From NCBI RefSeq assembly GCF_964340395.1, contig NC_135551.1, positions 14,777,003 to 14,841,002 of the forward strand: a stretch of DNA of 64,000 bases. Direction: 5' to 3'. This stretch comes from Glandiceps talaboti (lineage: Eukaryota; Hemichordata; Enteropneusta; Spengelidae). The notes beneath the pieces are model-generated. The model was not told the DNA's origin. It did no database searches and worked only from the letters and a program-made list of their open reading frames with translations. Of the stretch, positions 1-64,000 are shown piece after piece; within the stretch, counting starts at the first letter, position 1, and the number at the start of each line of letters is the position of its first letter. The position numbers were made by a program, and so were the translations under genes.

Positions 1-624
1 CATAATGTGTTGTTGTAATCAGTATGCTGCACGCATAGTGATTACAATGTGAATGACCTGTAACAAGCACGTCTACGTGACTTTTGTCACCAGTCGGTTA
101 CTCACAGTCAAACATTGGTGGCGCTCTTACTCCCGGTCGAGCTGGAACAACACAACACTGCACTGTTCGCTTTCTCCTACATTAAAGCAAGCACTTTCGA
201 TTTGATGAGGTATGAAATCCAGGGAGAAAGTTTTTTATGTGAAGATAAATATAACAACGATAAACATCATCACTCACAAGCTGGCTCCTTTGAATTTAGC
301 TATCTATGTAAACGTTTGGAGCATACACACCACAAATATAAAGACATACACATGGTAGACCTGGCAGTGTGTTAAACATTAGAATTTCGAAGATACGCTT
401 TCTCTTTTACTGAAATTACAGAAATGCATTTGTAAAAATAAACCAACCTCAGAATTTGGTATTAAAGTATTATAACTGTATATTAGTCAAAGGTTCTTTG
501 TATTTGGAGCTACACAGCACAAATCACAGTTAGACAGCTTTCGACTGCAATGTTGTCCACTCTGTGATAGATGGCGCTGTTCATTATGATCATGTCAAAT
601 GGTAAGCAGTCGAAATCTTCCAGC
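1..624. other. No gene recognised
   Basis: AT-rich sequence with only short open frames that show no family resemblance, codon bias or splice context. I see nothing functional here. Confidence 0.5.
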
Positions 625-905
625 TTAGGCCTAACAAGAACAATTGTGTGGTTTCGGTTCCGGTCAATTTCAAAATAGATGGGATAGGTAGATTTTTTAT
701 TTTGTTTTTTTTCAAATAATTGTTACTCATTTGTGAGTGTCTAATTCAGGTTGTTATGTTTTCCTATGTTTTTTATATGTGCTCTGTGTTATTCGTTTCT
801 TCTAATCAGATGTACAACCATTAAAGATTGGAAGAACAGCTTTATATTGTTTTTTTTCCTGCTGTAAGAAAGGATATATATTAGGGGAGAAAAGTCGGCG
901 AGTCT

Positions 906-926
906 GTGCGTGTGTGTCTGTGTGTA

Positions 927-972
<46 letters not shown>
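906..972. repeat. (TG)n microsatellite
   Basis: Nearly pure TG/GTGT dinucleotide tract. The antisense open frame with a Thr-His run is only this repeat. Confidence 0.95.
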
Positions 973-973
<1 letters not shown>

Positions 974-1251
974 CTGTATCATCATTTTCTTTTGTTTTAA
1001 ACGGCTGGCTCAATTCAAACGGAATTTGGTACACGTGTTACGCAGGGTAATGGCAAGAACTGACTAGGTCTTGGCGAACATACCATGAATATTAATGAGC
1101 AATTTACGTAATTAATGGTTTTTGGTAATTTGGCTATATACCAAGAATGTGTGGATGACTCACAATAGAAAAGGGGTTCGGAAAATAGCAGTAATAGAAA
1201 TGACAATACAATCAAGTAGTACTAGTACACTGGGAACTCTGTTCTTTATAT

Positions 1252-1344
1252 GCACGCGCACTCCAACTTGTAACTGAAACTTGCATATCACACAGGAATG
1301 CACGCACACTCCAACTTGTAACTGAAACTTACATCACACAAGAA
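1252..1344. repeat. Two-copy 48-bp tandem repeat
   Basis: Two adjacent units starting GCACGC(G/A)CACTCCAACTTG, with only a few differences between them. Confidence 0.8.
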
Positions 1345-1499
1345 ATTTTGATTTGATCGTCTGCCTTATCGTCAGGCTGCGTGCTGATTAGTTGATTATG
1401 TATGACGTATGACTATATAATGAGTTCATCAGAAATGGCAACAATGTTAACAACAACAACAACGTATAACACAAAATATGAACCAATAAATGTAAATCA

Positions 1500-1635
1500 C
1501 GACAGAATGCATACAGCTTCAAATTCAATATAATTTGGTACATACATTTGCTATTATACCAAAGCGCATCTATCCTGAAAATATTGCTTTTAATCTTAAC
1601 AAGTTATCAGCATGTTTTCAGTAATTAGATCTGTA
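1500..1635 (+). repeat. Dispersed monomer of the 147-bp repeat
   Basis: Contains CTTCAAATTCAATATAAT, TTGGTACATACATT and AACCAAAGC-like text in the order seen in the tandem 147-bp array at 20683-21262. A further partial copy of the left end lies near 1090-1145. Diverged, non-coding. Confidence 0.45.
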
Positions 1636-2167
1636 CGTCATAATAAATACAGGCTTTGTTTGTGGTCAGGATATGTTGCCTAAATAAAGTGGTGCGACGA
1701 CGCGAATATTTTTTTTTAATTTCTAATTGTTCATGATTATCTCTGCAGTTGTCTTTACTGAAGTTACTGTAGCAGTTAATGTAGTTTGACTTATTTTGTG
1801 TTTTCTCTGCAGACTGTATTGGTTGGAAAAAACACGGAACAAAAGCAAAGTGGGGGTATTTCAGTGATGCGGTTCAGTCAAACCAGCCCAGCTTCAACTT
1901 CCTGGTCAAATCACCACCTTTCTACCGAAAATTCATTCTGGAGAATTCGCCAAGATAAATCCATACCATCTCTTCTTCGATCAAAATTGAAGACCTTCTC
2001 TCTCTTTTTGTATTTATAAATCTTTCGATACTGAGGGCGAGTTTGCTGCCAGAACGCGTGTGCGTGCATTTATTTATATTAACATTATCAGGACATTGCA
2101 AATGAGATAAATTAAGTAAATGTTGTTACTGTGTTGCAATATTGGGCTCTACTACTCAGTGCTCAAA

Positions 2168-2246
2168 TAAGTACTAAATAACCAAAACGTTTCATTACGG
2201 ATCCTACCATATTCCTGTACAGGCGTGCCCATTCCCATCTATTTTT
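2168..2246 (-). repeat. Interspersed repeat, inverted partner of 5818-5912
   Basis: Read on the - strand it matches 5818-5912 on the + strand, including CCTGTACAGGAATATGGT and an AAACGTTTTG block. The two lie about 3.6 kb apart as an inverted pair. Confidence 0.6.
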
Positions 2247-2805
2247 AAAAGAAAAACTAACTTTCACTGGGACTTCAAAAATCACAGATATAGAGCTAAA
2301 TAAAAAAATATCATTATGTTCGAATGATATAAATAAGCAATCCTAACATTTGTTCTGTATAGATGGGTAAATGTACGTATGTCTGTGTGTATCTGTGAAT
2401 TTGAATAATTTCATTTCAAAAAACCATTACACCTAGGCCTGTTCCACTACATACTTAGATTGATATCACAAAGTCCTTTTAGATTTCTTATAGTTTGACA
2501 CACTTTTTTGCCAATTCAGGGGTATATCATGTACTAATAGCTTACTACAGATAAGATTGTTGCATTTCAGCAATTAGTTTGTGTAGGAACAAAAAAACTC
2601 AAGGTTACCGTTACGGAAGGTATTCATATCAATTTCAATCTTGTTTTAAGTTGATGTCAGTTTCCGCATTCACTATTTCTTCCGAAACTTCACAACTTTC
2701 GCGATTGTATTGGTCTTTTTTCTCGAATACGCATAAAAAGGTTTAGGGTTGGTTAAAAAACTAGGTGGGGTCAGGTAACCGGAACCAAACTATTTTTAGG
2801 CCTTA

Positions 2806-5329
2806 TCGGATGGTGTAGTGTGTATTGCCGAATAACATTATATTATTAAGGGGGATATGTTTATATACAGTCCAGCAAATTCTGCCTTTGTATATTTCAT
2901 AAGCAATCATAATAGACAAACTTTGAAATATTAAACGTTATGTAATTAAATGATGATTTGTTTATCGCAACATCCTCCATTTTAATGTCCTCCATCTTTC
3001 GTTAATTTCTCATCGTTCTTTCTTTGTTTTTGTTGTGTCGGGCCAACAGTTTCACCGTCACACAGGCTTCGCTAAATCACATAGACAATTTGTTAGATCC
3101 TGAAGTCCAATCCCAATATGTGATGCGCCCTCAACTTCTGACGCTAGTTGACAGATTTTGGTTTGTGTTGGAGGAACCGATGATGGCGCACTGTACAAGG
3201 AGATTGGACATCATTTTATTATACGGTTATTCTACAATCAATACAACTAAAAAGTGTTATTTTGTGACCTCAATATCATAGCTATTTCTAAAATATAATG
3301 AACTTTTGTTATCGTCTGTTACCACAACGTCTGTTCACCACACAATGTAGGTCGGAAAACATTAATGCTTGTGCATTCAAAATGTGTTGGTTCTACTAAC
3401 GTGGATTTAAGCACATTTGCGGCAGTATATATGTTCGTGGTGGATGCAGAAAGATTTCGTAATGTGTCTTCTGCTGCCAAAGGGGTTTGAGAACAACTTA
3501 TTTGTATTCTATCCAAGTCATTTAAGTCCTCTGTTGGCGATTTTGTGTTTATACCACCAATACGATCTTTGATTGTCATGAATAAGGTTTGACAACAGAT
3601 TGAGGCTGCTGAAAATTTATACATTCACACAGTAGGTATAAATCAAAGTGCGTTTCGAAGCTAATTGGTAATAAGAAAGAATTGAGGGTCCTGAAATCTC
3701 ACTTTGTTTCGTACGTCATACACAAGTTGTAGTGTCTATAACGATGGTAACAGCATTACAATGTTTATAGCAGACATAACAAATAAAGTCACTTTAAATT
3801 TAATATGTTTGATAACTTTAGGTGTTCATACCTACCTACCTACTGTAAGAGAACTGTCACTGTTGGCTACCAAGTACATAATGAGAGAGTCATTCATTGC
3901 GAAATAGTCGCACAGCAAATGGTGAAGACATTTAGCGAAACAAGTGACACTATGAGAGAGTCTAAAAACAAGAACGCTTGATTTAGTCTAGTAATTAAAA
4001 TACTAACTTGGATAACCCCTTACATACCATAGATTCAAATTATAATGGATTATAGGACAAGTGATTGTGTTTCAGCCGATGACGATGTTCATGGACAACT
4101 AGTATTTTAGGCATTAAACTACTCCGTGGTGATGTATATAGAGATACGTTAATGCTGAACTATACATTCAGACATCATTTATGCGCATGTGTAGATGATC
4201 TGGACCCGGTCGACAGAGGTCGTACAAACAACACAGATCATTTCACATGTGAATATGTTACAATGGTAGTATGGTAGTAACGGTGGTGACGGTAGTGATA
4301 GTGGTTATGCATGAAACGTTTGCGTATGTAATGGGTTGAGGGTAGGGGATCCGAGTGACATTTTGTGCGTAATACCGGAGTGTGTCTGTCCTTCGGTATT
4401 CATACAGGCGTATCCGTTTTGGTTTCGTCACCCTCTAATTATGAAAACGTTACCAGATGTTCTTGTTTGCGTGTTGACAATGATATTTAAAACATACCGG
4501 CGTATATCTGAACCGGTGGTTTGGAAACAATGCAAAATAAGCATCGACGTATTGGACAAATCAGTGCAATGACATTCACATAACTACATCGTTAGTTATC
4601 AAACGCAAACTGGGATATAGAAAGAAGGTGACCGACTCTTTAATGATGACTATTAACATGTCACTTTCAACAACTTTCTGTACTTCCACCAGTTCGGACA
4701 TTTATGGCAGAGGTGTGAAAGAAAACATATCCAACTATTAGATTGTTAAAGTTTCTGCCTTAAATGTATTGTATACACAAACTGTATATACGTGTCACGA
4801 GTCACATATCTAAATTATATCCATTCAGGATATTTTGGTAAATTGTCATCATAAACTCTAAATTGAAGTCTAAAAGCATTTAAACTGTGTACATACAGTG
4901 ACATTCCGTTACGCCTAACAACATAGGTCGTCGACATCTCAACATTGGGTATTTCGGAATTGTTTGTACCAGGTACGATTGAACTGTCAACAAGTTTTAA
5001 TATGACATGATGTGTTAATTTTAGAACTTAATTGTAATATTACACAACTATTGTATGGTCTTTGAGATATGAACTTGTATTACTAATCTAGAGAAGGTGA
5101 TTGGATATTAGATCTCAGATGATGTCCTTAAGAATAGAGATTTGTGTATACTTTGAAATATAGTTAAGTTGGGTTTTTAGCCCATCTGAGGGGAACGGAA
5201 ATTGTTCATGCAATAAAATCAACTAAGTGGTTTGTTTGGCGTTCGTTGAACCAGATACGTATGTTTCGTTCGCGAGTGAGTACTTCCCGTTTGAACATTA
5301 AATATCGATAAACTGCACCGTGACAGTAA
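2806..5329. other. No gene recognised
   Basis: Long AT-rich stretch. Short frames at 3024-3281, 3319-3624 and 4336-4572 lack family signatures. A segment at 3055-3200 recurs at 6335-6440, and a short GGT/GTA-rich imperfect triplet repeat lies near 4261-4300. Nothing else is supported. Confidence 0.45.
3055..3200 (+). repeat. Segmental repeat, paralogue of 6335-6440
   Basis: Shares TTTGTTA(G/C)ATCCTGAAGTCC and a following diverged stretch with 6335-6440. The frame is open in both, but no domain is recognised and the similarity fades quickly, so I treat it as duplicated non-coding DNA. Confidence 0.4.
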
Positions 5330-6155
5330 GCCGATCAACAACGTTTCACACGTATATATCTTTAATACTGAGGAAGCAGTTTTCACTATTTAAACAAACA
5401 CTTCAAGTAGTCCCTTCATGTTAATCATCATCACCTAACAAACTTTAACATGTTGATATATGTTCGTATTCGCGTGTATCCGAGAGTTTATTATACTGAC
5501 ATTTAAAACACTGATGTAAATAAAGTATAATCGACTAAACATGTAGAGATCAATAATAAGTATCTCCCATTCAAAATGAGCAATAACTATCCGCGTGTTA
5601 GTTTCAATTTATGATAGATATTCACTAGTGTAAATGACACGCAAATGTTGCAAACACAAATTGTATTGAATCATTGAATGTCACATCACTGACCTACGTG
5701 GCCGAAACTCAGTATAAATCATTTATCACCAGCCCAATATAAAGCTGTTCATCAAAAGAAGTGTAACCCTCGTCTATCTGTAAAACCTCACCCCTCCTCC
5801 TCCTCCCCGTGTTACCCTTCTTTTAAAAATAGCTGGAAATGGGCGCACCTGTACAGGAATATGGTGGGAAAGAAACGTTTTGAATTGGTTACATTAGTAC
5901 TTCTTAGAGCTGACCTGAGTAATTATATTTTATTATAATAGCATGATTAATATTAAGTATGATAAATGTCTTTCCTTTTTCTATGAAGTAACCACTACAA
6001 TGGATGTTTTCCCATTTCGTGATACAGTATAACTGTTTTGCCGAACATAATGGCACTACGTATGATTAATGGGTGGCACGTCATCTTCACCAGCATGAGA
6101 TATATGACTATTATAACTATTATGCAGTATATGATTTACAAACAGGAAATGTTGG
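5330..6155 (+). repeat. Diverged segmental duplicate of the region upstream of the small secreted gene
   Basis: Blocks such as CATGTTAATCATCATCACC, CCGCGTGTTAG, CAATTTATGA, ATTGAATCATTGAATG and a GATTAATGG...ATGAGATAT stretch recur in the same order at 7175-7870. The second copy ends just before the TATA box of the small secreted-peptide gene; this one has lost any recognisable gene. Confidence 0.45.
5818..5912 (+). repeat. Interspersed repeat, partner of 2168-2246
   Basis: Same family as 2168-2246 in opposite orientation, with CCTGTACAGGAATATGGT shared exactly. Confidence 0.6.
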
Positions 6156-6334
6156 ATCTTTAAACAAATCAATTGTGTAAATCATTTCAATGTTGATATA
6201 ATTTAGACACTGAATGATTTCGATAATGATTTCAAAGAATAGTCATGATTGCATTTAAATTAGTGTATGCAACAATCACTCCTTGACAAACAATTAGTAA
6301 AACTGAGACTGTATATGATTTTCTCACAGTCTTC

Positions 6335-6480
6335 GTTAACTGTCTTTGAATATTTGTTACATCCTGAAGTCCAATCCCCGTATACGATGCGCCTCCAGTT
6401 GACCAGTTTCGCATCGAGTGGTTTAATCGGACGGTACGGCTATTTCACAACCAATAAGACATTTCCACTAATACAGTGTT
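6335..6480 (+). repeat. Segmental repeat, paralogue of 3055-3200
   Basis: See 3055-3200. It carries CATCCTGAAGTCCAATCCC, and similarity is lost after about 80 bases. Confidence 0.4.
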
Positions 6481-7174
6481 AACTAGATTTCACCATTGAA
6501 CGCAAATAAGATATTTTATTGTTCTATCTCAATGTCACAATACCCATATTAGTCCATTAACAGGAAGGTCTAGATCTGGGGCAAAGGTTGCCATACCTTT
6601 TTCTGAAAGGTCCAAATGTGGACACTATGAAAGTGTTTGGTTGACTGTGAAAAGCATTGAAAGTTATAAAAGTTTCAATACTCCATTGTACACAACCTAC
6701 TTTGACTGTATTGTCTGTACGACCGCTGTTGGCGCTGTACAGAGTGTCTACCCATTCACATAAATTGTCTTAAATATGTAGTTAGGTCAAGAAAGGTACA
6801 ACCAGAGTTAATCTATATCTTTCTATATCAACACGCTTAATTCAGATGTCTAGCCCCAGTTCACAATCGTACTACATAAATAAGAACATCCATTGAAACA
6901 CAATCACTTATCTTATATTCCATCATATTTTGAGTCTCAGGTATGTAAGGGGTTATCATGTCATAACTTATTATTTCAATTCTATCTAAAAACACCAAGT
7001 TCGTATTAATTTACTACTCAAGCAGTCTTGTTGTTAGGCTTTCTATGTGATAATGTCATTAGTGTCGCTAAATGCCTTGACCATTTGCCGTATTACTATG
7101 TCACCATCAATACTTCACTTATTTTGTGATGGGGAACCCAAATTTCACTATATGAATAAACATACCCGGTTCTC

Positions 7175-7870
7175 CCTTGATGTTAATCGAATATTTATGT
7201 CGTCAATGGTACACACAGGCATACCATATTACATATTCGCTTTGATTTCATCATCACCTAAAGATTATAACGCTGGTACATCTTTGTGTTTGCGTGTTTA
7301 CAACAAATGTTTATTAAGCTGACATTTGAAATGCAGACTCAAATACGTAATTATCAACTCAACATGTAAAATCAACCATAAAGATCTCCGATATAATGTT
7401 AGTAATAAATTTCCGCGTGTTAGAGTCAATTTATGACAGCATACGCTCCCTGGTAAACGGAACACAAATATTACAAATGCGTATTGAATCATTGAATGAT
7501 ACCATACTGACGGCACTTTGTTGACCTGTCAAACAAACCCCAACGACTTTGATAACACAAAAAAGTTAGAACGTTGAGGCTCCTACTTGAGTACGGAGTC
7601 ACATATATTTGGTCGGTATGACGCCGATCCAAGTGGTTTCAGATTTGCGAGCAATGTATTGGAATAACTAACCAGGTTGTCAACCTTCGTTAACTGACAA
7701 GCCAGCATAGTAGTGTACGTGTGTAATAAACACACATTGTTCATCTTACACATACTAACTTGCTAACATACCGGTACTATAATGATTAATGGTTTACAAT
7801 GGCATGTAATTTTTACCAATATGAGATATTTTTCCATAAATGTATTACTTACATAGCTACGCATTCAAAT
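7175..7870 (+). repeat. Diverged segmental duplicate, promoter-proximal copy
   Basis: Partner of 5330-6155. It runs to within about 45 bases of the TATA box at 7914, so it forms the 5' flank of the small secreted-peptide gene. Confidence 0.45.
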
Positions 7871-7913
7871 TTTACTAGCACGAAGGTGGAGCTGTCGTCA
7901 CGCAAATAGAGTG

Positions 7914-7920
7914 TATATAA
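7914..7920 (+). promoter_or_regulatory. TATA box of the small secreted-peptide gene
   Basis: TATATAA within GAGTGTATATAACGGG, about 25-35 bases before the presumed first exon, which ends in a good splice donor at 8014. The role is inferred from position. Confidence 0.5.
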
Positions 7921-7944
7921 CGGGAGTAATTCATTTCATCTTAT

Positions 7945-8014
7945 TCATAACAAAGTCCGTCAAGAAGATCATCGTCAACTATTGAAGAAGAGAAAAGTAT
8001 ACTCGTTATTTCAG
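7945..8014 (+). other. Presumed 5'UTR exon of the small secreted-peptide gene
   Basis: AG-rich, ATG-free stretch downstream of the TATA box, ending TTTCAG followed by GTATGT (donor at 8015). It would splice to the acceptor TAATTCTAG at 9100-9108, eight bases before the ATG. The start coordinate is approximate. Confidence 0.4.
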
Positions 8015-8309
8015 GTATGTTATCTCTGGTTTATGTGCTATCGCCAGACACCTGATCCTGTATATGTTGTCAATGAGTTTGTCTTTCATTTTTTGTGAAG
8101 TTTTTATATTGACAAAATACTTGTTTGACGTATATGATTAGTATAATTATTTCAGAGTTTGCAATTCATGCAATATATATCATGAACATTATCTCGATTA
8201 GATTTGACAGAAAGTTGTACATTTGTATGTAACGGAAACCACTTGAGTTGAGAGAAATCGTCATCTGGCTCAACAAAAATATTTTCGAGATTAGTATGTT
8301 TTGATATAG

Positions 8310-8565
8310 TTAGGCTATCTTAAGAATACAAACCTCAAATTTAAGACAATATTTACATGTTTGATGTAGTTTTAGTTGTGATGTTTAATATTCAAAAATA
8401 GCAAGTTTTGATAATTAGGCAATTATTTTACAATACAAGCTTTAAATTTCGGATAATTTAGTACTAACATGCATTGATGGTAAAGAAGTGCATATGTCCT
8501 TTAAAGCATGTTGACGTAGCTCATAATCTTAATGATTCGTTTGCATAATTAATTTAACAAAGGCA
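8310..8565 (+). repeat. Diverged copies related to the 147-bp repeat
   Basis: Within the first intron of the small gene. Contains AAGCTTTAAATTTCGGATAATTTAGTAC, CATATGTCCT and GCATAATTAAT-like blocks in the order of the 147-bp monomers at 20683-21262. Confidence 0.4.
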
Positions 8566-9116
8566 ACCGTTTTACAAATAGAAAAGAAAACTGGACTTAA
8601 GAGTTAATATATTTGTTACTACCGTTTCATGCTTTTGCAAAAAGACATGGCATGGAACTTATGAAATCAGAAGCGCTTCTCTTTTTAATAGTATACCCGG
8701 GGTATTGGCATAAATACAATAATTCTAGAGGTCATATATAGCCAATGACGGTTTCAATTAAACGTTTAGTTTGGTTATAGTCTGTAAGTAGGTAGGAGTC
8801 GGCTCATTATAACATGACGCTCATTATGCTAGATGACTTTGATGACGATGTCACACGCTAACAGAGCTGATAGAGTGCCTGGTTAATTGTTGTTTTATAG
8901 TGTATTACTGATTTTATATCCTGATATTGGACTGTGATATTATGAATATTCCAGGGGAAATCTGTCTCTGTAGCTTTGAAAATAATTATGTTTAGTGGAC
9001 TGTATTTGAGAATATATTAACTTGGTATACATTGGTAAGCGTCGAGATTCTAAAAATTAGCACTATAAGTTTTATTATCTAACTCAGTGTCGTTTCATAT
9101 AATTCTAGAATCAATC

Positions 9117-9177
9117 ATGAAGACTCTGTATGTTCTGCTTGCATTATGTGTCGTCGTTGCGGTTGCAGAGAGTGCAG
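9117..9177 (+). CDS. Small secreted Cys-rich peptide, exon with signal peptide
   Basis: The ATG opens a classic signal peptide, MKTLYVLLALCVVVAVAESA, with a basic start, a hydrophobic core and an A-x-S-A-like cleavage region. The exon is preceded by a 3' splice site (TAATTCTAG, ending at 9108) and ends in phase 1 at GCAG followed by GTAAGG. It joins the exon at 12450 across a 3.27-kb intron. The full protein is 82 residues. The exon is too short to stand out as an ORF; it was found from the splice sites and the hydrophobic run. No family is recognised. Secretion is inferred from the leader. Confidence 0.75.
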
Positions 9178-9519
9178 GTAAGGACTCACGTTGTTGAAAC
9201 TAATACATTGTCAATTGCTCAGGAGATAATACTGTCTGCTTATGTGTTTTTTTCCAAGGGATGGATTCTTCATACAGAATCTAGTAATAAGGAAATTACA
9301 GAAACATAATTTCCATACGAAGCTTTCAATTACAAAGTCCCCGTTTTATCTTTGACATTACCCAAAATGAACACCAATGTGATAGCTGTGTTAGGGCTAA
9401 CGTGCAGCGGCTCGGAAGATTGTGTATGATTAGTTCGCTCCTAATTAGTATTTTTTCATGTGTGCGTTGTAGAAAAAATGTACAGTTTTGTCGATATTTA
9501 TCTATTGCCTATCCAGCTA

Positions 9520-9815
9520 TATTGTTACTATACACGCCATCATTTGACTGTTGCTATGGGCGTGGTCTTCGTGCTAGGCATATATGCTTACATTTGTGTA
9601 ATGTTTATTCACTTGCTTATTAAATTCCTGTTGTTATCCTTGCAATATACGCCATCATTTGACTGTTGCTATTGGCCTAGTCCTGTTGCCAGGGATATTT
9701 GCATACAGTTTTGAATATTTACTCACTTGCGAACCAGATGTTATTATTTTGGGAAAATATACTGGCATTCTATTATTGCCAAGGGCGTGGCCGTGGTTGC
9801 CAGGACCAATTAGTC
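9520..9815 (+). repeat. Tandem degenerate repeat in the intron
   Basis: Three unequal units sharing CGCCATCATTTGACTGTTGC, GGGCGTGG or GGCCTAGTC, TTGCCAGGGATAT and TTCACTTGC blocks. It accounts for the short frames at 9402-9862. Confidence 0.6.
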
Positions 9816-10204
9816 TCTTGAGATATAAGTTTTTGACATTCACATTTTTAAACTCAATTTGAATATTGCTGATGACACATGCTTGATATTTTTCATCTAC
9901 ATAGTAACTACCAGCCCCATCTGCATAGTAGCTTTGGAATTAAAGATCTTTGACGAAAAAGTCTCATTTTTAGACCTAATATTCCTGATGTTCCTATTTT
10001 GGTTATTTAACATAATCATTTAAGTCAAATATTTAGAACAGTTTTCTACTTACTATGTCAAATATTTATGGTTATTACTTGTTTCCACTCAATAAAATAA
10101 TTTGTCTTTCATTTTTGTTTCCTCTTTTTCCTTTTTAATAGGCCTGGTTAGGAATAAAAATTTAAAGTTACATAACGGATGTTATCACTTAATTCTAAAA
10201 CTTG

Positions 10205-11060
10205 ATAACCCCCAACCCCCAACCCCCACATATTCAATATTCACATGACAGGTATGTTTTGATTGTGACTCAATGTGGACTGCTTGAAGATCTCGGGTTA
10301 GCACTATCATAAATATAATTATTGACTACACAGGGTAAATATATTCCAAAAGGAGTTTAATAGCATCTTGACAGTGAAAGGTAGGGGGAAGCTTGAGAAG
10401 GGAATATATACATCTCTTACGAGGGGTCCTAGAGGGTCTCCCCATAGAAGCCAAGGAGGTGTTTAACTCTGAAAAATCAATTGTGAGACTATTCGGACAT
10501 TTTCAGAAAATAATTTCAAAGGTTTACAAGACAGCACCAACATGTAAAAAGCAACTACATAGGGTTAAATATTTTTTGAATATAGTTTGATAGCATCTTG
10601 ATAGCCAATATTTAGACTATTCAGACCATTTGATGCAATAACTTGAATCCATGCTTTACAAGACAGCACCATCAAGTATCAGAAACTATTCTTTATAACT
10701 CACACAAGGTTGAAATATGTTCTTAAATGACATCATTATATACATGTAGTAAAGGTCAGCACATCTAATGGTAGTATCATTGGTAGGGGAGATTTGGAGT
10801 TTAAGGCAATTTTAGACTATCTAGGCAACCATTTCACATCTTTAAAAGACAATATCATCTCAAATTAGAATAGGTTGAAAATATTCAAGAAAACTTTAAT
10901 ACTATTATGACAGTAAAAATGTTGTTGGTTCATCTGATTGTTGGTTGAATGCATGAGTGACCTCTGGGGTGAAGGGGTCCTAGGGGTTTTTGCCCCGGCT
11001 GATCTGTAGTTGTTTATTTCTATTAAGGCAATGTTTAGGTAATTCATGGCTTTTCAGGTA
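10205..11060 (+). repeat. Dispersed repeat R2, first copy (intronic)
   Basis: About 850 bp matching 14165-14950 in the same orientation. Shared blocks include AATATTCACATGACA, TCAGTGTGGACTG-like text, AGCATCTTGACAGT, GCTTGAGAAGGGAATAT, and an end with GTTGTTGGT..ATCTGATTGTTGG. The frame at 10393-10590 and its counterpart at 14317-14502 are both short and shifted, so I do not call a gene. A C-rich run of CCCCAAC units lies at 10209-10227. Confidence 0.7.
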
Positions 11061-12449
11061 ATATTTTCAAGCTTCGAAAAGCTGACGTACGTGTAAATGT
11101 AAGTTTTATATGAGTTTCCCTAACATAAAAGAGGCCCGTAACATTGGTATATGGGCATTAATATTGCATGTATATAGTAAAGTCATTGGTATGTTAGAGA
11201 ACTTTAGGTGGTCATACTGAGTGTATAATAGAAATTGGACGCTGATGAGATGTGGTGATTTGTAGTGTCAGTAGACACTACAAACTATTACTACTGTAAA
11301 AGTTAAACTCCAAAAGATTTTCAAATGATTGTGGATCCTTAATGTTTCATTCATGTATCATTCCTACCTTGATGTCGTACGACATCTTGAACTTTTTAAC
11401 ATACATTCATTCAACAGATATTAACAGTTACGTGCAGACCGTCATTTTGACGTAGCATCGTCTGATATAGAACGCCTGGGTTGCTTCGAGGCACATGACT
11501 ATGACACTACGCGCATCTAAACCTCTCTATTACTAAATAATATTACCAGAGTATGCCCGGCCCCTACCCAGGCCGCAGCCGGTAATCATGATGTCGATTT
11601 TCTTCAGTGCTTCAAGACTTGACATGTTTGTGTAGATCTGCAATGTTTAGTGTTACTACACTGTAGTAGTAGAAGTTAATGAAGCAGAATATCAAGGGTG
11701 GGTAATACTTCCATGAAGGAATGGAGATTGCTAGGCTGAGTGCAGTGCAAAGTTACTTATGGGCGGCGTCATCAGAATGTCATTCATACTCTATCAAATC
11801 AAACACAACCTTGCGAGAACAGCTTTGTAAAGTCCTTATTTAGATATCATAATATATCATTTACAATATTTTCTAAGTATTTCATCTAACTTGACGAGTA
11901 TATCTCGAAAATGTTAGCTGTGACTTCCATATCAATATTAGGTATTGTATATAGTCCCAACCCAACTAAACCCTCCAACCCTACCCCTCCCACAACCCCC
12001 ACCCATATTGTCTATGATAATACCATGGTAACCTGCAAATGTTGTGACAAATATATTCCAGGAATATGTGATCAATACTGCTTGCAAATAAAATGACTAA
12101 TTTACATAATTTTTGTTATTTACTAATTAGGTACTGTACTATACCGTCGTTGTCTAATCAGGTGTTGAATATAGTTTAGTGCGTTTTCGGTACACTCATT
12201 AGGTCTTCCACAAACCTATGTAACTACAGTAAGTTGATATACTACCAAAAAGCAATTGGCAACCAGTACTGATCACAGGCGCGCGGTATGCCTCTATTTC
12301 TATCAACAACTTTGAGACGAGCACATTACACAACATAGATCATACATGTCATGTCTTAATCGTTTGGCGAAGTTGAAATAAAGAAGTTTATATGAAAAAA
12401 TTAGGGACAGTGATTTTATATTCAATATAATTATTCTTTACTCTTCCAG

Positions 12450-12637
12450 TAACTTTGGAAGATGCGACCTTAGACGTTGTTATTTCCTTGGTACCTGACA
12501 AAAAATTAACCGAAGTCTGGATCAACAATTTGATTTATGGCCTGGATGTTACCGCAACATATTGTGATTGTTGTATAGCGACCAACTGCATACCATGCGC
12601 GTGTCCTGCAGGCTGTCCCAATCTTCAAGGATGTTGA
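12450..12637 (+). CDS. Small secreted Cys-rich peptide, terminal coding exon
   Basis: Follows the acceptor CTCTTCCAG (AG at 12448-12449). Its first two bases complete the phase-1 codon from the exon ending at 9177, and the frame runs to TGA at 12635-12637. It gives residues 21-82: an acidic/hydrophobic segment (about 22-57) without Cys, then a compact tail with eight Cys at 59, 61, 62, 67, 70, 72, 76 and 82, the last being the C-terminal residue. Spacing is C-x-CC-x4-C-x2-C-x-C-x3-C-x5-C, with Pro and Gly between. The layout suits a disulfide-stabilised or metal-binding secreted peptide, but I do not recognise the family, and neither antimicrobial nor structural roles can be claimed. A possible donor (CGGAAG/GTCAGT) follows the stop. 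Confidence 0.75.
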
Positions 12638-12699
12638 AAATAAACACTCGGAAGGTCAGTATTTGTATCACACTATATCACATCACATTACAACACGTC

Positions 12700-12900
12700 A
12701 CATATGATATGATATGATATGATATGATATGATATGATATGATATGATATGATATGATATGATATGGTATGATATGATGATATGACATGATATGATATAT
12801 ATCACATATCATATCATATCATATCATATCATATTACATCACATCATATATCATATCATATCATTTAATATCATATCATATCATATCATATCACATGACT
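12700..12900. repeat. Pentanucleotide satellite in inverted halves
   Basis: (GATAT)n runs from about 12702 to 12795. It is followed by the complementary (ATATC)n from about 12805 to 12895, with a diverged CATCA-rich continuation to about 13110. The two halves can pair as a long hairpin. Confidence 0.9.
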
Positions 12901-13363
12901 TCACCTCATACATACCACACCATGCCACGTTACAAGACATGACATATCATATTACGATACATATCATGTGACATATTATTGCCTAACATCAAAAAACAAC
13001 TCACATCACATGACATCATATAACATCGCATTGCATCACATCATGTGATATGATACGGCATCACATCAAATCGCATATCATATCACATCCCACCATATAT
13101 CATATCATCATCACACAATACCGCTTGTATTTCAATCTTAGTCATGTCAACATATTGTTGTTAGCACAATATTTGTTTGAAGAATCACGATGTTGAATAA
13201 ATAACAAACAAATGGTTTTGCAATTATCTCATTTGTATCATTCTCTTGTGCTTCAGAATAGCTGTCATCAAAGTATGTAGAGTGTAGTTAAGAAAGATAT
13301 CTAGATTCGCAGATGTAAAAAGTATTGTAAAGTTGCTCGGACTCTATGTTCACTCTCTTGCAG

Positions 13364-13520
13364 GTCACCAATTGAATATAACACGTGGTTTTAGAAGATA
13401 CTGTTAGATGCCAACGTTAAAATGGCAGTTTGTTTAGTATTATATCAAATAAATATCATATTGTACTTATTATGTCTATCAAATAAATATCACACTGTAC
13501 TTGTTATGTCTATCTAATAA
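13364..13520 (+). other. Possible 3'UTR exon with polyadenylation signals
   Basis: Preceded by a strong acceptor, CTCTCTTGCAG (ending 13363), and containing AATAAA at about 13448, 13482 and 13516 in a short repeated ATCAAATAAATATCA text. If the donor just after the stop at 12637 is used, this is the last exon of the small secreted gene. This is inference from splice signals only. Confidence 0.35.
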
Positions 13521-14164
13521 ATATCGATCTCGTCAATGAATAATATATCTTGTTAATGGATATGACTTATTGTAAATTAATGCGAAAAAGTGTTTGTTCT
13601 TAATTCCTGTGTTAACAAATATATGAAAATTTGTGCCTGTATACCCACGTATAACTGCTTGTACGTAACCTGGGATGTCATCATAATAACCATGTTACTT
13701 CGTTCAACTATCCTCGAAGCACTTAGGATTACTTTGGTCTACATCAATGATAACACCCTGACCCTTGGTAATAGTGCCCTCATACCAGGTCATAAACCAT
13801 ACAGCTGTGTTCACTTGAACACACTCGTGCCTCAAGTTATACTCCCTAAAATCACAATCTTGATAGTCCCATACGGAATAGTTTTTGAGTTGTCACTACA
13901 CAAGGAATTAACCATTGACTGATGATATACAGAAGTCTGACTGGAGATCCAGCGAAGTTGTTGTCAGATGACTTGGGTGAAAATTAATGCCATCATAACA
14001 GACAGTTTCGAATGTATTCTCACTATTACAGATTCATAAAAGCGTTACTCACAATAACTACTTTAAGAGCATAATATCAAGTGGTGCCCGTGTTTCTTCG
14101 TAATTCTTAGGGACAGGTCAGTTTCCTGGGGGTGCACGTGGATTCTTAAATCGGGCCGACAAAA
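13521..14164. other. No gene recognised
   Basis: The open frame at 13590-13922 has no recognisable domain. AT-rich sequence. Confidence 0.4.
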
Positions 14165-14950
14165 AGTCATTGACCCCCATATATAATATTCACATGACAT
14201 TTATTTTTTGGTCGTGACTCAGTGTGGACTGTCTGACTGTCTTGCAACTACTTTATAAGATCCTGGGTTAGTCCTGAGTTTAATAGCATCTTGACAGTTA
14301 TAGATAGGGAGAAAGCTTGAGAAGGGAATATGTACATCTCTTATGGAGGGGGGTCTTAAGGGGTGTCCCCTATAGACGCCCGGGGTTTTTTAACTCTGTA
14401 AAGTCAATTTTGAGACTATTCAGACATTTTCAGAAAATAATTTCCAAGCTTTACAAGACATCACGAACATGTAAAAAGCAACTACTTAGGGTTGGCCTTT
14501 GATACTTTGATAGTACCTTCACAGTAAGAGGGGAAGAGCCTGAGACTGGGATATGTTCATCTCATATGGGGCGTCCCTGGGGGTCTCGCTCTAGAAGCCC
14601 TGGAGGAGTTGTACTCTTAAAGCTAATATTTAGACTATTCAGACATCTAATGGTAGTTTCATTGGTAGGGGGATTTGTAGTTTAAGGAAGTTTCAGACCA
14701 TCTTGGCAAACACGTCACATCGTTAAAAGACAATATCATCTCAAATTAGAATAGGGTGAAAATATTTAAGAAAACTTTAATACCATTATGACAGTAAAAA
14801 ATGTTGTTGGTGTATCTGATTGTTGGTTGAATGCATGAGTGTCCTCTGGGGTTAGGGAATCCTTGGGATTTCCCCTGGCAGATCTGCTGTTTTTTGTTTC
14901 TATTAAGGCAATGTTTAGGTTATTCATAGCATTTGAGGTAATATTCCCAT
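14165..14950 (+). repeat. Dispersed repeat R2, second copy
   Basis: Same-strand match to 10205-11060, diverged by substitutions and small indels. The two copies flank the terminal exon of the small secreted gene, about 4 kb apart. Confidence 0.7.
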
Positions 14951-15191
14951 CAAGCTTGTGTCAAAAATAGAAAGTGTATTCATTCCTTCTGACAAGTTTA
15001 TACTGACGAGTAGAACAATTTAGATTAACTTATTTTAATTTTATAAACTATCTAGACGAAGAGTACCATTACGAAACCTTCAAATTCACTTTGCCTCGAA
15101 GTTCAATATAAGTGAAGCATTGATTGTGAAACAGCCAAGCATTTACATGACATGTTCTGTATAACTAGTGTTGTAGCTAGGTAATACAATC

Positions 15192-15226
<35 letters not shown>
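15192..15226. repeat. (TGTATA)n hexanucleotide repeat
   Basis: About six TATATG units in tandem. Confidence 0.9.
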
Positions 15227-15315
15227 GTAATGTTTGAACTAATAAGTAATATTAAAGAATTTATGTAAGAAACAGGGACAAGAACAAATATTTACGATTC
15301 TACGATTCTAGGACA

Positions 15316-15987
15316 ACTGCCCACCGGACAACTGCCCCCCCCCCCGGACAAATGCCCCCGAAGGACAATTGCCCCCCCCCCCCCCCCGGACAACTGCCCC
15401 CGAAGGACAACTGCCCCCGGACTACATTTGTCCCAGAATGTATATCGCAAAGTTGTATCAGAAGGACTTCAAACCTTGTACCAATCCGATGCCGATTTCG
15501 CCCTGTCTATTCGCATGTTGCGCACCATTGTGTATGTGCCTGAAGATGAAGTCCGCAGCCAGAATCCATGCAATAGTACAAGATTTTGAAAATCGTCACG
15601 TGCTAGATTTTCTTTGGGGAATATCCCACAATTTACAGTTTTAAACACTGGCTGGTCATGATAAACCGAGCCGAGTCACCATTTACTGTCACCAAAGTCT
15701 TTACGAGAATGTACATTCTGAGTCTCAATATTTTTTCTACTTTTGACTCGTTTTCTATCTTGTTACCTGTATATTTTGTATTGAACTGATAATAAATAAA
15801 TCTTTTCCAGTAAAAAAAATGACTTCGTGTTTGTGTTTAGTGAGTATCATGTACGCAAATTGCGGCGATAAATTGCCGACGGTCGCTTTTTAATGAATGA
15901 CAAACCCGTACATCTATAATACTAGTTTTTTTTCGTTCGGGGGCAGTAGTCCTTCGGGGGCAGTTGTCCGGGGGGCAGTTGTCCTGT
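15316..15987. mobile_element. Foldback element with terminal GGACAACTGCCCCC subrepeats
   Basis: The left end (15316-15424) is a tandem of GGACAACTGCCCCC units joined by CGAA or runs of C. The right end (15943-15987) is the same in inverse: GGGGGCAGTTGTCC units. The middle (15425-15940) has no transposase, only short frames. AATATTTAC occurs just outside both ends (about 15289-15297 and 15994-16002), a candidate 9-bp target duplication if the element includes the short flanking bases. Probably a non-autonomous foldback DNA element. Confidence 0.55.
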
Positions 15988-16074
15988 TACCAATATTTAC
16001 ATGTACTACATTTCAGACAAGGCTATATTCCATTGTAGAAAAGGATTGTTTTCTTCTTTTCTTCCATCACATTC

Positions 16075-16225
16075 CAAAACACAATGACCCTCTCTACCCC
16101 CCCCCCCTCACTATCCACAATGTTCAAAACAGCATGACCCCCTACTGCCAATTTCAAGACCAGAGTGACCCCCTGCAAATCCACCGCCCCTCCCCCGATC
16201 AAAGAAACTGACCGGTCCCTTATAT
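16075..16225 (+). repeat. C-rich dispersed repeat
   Basis: AACACAATGACCC, runs of C, CACTATCCACAA and GAGTGACCCCCTGC. A related C-rich stretch with the same phrases is at 46990-47150. Non-coding. Confidence 0.45.
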
Positions 16226-16867
16226 GTGAGCCCTTAAAGTTTTCCATGTCAAATTCTCATAATAGTATCAACATGTCTAGAGGTGAGGTATAAGACAGGT
16301 TATGTACACGGTATACTGAAACAAGATTTCCAATGATTAACTGAGAAATAAAGGGGAACGTATATGTGTGGCTTCTTGGTGATATTAACTTACGCACACG
16401 CAACTGCATTACACTCAGTTCACTCTTTATCATTCTGTACATGTACTGAGATTACTTGGACACCACAGGTATTACTCAATCACATCGAGGTATATGGTTT
16501 GCCAGGCTACTTCCCACATCAAGACCCGAACATTTCTCAGCTCATTTTTTTCTGGGCTTTATTATTATTTATGCCGCTTTTACAAAAAGTTGACACTATT
16601 CTTAGACTATGAAGTCATATTGTCTTCAATACGATTGGATAAAAGTTGAATGATGAAGTCATCCTACTCATTAACATAATTAACTTGAAAGTGTTTGAAC
16701 GCCACTGGAACTAATCCAACAGACATTTAAAGTATGCCACATGTATACAACTAGTAATACAATACAAGTATAAAACCCTGACAGTACAAATTGTCTATTC
16801 TCTCCTTGCTAAGTTATACTTACAAGTGAAGTTATGAATTCCGTACAAGAACAAACTTATTCACATG
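16226..16867. other. No gene recognised
   Basis: Only short frames on both strands; no domain or splice pair could be supported. Confidence 0.4.
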
Positions 16868-16948
16868 CACACATAAACATACATATGCGCGCGCACGCAC
16901 GCTCGATCGCTCGCACGCAGGTACGCGCGCGCGCACACACACACACAC
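16868..16948. repeat. Mixed CA/CG microsatellite
   Basis: Alternating purine-pyrimidine CACGCGCGCA tract that becomes (CA)n, with potential for left-handed DNA. Confidence 0.85.
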
Positions 16949-17489
16949 ATCGGAAGTTGCCTTAAAACCGCTTCTTACCGCTTTTATCTTTACGTTAGCG
17001 ACAACACAAGTGAAACTAATGGGTCTCCAATTAACAGAGAGATATGTCTGGCCCTTTTGAAAACAGGGACTACATTTACATGTCTCCAGTGCTAGGGAAC
17101 ATGACCCTCAAAAGAAATACTTTATAAATATGCAGTAACAGCCGCAAGTTTTTATCTGATCTTCAAGCCTTATGTGGATTAAAGTTCTTACCTTTATATT
17201 ATAATTGGTGGCAAGGTTGGAGCCCTGGGTCCTTGGCATCTGGTATATAAATCAGTTTCACAAGGACATACAGATAAAAATTGGATATGGAGAGTCTCCG
17301 CCTTCTCTTTAGGGTCTGTTTATTCATTTCCAGTCTCTTTGAGCAGATATACATACGCCATTATGATATAATTTCTTATTTTTCAAGAATTTGCAAAACT
17401 TTCTCTCATATCACTGAAAGTGTTGTCTAAGTTTACTGATATGATGTCTTCAATATGACTCCTATAAGCCCTTCCCCGATACTTCATGA

Positions 17490-17595
17490 CTTCTCTCCGA
17501 ATGCTCTGTCCCTTCGGCCTTCGTTGTGGTCTGTAATGTACGCCGTGACGGGGCGCCCTCACACAGCGGTCAACCCCTTTCAAGAGCGGGTAGTT
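17490..17595 (+). repeat. Dispersed repeat, partner of 21325-21425
   Basis: Shares CGAATGCTCTGT(C/T)CCTTCGG, TGTAATGTACGCCGTG, GGCGCCCTCACACA and CAACCCCTTTCAAGAGC with 21325-21425 in the same orientation. Confidence 0.7.
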
Positions 17596-17759
17596 GAAGG
17601 CGAACACAAACAACACATAGTACAAACACATACGCAATCACTAAATAAAGTGAACGCATATTTTATTCACAGACCAAGCAAGTTCAGCTCCTAATATATA
17701 ATTGTCCCAATTTCTTGTTCAATTTGCCAATATTGTATCGTATACGTTACACCAAATAA

Positions 17760-18910
17760 CTTATGAGTATATCCCTTTAGGGAATGGTACGGTCAGCATT
17801 CGACTGAAGCCTGAAAGTACAAGCCCCCCAAATATGATGCACGGAGTGATGTGTCACGTCTTTATATGACAAAGTCATTGAACTTTGAATTTTGAATTTT
17901 GTTACAGCTGTTTTATTTAAGCCAAAGCCTATACAAATTCAGTGAATAACAAACAATGAAAAAGGGCACAAAGTTGAAAATATATGCCAGCTCACACAGC
18001 AATCTAAAGTCTTTTATTTAATCATCGCGGTCATAGTGGTCTTTTTTTCAACTTTACTGAACCTAACGAGGATGACAAAAGTGGGCAGCAAAGTTTACAC
18101 GCTGCCTTGATAAACACAGTCACATGCCATGAAATTTATTCTACGGTATCAATTGTAAGGTATGTAAGGATCTATTTTAAGACACTTTCTTTTGTGATAT
18201 GCTATTTGAGAAATGCGTCAGTCCGACCTCTGTTAGTTTATTTGCCAGTGTCTTTTGTTGCCGGTAACTTCGGTTCTGTGAGGTCACACAAATAAGTCTG
18301 GCTAATCTGGTTAAAAAGTCCAAAAGTGTGTATAACAGCAGTCTGAGATTATATTGATGATTTTTTAAAATAAAAAAGTATTAAGCATTGAATATATTAT
18401 TAACTACATGTACAACACGAGATTTTTACTTAAGTTTCAACCAATTATACGATCGTTTGAGTAATTAGTACTAAGTTAATGTCAGTATATTGATAATGAA
18501 TATGTAAATAAAATGACTAATAATTGTCATGGTATGAATATAATGATTACCAAACTATATACGTAATAAATAAGTCTTCATTTTTTAAAAATCGTTTGTC
18601 AGCTGTTCAACATTATCCTAAATTACCCAAACTACTGCTGTTTACAAGCATCGCTTTTAAAATCATTCATGTACAAAATATATTTTCTATCAAATATTAT
18701 GTTAGTCAGACTCTGATGATAAATGATAAATTTGTGACACAGTTGCATTAGTCGGGAATGTGAAAGAAATTAATCGGCATATTCTTATTGACTTTAAGGC
18801 CATGTTCTAACAAACTTAGCAAAGACATCTTCAGTAATATGTTGCACTCTCTTAAGTTTATGGCGACACGTCTATATTTAATAATACATATTCATCAACA
18901 TTTGTCTTTC
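17760..18910 (-). other. 3'UTR and 3' flank of receptor A, paralogous to the flank of B
   Basis: Reads alongside 22940-23650 plus 24562-25038, the 3' side of receptor B, with the B-side LINE removed. Shared blocks include GGGAATGGTAC, TATCAATTGTAAGGTATGTA-like text and CTCTGTTAGTTTATTTGCCA. It shows that A and B are products of one duplication over their 3' half. Confidence 0.75.
18135..18140 (-). terminator. Polyadenylation signal of receptor A
   Basis: AATAAA on the - strand in a conserved GAATAAATTTCA context, 771 nt after the stop. The same hexamer lies 772 nt after the stop of B once the LINE is removed, and 505 and 501 nt after the stops of C and D. Confidence 0.5.
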
Positions 18911-20488
18911 TTACTTTTGCGGTGTCATATATATGTCTTGACTTCTAGGCTCAAGACTTTGATAACTGTCACCATTTTTGGGATCATTGAGTGAAGTGTA
19001 AACAGGAGTCTCCACAGGTCCTACACGTTGATAATTATCTTCAGTTTTGATATTAGCGTGTGAGTCTTGGAGTTTGTTTTCATCAACACCATCTACTTCA
19101 TTTCGATCATCAGTCTGCCGTCGATATCTCAAGATATAAACAATGACAATGATGGCCATACCAACTCCGACCAAGAGTCCTAGGAGTACGCCACCAACGA
19201 CTACACCAGCCATACCTGACGGTGAGAACTGATTAGTTGCTGTTTTGCGGCACCTCTCAAATTCAGCTACTACATCTCTTTCTGTAGGTCCATCTATACC
19301 ATCACTAGTTGTTTGAACCTCGGCCGTACAATTGTATTCTTTCGTTTTGAGACTTGTCAGTTGTGTAGTGTTGATTCCATTATTATTAGATGTCGTTTTC
19401 GTGGTGACTGTTGTCATGGGTTGTGGTACAATGACGAGTATCACTGAAGCTGTAGACGTTCCCATAGCATTAGTAGCGTTACAAGTGACCGTATATTCAC
19501 CATTATCATCCATTAAAAATCTCGTCATTGATAGTGATTTGTTGTCATTGGAAAGATGTATATTACCACTCTCTAATGTAAATCTAGGAATATCTGGTAA
19601 AGTCCACTTGTACTTCTCCACTGCTGGGTTTGCTTCTGTATCACATGTGAAAGTGATGAGAGCATCTTCCTCTGAGACGGTTTGAGAAGAAGACATGATT
19701 TGTATACTTGGCTTATATAGAACGTTGAATGGTCCAAGTTGACATGTTTTGTTGGATTGAAATGTTGGGTGAAAACTTGAACAAGAAAATGACGCTTGAG
19801 ATTCTTCTTTAGTTGGTGTCCATAAATATTGAATAAAACGATAGCCATTGCTTCCCTGAATTCCCTTTTTTGTCTCTTCTATATGACGTGTTACATTCCC
19901 TACCTTATACCATTGTAGTGTTATTTGTGGTACACCAGTTGGGTCTGTTGAACATGTTAAATAAACATGTTCACCTTCAGTAACGTTCAAGTCATTCGGC
20001 CCATCGTAACCAATCGAGCATTGAAGATTGCCAGTCTCAGGGTAAACGGTATTTCGTACGTGAGCTGTATCTGATTTTATTACTATAGCAGGAGTAGTCG
20101 ATTCAGGACTTCTCACAACACAGATATACTCTCCATTATCAAATTCAACGTGTGAAACATCGGCTTGAATCTGTAGATTGTATGTAGATTAATACTGTAC
20201 TGATATCGACCCATTGACAGAATAACGATCGTCAGTATAATTAGTGAAGACATAGATAGCATTTGCTTTACTTATCGCAGTTCCATCCTTGTACCAAACG
20301 ACCGTCTGACTTGATTGTAGGTTTTTAACGGTGCACCTTAAAGTGAGAGTTATTTGGCTGGTGTTATCATACTTGAATTTGTGACTCTGATCTGAAGGTT
20401 GTACGTAGAAGGACGGTTCCAGGCCACCACATAATACAATCGTTAATAGGGAGCTGATGAGGTTCGTCAACAGTAAGAACTTGTACAT
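18911..20488 (-). pseudogene. Ig receptor A (short ITAM-like tail), broken by one inserted stop codon
   Basis: One reading frame of 526 codons from ATG 20488 (MYKFLLLTN..., signal peptide) to TAA 18911. An extra TAA codon at 20189-20191 sits where receptor C reads CAGTAT-TCTACA, so it is an in-frame 3-bp insertion and the frame is intact on both sides. Layout: V-like Ig1, Ig2 with an extra Cys pair, Ig3 with DNGEYTVTC, Thr-rich stalk, TM helix GVVVGGVLLGLLVGVGMAII, then a short tail with EDNYQRV, YTSL-x8-YQSL (ITAM spacing) and DIYMTP. The ectodomain is closest to C; stalk, TM, tail and 3'UTR are closest to B. It could be a recent pseudogene, a null allele or a sequencing error; initiation downstream would lose the leader. 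Confidence 0.85.
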
Positions 20489-20580
20489 CGTGGTTGAGAT
20501 TAACATATAAAAATTAGAGACAGTAAATGTGTTTGTCCACTGACGGAAATATAATTTCAATGTTGCTAATTTTTTCATTT

Positions 20581-20594
20581 CCTCAATACGGGTA
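20581..20594 (-). promoter_or_regulatory. Conserved upstream element of receptor A
   Basis: TACCCGTATTGAGG on the - strand, about 93 nt before the start codon, matching all 14 bases in the same place upstream of B, C and D. Confidence 0.6.
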
Positions 20595-20682
20595 TTACAA
20601 TTTAGTAATACGTTAAACATAACTGAGTGCATATCTCCTATAAAAGTTGTTGATTTCGCTGAAAGATTTAGTGGATAATTCT

Positions 20683-21262
20683 GCATAATTAATTATTTTC
20701 GGTAATTAGGCTATAACCTAAGACTGCATGTTTCAATTTCAATATAATTTACTTCATACATCAAATATAACAAACTTTGTATGTCCTATAAAGTTGTTGA
20801 TGTACCATTACAGTGTTAATAAGTAATTTGCATGATTAATGATTTTCGGTAATTAAGATATATCATAAGTATGCATACTTGAAATTCAATATCATTTAGT
20901 ACATACGTTAACCATAGCAAAGCAGATATGTCCTATAAAATTTGTTGATATAACTTACAGTTTTCATGAAATATTTGCATAGTTAATGATTTTAGGTATT
21001 TAGACTGTATCTTAAAAATGCAAGCTTCAAATTTTGTATAATATGGTACATATATCAACCACAATAATACGCACCTGTCCTATTAGGTTTGTTCCTACAA
21101 CTTTTACCTTTAATGAGTATTTTCAATAATGAACGATATCCAGTAGCAGTATCATGCACTCTTCAAATTCCGTATAATTTGGCACATACATTAACCTAAG
21201 AAACCACGCTTGTCCAAAAAAAAGCCTGTTACCATAGTATTGTTAAGTTTAATGAGTTATAT
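20683..21262. repeat. 147-bp tandem repeat, four units, upstream of receptor A
   Basis: Units begin at 20683, 20830, 20977 and 21124 (three exact 147-base steps; the last unit is about 139). Each starts near GCATAATTAATGATT, then GGTAATTA, TTCAAATTC.ATAT.ATTT, GTACATAC, ATGTCCTATAAA and TTGTTG. Diverged single copies lie at 1500-1635 and 8310-8565. Confidence 0.8.
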
Positions 21263-21324
21263 GCATAATTAGTGATTCCCTTACGGGAGGCACTCAGTTT
21301 AAATCTGGTATCAGACCTGTTGTG

Positions 21325-21425
21325 ATTTCGGAATGCTCTGTTCCTTCGGCCTTCGTTATAGTGTGTAATGTACGCCGTGGCGCCCTCACACACTGCACAA
21401 CCCCTTTCAAGAGCAGGCCGTTGAA
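21325..21425 (+). repeat. Dispersed repeat, partner of 17490-17595
   Basis: See 17490-17595; same orientation, with small deletions. Confidence 0.7.
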
Positions 21426-21522
21426 AGTAGGGGTCTCACGACGTATCTCACCGTCTATCCGTTCGTCTTATATTCCTTTACACAAACATATACAATACAA
21501 ACACATGACTACAACCCCTGTC

Positions 21523-21636
<114 letters not shown>

Positions 21637-21639
21637 AAA

Positions 21640-22935
21640 GCAATGCCTATACAAATTCATGATCTTTAGCAGTGAGTAACAAACAATTAAAACAGACACA
21701 AAGTTGGAAATATATGCCGGCTCACTCAGCGATCTATAGTCTTTTATTTAACCATTGTGGTCACAGTGACCTTTGACCTGTCCTACGTTTTCAACTTCGC
21801 TGAACTTTAAAAGAAGATGACAGAAGTGAGCAAAGTTCACACGCTGCCTTGATAAACACATTCACATGCCGTGTAATTTATTCTGCAGAATCAATCGTAA
21901 GGTATGTAAGGATCTATTTTAAGACACTTTCTTTTGTGATATGCTATTTGAGAAATGCGTTAGTCTGACCTCTGTTAGTTTATTTGCCAGAGTATTTTGT
22001 TGCCGGTAACTTCGGTTATGTGAGGTCACACACATAAGTCTGGCAAATCTGGTTAAAAAGTCCAATAGTGTTTATCACAACAGATTGTATTAATGATGTT
22101 TTTATATAACGTGTTAAGTACTGGACATCATATGTTAATGACTACATCACGAGACTTCCAACTAGATTTCATAAAATAATATGAACGGTTTATTTTTATT
22201 TATTTTATTTATTTATTTTATTTTATTAAACTTCGACAATAACTCAAGGAACAAAAGGTCACACAGGTGGCAAGCACCTATATAAGAGCAACCCTCCACA
22301 TACAACAAATGGCATACACAAAAAGAAAACTAATAAGAACATTAAAAACAGTAAATACAATATATAAAAAATTTACACTAAGGAATCGAATAACATACGA
22401 GAACAGAATTAAGAAGAATTAAGACATACGACACTTGGCATAATGGCATCGATTGACCCATGTGCAAGTATTATAAGACAAAAAACTATTTTCCAAAAGA
22501 TTTCTATAAAATATACGGAGATCGTTTTTTATGAGTTAAAACTTACTGAAAACGGCAAGTCCGATTTGAATGGACAAGCGTTCCATGTATAAAATATTCT
22601 GTTAAAAAATGACTGTCGGAATGCGTCACTGCAAAATTGTGGCATAAGCTATCATCGTCTGAATTGAAATGTACATATTTATCAATATTAAGATCGTAAT
22701 CGTTATTAATACATTTCAAAAAGAATTCGCAATCAGACATCGCTCTTCTGTAGCTGAGGGGAAGAAGGTTTAAGGAAACAAGACGATCTTTATAATCAAC
22801 CACTTTACATTGATTGTAACCAAGAATGTATTTAGTAGCTCGTCTTTGGACATCCTCCAATTGAATCATTGATTTATGTGTACAAACAGACCAAAATTGA
22901 GTAGAGTAATCTAATTTAGTTCTAATAAAGAGATA
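21640..22935. repeat. Tandem segmental duplication, first copy (3'UTR piece plus LINE)
   Basis: About 1.3 kb nearly identical to 23105-24420 in the same orientation, offset about 1.46 kb. It contains a copy of the distal 3'UTR of an A/B-type receptor (including an AATTTATT polyadenylation-type site near 21878) and a LINE tail. No receptor coding sequence is attached. Confidence 0.8.
22185..22935 (-). mobile_element. LINE 3' end fragment, copy 1
   Basis: 5'-truncated non-LTR retrotransposon on the - strand. The frame at 22543-22869 carries IQLEDVQRRATKYILGYN and LNLLPLSYRRAMSD, the characteristic C-terminal reverse-transcriptase tail of Jockey/CR1-like LINEs. The 3' end (low coordinate) is an A-rich (AAATA)n tail at 22190-22225. 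A small deletion against copy 2 shifts the frame near NSDDDSL. Dead fragment. Confidence 0.75.
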
Positions 22936-23104
22936 TACGTTATGGGTTTATCCCTGTAGGGAATGGTACAGTCAACATTCGACTGGAGCTTGGAAGTATA
23001 AGGTATGGAATGGTGACTTAAGTCCCACAAATGTGATGCACGGAGTGGTTCGCCACGTCTTTATATGACAAAGGCATTGAACTTGGAATTTTGGCACAGC
23101 TTTA
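22936..23104. other. Flank copy matching 17760-17890
   Basis: GGGAATGGTAC.GTCA.CATTCGACTG and GATGCACGGAGTG blocks match the distal flank of receptor A. Confidence 0.6.
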
Positions 23105-24420
23105 TTTTAAAGCAATGCCTATACAAATTCATGATCTTTAGCAGTGAGTAACAAACAATTAAAACAGACACAAAGTTGGAAATATATGCCGGCTCACTCA
23201 GCAATCTATAGTCTTTTATTTAACCATTGTGGTCACAGTGACCTTTGATCTGTCCTACGTTTTCAACTTCGCTGAACTTTAAAAGAAGATGACAGAAGTG
23301 AGCAAAGTTCACACGCCGCCTTGATAAACACAATCACATGCCGTGAAATTTATTCTGCTGCATCAATCGTAAGGTATGTAAGGATCTATTTGAAGACAAT
23401 TTCTTTTGTGATATGCTATTTGAGAAATACGTTAGTCCGACCTCTGTTAGTTTATTTGCCAGAGTCTTTTGTTGCCGGTAACTTCGGTTATGTGAGGTCA
23501 CACAAATAAGTCTGGCAAATCTGGTTAAAAAGTACAATACTGTATATCACAACAGATTGTATTGGTGATTTTTTTATATAACGTGTTAAGTACTGGACAT
23601 CATATGTTAATGACTACATCACGAGACTTCCAACTAGATTTCATAAAATAATATGATCGGTTTATTTTTATTTATTTATTTATTTATTTATTTATTTTAT
23701 TTTATTAAACTTCGACAATAACTCAAGGAACAAAAGGTCACACAGGTGGCAAGCACCTATATAAGAGCAACCCTCCACATACAACAAATGGCATACACAA
23801 AAAGAAAACTAATAAGAACATTAAAAACAGTAAATACAATATATAAAAAATTTACACTAAGGAATAACATACGAGAACAGAATTAAGAAGAATTAAGACA
23901 TACGACACTTGGCATAATGGCATCGATTGACCCATGTGCAAGTATTATAAGACAAAAAATATTTTCCAAAAGATTTCTATAAAATATACGGAGATCGTTT
24001 TTATATGAGTTAAAACGTACTGAAAACGGCAAGTCCGATTTGACTGGACAAGCGTTCCATGTATAAAATATTCTGTTAAAAAATGACTGTCGGAATGCGT
24101 CACTACAAAATTGTGGCATTTTCAGTAAGCTATCATCGTCTGAATTGAAATGTACATATTTATCAATATTAAGATCGTAATCGTTATTAATACATTTCAA
24201 AAAGAATTCGCAATCAGACATCGCTCTTCTGTAGCTGAGGGGAAGAAGGTTTAAGGAAAGAAGACGATCTTTATAATCAACCCCTTTACATTGATTGTAA
24301 CCAAGAATGTATTTAGTAGCTTGTCTTTGGACACCCTCCAATTGAATCATTGATTTTTGTGTACAAACAGACCAAAATTGAGTAGAGTAATCTAATTTAG
24401 TTCTAACTGAAGAGATATAC
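23105..24420. repeat. Tandem segmental duplication, second copy
   Basis: Partner of 21640-22935. Both copies share the same LINE-to-flank junction (AGATTTCATAAAATAATATGA), so the LINE inserted before the duplication. Confidence 0.8.
23349..23354 (-). terminator. Polyadenylation signal of receptor B
   Basis: AATAAA in GAATAAATTTCA on the - strand, 1685 nt after the stop, or about 772 nt with the LINE taken out, matching A. Confidence 0.45.
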
Positions 24421-24562
24421 AAATTCTCCGCTTAGTTTATACCGAGCACGATAGTTTATACCGAGCACGATTGACCACATGTTCTTTTGATCAGGCCTAG
24501 GCCCAACATGCTATTTTATTTTTTACCACCTTATTTACATGTTGATCCCACGATAGATTGTC
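23650..24562 (-). mobile_element. LINE 3' end fragment, copy 2, inside the 3'UTR of receptor B
   Basis: 5'-truncated non-LTR element. The 179-residue frame at 23883-24422 has KLDYSTQFWSVC, MIQLEGVQRQATKYILG and LLPLSYRRAMSD, typical of the C-terminal part of LINE reverse transcriptase. Further upstream text to about 24562 still reads NLSWDQHVNKVVK-like. The (AAATA)n tail is at 23660-23705. The flanking sequence continues the A-type 3'UTR on both sides (compare 18440-18490), so it is an insertion into the untranslated region. Confidence 0.75.
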
Positions 24563-25038
24563 CGGTTGAGTAAGTCAATATAGTTAATGTCACTATATTG
24601 ATAATGAATATATAAATAAAGACTAATAATTTTTGTTGTGGCATGAATATAATGATTATCAAACTGTGTACTTAATGTAGATAAGTCTTCAACATTTTTG
24701 ATCGCTTGTCTCAGCTGTTCCATATTTTCCCAAATTACCCAAACTGCTGTTTTAAGACATTCCTGTACAAAATTTCTATCAAATATTATGATAGTCAAAC
24801 ACTATGCTAAACAAATCAAACATATAATTCCCGAGACAAATAAAACATTTATACCAAGTGACACAGTTGCATTAATCGAGAACGTGAAAGACAAATTCAT
24901 ATTAATCGGCATATTGTTATTGACGTTAAGACCAGGTTGTAACAAACTCATCAAATACATTTCCAGTAATGTTTCACTCTCTAAAGTTTATGACGTCACG
25001 TATATATCCCATAATACATCTTCACCAGTGGCTGACTC

Positions 25039-26568
25039 TCACTTTTGTGGTTTCATACATATGTCCTGACTTCTAGGTTCAAGGCTTTGATAATTGTCAT
25101 CACTGAGTGAAGTGTAAACAGGAGTCTGATAATTATCTTCAGTTTTGATATTAGCGTGTGAATCTTGCAGTTTGTTTTCATCAACACCGTCGAGTTTATT
25201 TCGATTGGCAATCCGCCGTCGATATCGCAAGACATACACAAAGACAATGGCCGTGGTACCAACCAGGAATCCTAAAAGTACGCCAACAACTACTCCACGG
25301 GCCATATCTGACGATGAGAAATGATTACTTACTGTTTTAAGGCACCGATCCATTTCAGCTATGACATATCTTTTTGTAGTTCCATCTATACCATCATTAG
25401 TTGTTTGAACCTCGGCCATAGAATTGTATTCTTTTGTTTTGGGACTTGTCAGTTGTGTAATGTTGATTCCGTTACCAGTAGATGTCGTTTTCATGGTGAC
25501 TGTTGTCATTTGTGGTGGTACACTGACAACAAGTATCACTGAAGCAGTTGACGTTCCAATAGCATTAGTAGCTGTACAAGTGACTGTATATTCACCATTA
25601 TCTTCCGTCAATAATCCCGTCATTGATAGTGATTTGTTTTCATTGGAAAGTTGAATATTATCACTCTCTAGCGTAAATCTAGAATTACCTGACAATGTCC
25701 ATTCGTACTTCTCCACCGCTGGGTTTGCTTCTGTATCACATGTGAAAGTGGTGGGAGTATCTTTTTCTGAGACGGTTTGAGACGAAGACATAATTTGTAT
25801 ACTTGGCTTATATTGAACGTTGAATGGTCCGAGTTGACAAGTTTTGTTGGACTGAAATGCTGGGTGATAGCTTGTACAAGAAAATAAGGGAAGGTATTCT
25901 TCTTTAGTTGCTATCCAATGGTGTTGAATAAACTTGTAACCATTGTCACCATGATATCCACTAGACGTTGTTAGCAAAGGCCATGTAACAATTCCTAACT
26001 TGCGCCATTGTAGTGCTGTTTTCGGCACACCTGTTGAGTCTGTCGAACACGTTAAATCAACTTGCGTCCCCTCGATAACGTTAAGATCATTCGGTCCTTC
26101 GTAACCAATTGTACATTCAAGAGTGTCAGTCTGGGGTGATACATAATTCCTGACGTAGGCTACGGATGACTGCATAACAGGAGTGGGTGAACTTGTCTTG
26201 ACAGCACAGGTGTACGGTCCACTATCAAATTCAGCATGAGAAGCATCTGCTTGAATCCGAAGATCTGATGACGTATATTGTCCATTTCCTGACTCAATTA
26301 CAGAATAACGACTGTCAGTCAAAGCAATGATGGAATATACAGTTGTTGATTGACTTATCTGAGCGCCGGACTTATACCATACCACCATCTGACCTGGTTG
26401 AATGTTCGACACCACACAGGATAATGTAACAGTTAATTGGTCGTTGCTGCCAAAGGGAAATATCACGCTTCGATCTCTAGGTTCAGTAATAAACGAAGGC
26501 TCTATGGTTTGTGCACCACACAATGCAACCATGAACAGAACATTACCCACTAACAGGAATGTAAACAT
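25039..26568 (-). CDS. Ig receptor B, three Ig domains, TM and short tyrosine tail
   Basis: 509 residues in one exon. I start at 26568 (MFTFLLVGNVLFMVALCGA, signal peptide) by alignment with A, C and D; the frame stays open 171 codons further up but lacks a leader there. Ig1 (Cys 51 and 121, WYKSG, D-x-G-x-Y-x-C), Ig2 (Cys 174 and 230, plus a second pair at 152 and 244), Ig3 (Cys 277 and 331, DNGEYTVTC), Ser/Thr-rich stalk, TM at about 424-447, then a 60-residue tail. Tail tyrosines: Y480, Y485 (YTSL) and Y493 (YQSL), only four residues between the two YxxL boxes, shorter than an ITAM. The third site seen in A (IYMTP) is ICMKP here. Likely a cell-surface immune-type receptor; the ligand is unknown. 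Confidence 0.85.
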   Translation of the reverse strand: MFTFLLVGNVLFMVALCGAQTIEPSFITEPRDRSVIFPFGSNDQLTVTLSCVVSNIQPGQMVVWYKSGAQISQSTTVYSIIALTDSRYSVIESGNGQYTSSDLRIQADASHAEFDSGPYTCAVKTSSPTPVMQSSVAYVRNYVSPQTDTLECTIGYEGPNDLNVIEGTQVDLTCSTDSTGVPKTALQWRKLGIVTWPLLTTSSGYHGDNGYKFIQHHWIATKEEYLPLFSCTSYHPAFQSNKTCQLGPFNVQYKPSIQIMSSSQTVSEKDTPTTFTCDTEANPAVEKYEWTLSGNSRFTLESDNIQLSNENKSLSMTGLLTEDNGEYTVTCTATNAIGTSTASVILVVSVPPQMTTVTMKTTSTGNGINITQLTSPKTKEYNSMAEVQTTNDGIDGTTKRYVIAEMDRCLKTVSNHFSSSDMARGVVVGVLLGFLVGTTAIVFVYVLRYRRRIANRNKLDGVDENKLQDSHANIKTEDNYQTPVYTSLSDDNYQSLEPRSQDICMKPQK

Positions 26569-26664
26569 GATGGTTTCAATTCGATATTTAAGACAATCTA
26601 TATAACTACATGTTCCATGTACACCTTCAAAACGACTGATATTGATTGCCGTCGATTTATATTT

Positions 26665-26680
26665 CCTCAATACGGGTACT
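26665..26680 (-). promoter_or_regulatory. Conserved upstream element of receptor B
   Basis: AGTACCCGTATTGAGG on the - strand, 97 nt before the start. Just upstream (26693-26715) lies CTCGTTTACGCTGACGAGAC, resembling blocks upstream of C and D. Confidence 0.6.
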
Positions 26681-27132
26681 TTGTAGTGTTGTCTCGTCTC
26701 GTCAGCGTAAACGAGATCTAGACAATCTATACAATAGATCTGAACAACGTTTATGATGTAAGAAGAGTGAATGACCTCGAAACAATTACGAGCCTCTTGG
26801 ACGTTTCGTGAGACACATAGCGCCTGAACTGTTAAACTCTTTAAATAAGAGAAAATTCTCAAAACCTCAACAAATCTGATCTGAATAGATAATATTCTAG
26901 ACACCATAATTCTAGTGTGAAATATCTGCTTCTGGGTTGTACTCGATGTCCTTTCCATTTCAATAAGAGGAGTGTCAACAAGCCTTTTTTCAAATGTCTG
27001 GGTGGGCCCTGTAGTACCAATACTTGGTTGACGTACAAGTTGTTGATTGATGCGTTGATGAAACAGTTTCCTGGTCTTCATTTTGGCTTATTTCTTGAAC
27101 GTAGACTCGATCAGACTAAATGTATTTCATAT

Positions 27133-27442
27133 AATAATATAATAATAATAATAATACATGTAATAATAATAATAATAATTATCTTTATTGGATAGTTCTT
27201 TAAGCATATAAACACTTGTCTCCCAAGAAGTCCAGTGAGGGCTACCCCTCATGGGTTCAGTGTTAATGCAGGAGGAAACCGGAGTACCCGGGGAAAATCA
27301 GCTTTGTTCGGTAGAGTCAAACTGAACAACGACACTCTTCTTACTTACAGCGTGGTAAATTTAATCGAACCCTGAATGGGGTTCGAACCCCGACCGCAGT
27401 GGTAAGAGGCAAGTGGTTTAACCACTCGGCCACCGACAACCC
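27133..27442 (-). mobile_element. tRNA-derived SINE
   Basis: On the - strand the head carries a pol III A box (GGTGGCCGAGTGGTTAA) and a B box (GGGTTCGAACCCC), about 50 bases apart as in tRNAs. It is followed by an unrelated body with CGGGTACTCCGGTTTCCTCC and a 3' tail of (ATT)n at 27133-27180. A diverged second copy is at 48075-48392. The tRNA part does not close an acceptor stem, so it is not a working tRNA. Confidence 0.8.
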
Positions 27443-27950
27443 ATATAAGTATGTATCTATAAAGCAACGTCAATGTGGTTATAAGAAATAAAATCACAAT
27501 CAACACTTAACTTGCATTACGTAATATGGTATAAATTTATGTTTTGATAGTAACACAAATATGAATTATGCTCAGTTGACACCCTGATTAATCAGATTTT
27601 TCTTCGTACAAAGAAATAAAATAATAATCTATTCTTCTCGAAATACCAGTGTTTTAGGAAAAATTATGATTATGTGTCTCTTTTTTATCATAGTGAAAAT
27701 ATTGCAGTAAAATAATAACATTTTCCGAAGTCGGGGGACTGCAGACTGAGAGTGAGCCAATGCATACATACACAAAATTGTTTCATAGTACATAGACTTT
27801 TAGCATTGAAAGCCGTTGAACCTTTCCCTTGGCAATATGTTTTCTTTGAAATACAGCAAGTTCCCTATCGAGTAAATAAATCGTTATTCTGACATCGTGT
27901 CTATATTAGGATAGTATGCTACATACGATCTACGGATTTAAACTGAGTGT
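27443..27950. other. No gene recognised
   Basis: AT-rich, no supported feature. Confidence 0.4.
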
Positions 27951-28130
27951 TCTCATGCTGAATTTGACAATGGACAGTATGTCTCTGCTGTGACAAGTAC
28001 ATCTGTTCCTGTCATACACACGTGTAGCACATGTCACAATTTATGTTCACTCTGAGACAGATCACTATCAATGACGGGATTTTTTATGGAAGTCATTGTC
28101 ACTTGTAGCGCTACTGATTATTACTCTGCA
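27951..28130 (+). pseudogene. Relic of an Ig receptor in the opposite orientation
   Basis: 27951-28019 reads SHAEFDNGQYVSAVT and then PVIHT, matching the end of Ig1 of receptor D (SHAEFDNGQYVCAVT, PVIQS) with the disulfide Cys changed to Ser. 28062-28090 reads SLSMTGFFME and 28091-28115 V-VTCSAT, matching the end of Ig3 with about 16 bases lost between. The piece joining them is deleted: Ig2 and most of Ig3 are gone. It lies on the + strand, unlike A to D. Certainly not functional. Confidence 0.7.
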
Positions 28131-28339
28131 AAAAGCAACAACTTTCCTTACGGAAGGCATTTTGTTTGTACATCTGGTAACTATATGCCTACAAAATTAT
28201 AATTTGATTTTGATATTATGTCAGAACGGCAAAATAACAAACACCAGCTATGATTTGTTTTCATATCTGAGGTTGTATGTTAATACTAGTCCAGTCTATG
28301 ATGTACAGGTTCTTTATGCTATAATGGTTGTCATAGTGA

Positions 28340-28640
28340 CCACTGAGCATTGCTCTCTATGTTCCCCTAACAACTCAAACTTGTCGACGAACAATGAAGT
28401 GACAGAGGGTTAAAGTTCACGCTTTACTTTGTTAAGAAAACTATCAAACAAAACCACTTGCCTTGAAACATATTCCACTTTATTGAATGCAACCCATGTG
28501 ATGATTTTAAGACATCACTCATTGTTACATGTTACAAGAAAAGGGTTAGTACGGCTGTTATTGTTGTCACTATACAAAGGTTATGAAAGGTCACACAAAC
28601 AAGTCATATCAAGTGTTTGTCATAACAGAATAGGATGATG
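28340..28640. repeat. Relic of a receptor 3' flank
   Basis: CGACGAA.AATGAAATGACA-like text, AAAGTTCAC, ACCACTTG, ATTCCACT and TTAGTACGGC recur in the order seen downstream of C (38060-38300) and D (42900-43110). The orientation fits a - strand gene at higher coordinates that is no longer present. Confidence 0.5.
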
Positions 28641-31417
28641 AAATTTATCATTGATTAAAAGTGATTAAATTCGTAAGTATGTATTGATCACAAAGTCATG
28701 GAATGCCTAACTACGTGGTTTACAAATACAATAATTGTTTGACTAAAAAATAATTAATGTATCTATACTGGTAGTGACTTCTGTAATAAGGATATACAAA
28801 ATCAAACCACCTGAGAAGCTAATGGAATAGCACTTGTTTTAAACGCATTTTAAAAACAGTTACAACTATAATTCACTTTGTTATCTCATTTGTAACTTTA
28901 TGAAATAGAATACATGAATGTGTGTGTTAGTAATCATCATATCAGAATAGGGTTATAATTAGACATATACATATGGTCAGTAACAAGTTGAAATTTGTCA
29001 AACAGCCTGTCTATCGATTTGTCTAGATTTCTATGGATTACGATGATGCATTTCTAATATTTAATTCTGAAATTAAAATAAAATAAAAATTTCATGTTAT
29101 TGTGAACACACTCACCAAATTAAGCATAAATATACAAACAGTGCAATAACAATGTGATTTAAATTCAAACTACTATTAAAACTATTTTTAATCGGTTTAT
29201 GTTAAAATTGTGAACGTTTACAGTGTTCCAGTTAAGTATCCAGTGCAACACGGAATGTATAAAATTGTGAGTCGGATAACTTTAAACCTGCAATAGCTAT
29301 AACTGGAATGTTATTTTTTCATTGAGAGAACCAACAATATTCACTGAAATTGTTGAAATACCCACAATTAGTCCTGGTATATGTGTCAATTAGAGGTCAA
29401 TTCCATCTATACGATACATAGTGTAATATTAAGTTGAAATCGCGATCTACTATCAAAATATTATGAACTGATTATGAGAGAAATACCTCGAAATCGTGAT
29501 AAACGATTAAATCATTAATGTATTTTAAGATTTTGTTATGAAATCAGAATCATAAATTATGACTTTTCGTTATTTGAAATAATCACTAATATTACAATCC
29601 TTGAAGTATAACTGACATTGAAGAATACTTTCCAACATTTTCATTTTTCCAATAAATAACATGCTGTAACTTCAACTCAAGAATATTCTATGTACTTTTC
29701 AATATCCTATGCGCATTAATTTTATCTTTATCTGAAAGCTGAAAAAAATTATTCTCTTGTTAAACTGCAACGATGCCAAAGTGCGTTTATTTTCAAATTT
29801 CATGAAATCTGTTAAATCCATGCACCGTTAAACCGTTAGATAGGTTAAAGGCAAGATGCGGTTGAATAATTGAATTAAAGTCTACAAGTACAAAAGACAA
29901 ACTTCAGAAAAAATGATCACATTTTAATGAAGAATTACATATATCTACTACAAAACCAATATTGGAACATCGTCACAATCAGTCTTAGGAAGGCTTAGCA
30001 TTACTATTAGTCAATACTTCTGTGTCTGAATAGAGGCAATTTGAAAAAAATCTTGGTGTATCATCATAAACAAATCTAAACACAAACAGCTCATCGTTAT
30101 AAATAGATATTGCACCCCTGTAATGGGACTCATGAAATTTACTCTCGGTTAAAAACCAATGTACATGGTTTTTAATACTTTCTTTGTTCATGTAGCAGGA
30201 CATCTGTTGGATGATACTGCCACCTTTCAAGTACAACAGCTAACAAATTTAAATGTATAATTATTTACAGAAATCAATTAAATTACACAACTTGGCAGAT
30301 GTATGCTAAATTAATGGAACTCTTGTATGTTTAAAAAAATAAGTATCATAATAGCATAAATAATGAAATAACTTTTGTTAAATGAGCCCCCACTTTTACG
30401 ATACCAATCTCTTATCTGGTCTACTTGTTTTAAATTCACATTTATTCCAGCTCGAAATTACATCTTGCATACAAACTTAACATATCAAGTGAGGAATAGA
30501 ATTAATCAATGAAAAGTAAAAGTAAATAATACTTTTAAACTCTTGGCCAATAATACTTTTAAACTCTTGGCTGGACCACAAAAATAGTTTGTTTACACTA
30601 GTCAGCTTTGTGGCCCGAGGAACAAATATATAGTAATATATACATATAACATTCTTTTTAAATTTAAGATTATTAAAAACAGTTTCCTAAAATCAATAAC
30701 GTGGACCACTTAGACTCAAAGTACATTAATTTTACACACGTAGTTTAACTTGTTCACTTACGCGAGACTATCTACTATCATTTGACCATAGCTCGTCATC
30801 ATTATCGTGGTCTGAACAATTCAACTTTACAATGGGCAACGAAAGAAAAAAAACTGTTTCATAAAGACGTTTTGTAAATTTTAACAATACATAATCTTAT
30901 GATTTAATTAGAAATAAATGTTTTGTTTGAGCTTTTCTTGTATAATATCAACCAATGACCAATTAACCCTGAAATTGGCTGATTACCTGACGTAGTTAAC
31001 CTGTCATTAGTTTTGAGAAATAAAATGATACGTTAAAGGCAATCTAAGGTTTATTTATATTTACATACATTAAAAATATATATCATTAATTACGACCAAA
31101 GTCGTAATTAGTGAAGACATAAATAGTTGTGTTTATTCAGCATTGGATGGATATATATTCTTAACTTGTCAGTGTTTTTAATATTTCACAAAGACACACC
31201 ATTTATATCTTTATATCACAAAGGTATACGTCTTAACATGGTAATGAGTTGAGTGTAATGTTTAACGGGTGAAAATCAGTCAACGTATGCATGTACATAT
31301 ATACATAGTTTTTCATAATATGTCGGTATGCTTTTCAATGATAACCACGCAAGGATGAATTTCTAATCGTTGTGCATAGGCATACCAACACTCATTATCT
31401 TGTATTCTATACTAAAT
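28641..31417. other. No gene recognised
   Basis: About 2.8 kb, strongly AT-rich, with only short frames (for example 29985-30236) lacking any signature. It separates the A/B half from the C/D half of the receptor cluster. Confidence 0.5.
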
Positions 31418-31636
31418 AATGTGCAGTGTATTTTAAATATGTAAGTCTTTACTAGATAAGTTCCCTTTCTCCCGTTTAGGACTGTTACTAGAACTAATAC
31501 AATAGTATAACCTCATTTGAACTTCTCTGTCACAGTGTGGAGGTCAAATGTCATACAGTTACCGTGGCACTTAAAGTTCTAGTGTACCCTTTGTACATAA
31601 ATGACTGTTTATAATGCCATCTACTGCAAGGACTAG
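31418..31636. repeat. Distal flank of the receptor C block, left of the retroelement
   Basis: Matches 42046-42435 next to receptor D, except that D carries a MITE at 42139. The block resumes at 37651 after the Ty3 element. Confidence 0.75.
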
Positions 31637-32191
31637 TATTACTACTGATCTTCGCACACAGCTGATAGACCAAGTAATAACACCCGAATCACTCTCATAT
31701 CTCATATCTGACTCAACTTCTGTATGTACGTACCAGGATCACACTTGAACTTTAAAGGGAATTAGCTCAGACTACACACAGTGTTTAAAGATCTACACTG
31801 GAAAACAAGGCAAGCACCCAGCATAGTGCCTCGTTCATTGACTTCCCGCGAAGCCAAGTCCTCTTGCCAAATCTGAGCTGAAGTGCCTGTCCCCCCAGTG
31901 TACTTTATTGTGACGTCCGTAAAGTCTAAATTTACATAACGCATGGCCAATGGCCAAATAATTAATGCACTCCATATACGCTTTTCTTAAAACATTGATG
32001 AATGATCAATATGAATCCTAGATATTTATGAAATGCAGACTGTCGTCTCATGTATTCGAGTATGCTTGGAATCCTGTGTGGTCTGAATCCGATATCCTTG
32101 AGACAGTCTATTGACCTTTCAGTCAAACTAGGACATGCGATGTTGTTAAAATATTAAGTTTACTGAAAATATAAATATGTCATCTGTGACA
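31637..32191 (-). repeat. 3' LTR of the Ty3/gypsy element
   Basis: 555 bp. By my reading it is identical to 37096-37650. On the - strand it starts TGTCACAG directly after a polypurine tract. CTAG flanks both outer ends (31633-31636 and 37651-37654), a 4-bp target duplication (5 bp if the shared A is counted). Confidence 0.95.
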
Positions 32192-32206
32192 CTTTCCCCT
32201 CTTTCC
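32192..32206 (-). promoter_or_regulatory. Polypurine tract
   Basis: GGAAAGAGGGGAAAG on the - strand, immediately before the 3' LTR. Expected plus-strand primer site. Confidence 0.85.
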
Positions 32207-33567
32207 AAAATTTGTAACGCCCTCGTTACAGACTAAAATATCTAAAAAATAATTTACCCTTCATAAATGAAAATTGAAAAGTCTTAGAAGTAATTAATGC
32301 TGTTTCGTATGAAGTGTTAGAAATGTAAAATTTATACGACCCTTGAAAACTAAGAGTGCTAAAATCTCAAATTCCGAACCAGATATACTTATTTAGTCAA
32401 CATGTACTTCATTGAATAAATGACATCAAAGAGAGACATCACAGATAATTCGAAAATTGAATCGTAGAATAATTATATCCTGAGTTGGCTATTGAATTGT
32501 GTACTTCTCAATCACATCACAAACATACGTTCGACTGGCCAGTCTTTTTCAATCATTCACACAATCATACTGATAGATATGACCATCCATAACGTACTGT
32601 TCGGGCCCCCTCTATTTTCATTAACACTACCAGACAAGTACAGTCATCAATAGAATTCTCAGGTCTAAAGAACTTTGCTAGGAATATTATATCTGCAGCA
32701 TTTAAAAGTTGAACATAAAGAAATATATATAAATAGGAGAATGTTTTAATGTTGACCAAGTTATACCCGATTCATCGTGTACATAACTAAATTATAACAT
32801 AAGTATTCCTATCTGAAAGGAATGTAGGTATCTGTCTCGTAAAATCAAATGATGACATTAAATATCTATGCTATGAATAAATATTAACTCTTAAATATTT
32901 CATCACGCCAATATTGAAAATTGTCACTGACAAACGGTCAGCATGCCATATTCGTGATCATATTCCAAATTGAATCTTTAACTGCAGACGAAATCAATAT
33001 TATGAAAAAATGGTGTAGCATAAAAGTGTGTGATAAACTATTTATGTCATTGACGTCGTCTGTGTTTAGTGAAGTCAAAATTAACCAGTCAATGTTATTC
33101 AAGTAATCTAAGTCCAGTAACTTGTGATTTCACCCTGATATCAGCTATCAAGAATACTGACCTAAATGTATTGTCTTACAGCTATCCTTAAGTTACACTA
33201 ACTAATCAGCTGTTACAGTCATCAAGAGAAGTCAGTTGCGCCAACACCATCATTGTCGTGTAAGAAACCCTACGTCATTATTTAAACATTACAGGCATCT
33301 TAGCTGTTCATCCATGTTTAAAATTTGACATCTTCAGTATGTTAACGACTTGTACAGAACTATTAAGACCATTAATATTAATCCAATAAGTCAATTTAGT
33401 TTTCATTACAAGTAACCTGATTGACCATAAGTAGGTTGGCAATTTTCTCATTGCAATTCAATATACCCTTTGAATCAATACCACTAGAAATTATGCACGC
33501 TGCTCAAGTGAAAATAGTCCTTTCTCATCGAGTATATGGGTGCAATTTTCTTTGTATCTATAAATGA
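32207..33567 (-). other. Internal 3' non-coding part of the Ty3 element
   Basis: About 1.36 kb between the pol stop and the polypurine tract, long for a chromovirus. Only short frames (32565-32759 -, 32921-33106 +); no envelope-like features seen. Confidence 0.6.
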
Positions 33568-36500
33568 TTATGGACATTTTTGTTTGCCCTTTGGTGACCC
33601 CATAATTGGAACTGGTGCACGTTTGAGGACCTCTAATGCAGCTTTGTTCAGATTCTGACTAGGTTCCCATGAGTTTTTGTCGGATGAAAATCCAGCCCAC
33701 TTGATTAGATATTGCAATTGACCATTTTTGTACCGTCCTTTCATAATTTTCTCTATACCAAAATAGTTATCATTGTCGTCTTTATCAGTATTTACATCAG
33801 AGTCATTCTCAACACTCTGTTCTAACCTCCGTCTCTCAGCACGTGTGCGTACATTGTTACGCCAAGTTTTAGAGGCTGTAGTCTGTATTTGCTTGCTTCC
33901 TGTTTCAGGAGCACTCTGGTACTGTGGGATGCTATACAATTCTGTATCAGATTGTAAATGGTAGTTTGTACTTTGTGTTCTTTGGTTCACTAACGGATCA
34001 ATGCCTTGGCTATCTTCTACATCGTCTGAAGTGTGCATGTCAGTATTTCTGCCACTTAGAAGATGGTCTGGCCGTAAACGGGCATGTTTTAACCTATTTG
34101 CATGAATCACCTTATTGTATTTCTTAGAACTGTCAATATATTGAAGTTTGAAATTGACAGGTGAGACTTGTTCCTTGATACGAAAAGGTCCCCGAAATGG
34201 ATGATGAAACTTTGGACTGCATCCAACTTTTACGGCTGGATGATGAAGATACACTATATCACCTACTGTAAACTTATGTGATGTATTCGCTTTTGCATCA
34301 TAACGCAATTTCATATCTGCTTGTGCCTTTGTTATGTTCTCCTTTGCTAACTGTATCGCCATGTTTCTACATCTTGCCATTTCATGAAGATGAAAATCGA
34401 CATTCCTTGATACACCTAGTCGCGGTAATATTTCAGCATCAACCGGAAGTCTAGGTTCAGTACCGAACATCACTTTGAAAGGTGACATTTTCGTAGTTTC
34501 TTGGGGTGTGGCCCTATATGCAAATAACACAGATTGGAGATATACATCCCAATCATCAGATTCGTCTGATGTATACATTGATAACATATCTAAAAGCGTA
34601 CTGTTCATACGTTCAGTGAGCCCGTTGCATGCTGGGTGATATGCAGATGAACGTGTCTTTGTAATATCAAAAAATCTACATACTTCCTTAATAAGATGTG
34701 ACATGAACGATGCTCCTTGATCTGATAACAAGGAATTTGGGAATCCATATACACAAAAGATATCCTCAAATAATACCTTAGCGACTGTTTCCGCCCGAGT
34801 ATTCGGAAGAGCGAAGGCCCATGCAAACTTGGAAAGATATTCTGTAACTACCAGAATGTAACTGTTTCCGCGTTTCGTAGTCTTTAATTTGCCTAAGAAA
34901 TCAAAACCAATGCGGTCCATTAAACCATTAACAGGTATTGGCAATAATTGACTTCTATAACGACGCCCTCTTTTTCTCATATGACAATGAGAACATGAAG
35001 CTACATAATCATTGACGTCCTTAAGTAGATTATCCCAATAGTATTTTGTTCTGATCGCATGTAATGTCCTTGAAGTTCCCAAATGACCTCCTGTGACATC
35101 ATCATGAATTCGCTTTAGTAAGTAAAGTTGTAATGTTTTAGGCACGACAAGTTGTCTAATACAATCTTTCGCCTTGTACGACTTTCCTGTGGGGGACCAA
35201 AAATGGTATAGGACATTGTTTAATAACACATAATTCGCATGCCCTTGAATTAATTTTTGTGCATGTTTTGCTTCTTTTGGTAGTTCACCATTCTCCAAAT
35301 AAGCTATAATAGGCTTTATGTGCCGGTCTGCTCTTTGCAATTTTGACATGTGTTCCGACCTTATGTCGAAGTCATCAACATCTATAACGTTATTAAGTGA
35401 AGAAGTAATCTCTGAGTTTCGCGAGTTATTTTGCCGGCTTAATGCAACTTCACTATCAGATTTCTCATATAAATACCTTATATCAACAATAGAATCATCA
35501 GCTGTGTTTGTTTGCATATGTGCAATTTCAGGTATGATAGTATTGTCTGGTATCTCCAGAGTTAACACTGAGGGAATGACATCGTCAGTTTGAGTGGCCT
35601 GACTTGTGCAAGTATCAGATGTACTAAAATCTGAATCTTTGTATGTCTCTTTTGGATATTTACGTCTTGATAGACAATCTGCATGTGGAATACTCAAACC
35701 TGATCTGTGCTCGATATCAAATGTATATTCCTGTACTTTTAATACCCATCTGGCTATACGACCGCTAGATGTTTTTGTTTTGAATAGATATGGCAAATTT
35801 GCATGATCAGTAACTACTGTAAAACGGTTTCCACGAAGATATGCATCACATTGAGCTAAACCATGCAATACTGCAAGAGCCTCACGTTCAGTCGTTGTAT
35901 AATTTCGCTGCCCACGGCTAAGCGATCTTCCTCCATAACAAATTGGATGTTCTACATTGTCCTGGTTTTGTGCTAAAACATAGCCAACACTATACGCAGA
36001 TGCATCGGTATAAAGGATAAATGGCTGTCCATATCGTGGATAACCTAATAGCGGAGCATTGACCAGTGCATGTTTCAATGTAACAAATGCCTGTTGACAT
36101 TTATCATCCCAGACGAACTTTTTGTCCTTTTTGAATAGATCATATAATGGGCCCGCAATCTTGGAAAAATCCTTTATGAACTTACGATAGAAGCCGGCTA
36201 AGCCTAAAAGGGACTTTAACTGTTTCACATTTTTCGGGACTGGAAAAGTTTTGACGGCTTGTATTTTATTTGGGTCAGTTGCAATACCATTCTCATTTAA
36301 GATATGTCCTAGAAATTTAACTTCTCGTTTGGCAAAATGACATTTCTTTGGACCAAGTTTGAGATTAGCTGAACGCAAACGTGTGAGGACCATTTCCAGG
36401 TGATCTAGGTGATCACTAAATGTTTTGCTGAACAAAATTAAATCATCCACATATATTACTAAGTTTTCCCACAGCATTTTTCGGAACAGAAACTGCATTG

Positions 36501-37164
36501 TTTGCTGAAACGAACAGCTACTATTGCGTAATCCCTGTGGTAAAGTCTTCCATTCAAATTTCCCATCAAGACTAACAAACGCGGTTTTGTACGAATCTTT
36601 GTCATTTATAGCCAATTGCCAAAATCCGCTTGTCATATCTAATGTAGTAAAGTATTTTGGAGCCTGACTTCCCACCATATCGATTGCATCTGTTACCCCT
36701 GGCAACGGAAATACTATCGGTACTGTTTGTTTGTTCAATTCTCTATAATCAACAACTAAGCGCCACCCCGCCCCTGAAGGTTTCTTAACGAGTAGTAATG
36801 GTGACGAATATGGTGATGTGGAGGGTTTAATTATTCCTTGATCTAGCAAATTATCTAATTGTCGTCTAATTTCATTTCTTTTCTCTGGTGAAACACGATA
36901 TGGTGGTCTAGATACTGGTCTAGCATTAGGTTCCAACTCAATTCGATGCTTGATCAAATCACAGTACCCTAATCTACCAGATTTATCTACAAAGGCATCC
37001 CTGTGCTTCCAAAGAATTGAGCGAAGATCAGTAGTAATATTGATGGAGATCCGGGGCTTGAACAACAGTAGTAATATTGGTGGCGATCCGGGCAATATTA
37101 CTACTGATCTTCGCACACAGCTGATAGACCAAGTAATAACACCCGAATCACTCTCATATCTCAT
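33568..37164 (-). CDS. pol: Ty3/gypsy pol: RT, RNase H, integrase, chromodomain
   Basis: 1198 codons without a break. Order: RT from about residue 73 (LVVDYRELN at 136-144, catalytic YVDD 238-241; the usual FG-L-NAP-F stretch is QGLRNSSCSFQ); RNase H (YTDAS at 385, TEREAL around 425, VTDHANL at 451); integrase with an HHCC zinc finger (GGHLGTSRT ... CSHCHMRK) and a DDE core (IGFDF, LLSDQGASF, GLTERMN); a GPF module (RGPFRI); and a C-terminal chromodomain (YLIKWAGFSSDKNSWEP). The chromodomain places it among chromoviruses. The first 40 or so codons read through LTR and junction sequence and are not a natural N-terminus. Gag and protease are missing. Confidence 0.95.
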   Translation of the reverse strand: MRYESDSGVITWSISCVRRSVVILPGSPPILLLLFKPRISINITTDLRSILWKHRDAFVDKSGRLGYCDLIKHRIELEPNARPVSRPPYRVSPEKRNEIRRQLDNLLDQGIIKPSTSPYSSPLLLVKKPSGAGWRLVVDYRELNKQTVPIVFPLPGVTDAIDMVGSQAPKYFTTLDMTSGFWQLAINDKDSYKTAFVSLDGKFEWKTLPQGLRNSSCSFQQTMQFLFRKMLWENLVIYVDDLILFSKTFSDHLDHLEMVLTRLRSANLKLGPKKCHFAKREVKFLGHILNENGIATDPNKIQAVKTFPVPKNVKQLKSLLGLAGFYRKFIKDFSKIAGPLYDLFKKDKKFVWDDKCQQAFVTLKHALVNAPLLGYPRYGQPFILYTDASAYSVGYVLAQNQDNVEHPICYGGRSLSRGQRNYTTTEREALAVLHGLAQCDAYLRGNRFTVVTDHANLPYLFKTKTSSGRIARWVLKVQEYTFDIEHRSGLSIPHADCLSRRKYPKETYKDSDFSTSDTCTSQATQTDDVIPSVLTLEIPDNTIIPEIAHMQTNTADDSIVDIRYLYEKSDSEVALSRQNNSRNSEITSSLNNVIDVDDFDIRSEHMSKLQRADRHIKPIIAYLENGELPKEAKHAQKLIQGHANYVLLNNVLYHFWSPTGKSYKAKDCIRQLVVPKTLQLYLLKRIHDDVTGGHLGTSRTLHAIRTKYYWDNLLKDVNDYVASCSHCHMRKRGRRYRSQLLPIPVNGLMDRIGFDFLGKLKTTKRGNSYILVVTEYLSKFAWAFALPNTRAETVAKVLFEDIFCVYGFPNSLLSDQGASFMSHLIKEVCRFFDITKTRSSAYHPACNGLTERMNSTLLDMLSMYTSDESDDWDVYLQSVLFAYRATPQETTKMSPFKVMFGTEPRLPVDAEILPRLGVSRNVDFHLHEMARCRNMAIQLAKENITKAQADMKLRYDAKANTSHKFTVGDIVYLHHPAVKVGCSPKFHHPFRGPFRIKEQVSPVNFKLQYIDSSKKYNKVIHANRLKHARLRPDHLLSGRNTDMHTSDDVEDSQGIDPLVNQRTQSTNYHLQSDTELYSIPQYQSAPETGSKQIQTTASKTWRNNVRTRAERRRLEQSVENDSDVNTDKDDNDNYFGIEKIMKGRYKNGQLQYLIKWAGFSSDKNSWEPSQNLNKAALEVLKRAPVPIMGSPKGKQKCP

Positions 37165-37650
37165 ATCTGACTCAACTTCTGTATGTACGTACCAGGATCA
37201 CACTTGAACTTTAAAGGGAATTAGCTCAGACTACACACAGTGTTTAAAGATCTACACTGGAAAACAAGGCAAGCACCCAGCATAGTGCCTCGTTCATTGA
37301 CTTCCCGCGAAGCCAAGTCCTCTTGCCAAATCTGAGCTGAAGTGCCTGTCCCCCCAGTGTACTTTATTGTGACGTCCGTAAAGTCTAAATTTACATAACG
37401 CATGGCCAATGGCCAAATAATTAATGCACTCCATATACGCTTTTCTTAAAACATTGATGAATGATCAATATGAATCCTAGATATTTATGAAATGCAGACT
37501 GTCGTCTCATGTATTCGAGTATGCTTGGAATCCTGTGTGGTCTGAATCCGATATCCTTGAGACAGTCTATTGACCTTTCAGTCAAACTAGGACATGCGAT
37601 GTTGTTAAAATATTAAGTTTACTGAAAATATAAATATGTCATCTGTGACA
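37096..37650 (-). repeat. 5' LTR of the Ty3/gypsy element
   Basis: 555 bp, matching 31637-32191 base for base as far as I can read. Its inner end runs directly into RT-coding sequence. Confidence 0.95.
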
Positions 37651-38706
37651 CTAGGACAAGACGACGTCAGTGTATATATATTTGAAACAGTGATATCATT
37701 TTGTTTCACACGACTGTATGTAGTGTGATCGCATTGTGAGTACAATTAAGGAGGTGTGTAAATTGTTACCATCGGAATGTATTGAACTAGAATACAGCAT
37801 TAAATAGTCTGGTTGTTTCTCTCCCTACTTAACTTGTACTAGAATGGTCAATATGAATTAAATCAAAGCAAATTACAGATATGAGCAAATTAAAAATGCA
37901 CAACTGCTTTTCAATTTTGATAATTTTAGCAAATTCTACATGGACTTTCAATGTGGATTTTTTATCAAATTATTATTACATGGGCAATGTGTTCACAGTG
38001 CTATGCTAATTCAAATTCGGTCTGTGATGTGCACCTCCTAAATATAGCCATTGTTGCTATGGTTACCACTGACCTGTCCTTTCAAAATACCCTTGCTATA
38101 CTCAGACCTGCCGACGAATAATAAAATGACATTTCGTGGCGCAAAGTTCACTTGCTGCTTTTTTAAGAATACCATTAATCACAGCCACTTGTGAAATTTA
38201 TTCCACTATTTTGAATATAAGGCACTTAAGGGGCTCTTTTAAAGGCGTCTTCTATTCTATTCATAAATCTTATTCAAGAATTGGATTAGTACGGCCTGTG
38301 TTTGTTTACTGATGACGTCAGTCTTGATGTCGTACCACTGTGACAGTTCTGTACGTTCAGGGAAAGACATCTTGACCATAAATGCTAACTTCACAAATTA
38401 CTAGCGACGTCATGGAACTTTCAACAATGATTATGTATATATACATTTTGACAAGTTGACAAATGTTGTTCTCAAATAACGGTTATTTACTATGGATACA
38501 TAAGGATTTTAAAAATATTTTATCTGTACGAGTATGTTGTGGTATATAGGCGCTAATTACAATAATCATTTTCTTAAAACAATTGTAAATGCCTTCTTGT
38601 ATATAACGACTGCATCTCGTCTATAAATAACACATGGTACATAGCTAATGGTAATTCTATCCTACCACTAAATGTAAATGTCATTGTGACAGATTCCATA
38701 TTCAAA
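37651..38706 (-). other. 3'UTR and flank of receptor C
   Basis: Resumes the duplicated block shared with 42436-43520. The last 150 bases before the stop codon are almost the same as in D. Confidence 0.75.
38197..38202 (-). terminator. Polyadenylation signal of receptor C
   Basis: AATAAA in GGAATAAATTTCAC on the - strand, 505 nt after the stop; the same context is found in A, B and D. Confidence 0.5.
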
Positions 38707-40980
38707 TTAAACCCTGATTTCTGCATACTCTGTACTCTCATCAGTCTCGTTGATTACCATGCTTTGTTTCTTATTCGTCAGACTTGGTTTCCTTGGTGAC
38801 AAGTCGAGTTCAGCGTAGGTCAACTCTTCTACGTTCTTTGTTCGTGGATAGTTTACCATGTCAACCTCATCTTCTTCATATGCTTCGTTTGTATCACCCG
38901 CGATGTCGTTTACCGACGTTCTAGCCTTAGATTGACGTTTCTTTTTCGACAAGTCAACCTCTGAGTACATGACGCTTGTATCACGAATGTCTTGTTCTCC
39001 TCCCACGTGACCCTCTGTCTCAGATGTGATGCCTTTCTCTTCATTGACATTACTATCGAGCTCATTTTGTTGTTGATCTGACTCTTTCGTTTCCATAGCA
39101 ATAAAGTTAGTGAAGACTTCACCACCAGTTTTACGTTTCTTTTTTGTCATGTCCACCTGTGCGTACTTATTACCCATGTCGAGAGAATCTTCTCTGCCAT
39201 TCTGTTCATGAAGCTGTATTTCTTGTGTCGACTGAGATTCTCGTCGTGTGGGCGCGACATCTTTTTGAGCCACACCACTTGTCGACTTACGCAAATTTGG
39301 TTTCACAGCAATAATTGGCTTTGAGTTTCGTGTCATCTGCTTACTTGGGACCACATTTGACGGAGCTATGTCTCTAGTGTTATGTGAACGTCGTATGTCT
39401 GTATCTGCACCATCAGCATTTTCCCTAGCTTTAGTTTTATCAGTTTTCTTCAAAGCAAGTTTTGCATGTAGTGTGATTTCAACAGAGTCGTATTCATTGC
39501 TGCTAGCAGATTGGTCAACATCATTAACGTTATCATATGCAGCATTAGATGAACTTGAATATGGTGATATCTCTTCTCTGTTATTATCACAACTCTCGTA
39601 ACACACATTCTCTTTTGAGATAAATTCATCTGATGATTTATTCTGTGTTGATTTTCTTCGTGATTTCATAACACAGACTATCACTATGATAATGATGATA
39701 AGTACAATAATGAAACCAAAACCACCAACAGCGCCCCCAATGATGATTTGTGTATCCATATTACTTTCTTGTTTATCGGCTGCAAGATTAGTTACATCAT
39801 TCTCTTCACTTGTGGTCATTTTACTTACATCTTCAACTGTCGTGTGAATCTGGCTGTATATACCGTTAGTGTTCGTAATCTCCCGAGTCTCTGAATACAG
39901 TCCACTGGATGTAGTCGTAGATGGTGGTATACTAACAACAAATGTAACTGAGTCAGTAGACGATCCAATAGTATTAGTAGCATTACAAATGACTGTATAT
40001 TCACCATTATCTTCCATCAGAAATCCCGTCATTAATAGTGATTTGTTTTCATTGAAAAGTTGAATATTACCACTCTCTAGTGTAAATCTAGGAATATCTG
40101 GTAAAGTCCAGTCGTACTTCTCTACCGCTGGGTTTGCTTCTGTATCACATGTGAAAGTGATGAGAGTATCTTCCTCTGAGACGGTTTGAGAAGAAGACAT
40201 GATTCGTATACTTGGCTTATATTGAACGTTGAATGGTCCGAGTTGACAAGTTTTGTTGGATTCAAATGTTGGGTGAAAACTTGTACAAGAATATGATGCT
40301 AGAGATTCTTCTTTTGTCACTGTCCATAAATGTTGAATAAAAAGGTAGCCATTACTTCCCTGGATTCCGCTTACTGTCGTTGCTATAGGCCGTGTTACAT
40401 TCCCTACCTTGTACCATTGTAGTGCTGTTTGTGGTACACCAGTTGGGTCTGTTGAACACGTCAATTTAATCTCTTCACTTTCAATAACATTGAAGTCATT
40501 CGGTCCATGGAATCCAATGGTGCATTGAAGATCCCCAGTTTCAGGGTAAACGATATTTCGTACGTATGCTATATCTGATTGTATGACAGGAGTCGATCCA
40601 AGTCTTATCACAACACAGATATACTGTCCATTATCAAATGCAGCATGAGAAGCATCGGCTTGAATCTGTAGATTGTATGTAGAATACTGTCCTGATATAG
40701 ACCCATTGACAGAATAACGATCGTCAGTATAATCAGTGACGACATACATTGTCTCTGCTTTACTTATTGCAGTTCCATCCTTGTACCAAACAACCTTCTG
40801 ATCTGATTGTAGGTTTTGAACGGTGCACCTTAAAGTAAGAGTTACTTGGTTGGTGTTACCATACGTGAATGTATGACCCTGATCTGAAGGTTGTACGTAG
40901 AAGGAAAGTTCCTGGCCACCACATAATACAGTCATTAATATGAAGCTCATGAGGTTAGTCAACAGTAGCCACTTGTACAT
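38707..40980 (-). CDS. Ig receptor C, long tail with ITIM and ITSM motifs
   Basis: 757 residues in one exon, start MYKWLLLTNLMSFILMTVLC (signal peptide) at 40980; upstream in-frame codons are ignored because they precede the leader. Ig1 (Cys 52 and 122), Ig2 (Cys 175 and 232 plus Cys 153 and 245), Ig3 (Cys 278 and 332), stalk about 350-409, TM about 411-438 (a long Ile-rich helix), cytoplasmic tail about 320 residues. Tail sites: Y606 (YAQVDMTKKKRK), Y672 in VMYSEV (ITIM), Y722 in LTYAEL (ITIM), Y752 in TEYAEI (ITSM-like), plus Y461, Y482 and Y497 nearer the membrane. By the known roles of these motifs the tail should recruit SH2 phosphatases or adaptors. Likely an inhibitory-type immune receptor; the ligand is unknown. 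Confidence 0.9.
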   Translation of the reverse strand: MYKWLLLTNLMSFILMTVLCGGQELSFYVQPSDQGHTFTYGNTNQVTLTLRCTVQNLQSDQKVVWYKDGTAISKAETMYVVTDYTDDRYSVNGSISGQYSTYNLQIQADASHAAFDNGQYICVVIRLGSTPVIQSDIAYVRNIVYPETGDLQCTIGFHGPNDFNVIESEEIKLTCSTDPTGVPQTALQWYKVGNVTRPIATTVSGIQGSNGYLFIQHLWTVTKEESLASYSCTSFHPTFESNKTCQLGPFNVQYKPSIRIMSSSQTVSEEDTLITFTCDTEANPAVEKYDWTLPDIPRFTLESGNIQLFNENKSLLMTGFLMEDNGEYTVICNATNTIGSSTDSVTFVVSIPPSTTTSSGLYSETREITNTNGIYSQIHTTVEDVSKMTTSEENDVTNLAADKQESNMDTQIIIGGAVGGFGFIIVLIIIIIVIVCVMKSRRKSTQNKSSDEFISKENVCYESCDNNREEISPYSSSSNAAYDNVNDVDQSASSNEYDSVEITLHAKLALKKTDKTKARENADGADTDIRRSHNTRDIAPSNVVPSKQMTRNSKPIIAVKPNLRKSTSGVAQKDVAPTRRESQSTQEIQLHEQNGREDSLDMGNKYAQVDMTKKKRKTGGEVFTNFIAMETKESDQQQNELDSNVNEEKGITSETEGHVGGEQDIRDTSVMYSEVDLSKKKRQSKARTSVNDIAGDTNEAYEEDEVDMVNYPRTKNVEELTYAELDLSPRKPSLTNKKQSMVINETDESTEYAEIRV

Positions 40981-41075
40981 CATGGTTGAGATTAACATAT
41001 ACAACAGCAGCGACAGTGAATATTTTTGTCTTCTGACGGGAAGTACAATTTTAATGTCGCTGATTTTTTTCATTT

Positions 41076-41090
41076 CCTCAATACGGGTAC
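41076..41090 (-). promoter_or_regulatory. Conserved upstream element of receptor C
   Basis: GTACCCGTATTGAGG on the - strand, 96 nt before the start. GTTTACATTTACGAGACTAG lies just upstream. In C the element is out of frame with the gene, so its conservation is not due to coding. Confidence 0.6.
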
Positions 41091-41179
41091 TTTTCTCTTT
41101 TTTCTAGTCTCGTAAATGTAAACGGGAACGAGAATAGTTGCATGAGTGAATATAAACAATAACCCTTCATGTAAAGCCA

Positions 41180-41829
41180 ACGAACTGTAAGTATTTACAC
41201 GGTAACCTACCAACTTTACAAATTCCAATGTTTGACGGACTGTGTTCTCAGTGACTTGCTAATTATTAGGTTGTCTAAACGTACCAAACTGTCAACTATT
41301 ATCGACATTACTGTTTTGCATTCAAAATCAAAAGTACACAACTTGGTGAACAATTTTAATATTCAACATAATAAATGGAGTAGTTAGAAGATGCAGACAG
41401 GGTTCGAGGTCAACTTTGAGTCTGTCCAACGACCCACTTTCTTTTATTTATGAAATGTTTGTCAATTCGCATATTAATATCAGGTTGTTATTTAAATAAG
41501 AATTGTGGAGTTAGACTTTAATTCTGAGAATTGTCTGCATAAATAATGTTATAGTTGCTTTAACAGAATCTGACAACAATATGTTTTTTTTTTGTGTTTT
41601 TTTAAACTGTACAATATGCCTAATTACTTATTTGAACTATTTAGGAACTAAGGTAGAAAGGTGGTTGAGTTGGCATCTGTATTCATGAACCCCTTTCTTA
41701 TAATGTTTTGATAATATTGACGTCGTAAACACAGAAACGATATGAGAATCTGTTTTAATCGTCACCATCTTTAGGTCACAAGATAGTAATCTTTATCAAC
41801 AAATGTAAAAAGTTCAGGTAGTTATGTTC
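41180..41829. other. No gene recognised
   Basis: AT-rich spacer upstream of receptor C; nothing supported beyond the promoter-proximal block. Confidence 0.4.
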
Positions 41830-42045
41830 TCCATATGGTCTCCATATGGTCTCTGTGTTATTGGTTTCTTCTCATCGTTTTAAATTATTTTGATTAAGTT
41901 AATTAAGTTGATGTCAGTTTTCGCATCCACTATTTCTTGCGATACTTCGCAGTTTTATTTTATTCTGAAATACGTAAAAAAAGTCCAGGGTTGGCATGAA
42001 CAACTACGTGGGGTCGGGTAACCGAAACCAACAATTTTTTAGACC
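41830..42045 (+). mobile_element. Dispersed repeat R1, partial copy
   Basis: CATATGGTCTCTGTGTTATTGG, GTTGATGTCAGTTTTCGCAT and GGGTAACCGAAACCAA match the right half of R1 at 56341-56712. The left half is missing or diverged. Confidence 0.5.
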
Positions 42046-42138
42046 TAATGTGCAGTGTTTTTAAATATGTAAGTCTTTTTTTCTGGATAAGTTCCCTTTC
42101 TCCCCGTTTAAGAATGTTATCAGAACCAATATAATAGT

Positions 42139-42333
42139 CAATCTGATTAAAATGCGATGTGGTGAAAGCGGCTAGATGTCCTTATTTACCTCTATTCATC
42201 GTGTTGTGACGTTTGTTTTGTTCGGAGTGGGAAGGCGGCGATCACTCCGAACAAAACAAACGTCACAACACGATGAATAAAGGTAAAAAAGGACATCTAG
42301 CCGCTTTCACCACATCGCATTTTAATCAGATTG
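42139..42333. mobile_element. Foldback MITE, copy 1 (195 bp)
   Basis: Starts CAATCTGATTAAAAT and ends with its complement. The arms are about 90 bp, near-perfect, around a short GGAAGGCGGC loop. TATAATAGT is present on both sides (42130-42138 and 42334-42342), a 9-bp target duplication. The paralogous locus at 31498-31510 has the unfilled site. A 9-bp duplication fits Mutator-like elements. Confidence 0.92.
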
Positions 42334-43014
42334 TATAATAGTATAACCTCATTTGAACTTCTCTGTCACACAGTGTAGGTCAAATGTCATATATGTACGG
42401 TGCTGTTTATAATGCCTTCTACTGCTAAGACTAGGACGTCGACAAGAACACGTCAGTGTAGATGTATGAAATAGTTGATATATCATTTTGTTGCACACGC
42501 CTGTATGTAATGTGATCACATAGTGATGACCATTGATAGTACCCTGTATTTTGTATTGAGTACAATTAAGTAGATATATAATTTTCTACCATCGGAATGT
42601 ACTGAACTAGAATACAGTTGTGTATATGCGTGGTCGTGTCACTCCCTATTTACTTTGTACAAGTGTGTTCAACATGATTTCTACCAAAGTAAGCGACAGA
42701 TATGAGCAAATCAAAAACACAAATAACTAATTTTAAAGTTTAATAAGTTTCAGCAAATTTTACACGGACTTTCAATATGTTTATCCAAAATAATGTATGT
42801 CAAATGTGTTTACAGTGCTATGTTACTTGCCGTTCGGCTTTATAGTTTGAAGCTCCTTTATTTAAACATCGTTGCCATGATTACTTCTGACCTCTTCATT
42901 TCATGTGACCCAATCTATACTCAGACCTGCCGACGAATAATAAAATGACATTTCGTGGCAATAGGTCACTTGCTGCTTTGTTAACAATACCATTAAACAC
43001 AGCCACTTGTGAAA

Positions 43015-43020
43015 TTTATT
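43015..43020 (-). terminator. Polyadenylation signal of receptor D
   Basis: AATAAA in GGAATAAATTTCAC on the - strand, 501 nt after the stop. Confidence 0.5.
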
Positions 43021-43520
43021 CCACTCTATTCAATATAAGACACTTAAAGGGCTGTTTTTACAGACGTCTTCTATTGTCAAATTCTATTCAAGAAATGGGT
43101 TAGTACGGTCAGCGTTTGTTTACTGACCTCAGTCTTATTGCTGTCGTTATACCACTGTGACAGTTCTATACGTTCAGGTAAATACATCTAGACCATAAAT
43201 GCTAACTCAACAAACTACTAGTGACGTCATGGAACTTTCAACTATGGGTTTATACAGTCAGACAAATCGACAAATGTTATTCTCCACTAACAGATATTAT
43301 TGTGATTTAATGATTAATAAAATGTTTTATCTATATACGGGTATCTTGTGGTATGCGCTAATCAGGATATTAATTTTTTGAAAATGTGTAAATACTTTCT
43401 GGAAATACATGTAAAGACTAGGCTAACATATCTTCTATAAATGACACATGGTACATAGCTAATGGTAATTCTATCCTACCACGAAATGTAAATGTCATCG
43501 TGACAGATTCCATATTCAAA

Positions 43521-45839
43521 TTAAACCCTGACTTCTGCATACTCTGTACTCTCATCAGTCTCATTGATTACCATGCTTTGTTTCTTATTGGTCAGACTTG
43601 GTTTCCTTGGTGATAAGTCGAGTTCGGCGTAGGTCAATTCTTCTACGTTATTTGTTCGTGGATAGTTTACCATGTCAACCTCATCTTCTTCATATGCTTT
43701 GTTTGTATCACCTGCGATGTCGTTTAGAGGGGTCCTTGCTTCGAGTTTACGTTTCTTTTTCGACAGGTCAACCTCTGCGTACATAACGCTTGTATCACGA
43801 ATGTCTTGTTCTTCATCCTCCTGAATAGGTGTCGCCGTTGTGCTGCCTTTGTCTTCAGCGATATTACTGTCGAACTCATTCTGTTGTTGATCTGACCTAA
43901 GGCTTTTAGTTTCCTCGGAGTTAATTTTTGTGAAGATTTCGCCACCGGTTTTACGTTTCTTTTTTGAAATTTCTACCTGTGCATACATATCACTTGCATC
44001 AACAGGGCCTTGTATGTCATTCTGTTCATGAAGTTCTATTTCTTTTCTGGACCCGGATTGTCCTCCCATAGACACAACATCTCCTGACTTGCGAATGTTT
44101 GGTTTCACAGCAATCATTGGCTTTGAGCTGCTAGGTGTCATTTTAGTATTTGGGACACCATTTGATGGACCTGTGTTTCCAGTGTCACTTAAACGTCGCA
44201 TGTCGGTATCAGCACCATCAGCATTTCTCCTAGATTTACTTTTATCAATTCTCTTCAAAGCAAGTTTAGCATGTATTGTGATTTCAACAGAGTCGTATTC
44301 ATTGCTGCTAGCAGATTGGTCAACATCATTAATGTTATCATACATGTATGCAGTATTGGATGAACTTGATATCTCTTCTCTGTTATTATCACAACTCTCA
44401 TAACAGACATTCTCTTTTGAGATGAATTCATCTGATGATTTATTCTGTGTTGATTTTCTTCGTGATTTCATAACACACACTATGACGATGATAATGATGA
44501 TAAGTACAATAATGAAACCAAATCCGCCAACAGCGCCCCCAATGATGATTTGTATATCCATATTACCTTTTTGATTATCCGCTGCAGAATTAGTCACACC
44601 AGTCTCTGTGGTCATTTTATTTACATTTACCATTGTCGTTTGAATCTGGGTGTATATACCGTTAGTGTTCGTGATCTCACGAGTGTCTGAATACATTCCA
44701 TTGGCTGTAGTCGTCGTCGGACTAAAGGTAGTTATCGTTGCCATGGTTACTGAAGTCGTAGATGGTGGTATACTGACAACAAATGTAACTGAAGCAGTAG
44801 ACGTTCCAATAGCATTAGTAGCTTTACAAGTGACTGTATATTCACCATTATCTTCCATCAAAAATCCCGTCATTGATAGTGATTTGTTTTCATTCGAAAG
44901 TTGAATATTAACACTCTCTAGTGTAAATCTAGGAATATCTGGTAAAGTCCATTCGTACTTCTCCACTGTTGGGTTTGCTTCTGTATGACATGTGAAAGTG
45001 ATGAGAGTATCTTCCTCTGAGACGGTTTGAGAAGAAGACGTGATTTGTATACTTGGCTTATATTGAACGTTGAATGGTCCAAGTTGACAAGTTTTGTTGG
45101 ATTGAAATGTTGGGTGATAGCTTGTACAAAGATATGCCGCAAGGTGTTCTCCTTTATTAGGTGTCCATGTATGTTGAATAAATGGCCATGGGAATTGATT
45201 GTCTCCCCTTGTCCCGGTTGTTATTTCTAGGTGCTGTGTTACGTCCCCTACCTTGTTCCATTGTATTGCTGTTTTGGGTACACCAGTCGGATCCGTTGCA
45301 CACGTTAAACGAACCTCATCACCTTCAATAACATTAAAGTCATTTGGTCCATGAAAACCAATGGAACATTGAAGCGCTCCTGTTGCAGGGTTAACGATAT
45401 TTCGTATGTAAGCTGTAGCTGATTGTATTACAGGAGTCGTCGATCCAAGTCTTGTCACAGCACATACATACTGTCCATTATCAAATTCAGCATGAGAAGC
45501 ATCTGCTTGAATCCTTAGATTGTATTGAGAATATTGTCCCGTTCTTGACACAATGATAGAATAACGAGTGTCAGTTAAACCAGTGACGGTGTAGATTGCT
45601 GTTGCTTTACTTATCGGAATACTATTCTTGTACCAAACCACCTCCTGATCCGTTTGAAGTTTGAACACGGTACATGTCAAAGTAAGAGATAGTATATAGT
45701 TACTACCAAACTGAAATCGCAGGCTTTGGTCTTCAGGCTCGATGTAAAAAGAAACGTTTGTGTTCTGGGCACTACACAATAAGCTTACTGTCACGATCGT
45801 GAAACCAAGGAAGTTCGTTATCTGCATTGACCCGTACAT
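43521..45839 (-). CDS. Ig receptor D, long tail with ITIM and ITSM motifs
   Basis: 772 residues in one exon. Start at 45839 (MYGSMQITNFLGFTIVTVSL, signal peptide), matching the C start; Met5 is an alternative. Ig1 (Cys 56 and 126), Ig2 (Cys 180 and 238, extra pair 158 and 251), Ig3 (Cys 284 and 338), Thr-rich stalk somewhat longer than in C, TM about 430-456, tail about 315 residues. Tail sites: Y619 (YAQVEISKKKRK), Y687 in VMYAEV (ITIM), Y737 in LTYAEL (ITIM), Y767 in TEYAEV (ITSM consensus TxYxxV). The TM and juxtamembrane region are almost identical to C. Ig1 is the most diverged domain. Likely an inhibitory-type receptor paralogous to C. Confidence 0.9.
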   Translation of the reverse strand: MYGSMQITNFLGFTIVTVSLLCSAQNTNVSFYIEPEDQSLRFQFGSNYILSLTLTCTVFKLQTDQEVVWYKNSIPISKATAIYTVTGLTDTRYSIIVSRTGQYSQYNLRIQADASHAEFDNGQYVCAVTRLGSTTPVIQSATAYIRNIVNPATGALQCSIGFHGPNDFNVIEGDEVRLTCATDPTGVPKTAIQWNKVGDVTQHLEITTGTRGDNQFPWPFIQHTWTPNKGEHLAAYLCTSYHPTFQSNKTCQLGPFNVQYKPSIQITSSSQTVSEEDTLITFTCHTEANPTVEKYEWTLPDIPRFTLESVNIQLSNENKSLSMTGFLMEDNGEYTVTCKATNAIGTSTASVTFVVSIPPSTTSVTMATITTFSPTTTTANGMYSDTREITNTNGIYTQIQTTMVNVNKMTTETGVTNSAADNQKGNMDIQIIIGGAVGGFGFIIVLIIIIIVIVCVMKSRRKSTQNKSSDEFISKENVCYESCDNNREEISSSSNTAYMYDNINDVDQSASSNEYDSVEITIHAKLALKRIDKSKSRRNADGADTDMRRLSDTGNTGPSNGVPNTKMTPSSSKPMIAVKPNIRKSGDVVSMGGQSGSRKEIELHEQNDIQGPVDASDMYAQVEISKKKRKTGGEIFTKINSEETKSLRSDQQQNEFDSNIAEDKGSTTATPIQEDEEQDIRDTSVMYAEVDLSKKKRKLEARTPLNDIAGDTNKAYEEDEVDMVNYPRTNNVEELTYAELDLSPRKPSLTNKKQSMVINETDESTEYAEVRV

Positions 45840-45947
45840 TATGTTCAATACCATGCAAATATACTTATTACACGTATCGATTACCTTATCTGCCACTGAA
45901 TTAATGCCCGACGTAATATAGATATTGATGTCCCTGAATTTTCGTGT

Positions 45948-45962
45948 CCTCAATACGGGTAC
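45948..45962 (-). promoter_or_regulatory. Conserved upstream element of receptor D
   Basis: GTACCCGTATTGAGG on the - strand, 109 nt before the start. The CTCGTTCGCGTTTACACGAC block lies upstream, as in B and C. Confidence 0.6.
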
Positions 45963-46029
45963 TTGTGGTGATTTTAAAGGACTCGTGAGTCGTGTAAACG
46001 CGAACGAGATTTAGTAACACAAAGGAGTA

Positions 46030-46472
46030 TTTCCAATGTTATATAAGTGAATGTTCTTTCAACGCCCAGACAATAGGGAAACCCTGTGTGTGACGTGTTG
46101 GACTGTATTCAAATGTGTAACTATTACACTGTGTCAATGACACAGCCCATGGCTGCATTACTGAGATCATCCACGCACAGCCAATGTGTACACCTAACAC
46201 ACCAAGTCCATGATGTAGTCGTGCAGCTAATATCGTTTACGTAAGTGGTGTCTAAAATCTCAGAAAATGTACTAACAAATATTGGTACGAGAGAGTGTGG
46301 GCCTACGTATTCGCTATGTGTTTGAGTTGGAGTGGAGCTGGTGATTTTTTATCTTCTTTTATCGGTCTTAAAATATTCAATAACGAAGCGAAAGTATGAC
46401 ATTTTCTGGTAAACTGATCCAAAACTCTACGAAACTTTCAGTTAAACAAACAATACATTTGCGTACATCGAA
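46030..46472. other. No gene recognised
   Basis: Upstream flank of receptor D; no motif beyond the block next to the gene. Confidence 0.4.
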
Positions 46473-46661
46473 TCACAGACGTAACTTTCCAACGTCTATG
46501 GTACAATCTACATCTATTTCAAATCCAATTCTGACGTAGGAATACGGCTTGATTGCTTTAATTTCCTCTAGATCCTTCATATATTGTCTGTTTTCATTTT
46601 TTTGGTCCAGGAGTGAGCCCCGCTTTTCTAAAACTTGTTTCTCTCTTTGGGAAAGAGGCAC
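46473..46661 (-). other. Possible orphan exon or gene remnant
   Basis: A 62-codon frame with charged, helix-prone composition (EKQVLEKRGSLLDQKNENRQ, then KDLEEIKAIKPYSYVRIG). Composition looks more coding than its surroundings, but I find no good acceptor, no donor is needed as it ends in a stop, and no family is recognised. It could be a terminal exon, a repeat-borne fragment or chance. Confidence 0.2.
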
Positions 46662-46989
46662 TCAAATAAATCGAAGGCTAACTACAATTAAAAAAGGAAG
46701 TATGAGTAAATGCAGTTTGTAAAAGCAATAGGGCTATTCCCACATCAGATCTTAATCGGACTGTTTTAAACTGGGCTCTCCTGTTTCAGAAGTATTCACA
46801 CACAGACAAGGTGTCTGTGGTATAAATAAGATTAAACGGTAACAGCTTGATCAACGAGACTAGGCCATAAATAGTTTGTTCATTCCAGTAAGTCAGCTCT
46901 GGTTCGTCTGCCTTCTAAGGTTGTCATATTAAATGTCCGTGATCTGTCTTCATAATCTCAGACAGTATTGTACAATGTCCCGACTGGTA

Positions 46990-47150
46990 CGCCATAAAGG
47001 AGCGATCAGTTTTTACGACCAGGGTGGGACTGGTGACTTTTTGTTCGTGTTGTACTTAAAAATAGTGACCCCCCCCCTACAATTCATCCACAAAACAATC
47101 CAACCACCTCTGACAAATAAAAAAACACAATGACACCCTCCCCCCATCTG
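46990..47150 (+). repeat. C-rich dispersed repeat
   Basis: GTGACCCCCCCC, ATCCACAAAACA and CACAATGACACCC phrases, related to 16075-16225. Confidence 0.4.
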
Positions 47151-47255
47151 TTGACAAGAAACATTCTTTTTGTTCTTGCAAAAGACACTATTCTCAAAGC
47201 ATAAAACCGCGCACTGCAGTAATCACAGGGAGCTCAGGCTCAGTTAGTTTTGTTT

Positions 47256-47390
47256 ACAAATATAAATACAAACAAACAAGTACAAACAAATAAACAAGTA
47301 AACAAACAAACAAAACATAAACAAATAAACCGATAAATGAGTAGATAAATGCATGAATAAACAACAAACAAACAAACAAACACTATCCCA
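47256..47390. repeat. (CAAA)n / (TAAA)n microsatellite
   Basis: Imperfect tetranucleotide array; the antisense Cys/Phe/Leu-rich frames are artefacts. Confidence 0.9.
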
Positions 47391-47499
47391 ACAATAGTCA
47401 CCTGGAGGGGTCTCTCCATAAGACAACTGCAGCTTTTCATACATGTACACGCATTGACAAGTTTGCACTCCTGTTGCCAGATTTCACAGATATTGAGCA

Positions 47500-48060
47500 A
47501 ATTTACATTTTAACTTGAGGATGAAGTTTAAGGTCAGAGGTCTGTCAGAAAAGTAAGTTTATCTCTAACAATATGTGAGTATACATTTGAACGATGTCTC
47601 TAGGTATATAATTTCCAAATTCATTGAAGAATTTGCAAATTGATCTTCTTGATAAATGTCATGGTCAAAGCTTAGTGCCCAGCTTTAAAGCTTATCTTTA
47701 ACACGGGACCAGGTTCACACATGAATGGGTCTCTACATATAAAACTTCATTAGTTACTGTGACCTTCTATTTGACCTTGAAGACGGATGTCAAGGTCAAA
47801 GGTAAAGTATAAAAAGAAAGCTCACCTGTGATAATATCAGTATGAACGCTTGAATGACGTCTCTGTGGATTCGAGTCAGGCTAAAGACAAATGTTGTCAA
47901 TTTAACCTTGAAAATGTTGGTCAAGGTCAAGCCCTCATTAGAATTAGAAAGTTTGTTATTGATAATGTTGGAATAGACACTTGAATGCTGTTTATATTCA
48001 ACTTTTGGAGGTATGAGGCAATATGTGTTTTTAGGACAAGTGTGGATCTATAGCAGCAGA
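47500..48060 (+). repeat. Degenerate tandem repeat with TCAAGGTCAA cores
   Basis: Three or four loose units sharing AAGGTCA, GTATGAACGCTTGAATGACG-like text and GTCTCT. Non-coding. Confidence 0.4.
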
Positions 48061-48074
48061 ATAGCCCTTTATAT

Positions 48075-48392
48075 TAGCTCTCTGGGAGCATCAATCCACT
48101 GCAGCCTTTATAAGCACACAGGATTAAAGCCTTGCCAATAAGCATTGCCCAGTAACAGGAGGCGGGTGCAGTTTTAGCGCAGAGGGAAACTGGAGTACCT
48201 GGGGAAAACCTGTGTTGTTCGGTAGAGTCAAACTGAATGACACTCTTCTCACGTACATCATGGTAAAATTTAATCAAACCCTGAATAGGTTCGAACAACA
48301 GCCGCAGTAGTGAGAGGCAAGTGGTTTAACCATAGACAGTGGAGGTCTCCCCTCCACTGTCTATGGTTTAACCACTCGACCACCAACAATCC
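48075..48392 (-). mobile_element. tRNA-derived SINE, second copy
   Basis: Same body as 27133-27442 (GTTCGGTAGAGTCAAACTGA, TAATCAAACCCTGAATAGG, GTGAGAGGCAAGTGG) and the same orientation. The A-box region is interrupted by a hairpin at 48320-48376. The B box is degraded (GGTTCGAACAA). Confidence 0.7.
48320..48376. repeat. Near-perfect hairpin inside the SINE A-box region
   Basis: Two 26-bp arms (48320-48345 and 48351-48376) centred on CATAGACAGTGGAGG and its complement, with a 5-base loop. GGTTTAACC occurs at both edges, where the first SINE copy has it once. Confidence 0.85.
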
Positions 48393-48680
48393 ATTTGTAA
48401 AAACAGTTGAATGCTAACGCAGGTAAAATTGTCACATAGACTTTACTGGAATGAATATACTATAATGAATCCAACATTCAAAACATAAGAACAGCAGAGC
48501 GCTGTCTTTTCAAAAGCTTTCATAATAGTTGTCAATAACACCCATACATGTACTTCCATACATGTGTAAGTCATATATGGTATACCGCTATCCTCTACCT
48601 GCACACCCTTAAAAACATAGTTGCTAACAGCTACTTGTACTGATGTTCAGTTGTCACTTGTGAAATATCTTTTTCAGTAG

Positions 48681-49874
48681 TCAGTGCCCTCCATTAATGT
48701 CTGAAAACTTTCTCACTTTAACAGAAGATATGTCCTCTCCACTATCATCACATGACCGTTTTGGTGGGGAATTAATCTGTAACAACTTGCCAACTTGACA
48801 TGATAGTTTGCTTCTTGTTGGAGAGAGTACATTTGACATGTGATCTCTTGGTGATCTCTCACCTTTATCAGACCCTGAAGGTGAGGTGGCAGTTGAAAGA
48901 TCACCCTCTGATGTTGTGTCTTCTATGCTTTCATTATCATCTGTGTTTCTGAACTTTGCTTCATTAAGGAATAGTTCTGAGGCAAGCTTAAAATCAGAGT
49001 TTGCAGCTACCCTTGTCTCTAGACTATTGAATAGTTTCTTAGAAGCTGTACTTGTTTGATTTTGGAATTCTTTGAACCCTCCTTGTGGGAAGCCATCTGG
49101 TAAATGTACTTGACTAGTGGTGTCTTGTATTACTGTTGTTCCAGTCATTGGCATGACCAATTCATCCATATCATCTTCGGCTATCTTGCCATCAATCTTA
49201 TCTTCAGGAAAATCTGAGATTTCATTTTCAAATGCCAAAACTTTGTCACCAAAACTATCACTCCACTCATCCCAATCTTGACTGGAATTCAAGTTCATGG
49301 CATCATTTGGCAGCTTGCCAGCATCATTTGGCAGTTTGCTAGATTCATTTGGCAGTTTGCCAGAGTCATTTGAGTTTGGCAGCTTGCAAATATCATAAGC
49401 TGATTTCCATTTTGGGTCTTCACCTTTGAACCCATTGGTACCCTCAACTCTAACCTCTGACATTGATTTGCCATTTCCTTGGTACAGCTTAGAACTATTG
49501 CAATCAGCACCTTGGACACTTCTGTCAAGCCAAGTCTTGGCTTTTGAGCTATTCTGAGTTGAGAACAACGGTTTTCTGAATCGCTGTGACTGATTTCCTC
49601 CATTCTGAGAAGACACATGGCTACTCATCTCCACCATACTTGCATCATCATCATCATCATCATCATCCTTCATCTTTCTCAGTTTATCAGCTAACAGCTC
49701 GTGGAGTCTTGTGTTCCTCTTGTGTGGTATCTTATCAATGGCTTGTTGTAGATTTCTCATAGAGCTAATGATGTACACATGATATTTACCTCTAGTGACA
49801 GCAGTGTAGACATGCTGCCAGTTCTGACGATATGATCCTCCTACTACATAGATGACTGTGTCTGATTCAGAACC
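48681..49874 (-). CDS. HELB: HELB last exon: helicase motif VI and acidic C-terminus
   Basis: Begins after the acceptor GGTTTTATTTCAG (exon starts at 49874) in phase 0 and ends at TAA 48681; 397 residues. It opens GSESDTVIYVVGG, continuing motif V from the previous exon, then QNWQHVYTAVTRGKYHVYI, the SF1 motif VI with its catalytic Arg. The rest is a low-complexity C-terminal region: an eight-Asp run, four tandem KLPN(D/E)-type units (about residues 175-200 of the exon) and a Ser/acidic tail. In known HELB proteins the C-terminus carries protein-interaction and localisation elements; I cannot map them here. Only one copy of this exon is in the window. Confidence 0.9.
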   Translation of the reverse strand, partial: GSESDTVIYVVGGSYRQNWQHVYTAVTRGKYHVYIISSMRNLQQAIDKIPHKRNTRLHELLADKLRKMKDDDDDDDDASMVEMSSHVSSQNGGNQSQRFRKPLFSTQNSSKAKTWLDRSVQGADCNSSKLYQGNGKSMSEVRVEGTNGFKGEDPKWKSAYDICKLPNSNDSGKLPNESSKLPNDAGKLPNDAMNLNSSQDWDEWSDSFGDKVLAFENEISDFPEDKIDGKIAEDDMDELVMPMTGTTVIQDTTSQVHLPDGFPQGGFKEFQNQTSTASKKLFNSLETRVAANSDFKLASELFLNEAKFRNTDDNESIEDTTSEGDLSTATSPSGSDKGERSPRDHMSNVLSPTRSKLSCQVGKLLQINSPPKRSCDDSGEDISSVKVRKFSDINGGH

Positions 49875-50928
49875 CTGAAATAAAACCAGGTATATGTTAT
49901 CAATCAATGAAAGGTTAGTAAACTAAAATTAATCATGTCTAACTTGAATAAAACTACACTATACCAGTGGAAAGACAACAGGGTAAGTAAAAAGCATGTC
50001 AAGGAATGGGGTGGTGCTGGTGTTGTGAGAAGGTTCAATATGGCTATTTCTGTTTTAAGGGATTTTAGTAATGGTAGTCGCAGGTATTGAACAACAGATG
50101 TAATTTTTAAAGATACTGGATAACACTGTGTTTTATACAATAATATGAAGTGTATATAGCAATCATGCAAATAAGTCTTATCATGGGTACATGTAGAAGA
50201 TGTGTTAGTAAATGGTGAGCTCTACTTGTAACAAAGCTACTCTCTTTGATCAGGGAATTAAAGTATTAGGTGCAGCATCTTTTCTGTATTATAGCATCAT
50301 TTGGCTATTAAACCAATCTCATTAAGATTCGGTTCATTTTATCAATCAAATTTCTTACAAAAGAGCAGTCCAACATCTGACATGCTCTAAATATCAAGCG
50401 TACTAGTCATGAAAGGTAGCCATTTTTTTGGATCAGATTACGATCAAATGAAATTGAACATGAACTTACAAGCTGTAGATGTTTGCATCATAAGTAATGG
50501 AATTATGTTCTATTTTAGAACAATATATATTAATGCCAAAATATTTTACTTTGTGTATCAGGATTGGACAGTAATTTCCCCCGTTATGAGTGTGGATAAC
50601 ATCCTGATATGACAGTGCTGATACATATTTTGGTGCTTTAGTATTGTTTTCATAATTACAATGTTAATTTTTATATATTTATATGGTGGGAATATCATAT
50701 GGATTGTAATCAAACAGGGTGCTAAAATATAAGAAAATCAAAATTGCAATTTTTGAGGAGGTATCAGTTTTTTCTCTCATATTGCCTGCTTCACCTTTCT
50801 GGCAAGTTTCTCAGATTATTGTGTATTTTAATTTGACATCAAAAACTGGTGGTAAGACTCATCTCTGTGTAGTGAAGGCAGTTGGGTTCTCTGCTATGTT
50901 AGTTGTCAATTGTTTGTATCGTACCTGG
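49875..50928 (-). other. HELB intron, non-repetitive part
   Basis: Between the last exon and the minisatellite. No exon or other feature recognised. Confidence 0.6.
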
Positions 50929-51783
50929 TAAGAATGAATGGTTCTAACCCAGGAGTGTATCTAACCTGGTAAGTATGAATGGTTATAACCCGGGAATGTA
51001 TCTTACCCGTGGTAAGTATGAATGGTTCCAACCAAGAAATGTATCTTACCTTGTAAGTCTGAATGGTTCCAACCCAGGAATGTATCTCACCTGGTAAGTA
51101 TGAATGGTTCTAGCCCAGGAATGTATCTTACCTGGTAAGTATGAATGGTTCTAACCCAGGAATGTATCTTACCTGGTAAGTATGAATGGTTCTAACCCAG
51201 GAATGTATCTTACCTGGTAAGTATGAATGGTTCCAACCAAGAAATGTATCTTACCTTGTAAGTCTGAATGGTTCCAACCCAGGAATGTATCTTACCTGGT
51301 AAGTATGAATGGCTATAACCCAGGAATATATCTTACCTGGTAAGTATGAATGGTTCTAACCCAGGAATGTACCTTACCTGGTAAGTATGAATGGTTCTAA
51401 CCCAGGAATGTATCTTACCTGGTAAGTATGAATGGTTCTAGCCCAGGAATGTATCTTACCTGGTAAGTATGAATGGTTCTAGCCCAGGAATGTATCTTAC
51501 CTGGTAAGAATGAATGGTTCTAACCCAGGAATACATCTTACCTGGTAAGTATGAATGGTTCTAAGCCAGGAATGTATCGTACCTGGTAAGTATGAATGAT
51601 TCTAACCCAGGAATGTATCTTACCTGTTAAGAATGAATGGTTCTAGCCCAGGAATGTACCTTACCTGGTAAGAATGAATGATTCTAACCCAGGAATGTAT
51701 CTTACATGTACCTGGTAAGTACGAATGGTTCTAAGCCAGGAATGTATCTTACCTGGTAAGTATGAATGGTTCTAGCCCAGGAA
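50929..51783. repeat. 41-bp minisatellite derived from a HELB exon/intron boundary
   Basis: About 21 units with small variants. Read on the - strand, each unit contains CATTCCTGGG(T/C)TAGAACC, then CATACTTACCAG, then GTAAGATA. This is the 3' end of the adjoining HELB exon (residues HSWARTIHTYQ), its splice donor and the first intron bases. The unit also carries CTGGTAAGTATG on the + strand, so both strands show donor-like sites. 41 is not a multiple of 3, and reading past the first donor meets TAA within the second unit. Confidence 0.93.
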
Positions 51784-51899
51784 TGTCTTGCCTTACATTT
51801 CTTTCTAACCTCTCTGAAATCAACACGTAGTGTTCTATCTTCATCTTGTAAGGTGACTTCTATTGTCTTTCTGTTCTTTTCATCAATCTTCTCAATGTA
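51753..51899 (-). CDS. HELB: HELB exon E5 (motif V, copy 1)
   Basis: 49 codons, phase 0 at both ends: acceptor TTCATCAACAG, donor ACCAG/GTAAGATA. It encodes YIEKIDEKNRK... and ends HSWARTIHTYQ, which with the next exon gives the motif V sequence RTIHTYQGSE of RecD-like SF1 helicases. Too short for ORF scanning; found by phase-matched splice sites. The donor is the first of about 21 near-identical donors in the minisatellite just downstream. Confidence 0.85.
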
Positions 51900-52159
51900 C
51901 TGTTGATGAATAGAAGGAACATTTCATAGCATGTGAACTGAGTTGTATCATCACCTGTGCATGGTAGGCCATAAACTAGACTGTAAGATGAGTTGACAAT
52001 GTGTTCTTTCAGCGCTATCAGATTTTGTGCACGCTACAGTCTAACTAAAAACTTACACTTAAAACACATTTAGAGTGTTATATTTCACTAATCAAGTTGT
52101 AATCATGTAGTAATGGGATAAATGTGGACATTCCATTCAACATACAATCAATATTTCAT

Positions 52160-52161
<2 letters not shown>

Positions 52162-52257
<96 letters not shown>

Positions 52258-52289
52258 AGGGGAGGGATGGAGGGAGGGAGGGAGGGAGG

Positions 52290-52341
<52 letters not shown>

Positions 52342-52364
52342 AGGGAGAGGGGAGGGAGGGAGAG
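52162..52364. repeat. (GA)n / (GGGA)n polypurine tract, copy 1
   Basis: Over 200 bases of pure purine with mirror symmetry, in a HELB intron. The Arg-Glu frame over it is an artefact. Confidence 0.97.
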
Positions 52365-52954
52365 TTTTTAAACTAGGATAAATAATTATACATTCAACAA
52401 TTTTGTCTGTTTTAATCTGAATTTATTTTTAGTACATTTTGAATGATTTTATCTGTATTTTGTAGCTATCGACAGTCTGCTTTTGTTTTGAAAAAAAAAA
52501 TACAAAAAATACTTTGTTTACTCTATCTAATTCTACAGCTTACATGTAAGTTAGGCCACTCCCACTGTGACATTTTAATGTTTGGTATCATTATGTACAA
52601 AATGTACAACATGGGATGATATACTGTAACAGAATCTCATAATGAATGAGTTCCAGTGTGGTGTATTGTGGATTTATACAAAGTGTTTGAGATGTTTTGG
52701 GCAGTTGCACTTTCAGGAGCAAAGTGTAGAAAACACTCCAAGCACCACAATTACATTGGCTGTGCTCATTTGGGGCTAATAATAGTAGCTAATGGCCAAT
52801 GTTTTAATTACAGGCTTCTTTACAGCCCCATCCCAAATGTACCCTATGTACTCTGGCTTGCGAGAATACTACTTGCTTGATCAATGTAAACTTGTTTTTG
52901 TTTGACAGACTGGATCTGGTCAACCATTTTGTATATCGTACTTGATAAACTTAC

Positions 52955-53144
52955 CTCCATGATAAAGAATATTTCTCCATTACACAGCCTAACAGTTTTC
53001 TTTGTGGCAAGATTACAGACATTAGCATTTTGTGTCATGCATATTTTATCACCTTTCCTGAAATCCAGCTTGTTTTTATGATTTCTAGTGGGATGACTTG
53101 AGTAGTGTTTACAACATAATTCATTAATTCTCTCACAGTCTATT
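52955..53144 (-). CDS. HELB: HELB exon E4 (copy 1)
   Basis: 190 bases, enters in phase 2 and leaves in phase 0. Acceptor CATTCTACAG, donor GGAG/GTAAGT. It encodes RIDCERINELCCKHYSSH, then a GDKICMTQNANVCNL segment, the conserved Cys/His-containing block between motifs IV and V of HELB. It joins the AFR end of E3 to make FVAFRRIDCERIN, as expected for the family. Confidence 0.88.
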
Positions 53145-53697
53145 CTGTAGAATGAGAAATCAAAGTAAAGGGAATTAGAAGGAGTGAGAAAATAATACTC
53201 AATATTGTAATTTACTAATCGCTGTTACAGATAGCACTATATACACCAGCTGTACATGAACATAGACAGTGTATTCTATTTGATGCAATGTACATGTATC
53301 CTTTGCAAAGTGCTAAAAGGCTACATACCATAGCTGCTCCGACTTGTGATAATACTACTTCTTGATCACTGTATACTTGTTTTTGTTTGGCAGACTGGAT
53401 CAATCACTTTGTATATACTACTTGATCAACTTACCTCCATGATAAAAGAATATTTCTAAAGCACATACATGTATGGTATATAAAGAAACATTAATCATGT
53501 AACTTGTGACTCTCCCACTTATAATGTGTTTGATAAGGCAGGTAAGTATGTATATCACAATATATTCTACTACAGTCTACTGTTACAGCTTCCCAAAATT
53601 GAGGTACAATTAAGGTATGAAATTTGCAAACCATTTGAACCTGTTTGCCCCCCTCCCCACCCCTCCCCATTACCCCCACCCCTCCATATTACCAGGG
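53145..53697. other. Intron block absent from the second HELB copy
   Basis: 553 bases replaced in copy 2 by 12 bases. It contains a diverged internal repeat of the neighbouring intron (TACTTGATCA..TTACCTCCATGATAAA at 53415-53455, compare 52936-52975) and the polypyrimidine tract of E4. Confidence 0.8.
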
Positions 53698-54020
53698 TTT
53701 CCAAATCTTAGCAAAAATAGTACAGAAATTGGACAGTGGTGACATTAGATGACAGTCTATCAACTTACTGCAGTTATTCCTATCATGATGGTTGGCAGTG
53801 TTTAATGTGAAGAATTTCGACACCATGGTAACGAAAGGAGAAATCTGGTCAAATTTACAAAGATATCCATACATTGTACCATAATTCTACTGGAGAACTC
53901 TGACAATACCTGGGGTACTCAGGTAGATTTTTTCTACATACCTCAGGTGGATTTTTGCTAGTACTTACTTATTTTACAACTATACTTGCTAATATAATTG
54001 TGTAAAATTTAGATATTTAC

Positions 54021-54108
54021 CTTCTGAATGCCACAAACTGTGATTTCCTGTGATCCTGGATTCTTGGTTCTTTGCTACTGAGTAAATTTCTTATAGCACC
54101 ATCAATTT
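54021..54108 (-). CDS. HELB: HELB exon E3 (copy 1)
   Basis: 88 bases, enters phase 1 and leaves phase 2. Acceptor GTTTTGTCATAG, donor AGAAG/GTAAAT. Encodes EIDGAIRNLLSSKEPRIQDH and then KSQFVAFR, the stretch before E4. Found from phase-compatible splice sites and homology to the family. Confidence 0.85.
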
Positions 54109-54835
54109 CTATGACAAAACATACACCATTGAAATATTTTTAAACGGCATTATACCACTGTGAGTGATTCCAGCACAAAAGAAATAAATAAAAAAAAGGA
54201 AAAAACAAGTTTTAGTCTACTGAACTAGAAGCTCTGAAGAACTATGACCTTATGTAGGTTCCAATATTGTGGAAAACAGCGACAGGCAAAGTAGAACTTG
54301 TTACAAACAGGGAAAGTAAACGAATGAATTAGCATAACTCTTGGCACAGTATGTCGGACATAGTACAGAGACATGTATTCCATTCAGTGTGCCCTCTTGG
54401 CCAATTTGACATGCCACTGATGCACACAATTTCAAGTGACGCACCAAAATTTGGTGTTCTCCTATCTCTTACTATGTGGTGACTCACAAGAAATGCCAGT
54501 TTTTTCTCATTTTGACTCACAACAACAAAATGTGGCTATCGTAGTGGACACATTGATTCCATTCGATTATTTGATAAAAAACATTTTAAGGCCTCTTTAT
54601 GTACTGCAAGTACATGTAGCTGACATTCACAAACAAATGTCAAGTTCTCCCTGCATTTCATGTACACGGTCATGAGGCCATAAAACTTTTTTATCAAACG
54701 ATGAAATGTAATTAATGAATGTGTTCTTCCAACACATGCTGTGCCAAGTGTTATTAAATCTAATTCATCTCTTTACTTTCCCTGGTTGTAACAAGTTGTG
54801 CTTGTCAATGCTTCCGTGTCACTGGTTATACTTAC

Positions 54836-56114
54836 CAAATGATTCTTGTTGTTGTAGAGTTGTTGACAAGAAAGATGTCTCATTCAGTGTTTCATTTCTG
54901 ATGTCATTGATACAAATATTATGGAATCCATGATTTGAGTCAAAACGAGGCTGAAGCTGTTTAGAAATCCTGGTTGCATTCTGAATAATTAGCTCAGACT
55001 CTGTTCTGTGATTGGTCAGTAGAGATATACTCCAGCCAATGGCATCGTAGGATCTGTAGAGATCTGTCAAGAAGTTCCCTGGTTGAATAGATGGCAGTTG
55101 GTTGATGTCGCCTAGAAAGACTACCTTACACAACTCGGAGTGTTTCATTAGTATATCCAGTACAGTACAGAATACTTGTACAGACACCATACTCGATTCA
55201 TCTACAATCAAGGCCTTTACTATGCTGTATTTCCAGTTTACAGGTTTACCATGGTCATCTTTCTCGGAGTTGTAGAAGCTATACATAACTTGATGCAGGG
55301 TAAATGCTGGCAGTCTGGCACGTCTCCCGAGCAACGATGCAGCTTTCCCCATCGGGGCTGTCAGGAGAATATGAGGATCTTCCAAGATTTTGGGTTCAGA
55401 GCTGTCTGCATCCTGGTAGTCAGCATCCGGTTCCTTCTTAGTATCCGTTTGATTTGGTTCAGAGTATCTGTCATCAGCACTGTCCCATGGTACATTAAAT
55501 AACTCATCATCATCACGACCACCTGACATCTCAGCAATCCCAGCATCTTCTTCATCTTCCTTCCCAGCCTTTACTCTATCTGACAAAGTCTTTAAAATTT
55601 CTATGGCTGCAGCTTCAAATACTCTACTGACAACATGTGTTTTGCCACAGCCTCCCTTACCAGACATGACAGTGATCGGATTTTCACACATCATTCTGCA
55701 GGCTTGTTGTTGCTCCCCGTCAGTCTGGAAATCCTTGTGCCCCGCCCAATCAAAATCAATGCTCCAAGACTCACGTTGTTGCAGTTCTGCCAAGCTATCC
55801 GCGATCATCTGCTCGTACTTCCAGTACCTCCTTAAGTACATTCTATTCCCATCTTTCAGAATCACATAATGCTTTTCCAGGAATTTGTATGCTTTGTTCC
55901 AGTCTTTGACAATATACCCTTGGAAGGAACGACTCCTTTTCATATAGTTCTCATACAGGTAGGTATGACCATAACTCCTACAGTCATTTTTCATGACATG
56001 GTATATGCATAGAGCGTCTCTAATATGATCTGGCATTTCAGCAAGTAAGTTACATTGTTTGAATGACTCTAACCAAGCCTCACAACCAATAATTTTTAAC
56101 TGCCATCTCAGGAT
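54836..56114 (-). CDS. HELB: HELB exon E2: ATPase core with Walker A and B (copy 1)
   Basis: 1279 bases, acceptor GTCATTATAG (exon from 56114, phase 0), donor CATTTG/GTAAGT (phase 1). It encodes ILRWQLKIIGCEAWLESF, then a helical N-terminal part, Walker A VMSGKGGCGKTHVV (motif I), an acidic insert of about 65 residues, LLTAPMGKAASLLGRRA (motif Ia), Walker B ALIVDESSM (motif II), VVFLGDINQLPSIQPG (motif III) and TNHRTES (motif IV). DNA helicase B is a 5'-to-3' SF1B helicase related to RecD, acting in replication stress and end resection control. With the other exons it yields about 1020 residues, against roughly 1100 for known HELB, so only the N-terminus lies outside. Confidence 0.95.
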
Positions 56115-56340
56115 CTATAATGACAAAATAACAATGTCAAAGTTTTTAATGTAAAATCCTGAGTGAAAAGTCTGCGTTTCATCAATGATGGTTAGAACAG
56201 ACTCCTACAGGTAAATGTGTACAGTTCATTAACAAACTTGCAGCAGTGATTTCGTTAATGGGTGGTAAGTAAATTCACTTTTCAATTTGATTAGCTACAG
56301 AATCCTTCTATGTGTATTTGGTGCCGCTGTTATTGTTAGT

Positions 56341-56712
56341 CTGAAATTGAAATGTATCTGTGGTTCTGATTACGCTCAATTTTAGAATAGGTGGGGTAAG
56401 TAATGTTTTTTTTATGTGCAAGTATCTAGTTCAGGTAGTTACATTTTCTGTTGTTTTCATATGGTCTCTGTGTTATTGGTTTCTTCCCATCTGATGTACA
56501 GCCATTACAGATTGGAAGAACAGTATTATATTGTCTTTTTAAGTTGATGTCAGTTTCTGAATCCACTATTTCTTGTGAAACTTAATAATTTTCATGAATT
56601 AATTTATTTTTTCTCGAATATTTAACAAATTGTTTAGGGTCGGCAGTGAAAAACTAGGTGACCGGTGTTTGGGTAACCGGAGCCAAACAAATTTTTTTTT
56701 TTGGCCCTACCT
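56341..56712 (+). mobile_element. Dispersed repeat R1, near-complete copy in a HELB intron
   Basis: Uninterrupted version of 625-2805: CATATGGTCTCTGTGTTATT, GATTGGAAGAACAGTATTATA, AAGTTGATGTCAGTTTC and an end with GGGTAACCGGAGCCAAAC plus TTTTTGGCCCTA. Confidence 0.6.
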
Positions 56713-56853
56713 TTATAATTATATTAACAACCTTGTGACCCATGAGTGACATGCCAAAGCAACCTTGTTTGTACTGTAATTACATTTAAAAAACATGTGT
56801 TTTGTGAAAGTAAATATTGTTATAATGAGATTCGAATATAAAAACTTTCTTAC

Positions 56854-57023
56854 TGGTGAGAATCCAAACACCCATGGTTCATCTGCTATAGCAGTTTCTA
56901 GTTTCTCCAATACTTCATCAGACTCTCTGATAAGAATTGCAGCAGCATGTTTTGGCAGTAGTTTTGGTAGATACCACATCAAATTGGGAAATTTCAGAGC
57001 TCGTACAGCAAATTTACCTTCAA
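56854..57023 (-). CDS. HELB: HELB exon E1 of this window (copy 1)
   Basis: 170 bases, enters in phase 1 (two bases complete the first codon) and leaves in phase 0. Acceptor TTTGTCTTTTACAG, donor TCACCA/GTAAGA. Encodes EGKFAVRALKFPNLMWYL and then LPKHAAAILIRESDEVLEKL, ending WVFGFSP, which joins ILRWQL of E2. N-terminal domain of HELB; earlier exons are not found between here and the duplicate copy. Confidence 0.85.
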
Positions 57024-57768
57024 CTGTAAAAGACAAACACACAACGAACAGAAGCAATGAAATACTAAAATTTATATAATCACTACATCAAGTCTACTAT
57101 TTTGTAAATGTTTAGATTTTACATTAAGTATTACAGTGTCTGGTAGATATTTCAGTGCTTGAAATGACTCTCACTGAAGTCTGAAAAAACATGGAATTCC
57201 AAAATTACTGTTTACTTTTTCCAATATTTCCAATTAAATTAAGATATACAAAACAAATAAATATTACACCTTTTAAATTGTTTAAAACATATATTTGTAA
57301 TTTATAGCTGTTATCAAATATTATGGGTTATTAATATGCAATTACGGCAACATTTCATTTTATAAATGAGAGCTGAGAGTAAAACAATTAAAACCTCATC
57401 CATGCACATAATGAGATGTCACTAAACTTTAATAGTCCTGACTTTATTTGATCAACTGATGACATTTCCCGTACAATATTCCATGTACTGTATCTAAACT
57501 ACCAAAACAACTATTCAATTTGATATGACGAACATTTTCAGGGATGTAATCATCCATTTCATCAGTTTCACGTCTTCCAGAAAAAAAGCCCGGGACTTAC
57601 AGGAGCTTTCCAGAAGTGACAACATTCCATGATTCAGTATTCTCCCAAGGAGGAATAGCAAGAGTTGTGGATCATTTGCATAAGAATTTACATGTCAATA
57701 ACAATGTAATTTGCATAATGATTTGTATAATAATTAGCATATAATATGCTTGTCTTCAACATTGAAAC
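57024..57768. other. HELB intron, no other feature
   Basis: AT-rich; no exon recognised. Confidence 0.5.
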
Positions 57769-57968
57769 CAATCTGATTAAAATCTGATGTGGGGAAAGCG
57801 TCTGAATGCTTTATTTACCTCTATTTCCATCGTTTTGTGACGTTTGTTTTCATACCGAGTGATCGCTGCCGTGATCACTCGGCATGAAAATAAACGTGAC
57901 CAAACGATGGGAATAGAGGTAAATAAAGCATTTCGACGCTTTCACGACATTAGATTTTAATCAGATTG
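57769..57968. mobile_element. Foldback MITE, copy 2 (200 bp)
   Basis: Same family as 42139-42333: starts CAATCTGATTAAAATCTGATG, ends with the complement, arms about 90 bp. CATTGAAAC flanks both sides (57760-57768 and 57969-57977), again 9 bp. Confidence 0.92.
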
Positions 57969-58391
57969 CATTGAAACATGGACGTTGGGATGTCATTTCT
58001 CTTTTTGTGAAAGTGTTATGTTCAATGCCATTCAAAGATTACTAAAAGTTAACTAAACAAATGAAAGTGCACTTTTGGAGCACAACAGAAACTTGCCAAG
58101 TCTGGATGGCAAGCAGGGTGTTTGTACCATTGCTTTCTCTACAGTGGGGAGAACACTTTGGATTGAACCACTGTGATATTTACAGAAAACAGAGCAACAA
58201 TAAGCCAGGAATGTATCGTACCTGGTAAGTATGAATGATTCTAACCCAGGAATGTATCTTACCTGTTAAGAATGAATGGTTCTAGCCCAGGAATGTACCT
58301 TACCTGGTAAGAATGAATGATTCTAACCCAGGAATGTATCTTACATGTACCTGGTAAGTACGAATGGTTCTAAGCCAGGAATGTATCTTAC

Positions 58392-58538
58392 CTGGTAAGT
58401 ATGAATGGTTCTAGCCCAGGAATGTCTTGCCTTACATTTCTTTCTAACCTCTCTGAAATCAACACGTAGTGTTCTATCTTCATCTTGTAAGGTGACTTCT
58501 ATTGTCTTTCTGTTCTTTTCATCAATCTTCTCAATGTA
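58392..58538 (-). CDS. HELB: HELB exon E5, duplicate
   Basis: Same 147 bases as 51753-51899 with the same splice sites. Followed downstream by about five minisatellite units and then by unrelated intron of copy 1, so a transcript from here would meet copy-1 E1 in a mismatched phase (0 into 1). Confidence 0.8.
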
Positions 58539-58798
58539 CTGTTGATGAATAGAAGGAACATTTCATAGCATGTGAACTGAGTTGTATCATCACCTGTGCA
58601 TGGTAGGCCATAAACTAGACTGTAAGATGAGTTGACAATGTGTTCTTTCAGCGCTATCAGATTTTGTGCACGCTACAGTCTAACTAAAAACTTACACTTA
58701 AAACACATTTAGAGTGTTATATTTCACTAATCAAGTTGTAATCATGTAGTAATGGGATAAATGTGGACATTCCATTCAACATACAATCAATATTTCAT

Positions 58799-59040
<242 letters not shown>

Positions 59041-59630
59041 TTTTTAAACTAGGATAAATAATTATACATTCAACAATTTTGTCTGTTTTAATCTGAATTT
59101 ATTTTTAGTACATTTTGAATGATTTTATCTGTATTTTGTAGCTATCGACAGTCTGCTTTTGTTTTGAAAAAAAAAATACAAAAAATACTTTGTTTACTCT
59201 ATCTAATTCTACAGCTTACATGTAAGTTAGGCCACTCCCACTGTGACATTTTAATGTTTGGTATCATTATGTACAAAATGTACAACATGGGATGATATAC
59301 TGTAACAGAATCTCATAATGAATGAGTTCCAGTGTGGTGTATTGTGGATTTATACAAAGTGTTTGAGATGTTTTGGGCAGTTGCACTTTCAGGAGCAAAG
59401 TGTAGAAAACACTCCAAGCACCACAATTACATTGGCTGTGCTCATTTGGGGCTAATAATAGTAGCTAATGGCCAATGTTTTAATTACAGGCTTCTTTACA
59501 GCCCCATCCCAAATGTACCCTATGTACTCTGGCTTGCGAGAATACTACTTGCTTGATCAATGTAAACTTGTTTTTGTTTGACAGACTGGATCTGGTCAAC
59601 CATTTTGTATATCGTACTTGATAAACTTAC

Positions 59631-59820
59631 CTCCATGATAAAGAATATTTCTCCATTACACAGCCTAACAGTTTTCTTTGTGGCAAGATTACAGACATTA
59701 GCATTTTGTGTCATGCATATTTTATCACCTTTCCTGAAATCCAGCTTGTTTTTATGATTTCTAGTGGGATGACTTGAGTAGTGTTTACAACATAATTCAT
59801 TAATTCTCTCACAGTCTATT
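59631..59820 (-). CDS. HELB: HELB exon E4, duplicate with damaged acceptor
   Basis: Coding bases match 52955-53144. The bases before it on the - strand now read GGAAAAAGAGATAGGAG instead of a pyrimidine tract with TACAG, because of the 553-bp deletion. AG is retained but the acceptor is purine-rich and probably weak or dead. Confidence 0.75.
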
Positions 59821-60155
59821 CTCCTATCTCTTTTTCCAAATCTTAGCAAAAATAGTACAGAAATTGGACAGTGGTGACATTAGATGACAGTCTATCAACT
59901 TACTGCAGTTATTCCTATCATGATGGTTGGCAGTGTTTAATGTGAAGAATTTCGACACCATGGTAACGAAAGGAGAAATCTGGTCAAATTTACAAAGATA
60001 TCCATACATTGTACCATAATTCTACTGGAGAACTCTGACAATACCTGGGGTACTCAGGTAGATTTTTTCTACATACCTCAGGTGGATTTTTGCTAGTACT
60101 TACTTATTTTACAACTATACTTGCTAATATAATTGTGTAAAATTTAGATATTTAC

Positions 60156-60243
60156 CTTCTGAATGCCACAAACTGTGATTTCCTGTGATCCTGGATTCTT
60201 GGTTCTTTGCTACTGAGTAAATTTCTTATAGCACCATCAATTT
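60156..60243 (-). CDS. HELB: HELB exon E3, duplicate
   Basis: Matches 54021-54108 with the same acceptor and donor. Confidence 0.82.
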
Positions 60244-60970
60244 CTATGACAAAACATACACCATTGAAATATTTTTAAACGGCATTATACCACTGTGAGT
60301 GATTCCAGCACAAAAGAAATAAATAAAAAAAAGGAAAAAACAAGTTTTAGTCTACTGAACTAGAAGCTCTGAAGAACTATGACCTTATGTAGGTTCCAAT
60401 ATTGTGGAAAACAGCGACAGGCAAAGTAGAACTTGTTACAAACAGGGAAAGTAAACGAATGAATTAGCATAACTCTTGGCACAGTATGTCGGACATAGTA
60501 CAGAGACATGTATTCCATTCAGTGTGCCCTCTTGGCCAATTTGACATGCCACTGATGCACACAATTTCAAGTGACGCACCAAAATTTGGTGTTCTCCTAT
60601 CTCTTACTATGTGGTGACTCACAAGAAATGCCAGTTTTTTCTCATTTTGACTCACAACAACAAAATGTGGCTATCGTAGTGGACACATTGATTCCATTCG
60701 ATTATTTGATAAAAAACATTTTAAGGCCTCTTTATGTACTGCAAGTACATGTAGCTGACATTCACAAACAAATGTCAAGTTCTCCCTGCATTTCATGTAC
60801 ACGGTCATGAGGCCATAAAACTTTTTTATCAAACGATGAAATGTAATTAATGAATGTGTTCTTCCAACACATGCTGTGCCAAGTGTTATTAAATCTAATT
60901 CATCTCTTTACTTTCCCTGGTTGTAACAAGTTGTGCTTGTCAATGCTTCCGTGTCACTGGTTATACTTAC

Positions 60971-62249
60971 CAAATGATTCTTGTTGTTGTAGAGTTGTTG
61001 ACAAGAAAGATGTCTCATTCAGTGTTTCATTTCTGATGTCATTGATACAAATATTATGGAATCCATGATTTGAGTCAAAACGAGGCTGAAGCTGTTTAGA
61101 AATCCTGGTTGCATTCTGAATAATTAGCTCAGACTCTGTTCTGTGATTGGTCAGTAGAGATATACTCCAGCCAATGGCATCGTAGGATCTGTAGAGATCT
61201 GTCAAGAAGTTCCCTGGTTGAATAGATGGCAGTTGGTTGATGTCGCCTAGAAAGACTACCTTACACAACTCGGAGTGTTTCATTAGTATATCCAGTACAG
61301 TACAGAATACTTGTACAGACACCATACTCGATTCATCTACAATCAAGGCCTTTACTATGCTGTATTTCCAGTTTACAGGTTTACCATGGTCATCTTTCTC
61401 GGAGTTGTAGAAGCTATACATAACTTGATGCAGGGTAAATGCTGGCAGTCTGGCACGTCTCCCGAGCAACGATGCAGCTTTCCCCATCGGGGCTGTCAGG
61501 AGAATATGAGGATCTTCCAAGATTTTGGGTTCAGAGCTGTCTGCATCCTGGTAGTCAGCATCCGGTTCCTTCTTAGTATCCGTTTGATTTGGTTCAGAGT
61601 ATCTGTCATCAGCACTGTCCCATGGTACATTAAATAACTCATCATCATCACGACCACCTGACATCTCAGCAATCCCAGCATCTTCTTCATCTTCCTTCCC
61701 AGCCTTTACTCTATCTGACAAAGTCTTTAAAATTTCTATGGCTGCAGCTTCAAATACTCTACTGACAACATGTGTTTTGCCACAGCCTCCCTTACCAGAC
61801 ATGACAGTGATCGGATTTTCACACATCATTCTGCAGGCTTGTTGTTGCTCCCCGTCAGTCTGGAAATCCTTGTGCCCCGCCCAATCAAAATCAATGCTCC
61901 AAGACTCACGTTGTTGCAGTTCTGCCAAGCTATCCGCGATCATCTGCTCGTACTTCCAGTACCTCCTTAAGTACATTCTATTCCCATCTTTCAGAATCAC
62001 ATAATGCTTTTCCAGGAATTTGTATGCTTTGTTCCAGTCTTTGACAATATACCCTTGGAAGGAACGACTCCTTTTCATATAGTTCTCATACAGGTAGGTA
62101 TGACCATAACTCCTACAGTCATTTTTCATGACATGGTATATGCATAGAGCGTCTCTAATATGATCTGGCATTTCAGCAAGTAAGTTACATTGTTTGAATG
62201 ACTCTAACCAAGCCTCACAACCAATAATTTTTAACTGCCATCTCAGGAT
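60971..62249 (-). CDS. HELB: HELB exon E2, duplicate (Walker A and B)
   Basis: Matches 54836-56114. The long frame over it (405 codons from an internal Met) is identical to copy 1, including GKGGCGKT, IVDESSM and LGDINQLPSI. Intact as an exon; whether it is used depends on what lies upstream of the window. Confidence 0.9.
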
Positions 62250-62475
62250 CTATAATGACAAAATAACAATGTCAAAGTTTTTAATGTAAAATCCTGAGTG
62301 AAAAGTCTGCGTTTCATCAATGATGGTTAGAACAGACTCCTACAGGTAAATGTGTACAGTTCATTAACAAACTTGCAGCAGTGATTTCGTTAATGGGTGG
62401 TAAGTAAATTCACTTTTCAATTTGATTAGCTACAGAATCCTTCTATGTGTATTTGGTGCCGCTGTTATTGTTAGT

Positions 62476-62847
62476 CTGAAATTGAAATGTATCTGTGGTT
62501 CTGATTACGCTCAATTTTAGAATAGGTGGGGTAAGTAATGTTTTTTTTATGTGCAAGTATCTAGTTCAGGTAGTTACATTTTCTGTTGTTTTCATATGGT
62601 CTCTGTGTTATTGGTTTCTTCCCATCTGATGTACAGCCATTACAGATTGGAAGAACAGTATTATATTGTCTTTTTAAGTTGATGTCAGTTTCTGAATCCA
62701 CTATTTCTTGTGAAACTTAATAATTTTCATGAATTAATTTATTTTTTCTCGAATATTTAACAAATTGTTTAGGGTCGGCAGTGAAAAACTAGGTGACCGG
62801 TGTTTGGGTAACCGGAGCCAAACAAATTTTTTTTTTTGGCCCTACCT
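62476..62847 (+). mobile_element. Dispersed repeat R1, duplicated copy
   Basis: Same as 56341-56712, carried along by the 6.6-kb duplication. Confidence 0.6.
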
Positions 62848-62988
62848 TTATAATTATATTAACAACCTTGTGACCCATGAGTGACATGCCAAAGCAACCT
62901 TGTTTGTACTGTAATTACATTTAAAAAACATGTGTTTTGTGAAAGTAAATATTGTTATAATGAGATTCGAATATAAAAACTTTCTTAC

Positions 62989-63158
62989 TGGTGAGAATCC
63001 AAACACCCATGGTTCATCTGCTATAGCAGTTTCTAGTTTCTCCAATACTTCATCAGACTCTCTGATAAGAATTGCAGCAGCATGTTTTGGCAGTAGTTTT
63101 GGTAGATACCACATCAAATTGGGAAATTTCAGAGCTCGTACAGCAAATTTACCTTCAA
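62989..63158 (-). CDS. HELB: HELB exon E1, duplicate
   Basis: Matches 56854-57023 with the same acceptor and donor; enters in phase 1. Confidence 0.82.
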
Positions 63159-63903
63159 CTGTAAAAGACAAACACACAACGAACAGAAGCAATGAAATAC
63201 TAAAATTTATATAATCACTACATCAAGTCTACTATTTTGTAAATGTTTAGATTTTACATTAAGTATTACAGTGTCTGGTAGATATTTCAGTGCTTGAAAT
63301 GACTCTCACTGAAGTCTGAAAAAACATGGAATTCCAAAATTACTGTTTACTTTTTCCAATATTTCCAATTAAATTAAGATATACAAAACAAATAAATATT
63401 ACACCTTTTAAATTGTTTAAAACATATATTTGTAATTTATAGCTGTTATCAAATATTATGGGTTATTAATATGCAATTACGGCAACATTTCATTTTATAA
63501 ATGAGAGCTGAGAGTAAAACAATTAAAACCTCATCCATGCACATAATGAGATGTCACTAAACTTTAATAGTCCTGACTTTATTTGATCAACTGATGACAT
63601 TTCCCGTACAATATTCCATGTACTGTATCTAAACTACCAAAACAACTATTCAATTTGATATGACGAACATTTTCAGGGATGTAATCATCCATTTCATCAG
63701 TTTCACGTCTTCCAGAAAAAAAGCCCGGGACTTACAGGAGCTTTCCAGAAGTGACAACATTCCATGATTCAGTATTCTCCCAAGGAGGAATAGCAAGAGT
63801 TGTGGATCATTTGCATAAGAATTTACATGTCAATAACAATGTAATTTGCATAATGATTTGTATAATAATTAGCATATAATATGCTTGTCTTCAACATTGA
63901 AAC

Positions 63904-64000
63904 CAATCTGATTAAAATCTGATGTGGGGAAAGCGTCTGAATGCTTTATTTACCTCTATTTCCATCGTTTTGTGACGTTTGTTTTCATACCGAGTGATCG
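63904..64000. mobile_element. Foldback MITE, duplicated copy, cut by the window edge
   Basis: First 97 bases of the element at 57769, preceded by the same CATTGAAAC. Confidence 0.85.

Follow-up and report, generated by a model that had tools for sequence, protein, structure and literature searches.

Whether an acorn worm possesses receptors that share a recognition half and signal in opposite directions is the question raised by a 64,000-nucleotide stretch of the Glandiceps talaboti genome (contig NC_135551.1, positions 14,777,003 to 14,841,002, forward strand; the window). The mitochondrial code and the order of mitochondrial genes also point to a hemichordate. Vertebrate immune cells characteristically carry such paired receptors, with ITAM tails set against ITIM tails, and a tunicate and a cnidarian offer partial parallels. 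A sequence-only reading of the window had proposed an invertebrate counterpart; if an ambulacrarian had a large and clearly paired set, ITAM/ITIM logic would be seen to have built fast-evolving recognition systems outside the chordates.

The four genes concerned, A to D, occupy positions 18911-45854 on the minus strand, on which all their features given below lie, and, with the exception of A, each can be read in one open frame that starts with a signal peptide and reaches the stop. The V-C2-C2-like ectodomain claimed for them is borne out by Pfam Ig domains in all four and by a fold model of D, and it is followed by one membrane helix and a tail; the open frames suggest that the genes are single-exon, that is, intronless. 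Gene C (38707..40998, start Met 40998 or 40980) and gene D (43521..45854, start Met 45854 or 45839) have intact frames, three Ig domains, a transmembrane segment (39670..39729 and 44472..44531, respectively) and inhibitory-type tails of 320 and 316 amino acids. The motifs reported for these long tails are present as described: in C the ITIM-type VMYSEV (38956..38973), the ITIM LTYAEL (38806..38823) and the ITSM TEYAEI (38716..38733), the latter two forming the halves of a conserved terminal pair, and in D the ITIM-type VMYAEV (43770..43787), the ITIM LTYAEL (43620..43637) and the ITSM TEYAEV (43530..43547).

The short tails of A and B do carry the twin YxxL boxes ascribed to them, but gene A is broken and gene B lacks a canonical ITAM. 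Gene A (18911..20488, start Met 20488), a type I receptor with three Ig domains and a short ITAM-type tail, has a transmembrane segment by hydropathy (19130..19189), boxes at canonical ITAM spacing (YTSL-x8-YQSL, 18953..19000) and a degenerate terminal box YMTP (18920-18931). Its frame is broken by an in-frame TAA (20189..20191), an extra codon relative to C in a comparison by eye, and because this stop splits the V domain the assembled copy is probably a pseudogene. Gene B (25039..26568, start Met 26568) has an intact frame with three Ig domains, a transmembrane segment (25237..25296) and a short tail (YTSL-x4-YQSL plus CMKP, 25048..25116) that is decayed or derived; it fails the ITAM consensus because the YxxL boxes are just four residues apart and the last box reads CMKP. 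The activating side of the window is therefore decayed. No Rfam family at gathering score and, by ARAGORN, no tRNA was detected in the window, and genes D and B matched no family of the NCBIfam library, which is prokaryotic.

The modelled ectodomain of D (44772..45767; mean pLDDT 91.9) folds into three Ig domains of the V-C2-C2 order characteristic of nectins and nectin-like proteins, and the ectodomains of the family align with it. Its extra cysteines C134 and C227 are invariant in 33 of 33 rows compared. Six open-reading-frame pieces (L009:1434, L013:4953, L013:5377, L014:1873, L023:1005 and L023:1854) were omitted from the family alignment as fragments, broken or truncated. A sequence search of the PDB listed chains of CADM4, titin, nectin-1, TrkC and Robo1 among its matches, and no CEACAM was among those listed.

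The search for relatives across the genome that the sequence-only reading had suggested yielded at least 55 loci, 52 on contig C4, two on C13 and one on C8; the count is a lower bound, as 55 of 1273 candidates were scored and the 62 matches of one enumeration were grouped by hand. Both kinds of tail are intermingled in clusters at 10.9, 14.6-14.8 and 24.6 Mb of C4; in the stretches examined, genes at 24.8 Mb have long inhibitory or other tails only, and at 4.0 Mb neither tail class was found. Some members of the family are broken. A protein homologue search with D, covering the 7987 candidates with most shared words, gave no match at E <= 0.001, which says little on novelty because the collection probably holds few or no animals. 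No hemichordate family of this kind is described in the titles and abstract openings listed from a literature mostly without subscription journals and preprints, and this absence is weak evidence of novelty.

The tails include two kinds. The canonical ITAM (Yxx[LI]-x6-8-Yxx[LI]) occurs in 10 of 42 family tails, against 0.18 expected from shuffled tails irrespective of class labels, and the terminal pair ([IVL]xYA[ED][LVI]-x15-45-YA[ED][LVI]) in 13 of the 42, against 0.000 expected; no tail holds both, and 19 satisfy neither strict test. With activating (A) and inhibitory (I) class labels assigned by eye, before trees and profile models were built, eight of the 11 short tails, all lying outside the window, keep the canonical form YQ(S/T)L-x7-Y(M/T)(S/T)L, and the terminal pair is present in 13 of 13 long tails, while a loose ITIM pattern is also matched by five of the 11 ITAM-class tails (1.7 expected). 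When one cluster group was withheld from the building of the tail HMMs, its tails of either class were all found by the HMM of that class (E 2e-20 to 2e-5), and no tail of the other class scored below E 0.02, so that the two homology classes recur in each of the three cluster groups tested. The HMM adds a 14th long tail (L029, E 5e-17), which ends in YADL...YAHV and, failing the strict pattern, stands outside the 13; L035, L037 and L038 match the long-tail HMM (E 6e-12, 6e-7 and 2e-12) with an incomplete terminal pair. As far as homology can be read from their sequences, these comparisons show the short ITAM tail and the long tail with its ITIM/ITSM pair to be two unrelated classes.

The ectodomains do not follow this division. 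In an ectodomain tree of 34 rows, the activating label changes 10 times (shuffled mean 9.5) and the inhibitory label 10 times (10.6), and a single ITAM-class clade is rejected by the AU test (p 4.5e-6); separate V, Ig2 and Ig3 trees of 24 A- or I-class genes require eight changes each versus 8.2-8.3 in shuffled labels. Eight loci added later contribute tails to the 42 counted for motifs and are absent from the trees. Thus the comparison of ectodomain trees with tails, likewise suggested beforehand, finds ectodomains of opposite tail classes mixed like shuffled labels.

How recent this mixing is can be read at synonymous sites. Of eight ITAM/ITIM pairs picked by hand, seven have V domains that differ at 7-25% of synonymous sites and tails that are saturated (V versus transmembrane segment plus tail: 0.09/0.77, 0.07/0.73, 0.12/0.81, 0.09/0.81, 0.24/0.73, 0.25/0.66 and, for the window pair A/C, 0.18/0.78), with separate 95% intervals in all seven. 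The exception is the window pair B/D, whose V domains differ at 48% of synonymous sites and in which only Ig3 is recent (15%). Not every gene has a partner: four of 13 inhibitory genes (L021:1471, two of L025 and L026:4754) lack an ITAM-class gene above 33% ectodomain identity, and two L018 ITAM genes lack an inhibitory gene above that identity, one of them pairing with a third tail class. Judged by these divergences, the recognition halves of opposite-tail genes are shown to have been common far more recently than their tails in several clusters, a pattern expected of either gene conversion or crossover, two processes that these data do not separate.

Recombination might have produced such pairs as mere by-products, tail swapping or unequal crossing-over placing tails onto existing ectodomains without selection for a shared ligand, and this reading, although we consider it unlikely, would explain why the block shared by L015/L016 stops just before the membrane segment. 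It would also suit the L012 pair, where the Met marks the beginning of the shared DNA, and B/D, where that beginning lies within the gene, and the direction of an exchange is unreadable from two sequences. However, the ends of the block differ among pairs: in L023 it stops after V, in L024 after Ig2 and in L015/L016 before the transmembrane segment. Of seven A/I-class pairs compared, five have shared DNA that already starts some 100-600 nt upstream of the Met or frame, as in dog CEACAM1/CEACAM28, where conversion is reported to take in the 5' flank and leader of CEACAM28 (PMC2110893). Moreover, three cluster groups each retain the two tail classes.

Function may likewise be sought outside anti-microbial defence. 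The receptors could serve in ordinary adhesion or guidance, their tyrosine motifs being generic SH2 or endocytic sites with only a superficial likeness to ITAM and ITIM, a reading to which the nearest folds of the D model, nectin-like, Rst/SYG-1, DIP and IgLON proteins among them, and the 19 tails outside both strict motif tests lend some colour. YxxL/V may also serve as a sorting signal. We nevertheless hold this for the least probable of the alternatives, since the YxxL-x7-YxxL form and the terminal pair are so regular within their eye-labelled classes and never meet in one tail, and since the number of mostly clustered loci, the broken members and the sharing of ectodomains suit immune families better. 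Allorecognition, in which the receptors would see polymorphic self or each other and the tails would set acceptance or rejection, as in Botryllus FcoR and Hydractinia Alr, appears somewhat less remote, yet still improbable. Acorn worms are solitary, which counts against it. The FcoRs, with 53 loci in an invertebrate deuterostome that also has Syk-family and shp-1 homologues, resemble the present family as type I Ig receptors with ITIM or hemITAM tails; they are described, however, with a sushi domain (V-sushi-C2-C2), spliced exons and the partner fester (PMC12065747), whereas the window genes have V-C2-C2 in one frame, no sushi domain at E 0.01 and, in the family, a full two-box ITAM. The Alr proteins, candidate allorecognition receptors with ITAM/ITIM-type motifs (cited in PMC12065747), also belong to an invertebrate, but to a cnidarian.

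The large family of clustered one-frame surface receptors thus probably represents a new invertebrate paired-receptor system, as the sequence-only reading had supposed: its two tail classes recur in three cluster groups, its ectodomain trees are mixed, and V-domain DNA is recent in seven of the eight pairs. Ligand would be bound by the V domain, whose homogenisation suggests a shared or decoy ligand, and clustering would lead to phosphorylation of the tail by a Src-type kinase; for activation, a Syk-family kinase would then dock on the ITAM through its tandem SH2 domains, and for inhibition SHP-2 would dock on the terminal pair through its own. Candidates for both partners are encoded in the genome, where, among 54 SH2 matches, exon pieces have SHP-2 as best PDB match (E 2e-41 and 1e-34) and two exons on the same strand have SYK (E 2e-26) and ZAP-70 (E 2e-10). 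Because conversion would keep the ligand the same for partners that activate and partners that inhibit, several pairs also being under shared 5' DNA, a cell could weigh opposite signals, or the activating copy could serve as a decoy for a microbe exploiting the inhibitory one. At scarcely better than even chances we place the fuller proposal of an NK-like recognition system in a hemichordate, a paired system outside the chordates with dozens of one-frame receptors, in which conversion of V, often with the 5' flank, keeps re-pairing receptors that bear their own ITAM with ITIM/ITSM receptors for the same ligands, and in which tracts, for want of introns, can stop at any point of the recognition half. 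As each receptor is read in a single frame, genome sequence should directly reveal conversion tracts, changes of partner and what becomes of broken copies, so that the idea of paired receptors evolving as decoys or in an arms race could be tested across many individuals.

Among known systems, similar ectodomains with opposite tails, ITAM against ITIM/ITSM, intermingled clusters and homogenised V domains are features of paired families that recur here, though not in every gene. The closest likeness is to CEACAM1/CEACAM3/CEACAM28 and Xenopus Ceacam, in which, as far as the available text of these reports goes, a V-type ligand domain is shared by gene conversion, the ITAM or ITIM/ITSM lies in the receptor's own tail, the genes are clustered, and the evidence is of the same synonymous-site kind (PMC2110893, PMC5112662). 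CEACAM domains are encoded by separate exons, whereas the acorn worm receptor is whole in one open frame, and, unlike in CEACAM, no excess of replacement and no sign of diversifying selection was seen on the face of V presumed to bind ligand (pN/pS 0.52 and 0.55 versus 0.66 elsewhere in 13 hand-picked pairs, with strand limits from the model of D). The Xenopus FcR-like (XFL) family, of at least 75 genes, likewise intermingles two signalling classes and shows domain shuffling and species-specific expansion, but its presumed activating forms are reported with little or no tail (PMC2413239), where the present family has the ITAM within the receptor itself. Among invertebrates, the oyster Ig receptor CgIgIT2 likewise carries an ITAM itself, and the available text mentions no inhibitory partner for it; it has five Ig domains, against three in the acorn worm receptors, is expressed in haemolymph and recognises microbes (PMC11999971).

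Within 18911-46010 of the window, which spans C4:14777003-14841002 of a 590-Mb, 47-contig genome, four long minus-strand frames (gene A, 18911..20488; B, 25039..26568; C, 38707..40998; D, 43521..45854) each pass from a hydrophobic leader through three Ig domains (V, Ig2 and Ig3), a stalk, one membrane helix and a tail to their own stop codon, and Pfam Ig models lie on all of them, which bears out the sequence-only reading of four minus-strand genes with like Ig ectodomains. Judging from the open frames, their coding regions appear to need no intron. The two kinds of tail proposed in that reading are present, with 320 and 316 residues in C and D and 72 and 65 in A and B, but the ITAM side is degenerate within the window: an in-frame TAA at 20189-20191 interrupts gene A, whose tail retains YTSL-x8-YQSL with an end box YMTP, and gene B carries a non-canonical YTSL-x4-YQSL with CMKP.

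The Ig-core family, for which a whole-genome search had been proposed, extends well beyond the window. Searched with D, the genome gave 62 matches, grouped by hand into at least 55 loci, 52 on the contig of the window (C4), two on C13 and one on C8, a lower bound because scoring took in only 55 of the 1273 first-look candidates. On C4, members lie near 4.0-4.1, 5.1-5.4, 10.9, 13.5-13.7, 14.6, 14.8 (the window), 23.7, 24.6, 24.8 and 31.7 Mb. Twenty genome stretches plus eight more were examined, and the members analysed were stop-to-stop frames of 415-951 residues plus the broken gene A.

Thirty-four frames were labelled by eye as A (short tail, 11), I (long tail ending (L/V)(T/M)YA(E/D)L...YA(E/D)(V/I/L), 13), K (a third long tail with YAKP, 3, two of them with NPLYES motifs) or other (7). 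With these by-eye labels, a canonical ITAM, Yxx[LI]-x6-8-Yxx[LI], occurs in 10 of 11 A tails (0.08 expected) and in 0 of 13 I tails; ITIM-type motifs occur in every one of the 13 I tails (28 sites versus 3.6 expected) and an ITSM in seven (1.2 expected), and the loose ITIM pattern is also matched by 5 of 11 A tails (1.7 expected). Because the labels had been given by eye, 42 tails were recounted label-free: 10 have the ITAM (0.18 expected), 13 the terminal pair (0.000 expected), none both and 19 neither. Profiles blind to a tail's own cluster group (14.6 and 14.8 Mb counted as one group, 24.6 and 24.8 Mb as another) recover tails of their class at E 7e-12 to 6e-6 for A and 2e-20 to 2e-5 for I, with no opposite-class tail below E 0.02; each tail is therefore one homology class spread across the chromosome rather than a set of chance motifs. 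One K tail scores E 0.01 against the I profile. The K tails (L017, L019 and L020, at 10.9 Mb on C4) have repeated LYAKPMK-type boxes and, in L019 and L020, a C-terminal NPLYES/NPMYES; their ectodomains are close to the ITAM genes of locus L018.

A comparison of ectodomain and tail trees had also been suggested, and in a maximum-likelihood tree of the 34 ectodomains the labels are as mixed as in shuffles, with 10 changes for A (shuffled mean 9.5) and 10 for I (10.6), a single clade of the 11 A genes being rejected (AU p 4.5e-6). Separate V, Ig2 and Ig3 trees of the 24 A/I genes require 8 changes each (shuffled 8.2-8.3), and ectodomain phylogeny does not track tail class. Within the window, gene A is most closely related to gene C, whose tail is of the opposite class (fork support 100/99; 75% across 363 columns). 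Pairing is not universal: for 4 of the 13 I genes no A gene exceeds 33% ectodomain identity, and for both ITAM genes of L018 no I gene does.

Raw synonymous divergence was computed in nine pairs picked by hand, and is given here for V, Ig2, Ig3 and membrane segment plus tail in that order. Among A/I pairs it is 0.09, 0.08, 0.12 and 0.77 in L015/L016; 0.07, 0.33, 0.70 and 0.73 in the L024 pair; 0.12, 0.73, 0.75 and 0.81 in the L023 pair; 0.09, 0.73, 0.71 and 0.81 in L021/L023; 0.24, 0.18, 0.13 and 0.73 in L013/L011; 0.25, 0.31, 0.06 and 0.66 in the L012 pair; 0.18, 0.23, 0.21 and 0.78 in window A/C; and 0.48, 0.59, 0.15 and 0.82 in window B/D, where only Ig3 is recent. The A/K pair L018/L019 gives 0.14, 0.09, 0.23 and 0.90. 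In seven A/I pairs, all but window B/D, V and tail have non-overlapping 95% intervals. Nucleotide matches were placed relative to the start Met in seven A/I pairs. Their 5' end lies upstream of the Met by about 600 nt in L015/L016, 250 in L023, 150 in L024 and about 100 in window A/C; in L021/L023 it precedes the open frame by 270 nt, in the L012 pair it coincides with the Met, and in window B/D it falls within the gene. The 3' end follows V in L023 and Ig2 in L024, and in L015/L016 it comes shortly before the membrane segment. These shared blocks are accounted for by conversion or crossover across the 5' half, in either direction.

The same design is reported for the dog, where 5' flank, leader and N domain are converted between the ITIM and ITAM genes CEACAM1 and CEACAM28 (PMC2110893), and conversion among Xenopus Ceacams is described from synonymous-site profiles (PMC5112662). 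The family works like CEACAM-type paired receptors, yet is not filed as CEACAM. It also resembles Botryllus FcoR, which is V-sushi-C2-C2 with ITIM/hemITAM (PMC12065747), but the window genes are without the sushi domain in Pfam; an oyster ITAM receptor is known (PMC11999971). No such hemichordate family was among the literature matches listed, hemichordates being named in only part of the search.

Candidate readers of the motifs were sought among 54 genome-wide SH2 matches, of which five places with two nearby matches were examined. Contig C23 has two SH2 exon pieces whose best solved-structure match is SHP-2 (E 2e-41 and 1e-34), and on C12 a pair of SH2 exons on one strand, some 9 kb from each other, has SYK (E 2e-26) and ZAP-70 (E 2e-10) as its best matches; as both calls come from SH2 exons and not from kinase or phosphatase exons, the C12 pair is possibly a Shark-type Syk relative. 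The other three places we take, by look, to be PLC-gamma, PI3K p85 and RasGAP. Repeated split SH2 exons also cluster at C15:7520320-7739046, apparently a local expansion of an SH2 gene family. One ITIM-bearing LRR receptor of amphioxus bound mammalian SHIP1, and SHP1/2 less, in stimulated Jurkat cells (PMC8211107).

Receptor anatomy, tail classes, mosaic evolution and reader SH2 exons are all shown by these analyses. Since V domains are shared, tails are opposite and SHP-2-like and Syk-like readers are present, the family most likely comprises paired activating and inhibitory receptors; we infer that partners share a ligand, that the tails are phosphorylated and that the role is an immune one. 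Counting against paired receptors are a V binding face with no surplus of replacement changes, the unpaired genes, the broken gene A, the non-canonical B and the 19 of 42 tails failing both strict motif tests.

Between B and C, at 31637-37652, lies a Gypsy-type LTR retrotransposon, named by eye from an ORF at 33568-37197, whose insertion is very young, as the two LTRs, each of 557 bp, show 100% identity; between A and B (21634-24420) a 1.3-kb repeat occurs twice, 96% alike, with reverse-transcriptase-like fragments seen by eye. Positions 50915-51786 hold 21 copies of a 41-bp tandem repeat, with a similar unit at 58201-58425, and 52844-63222 shows an apparent tandem duplication of about 6.1 kb, real or an assembly artefact, with helicase-like 431-aa ORFs identical by eye (54819-56114 and 60954-62249) and further matching pairs at 52844/59520 and 56719/62854. 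The mitochondrial contig C40 (L033 and L034) comprises three tandem mtDNA copies 15.4 kb apart, with the by-eye gene order ND2-COX1-COX2-ATP6, ATA at usually-isoleucine sites, apparently read as Ile, and no AAA codon in either COX1 or ND2, an order and codon usage that fit an enteropneust hemichordate.
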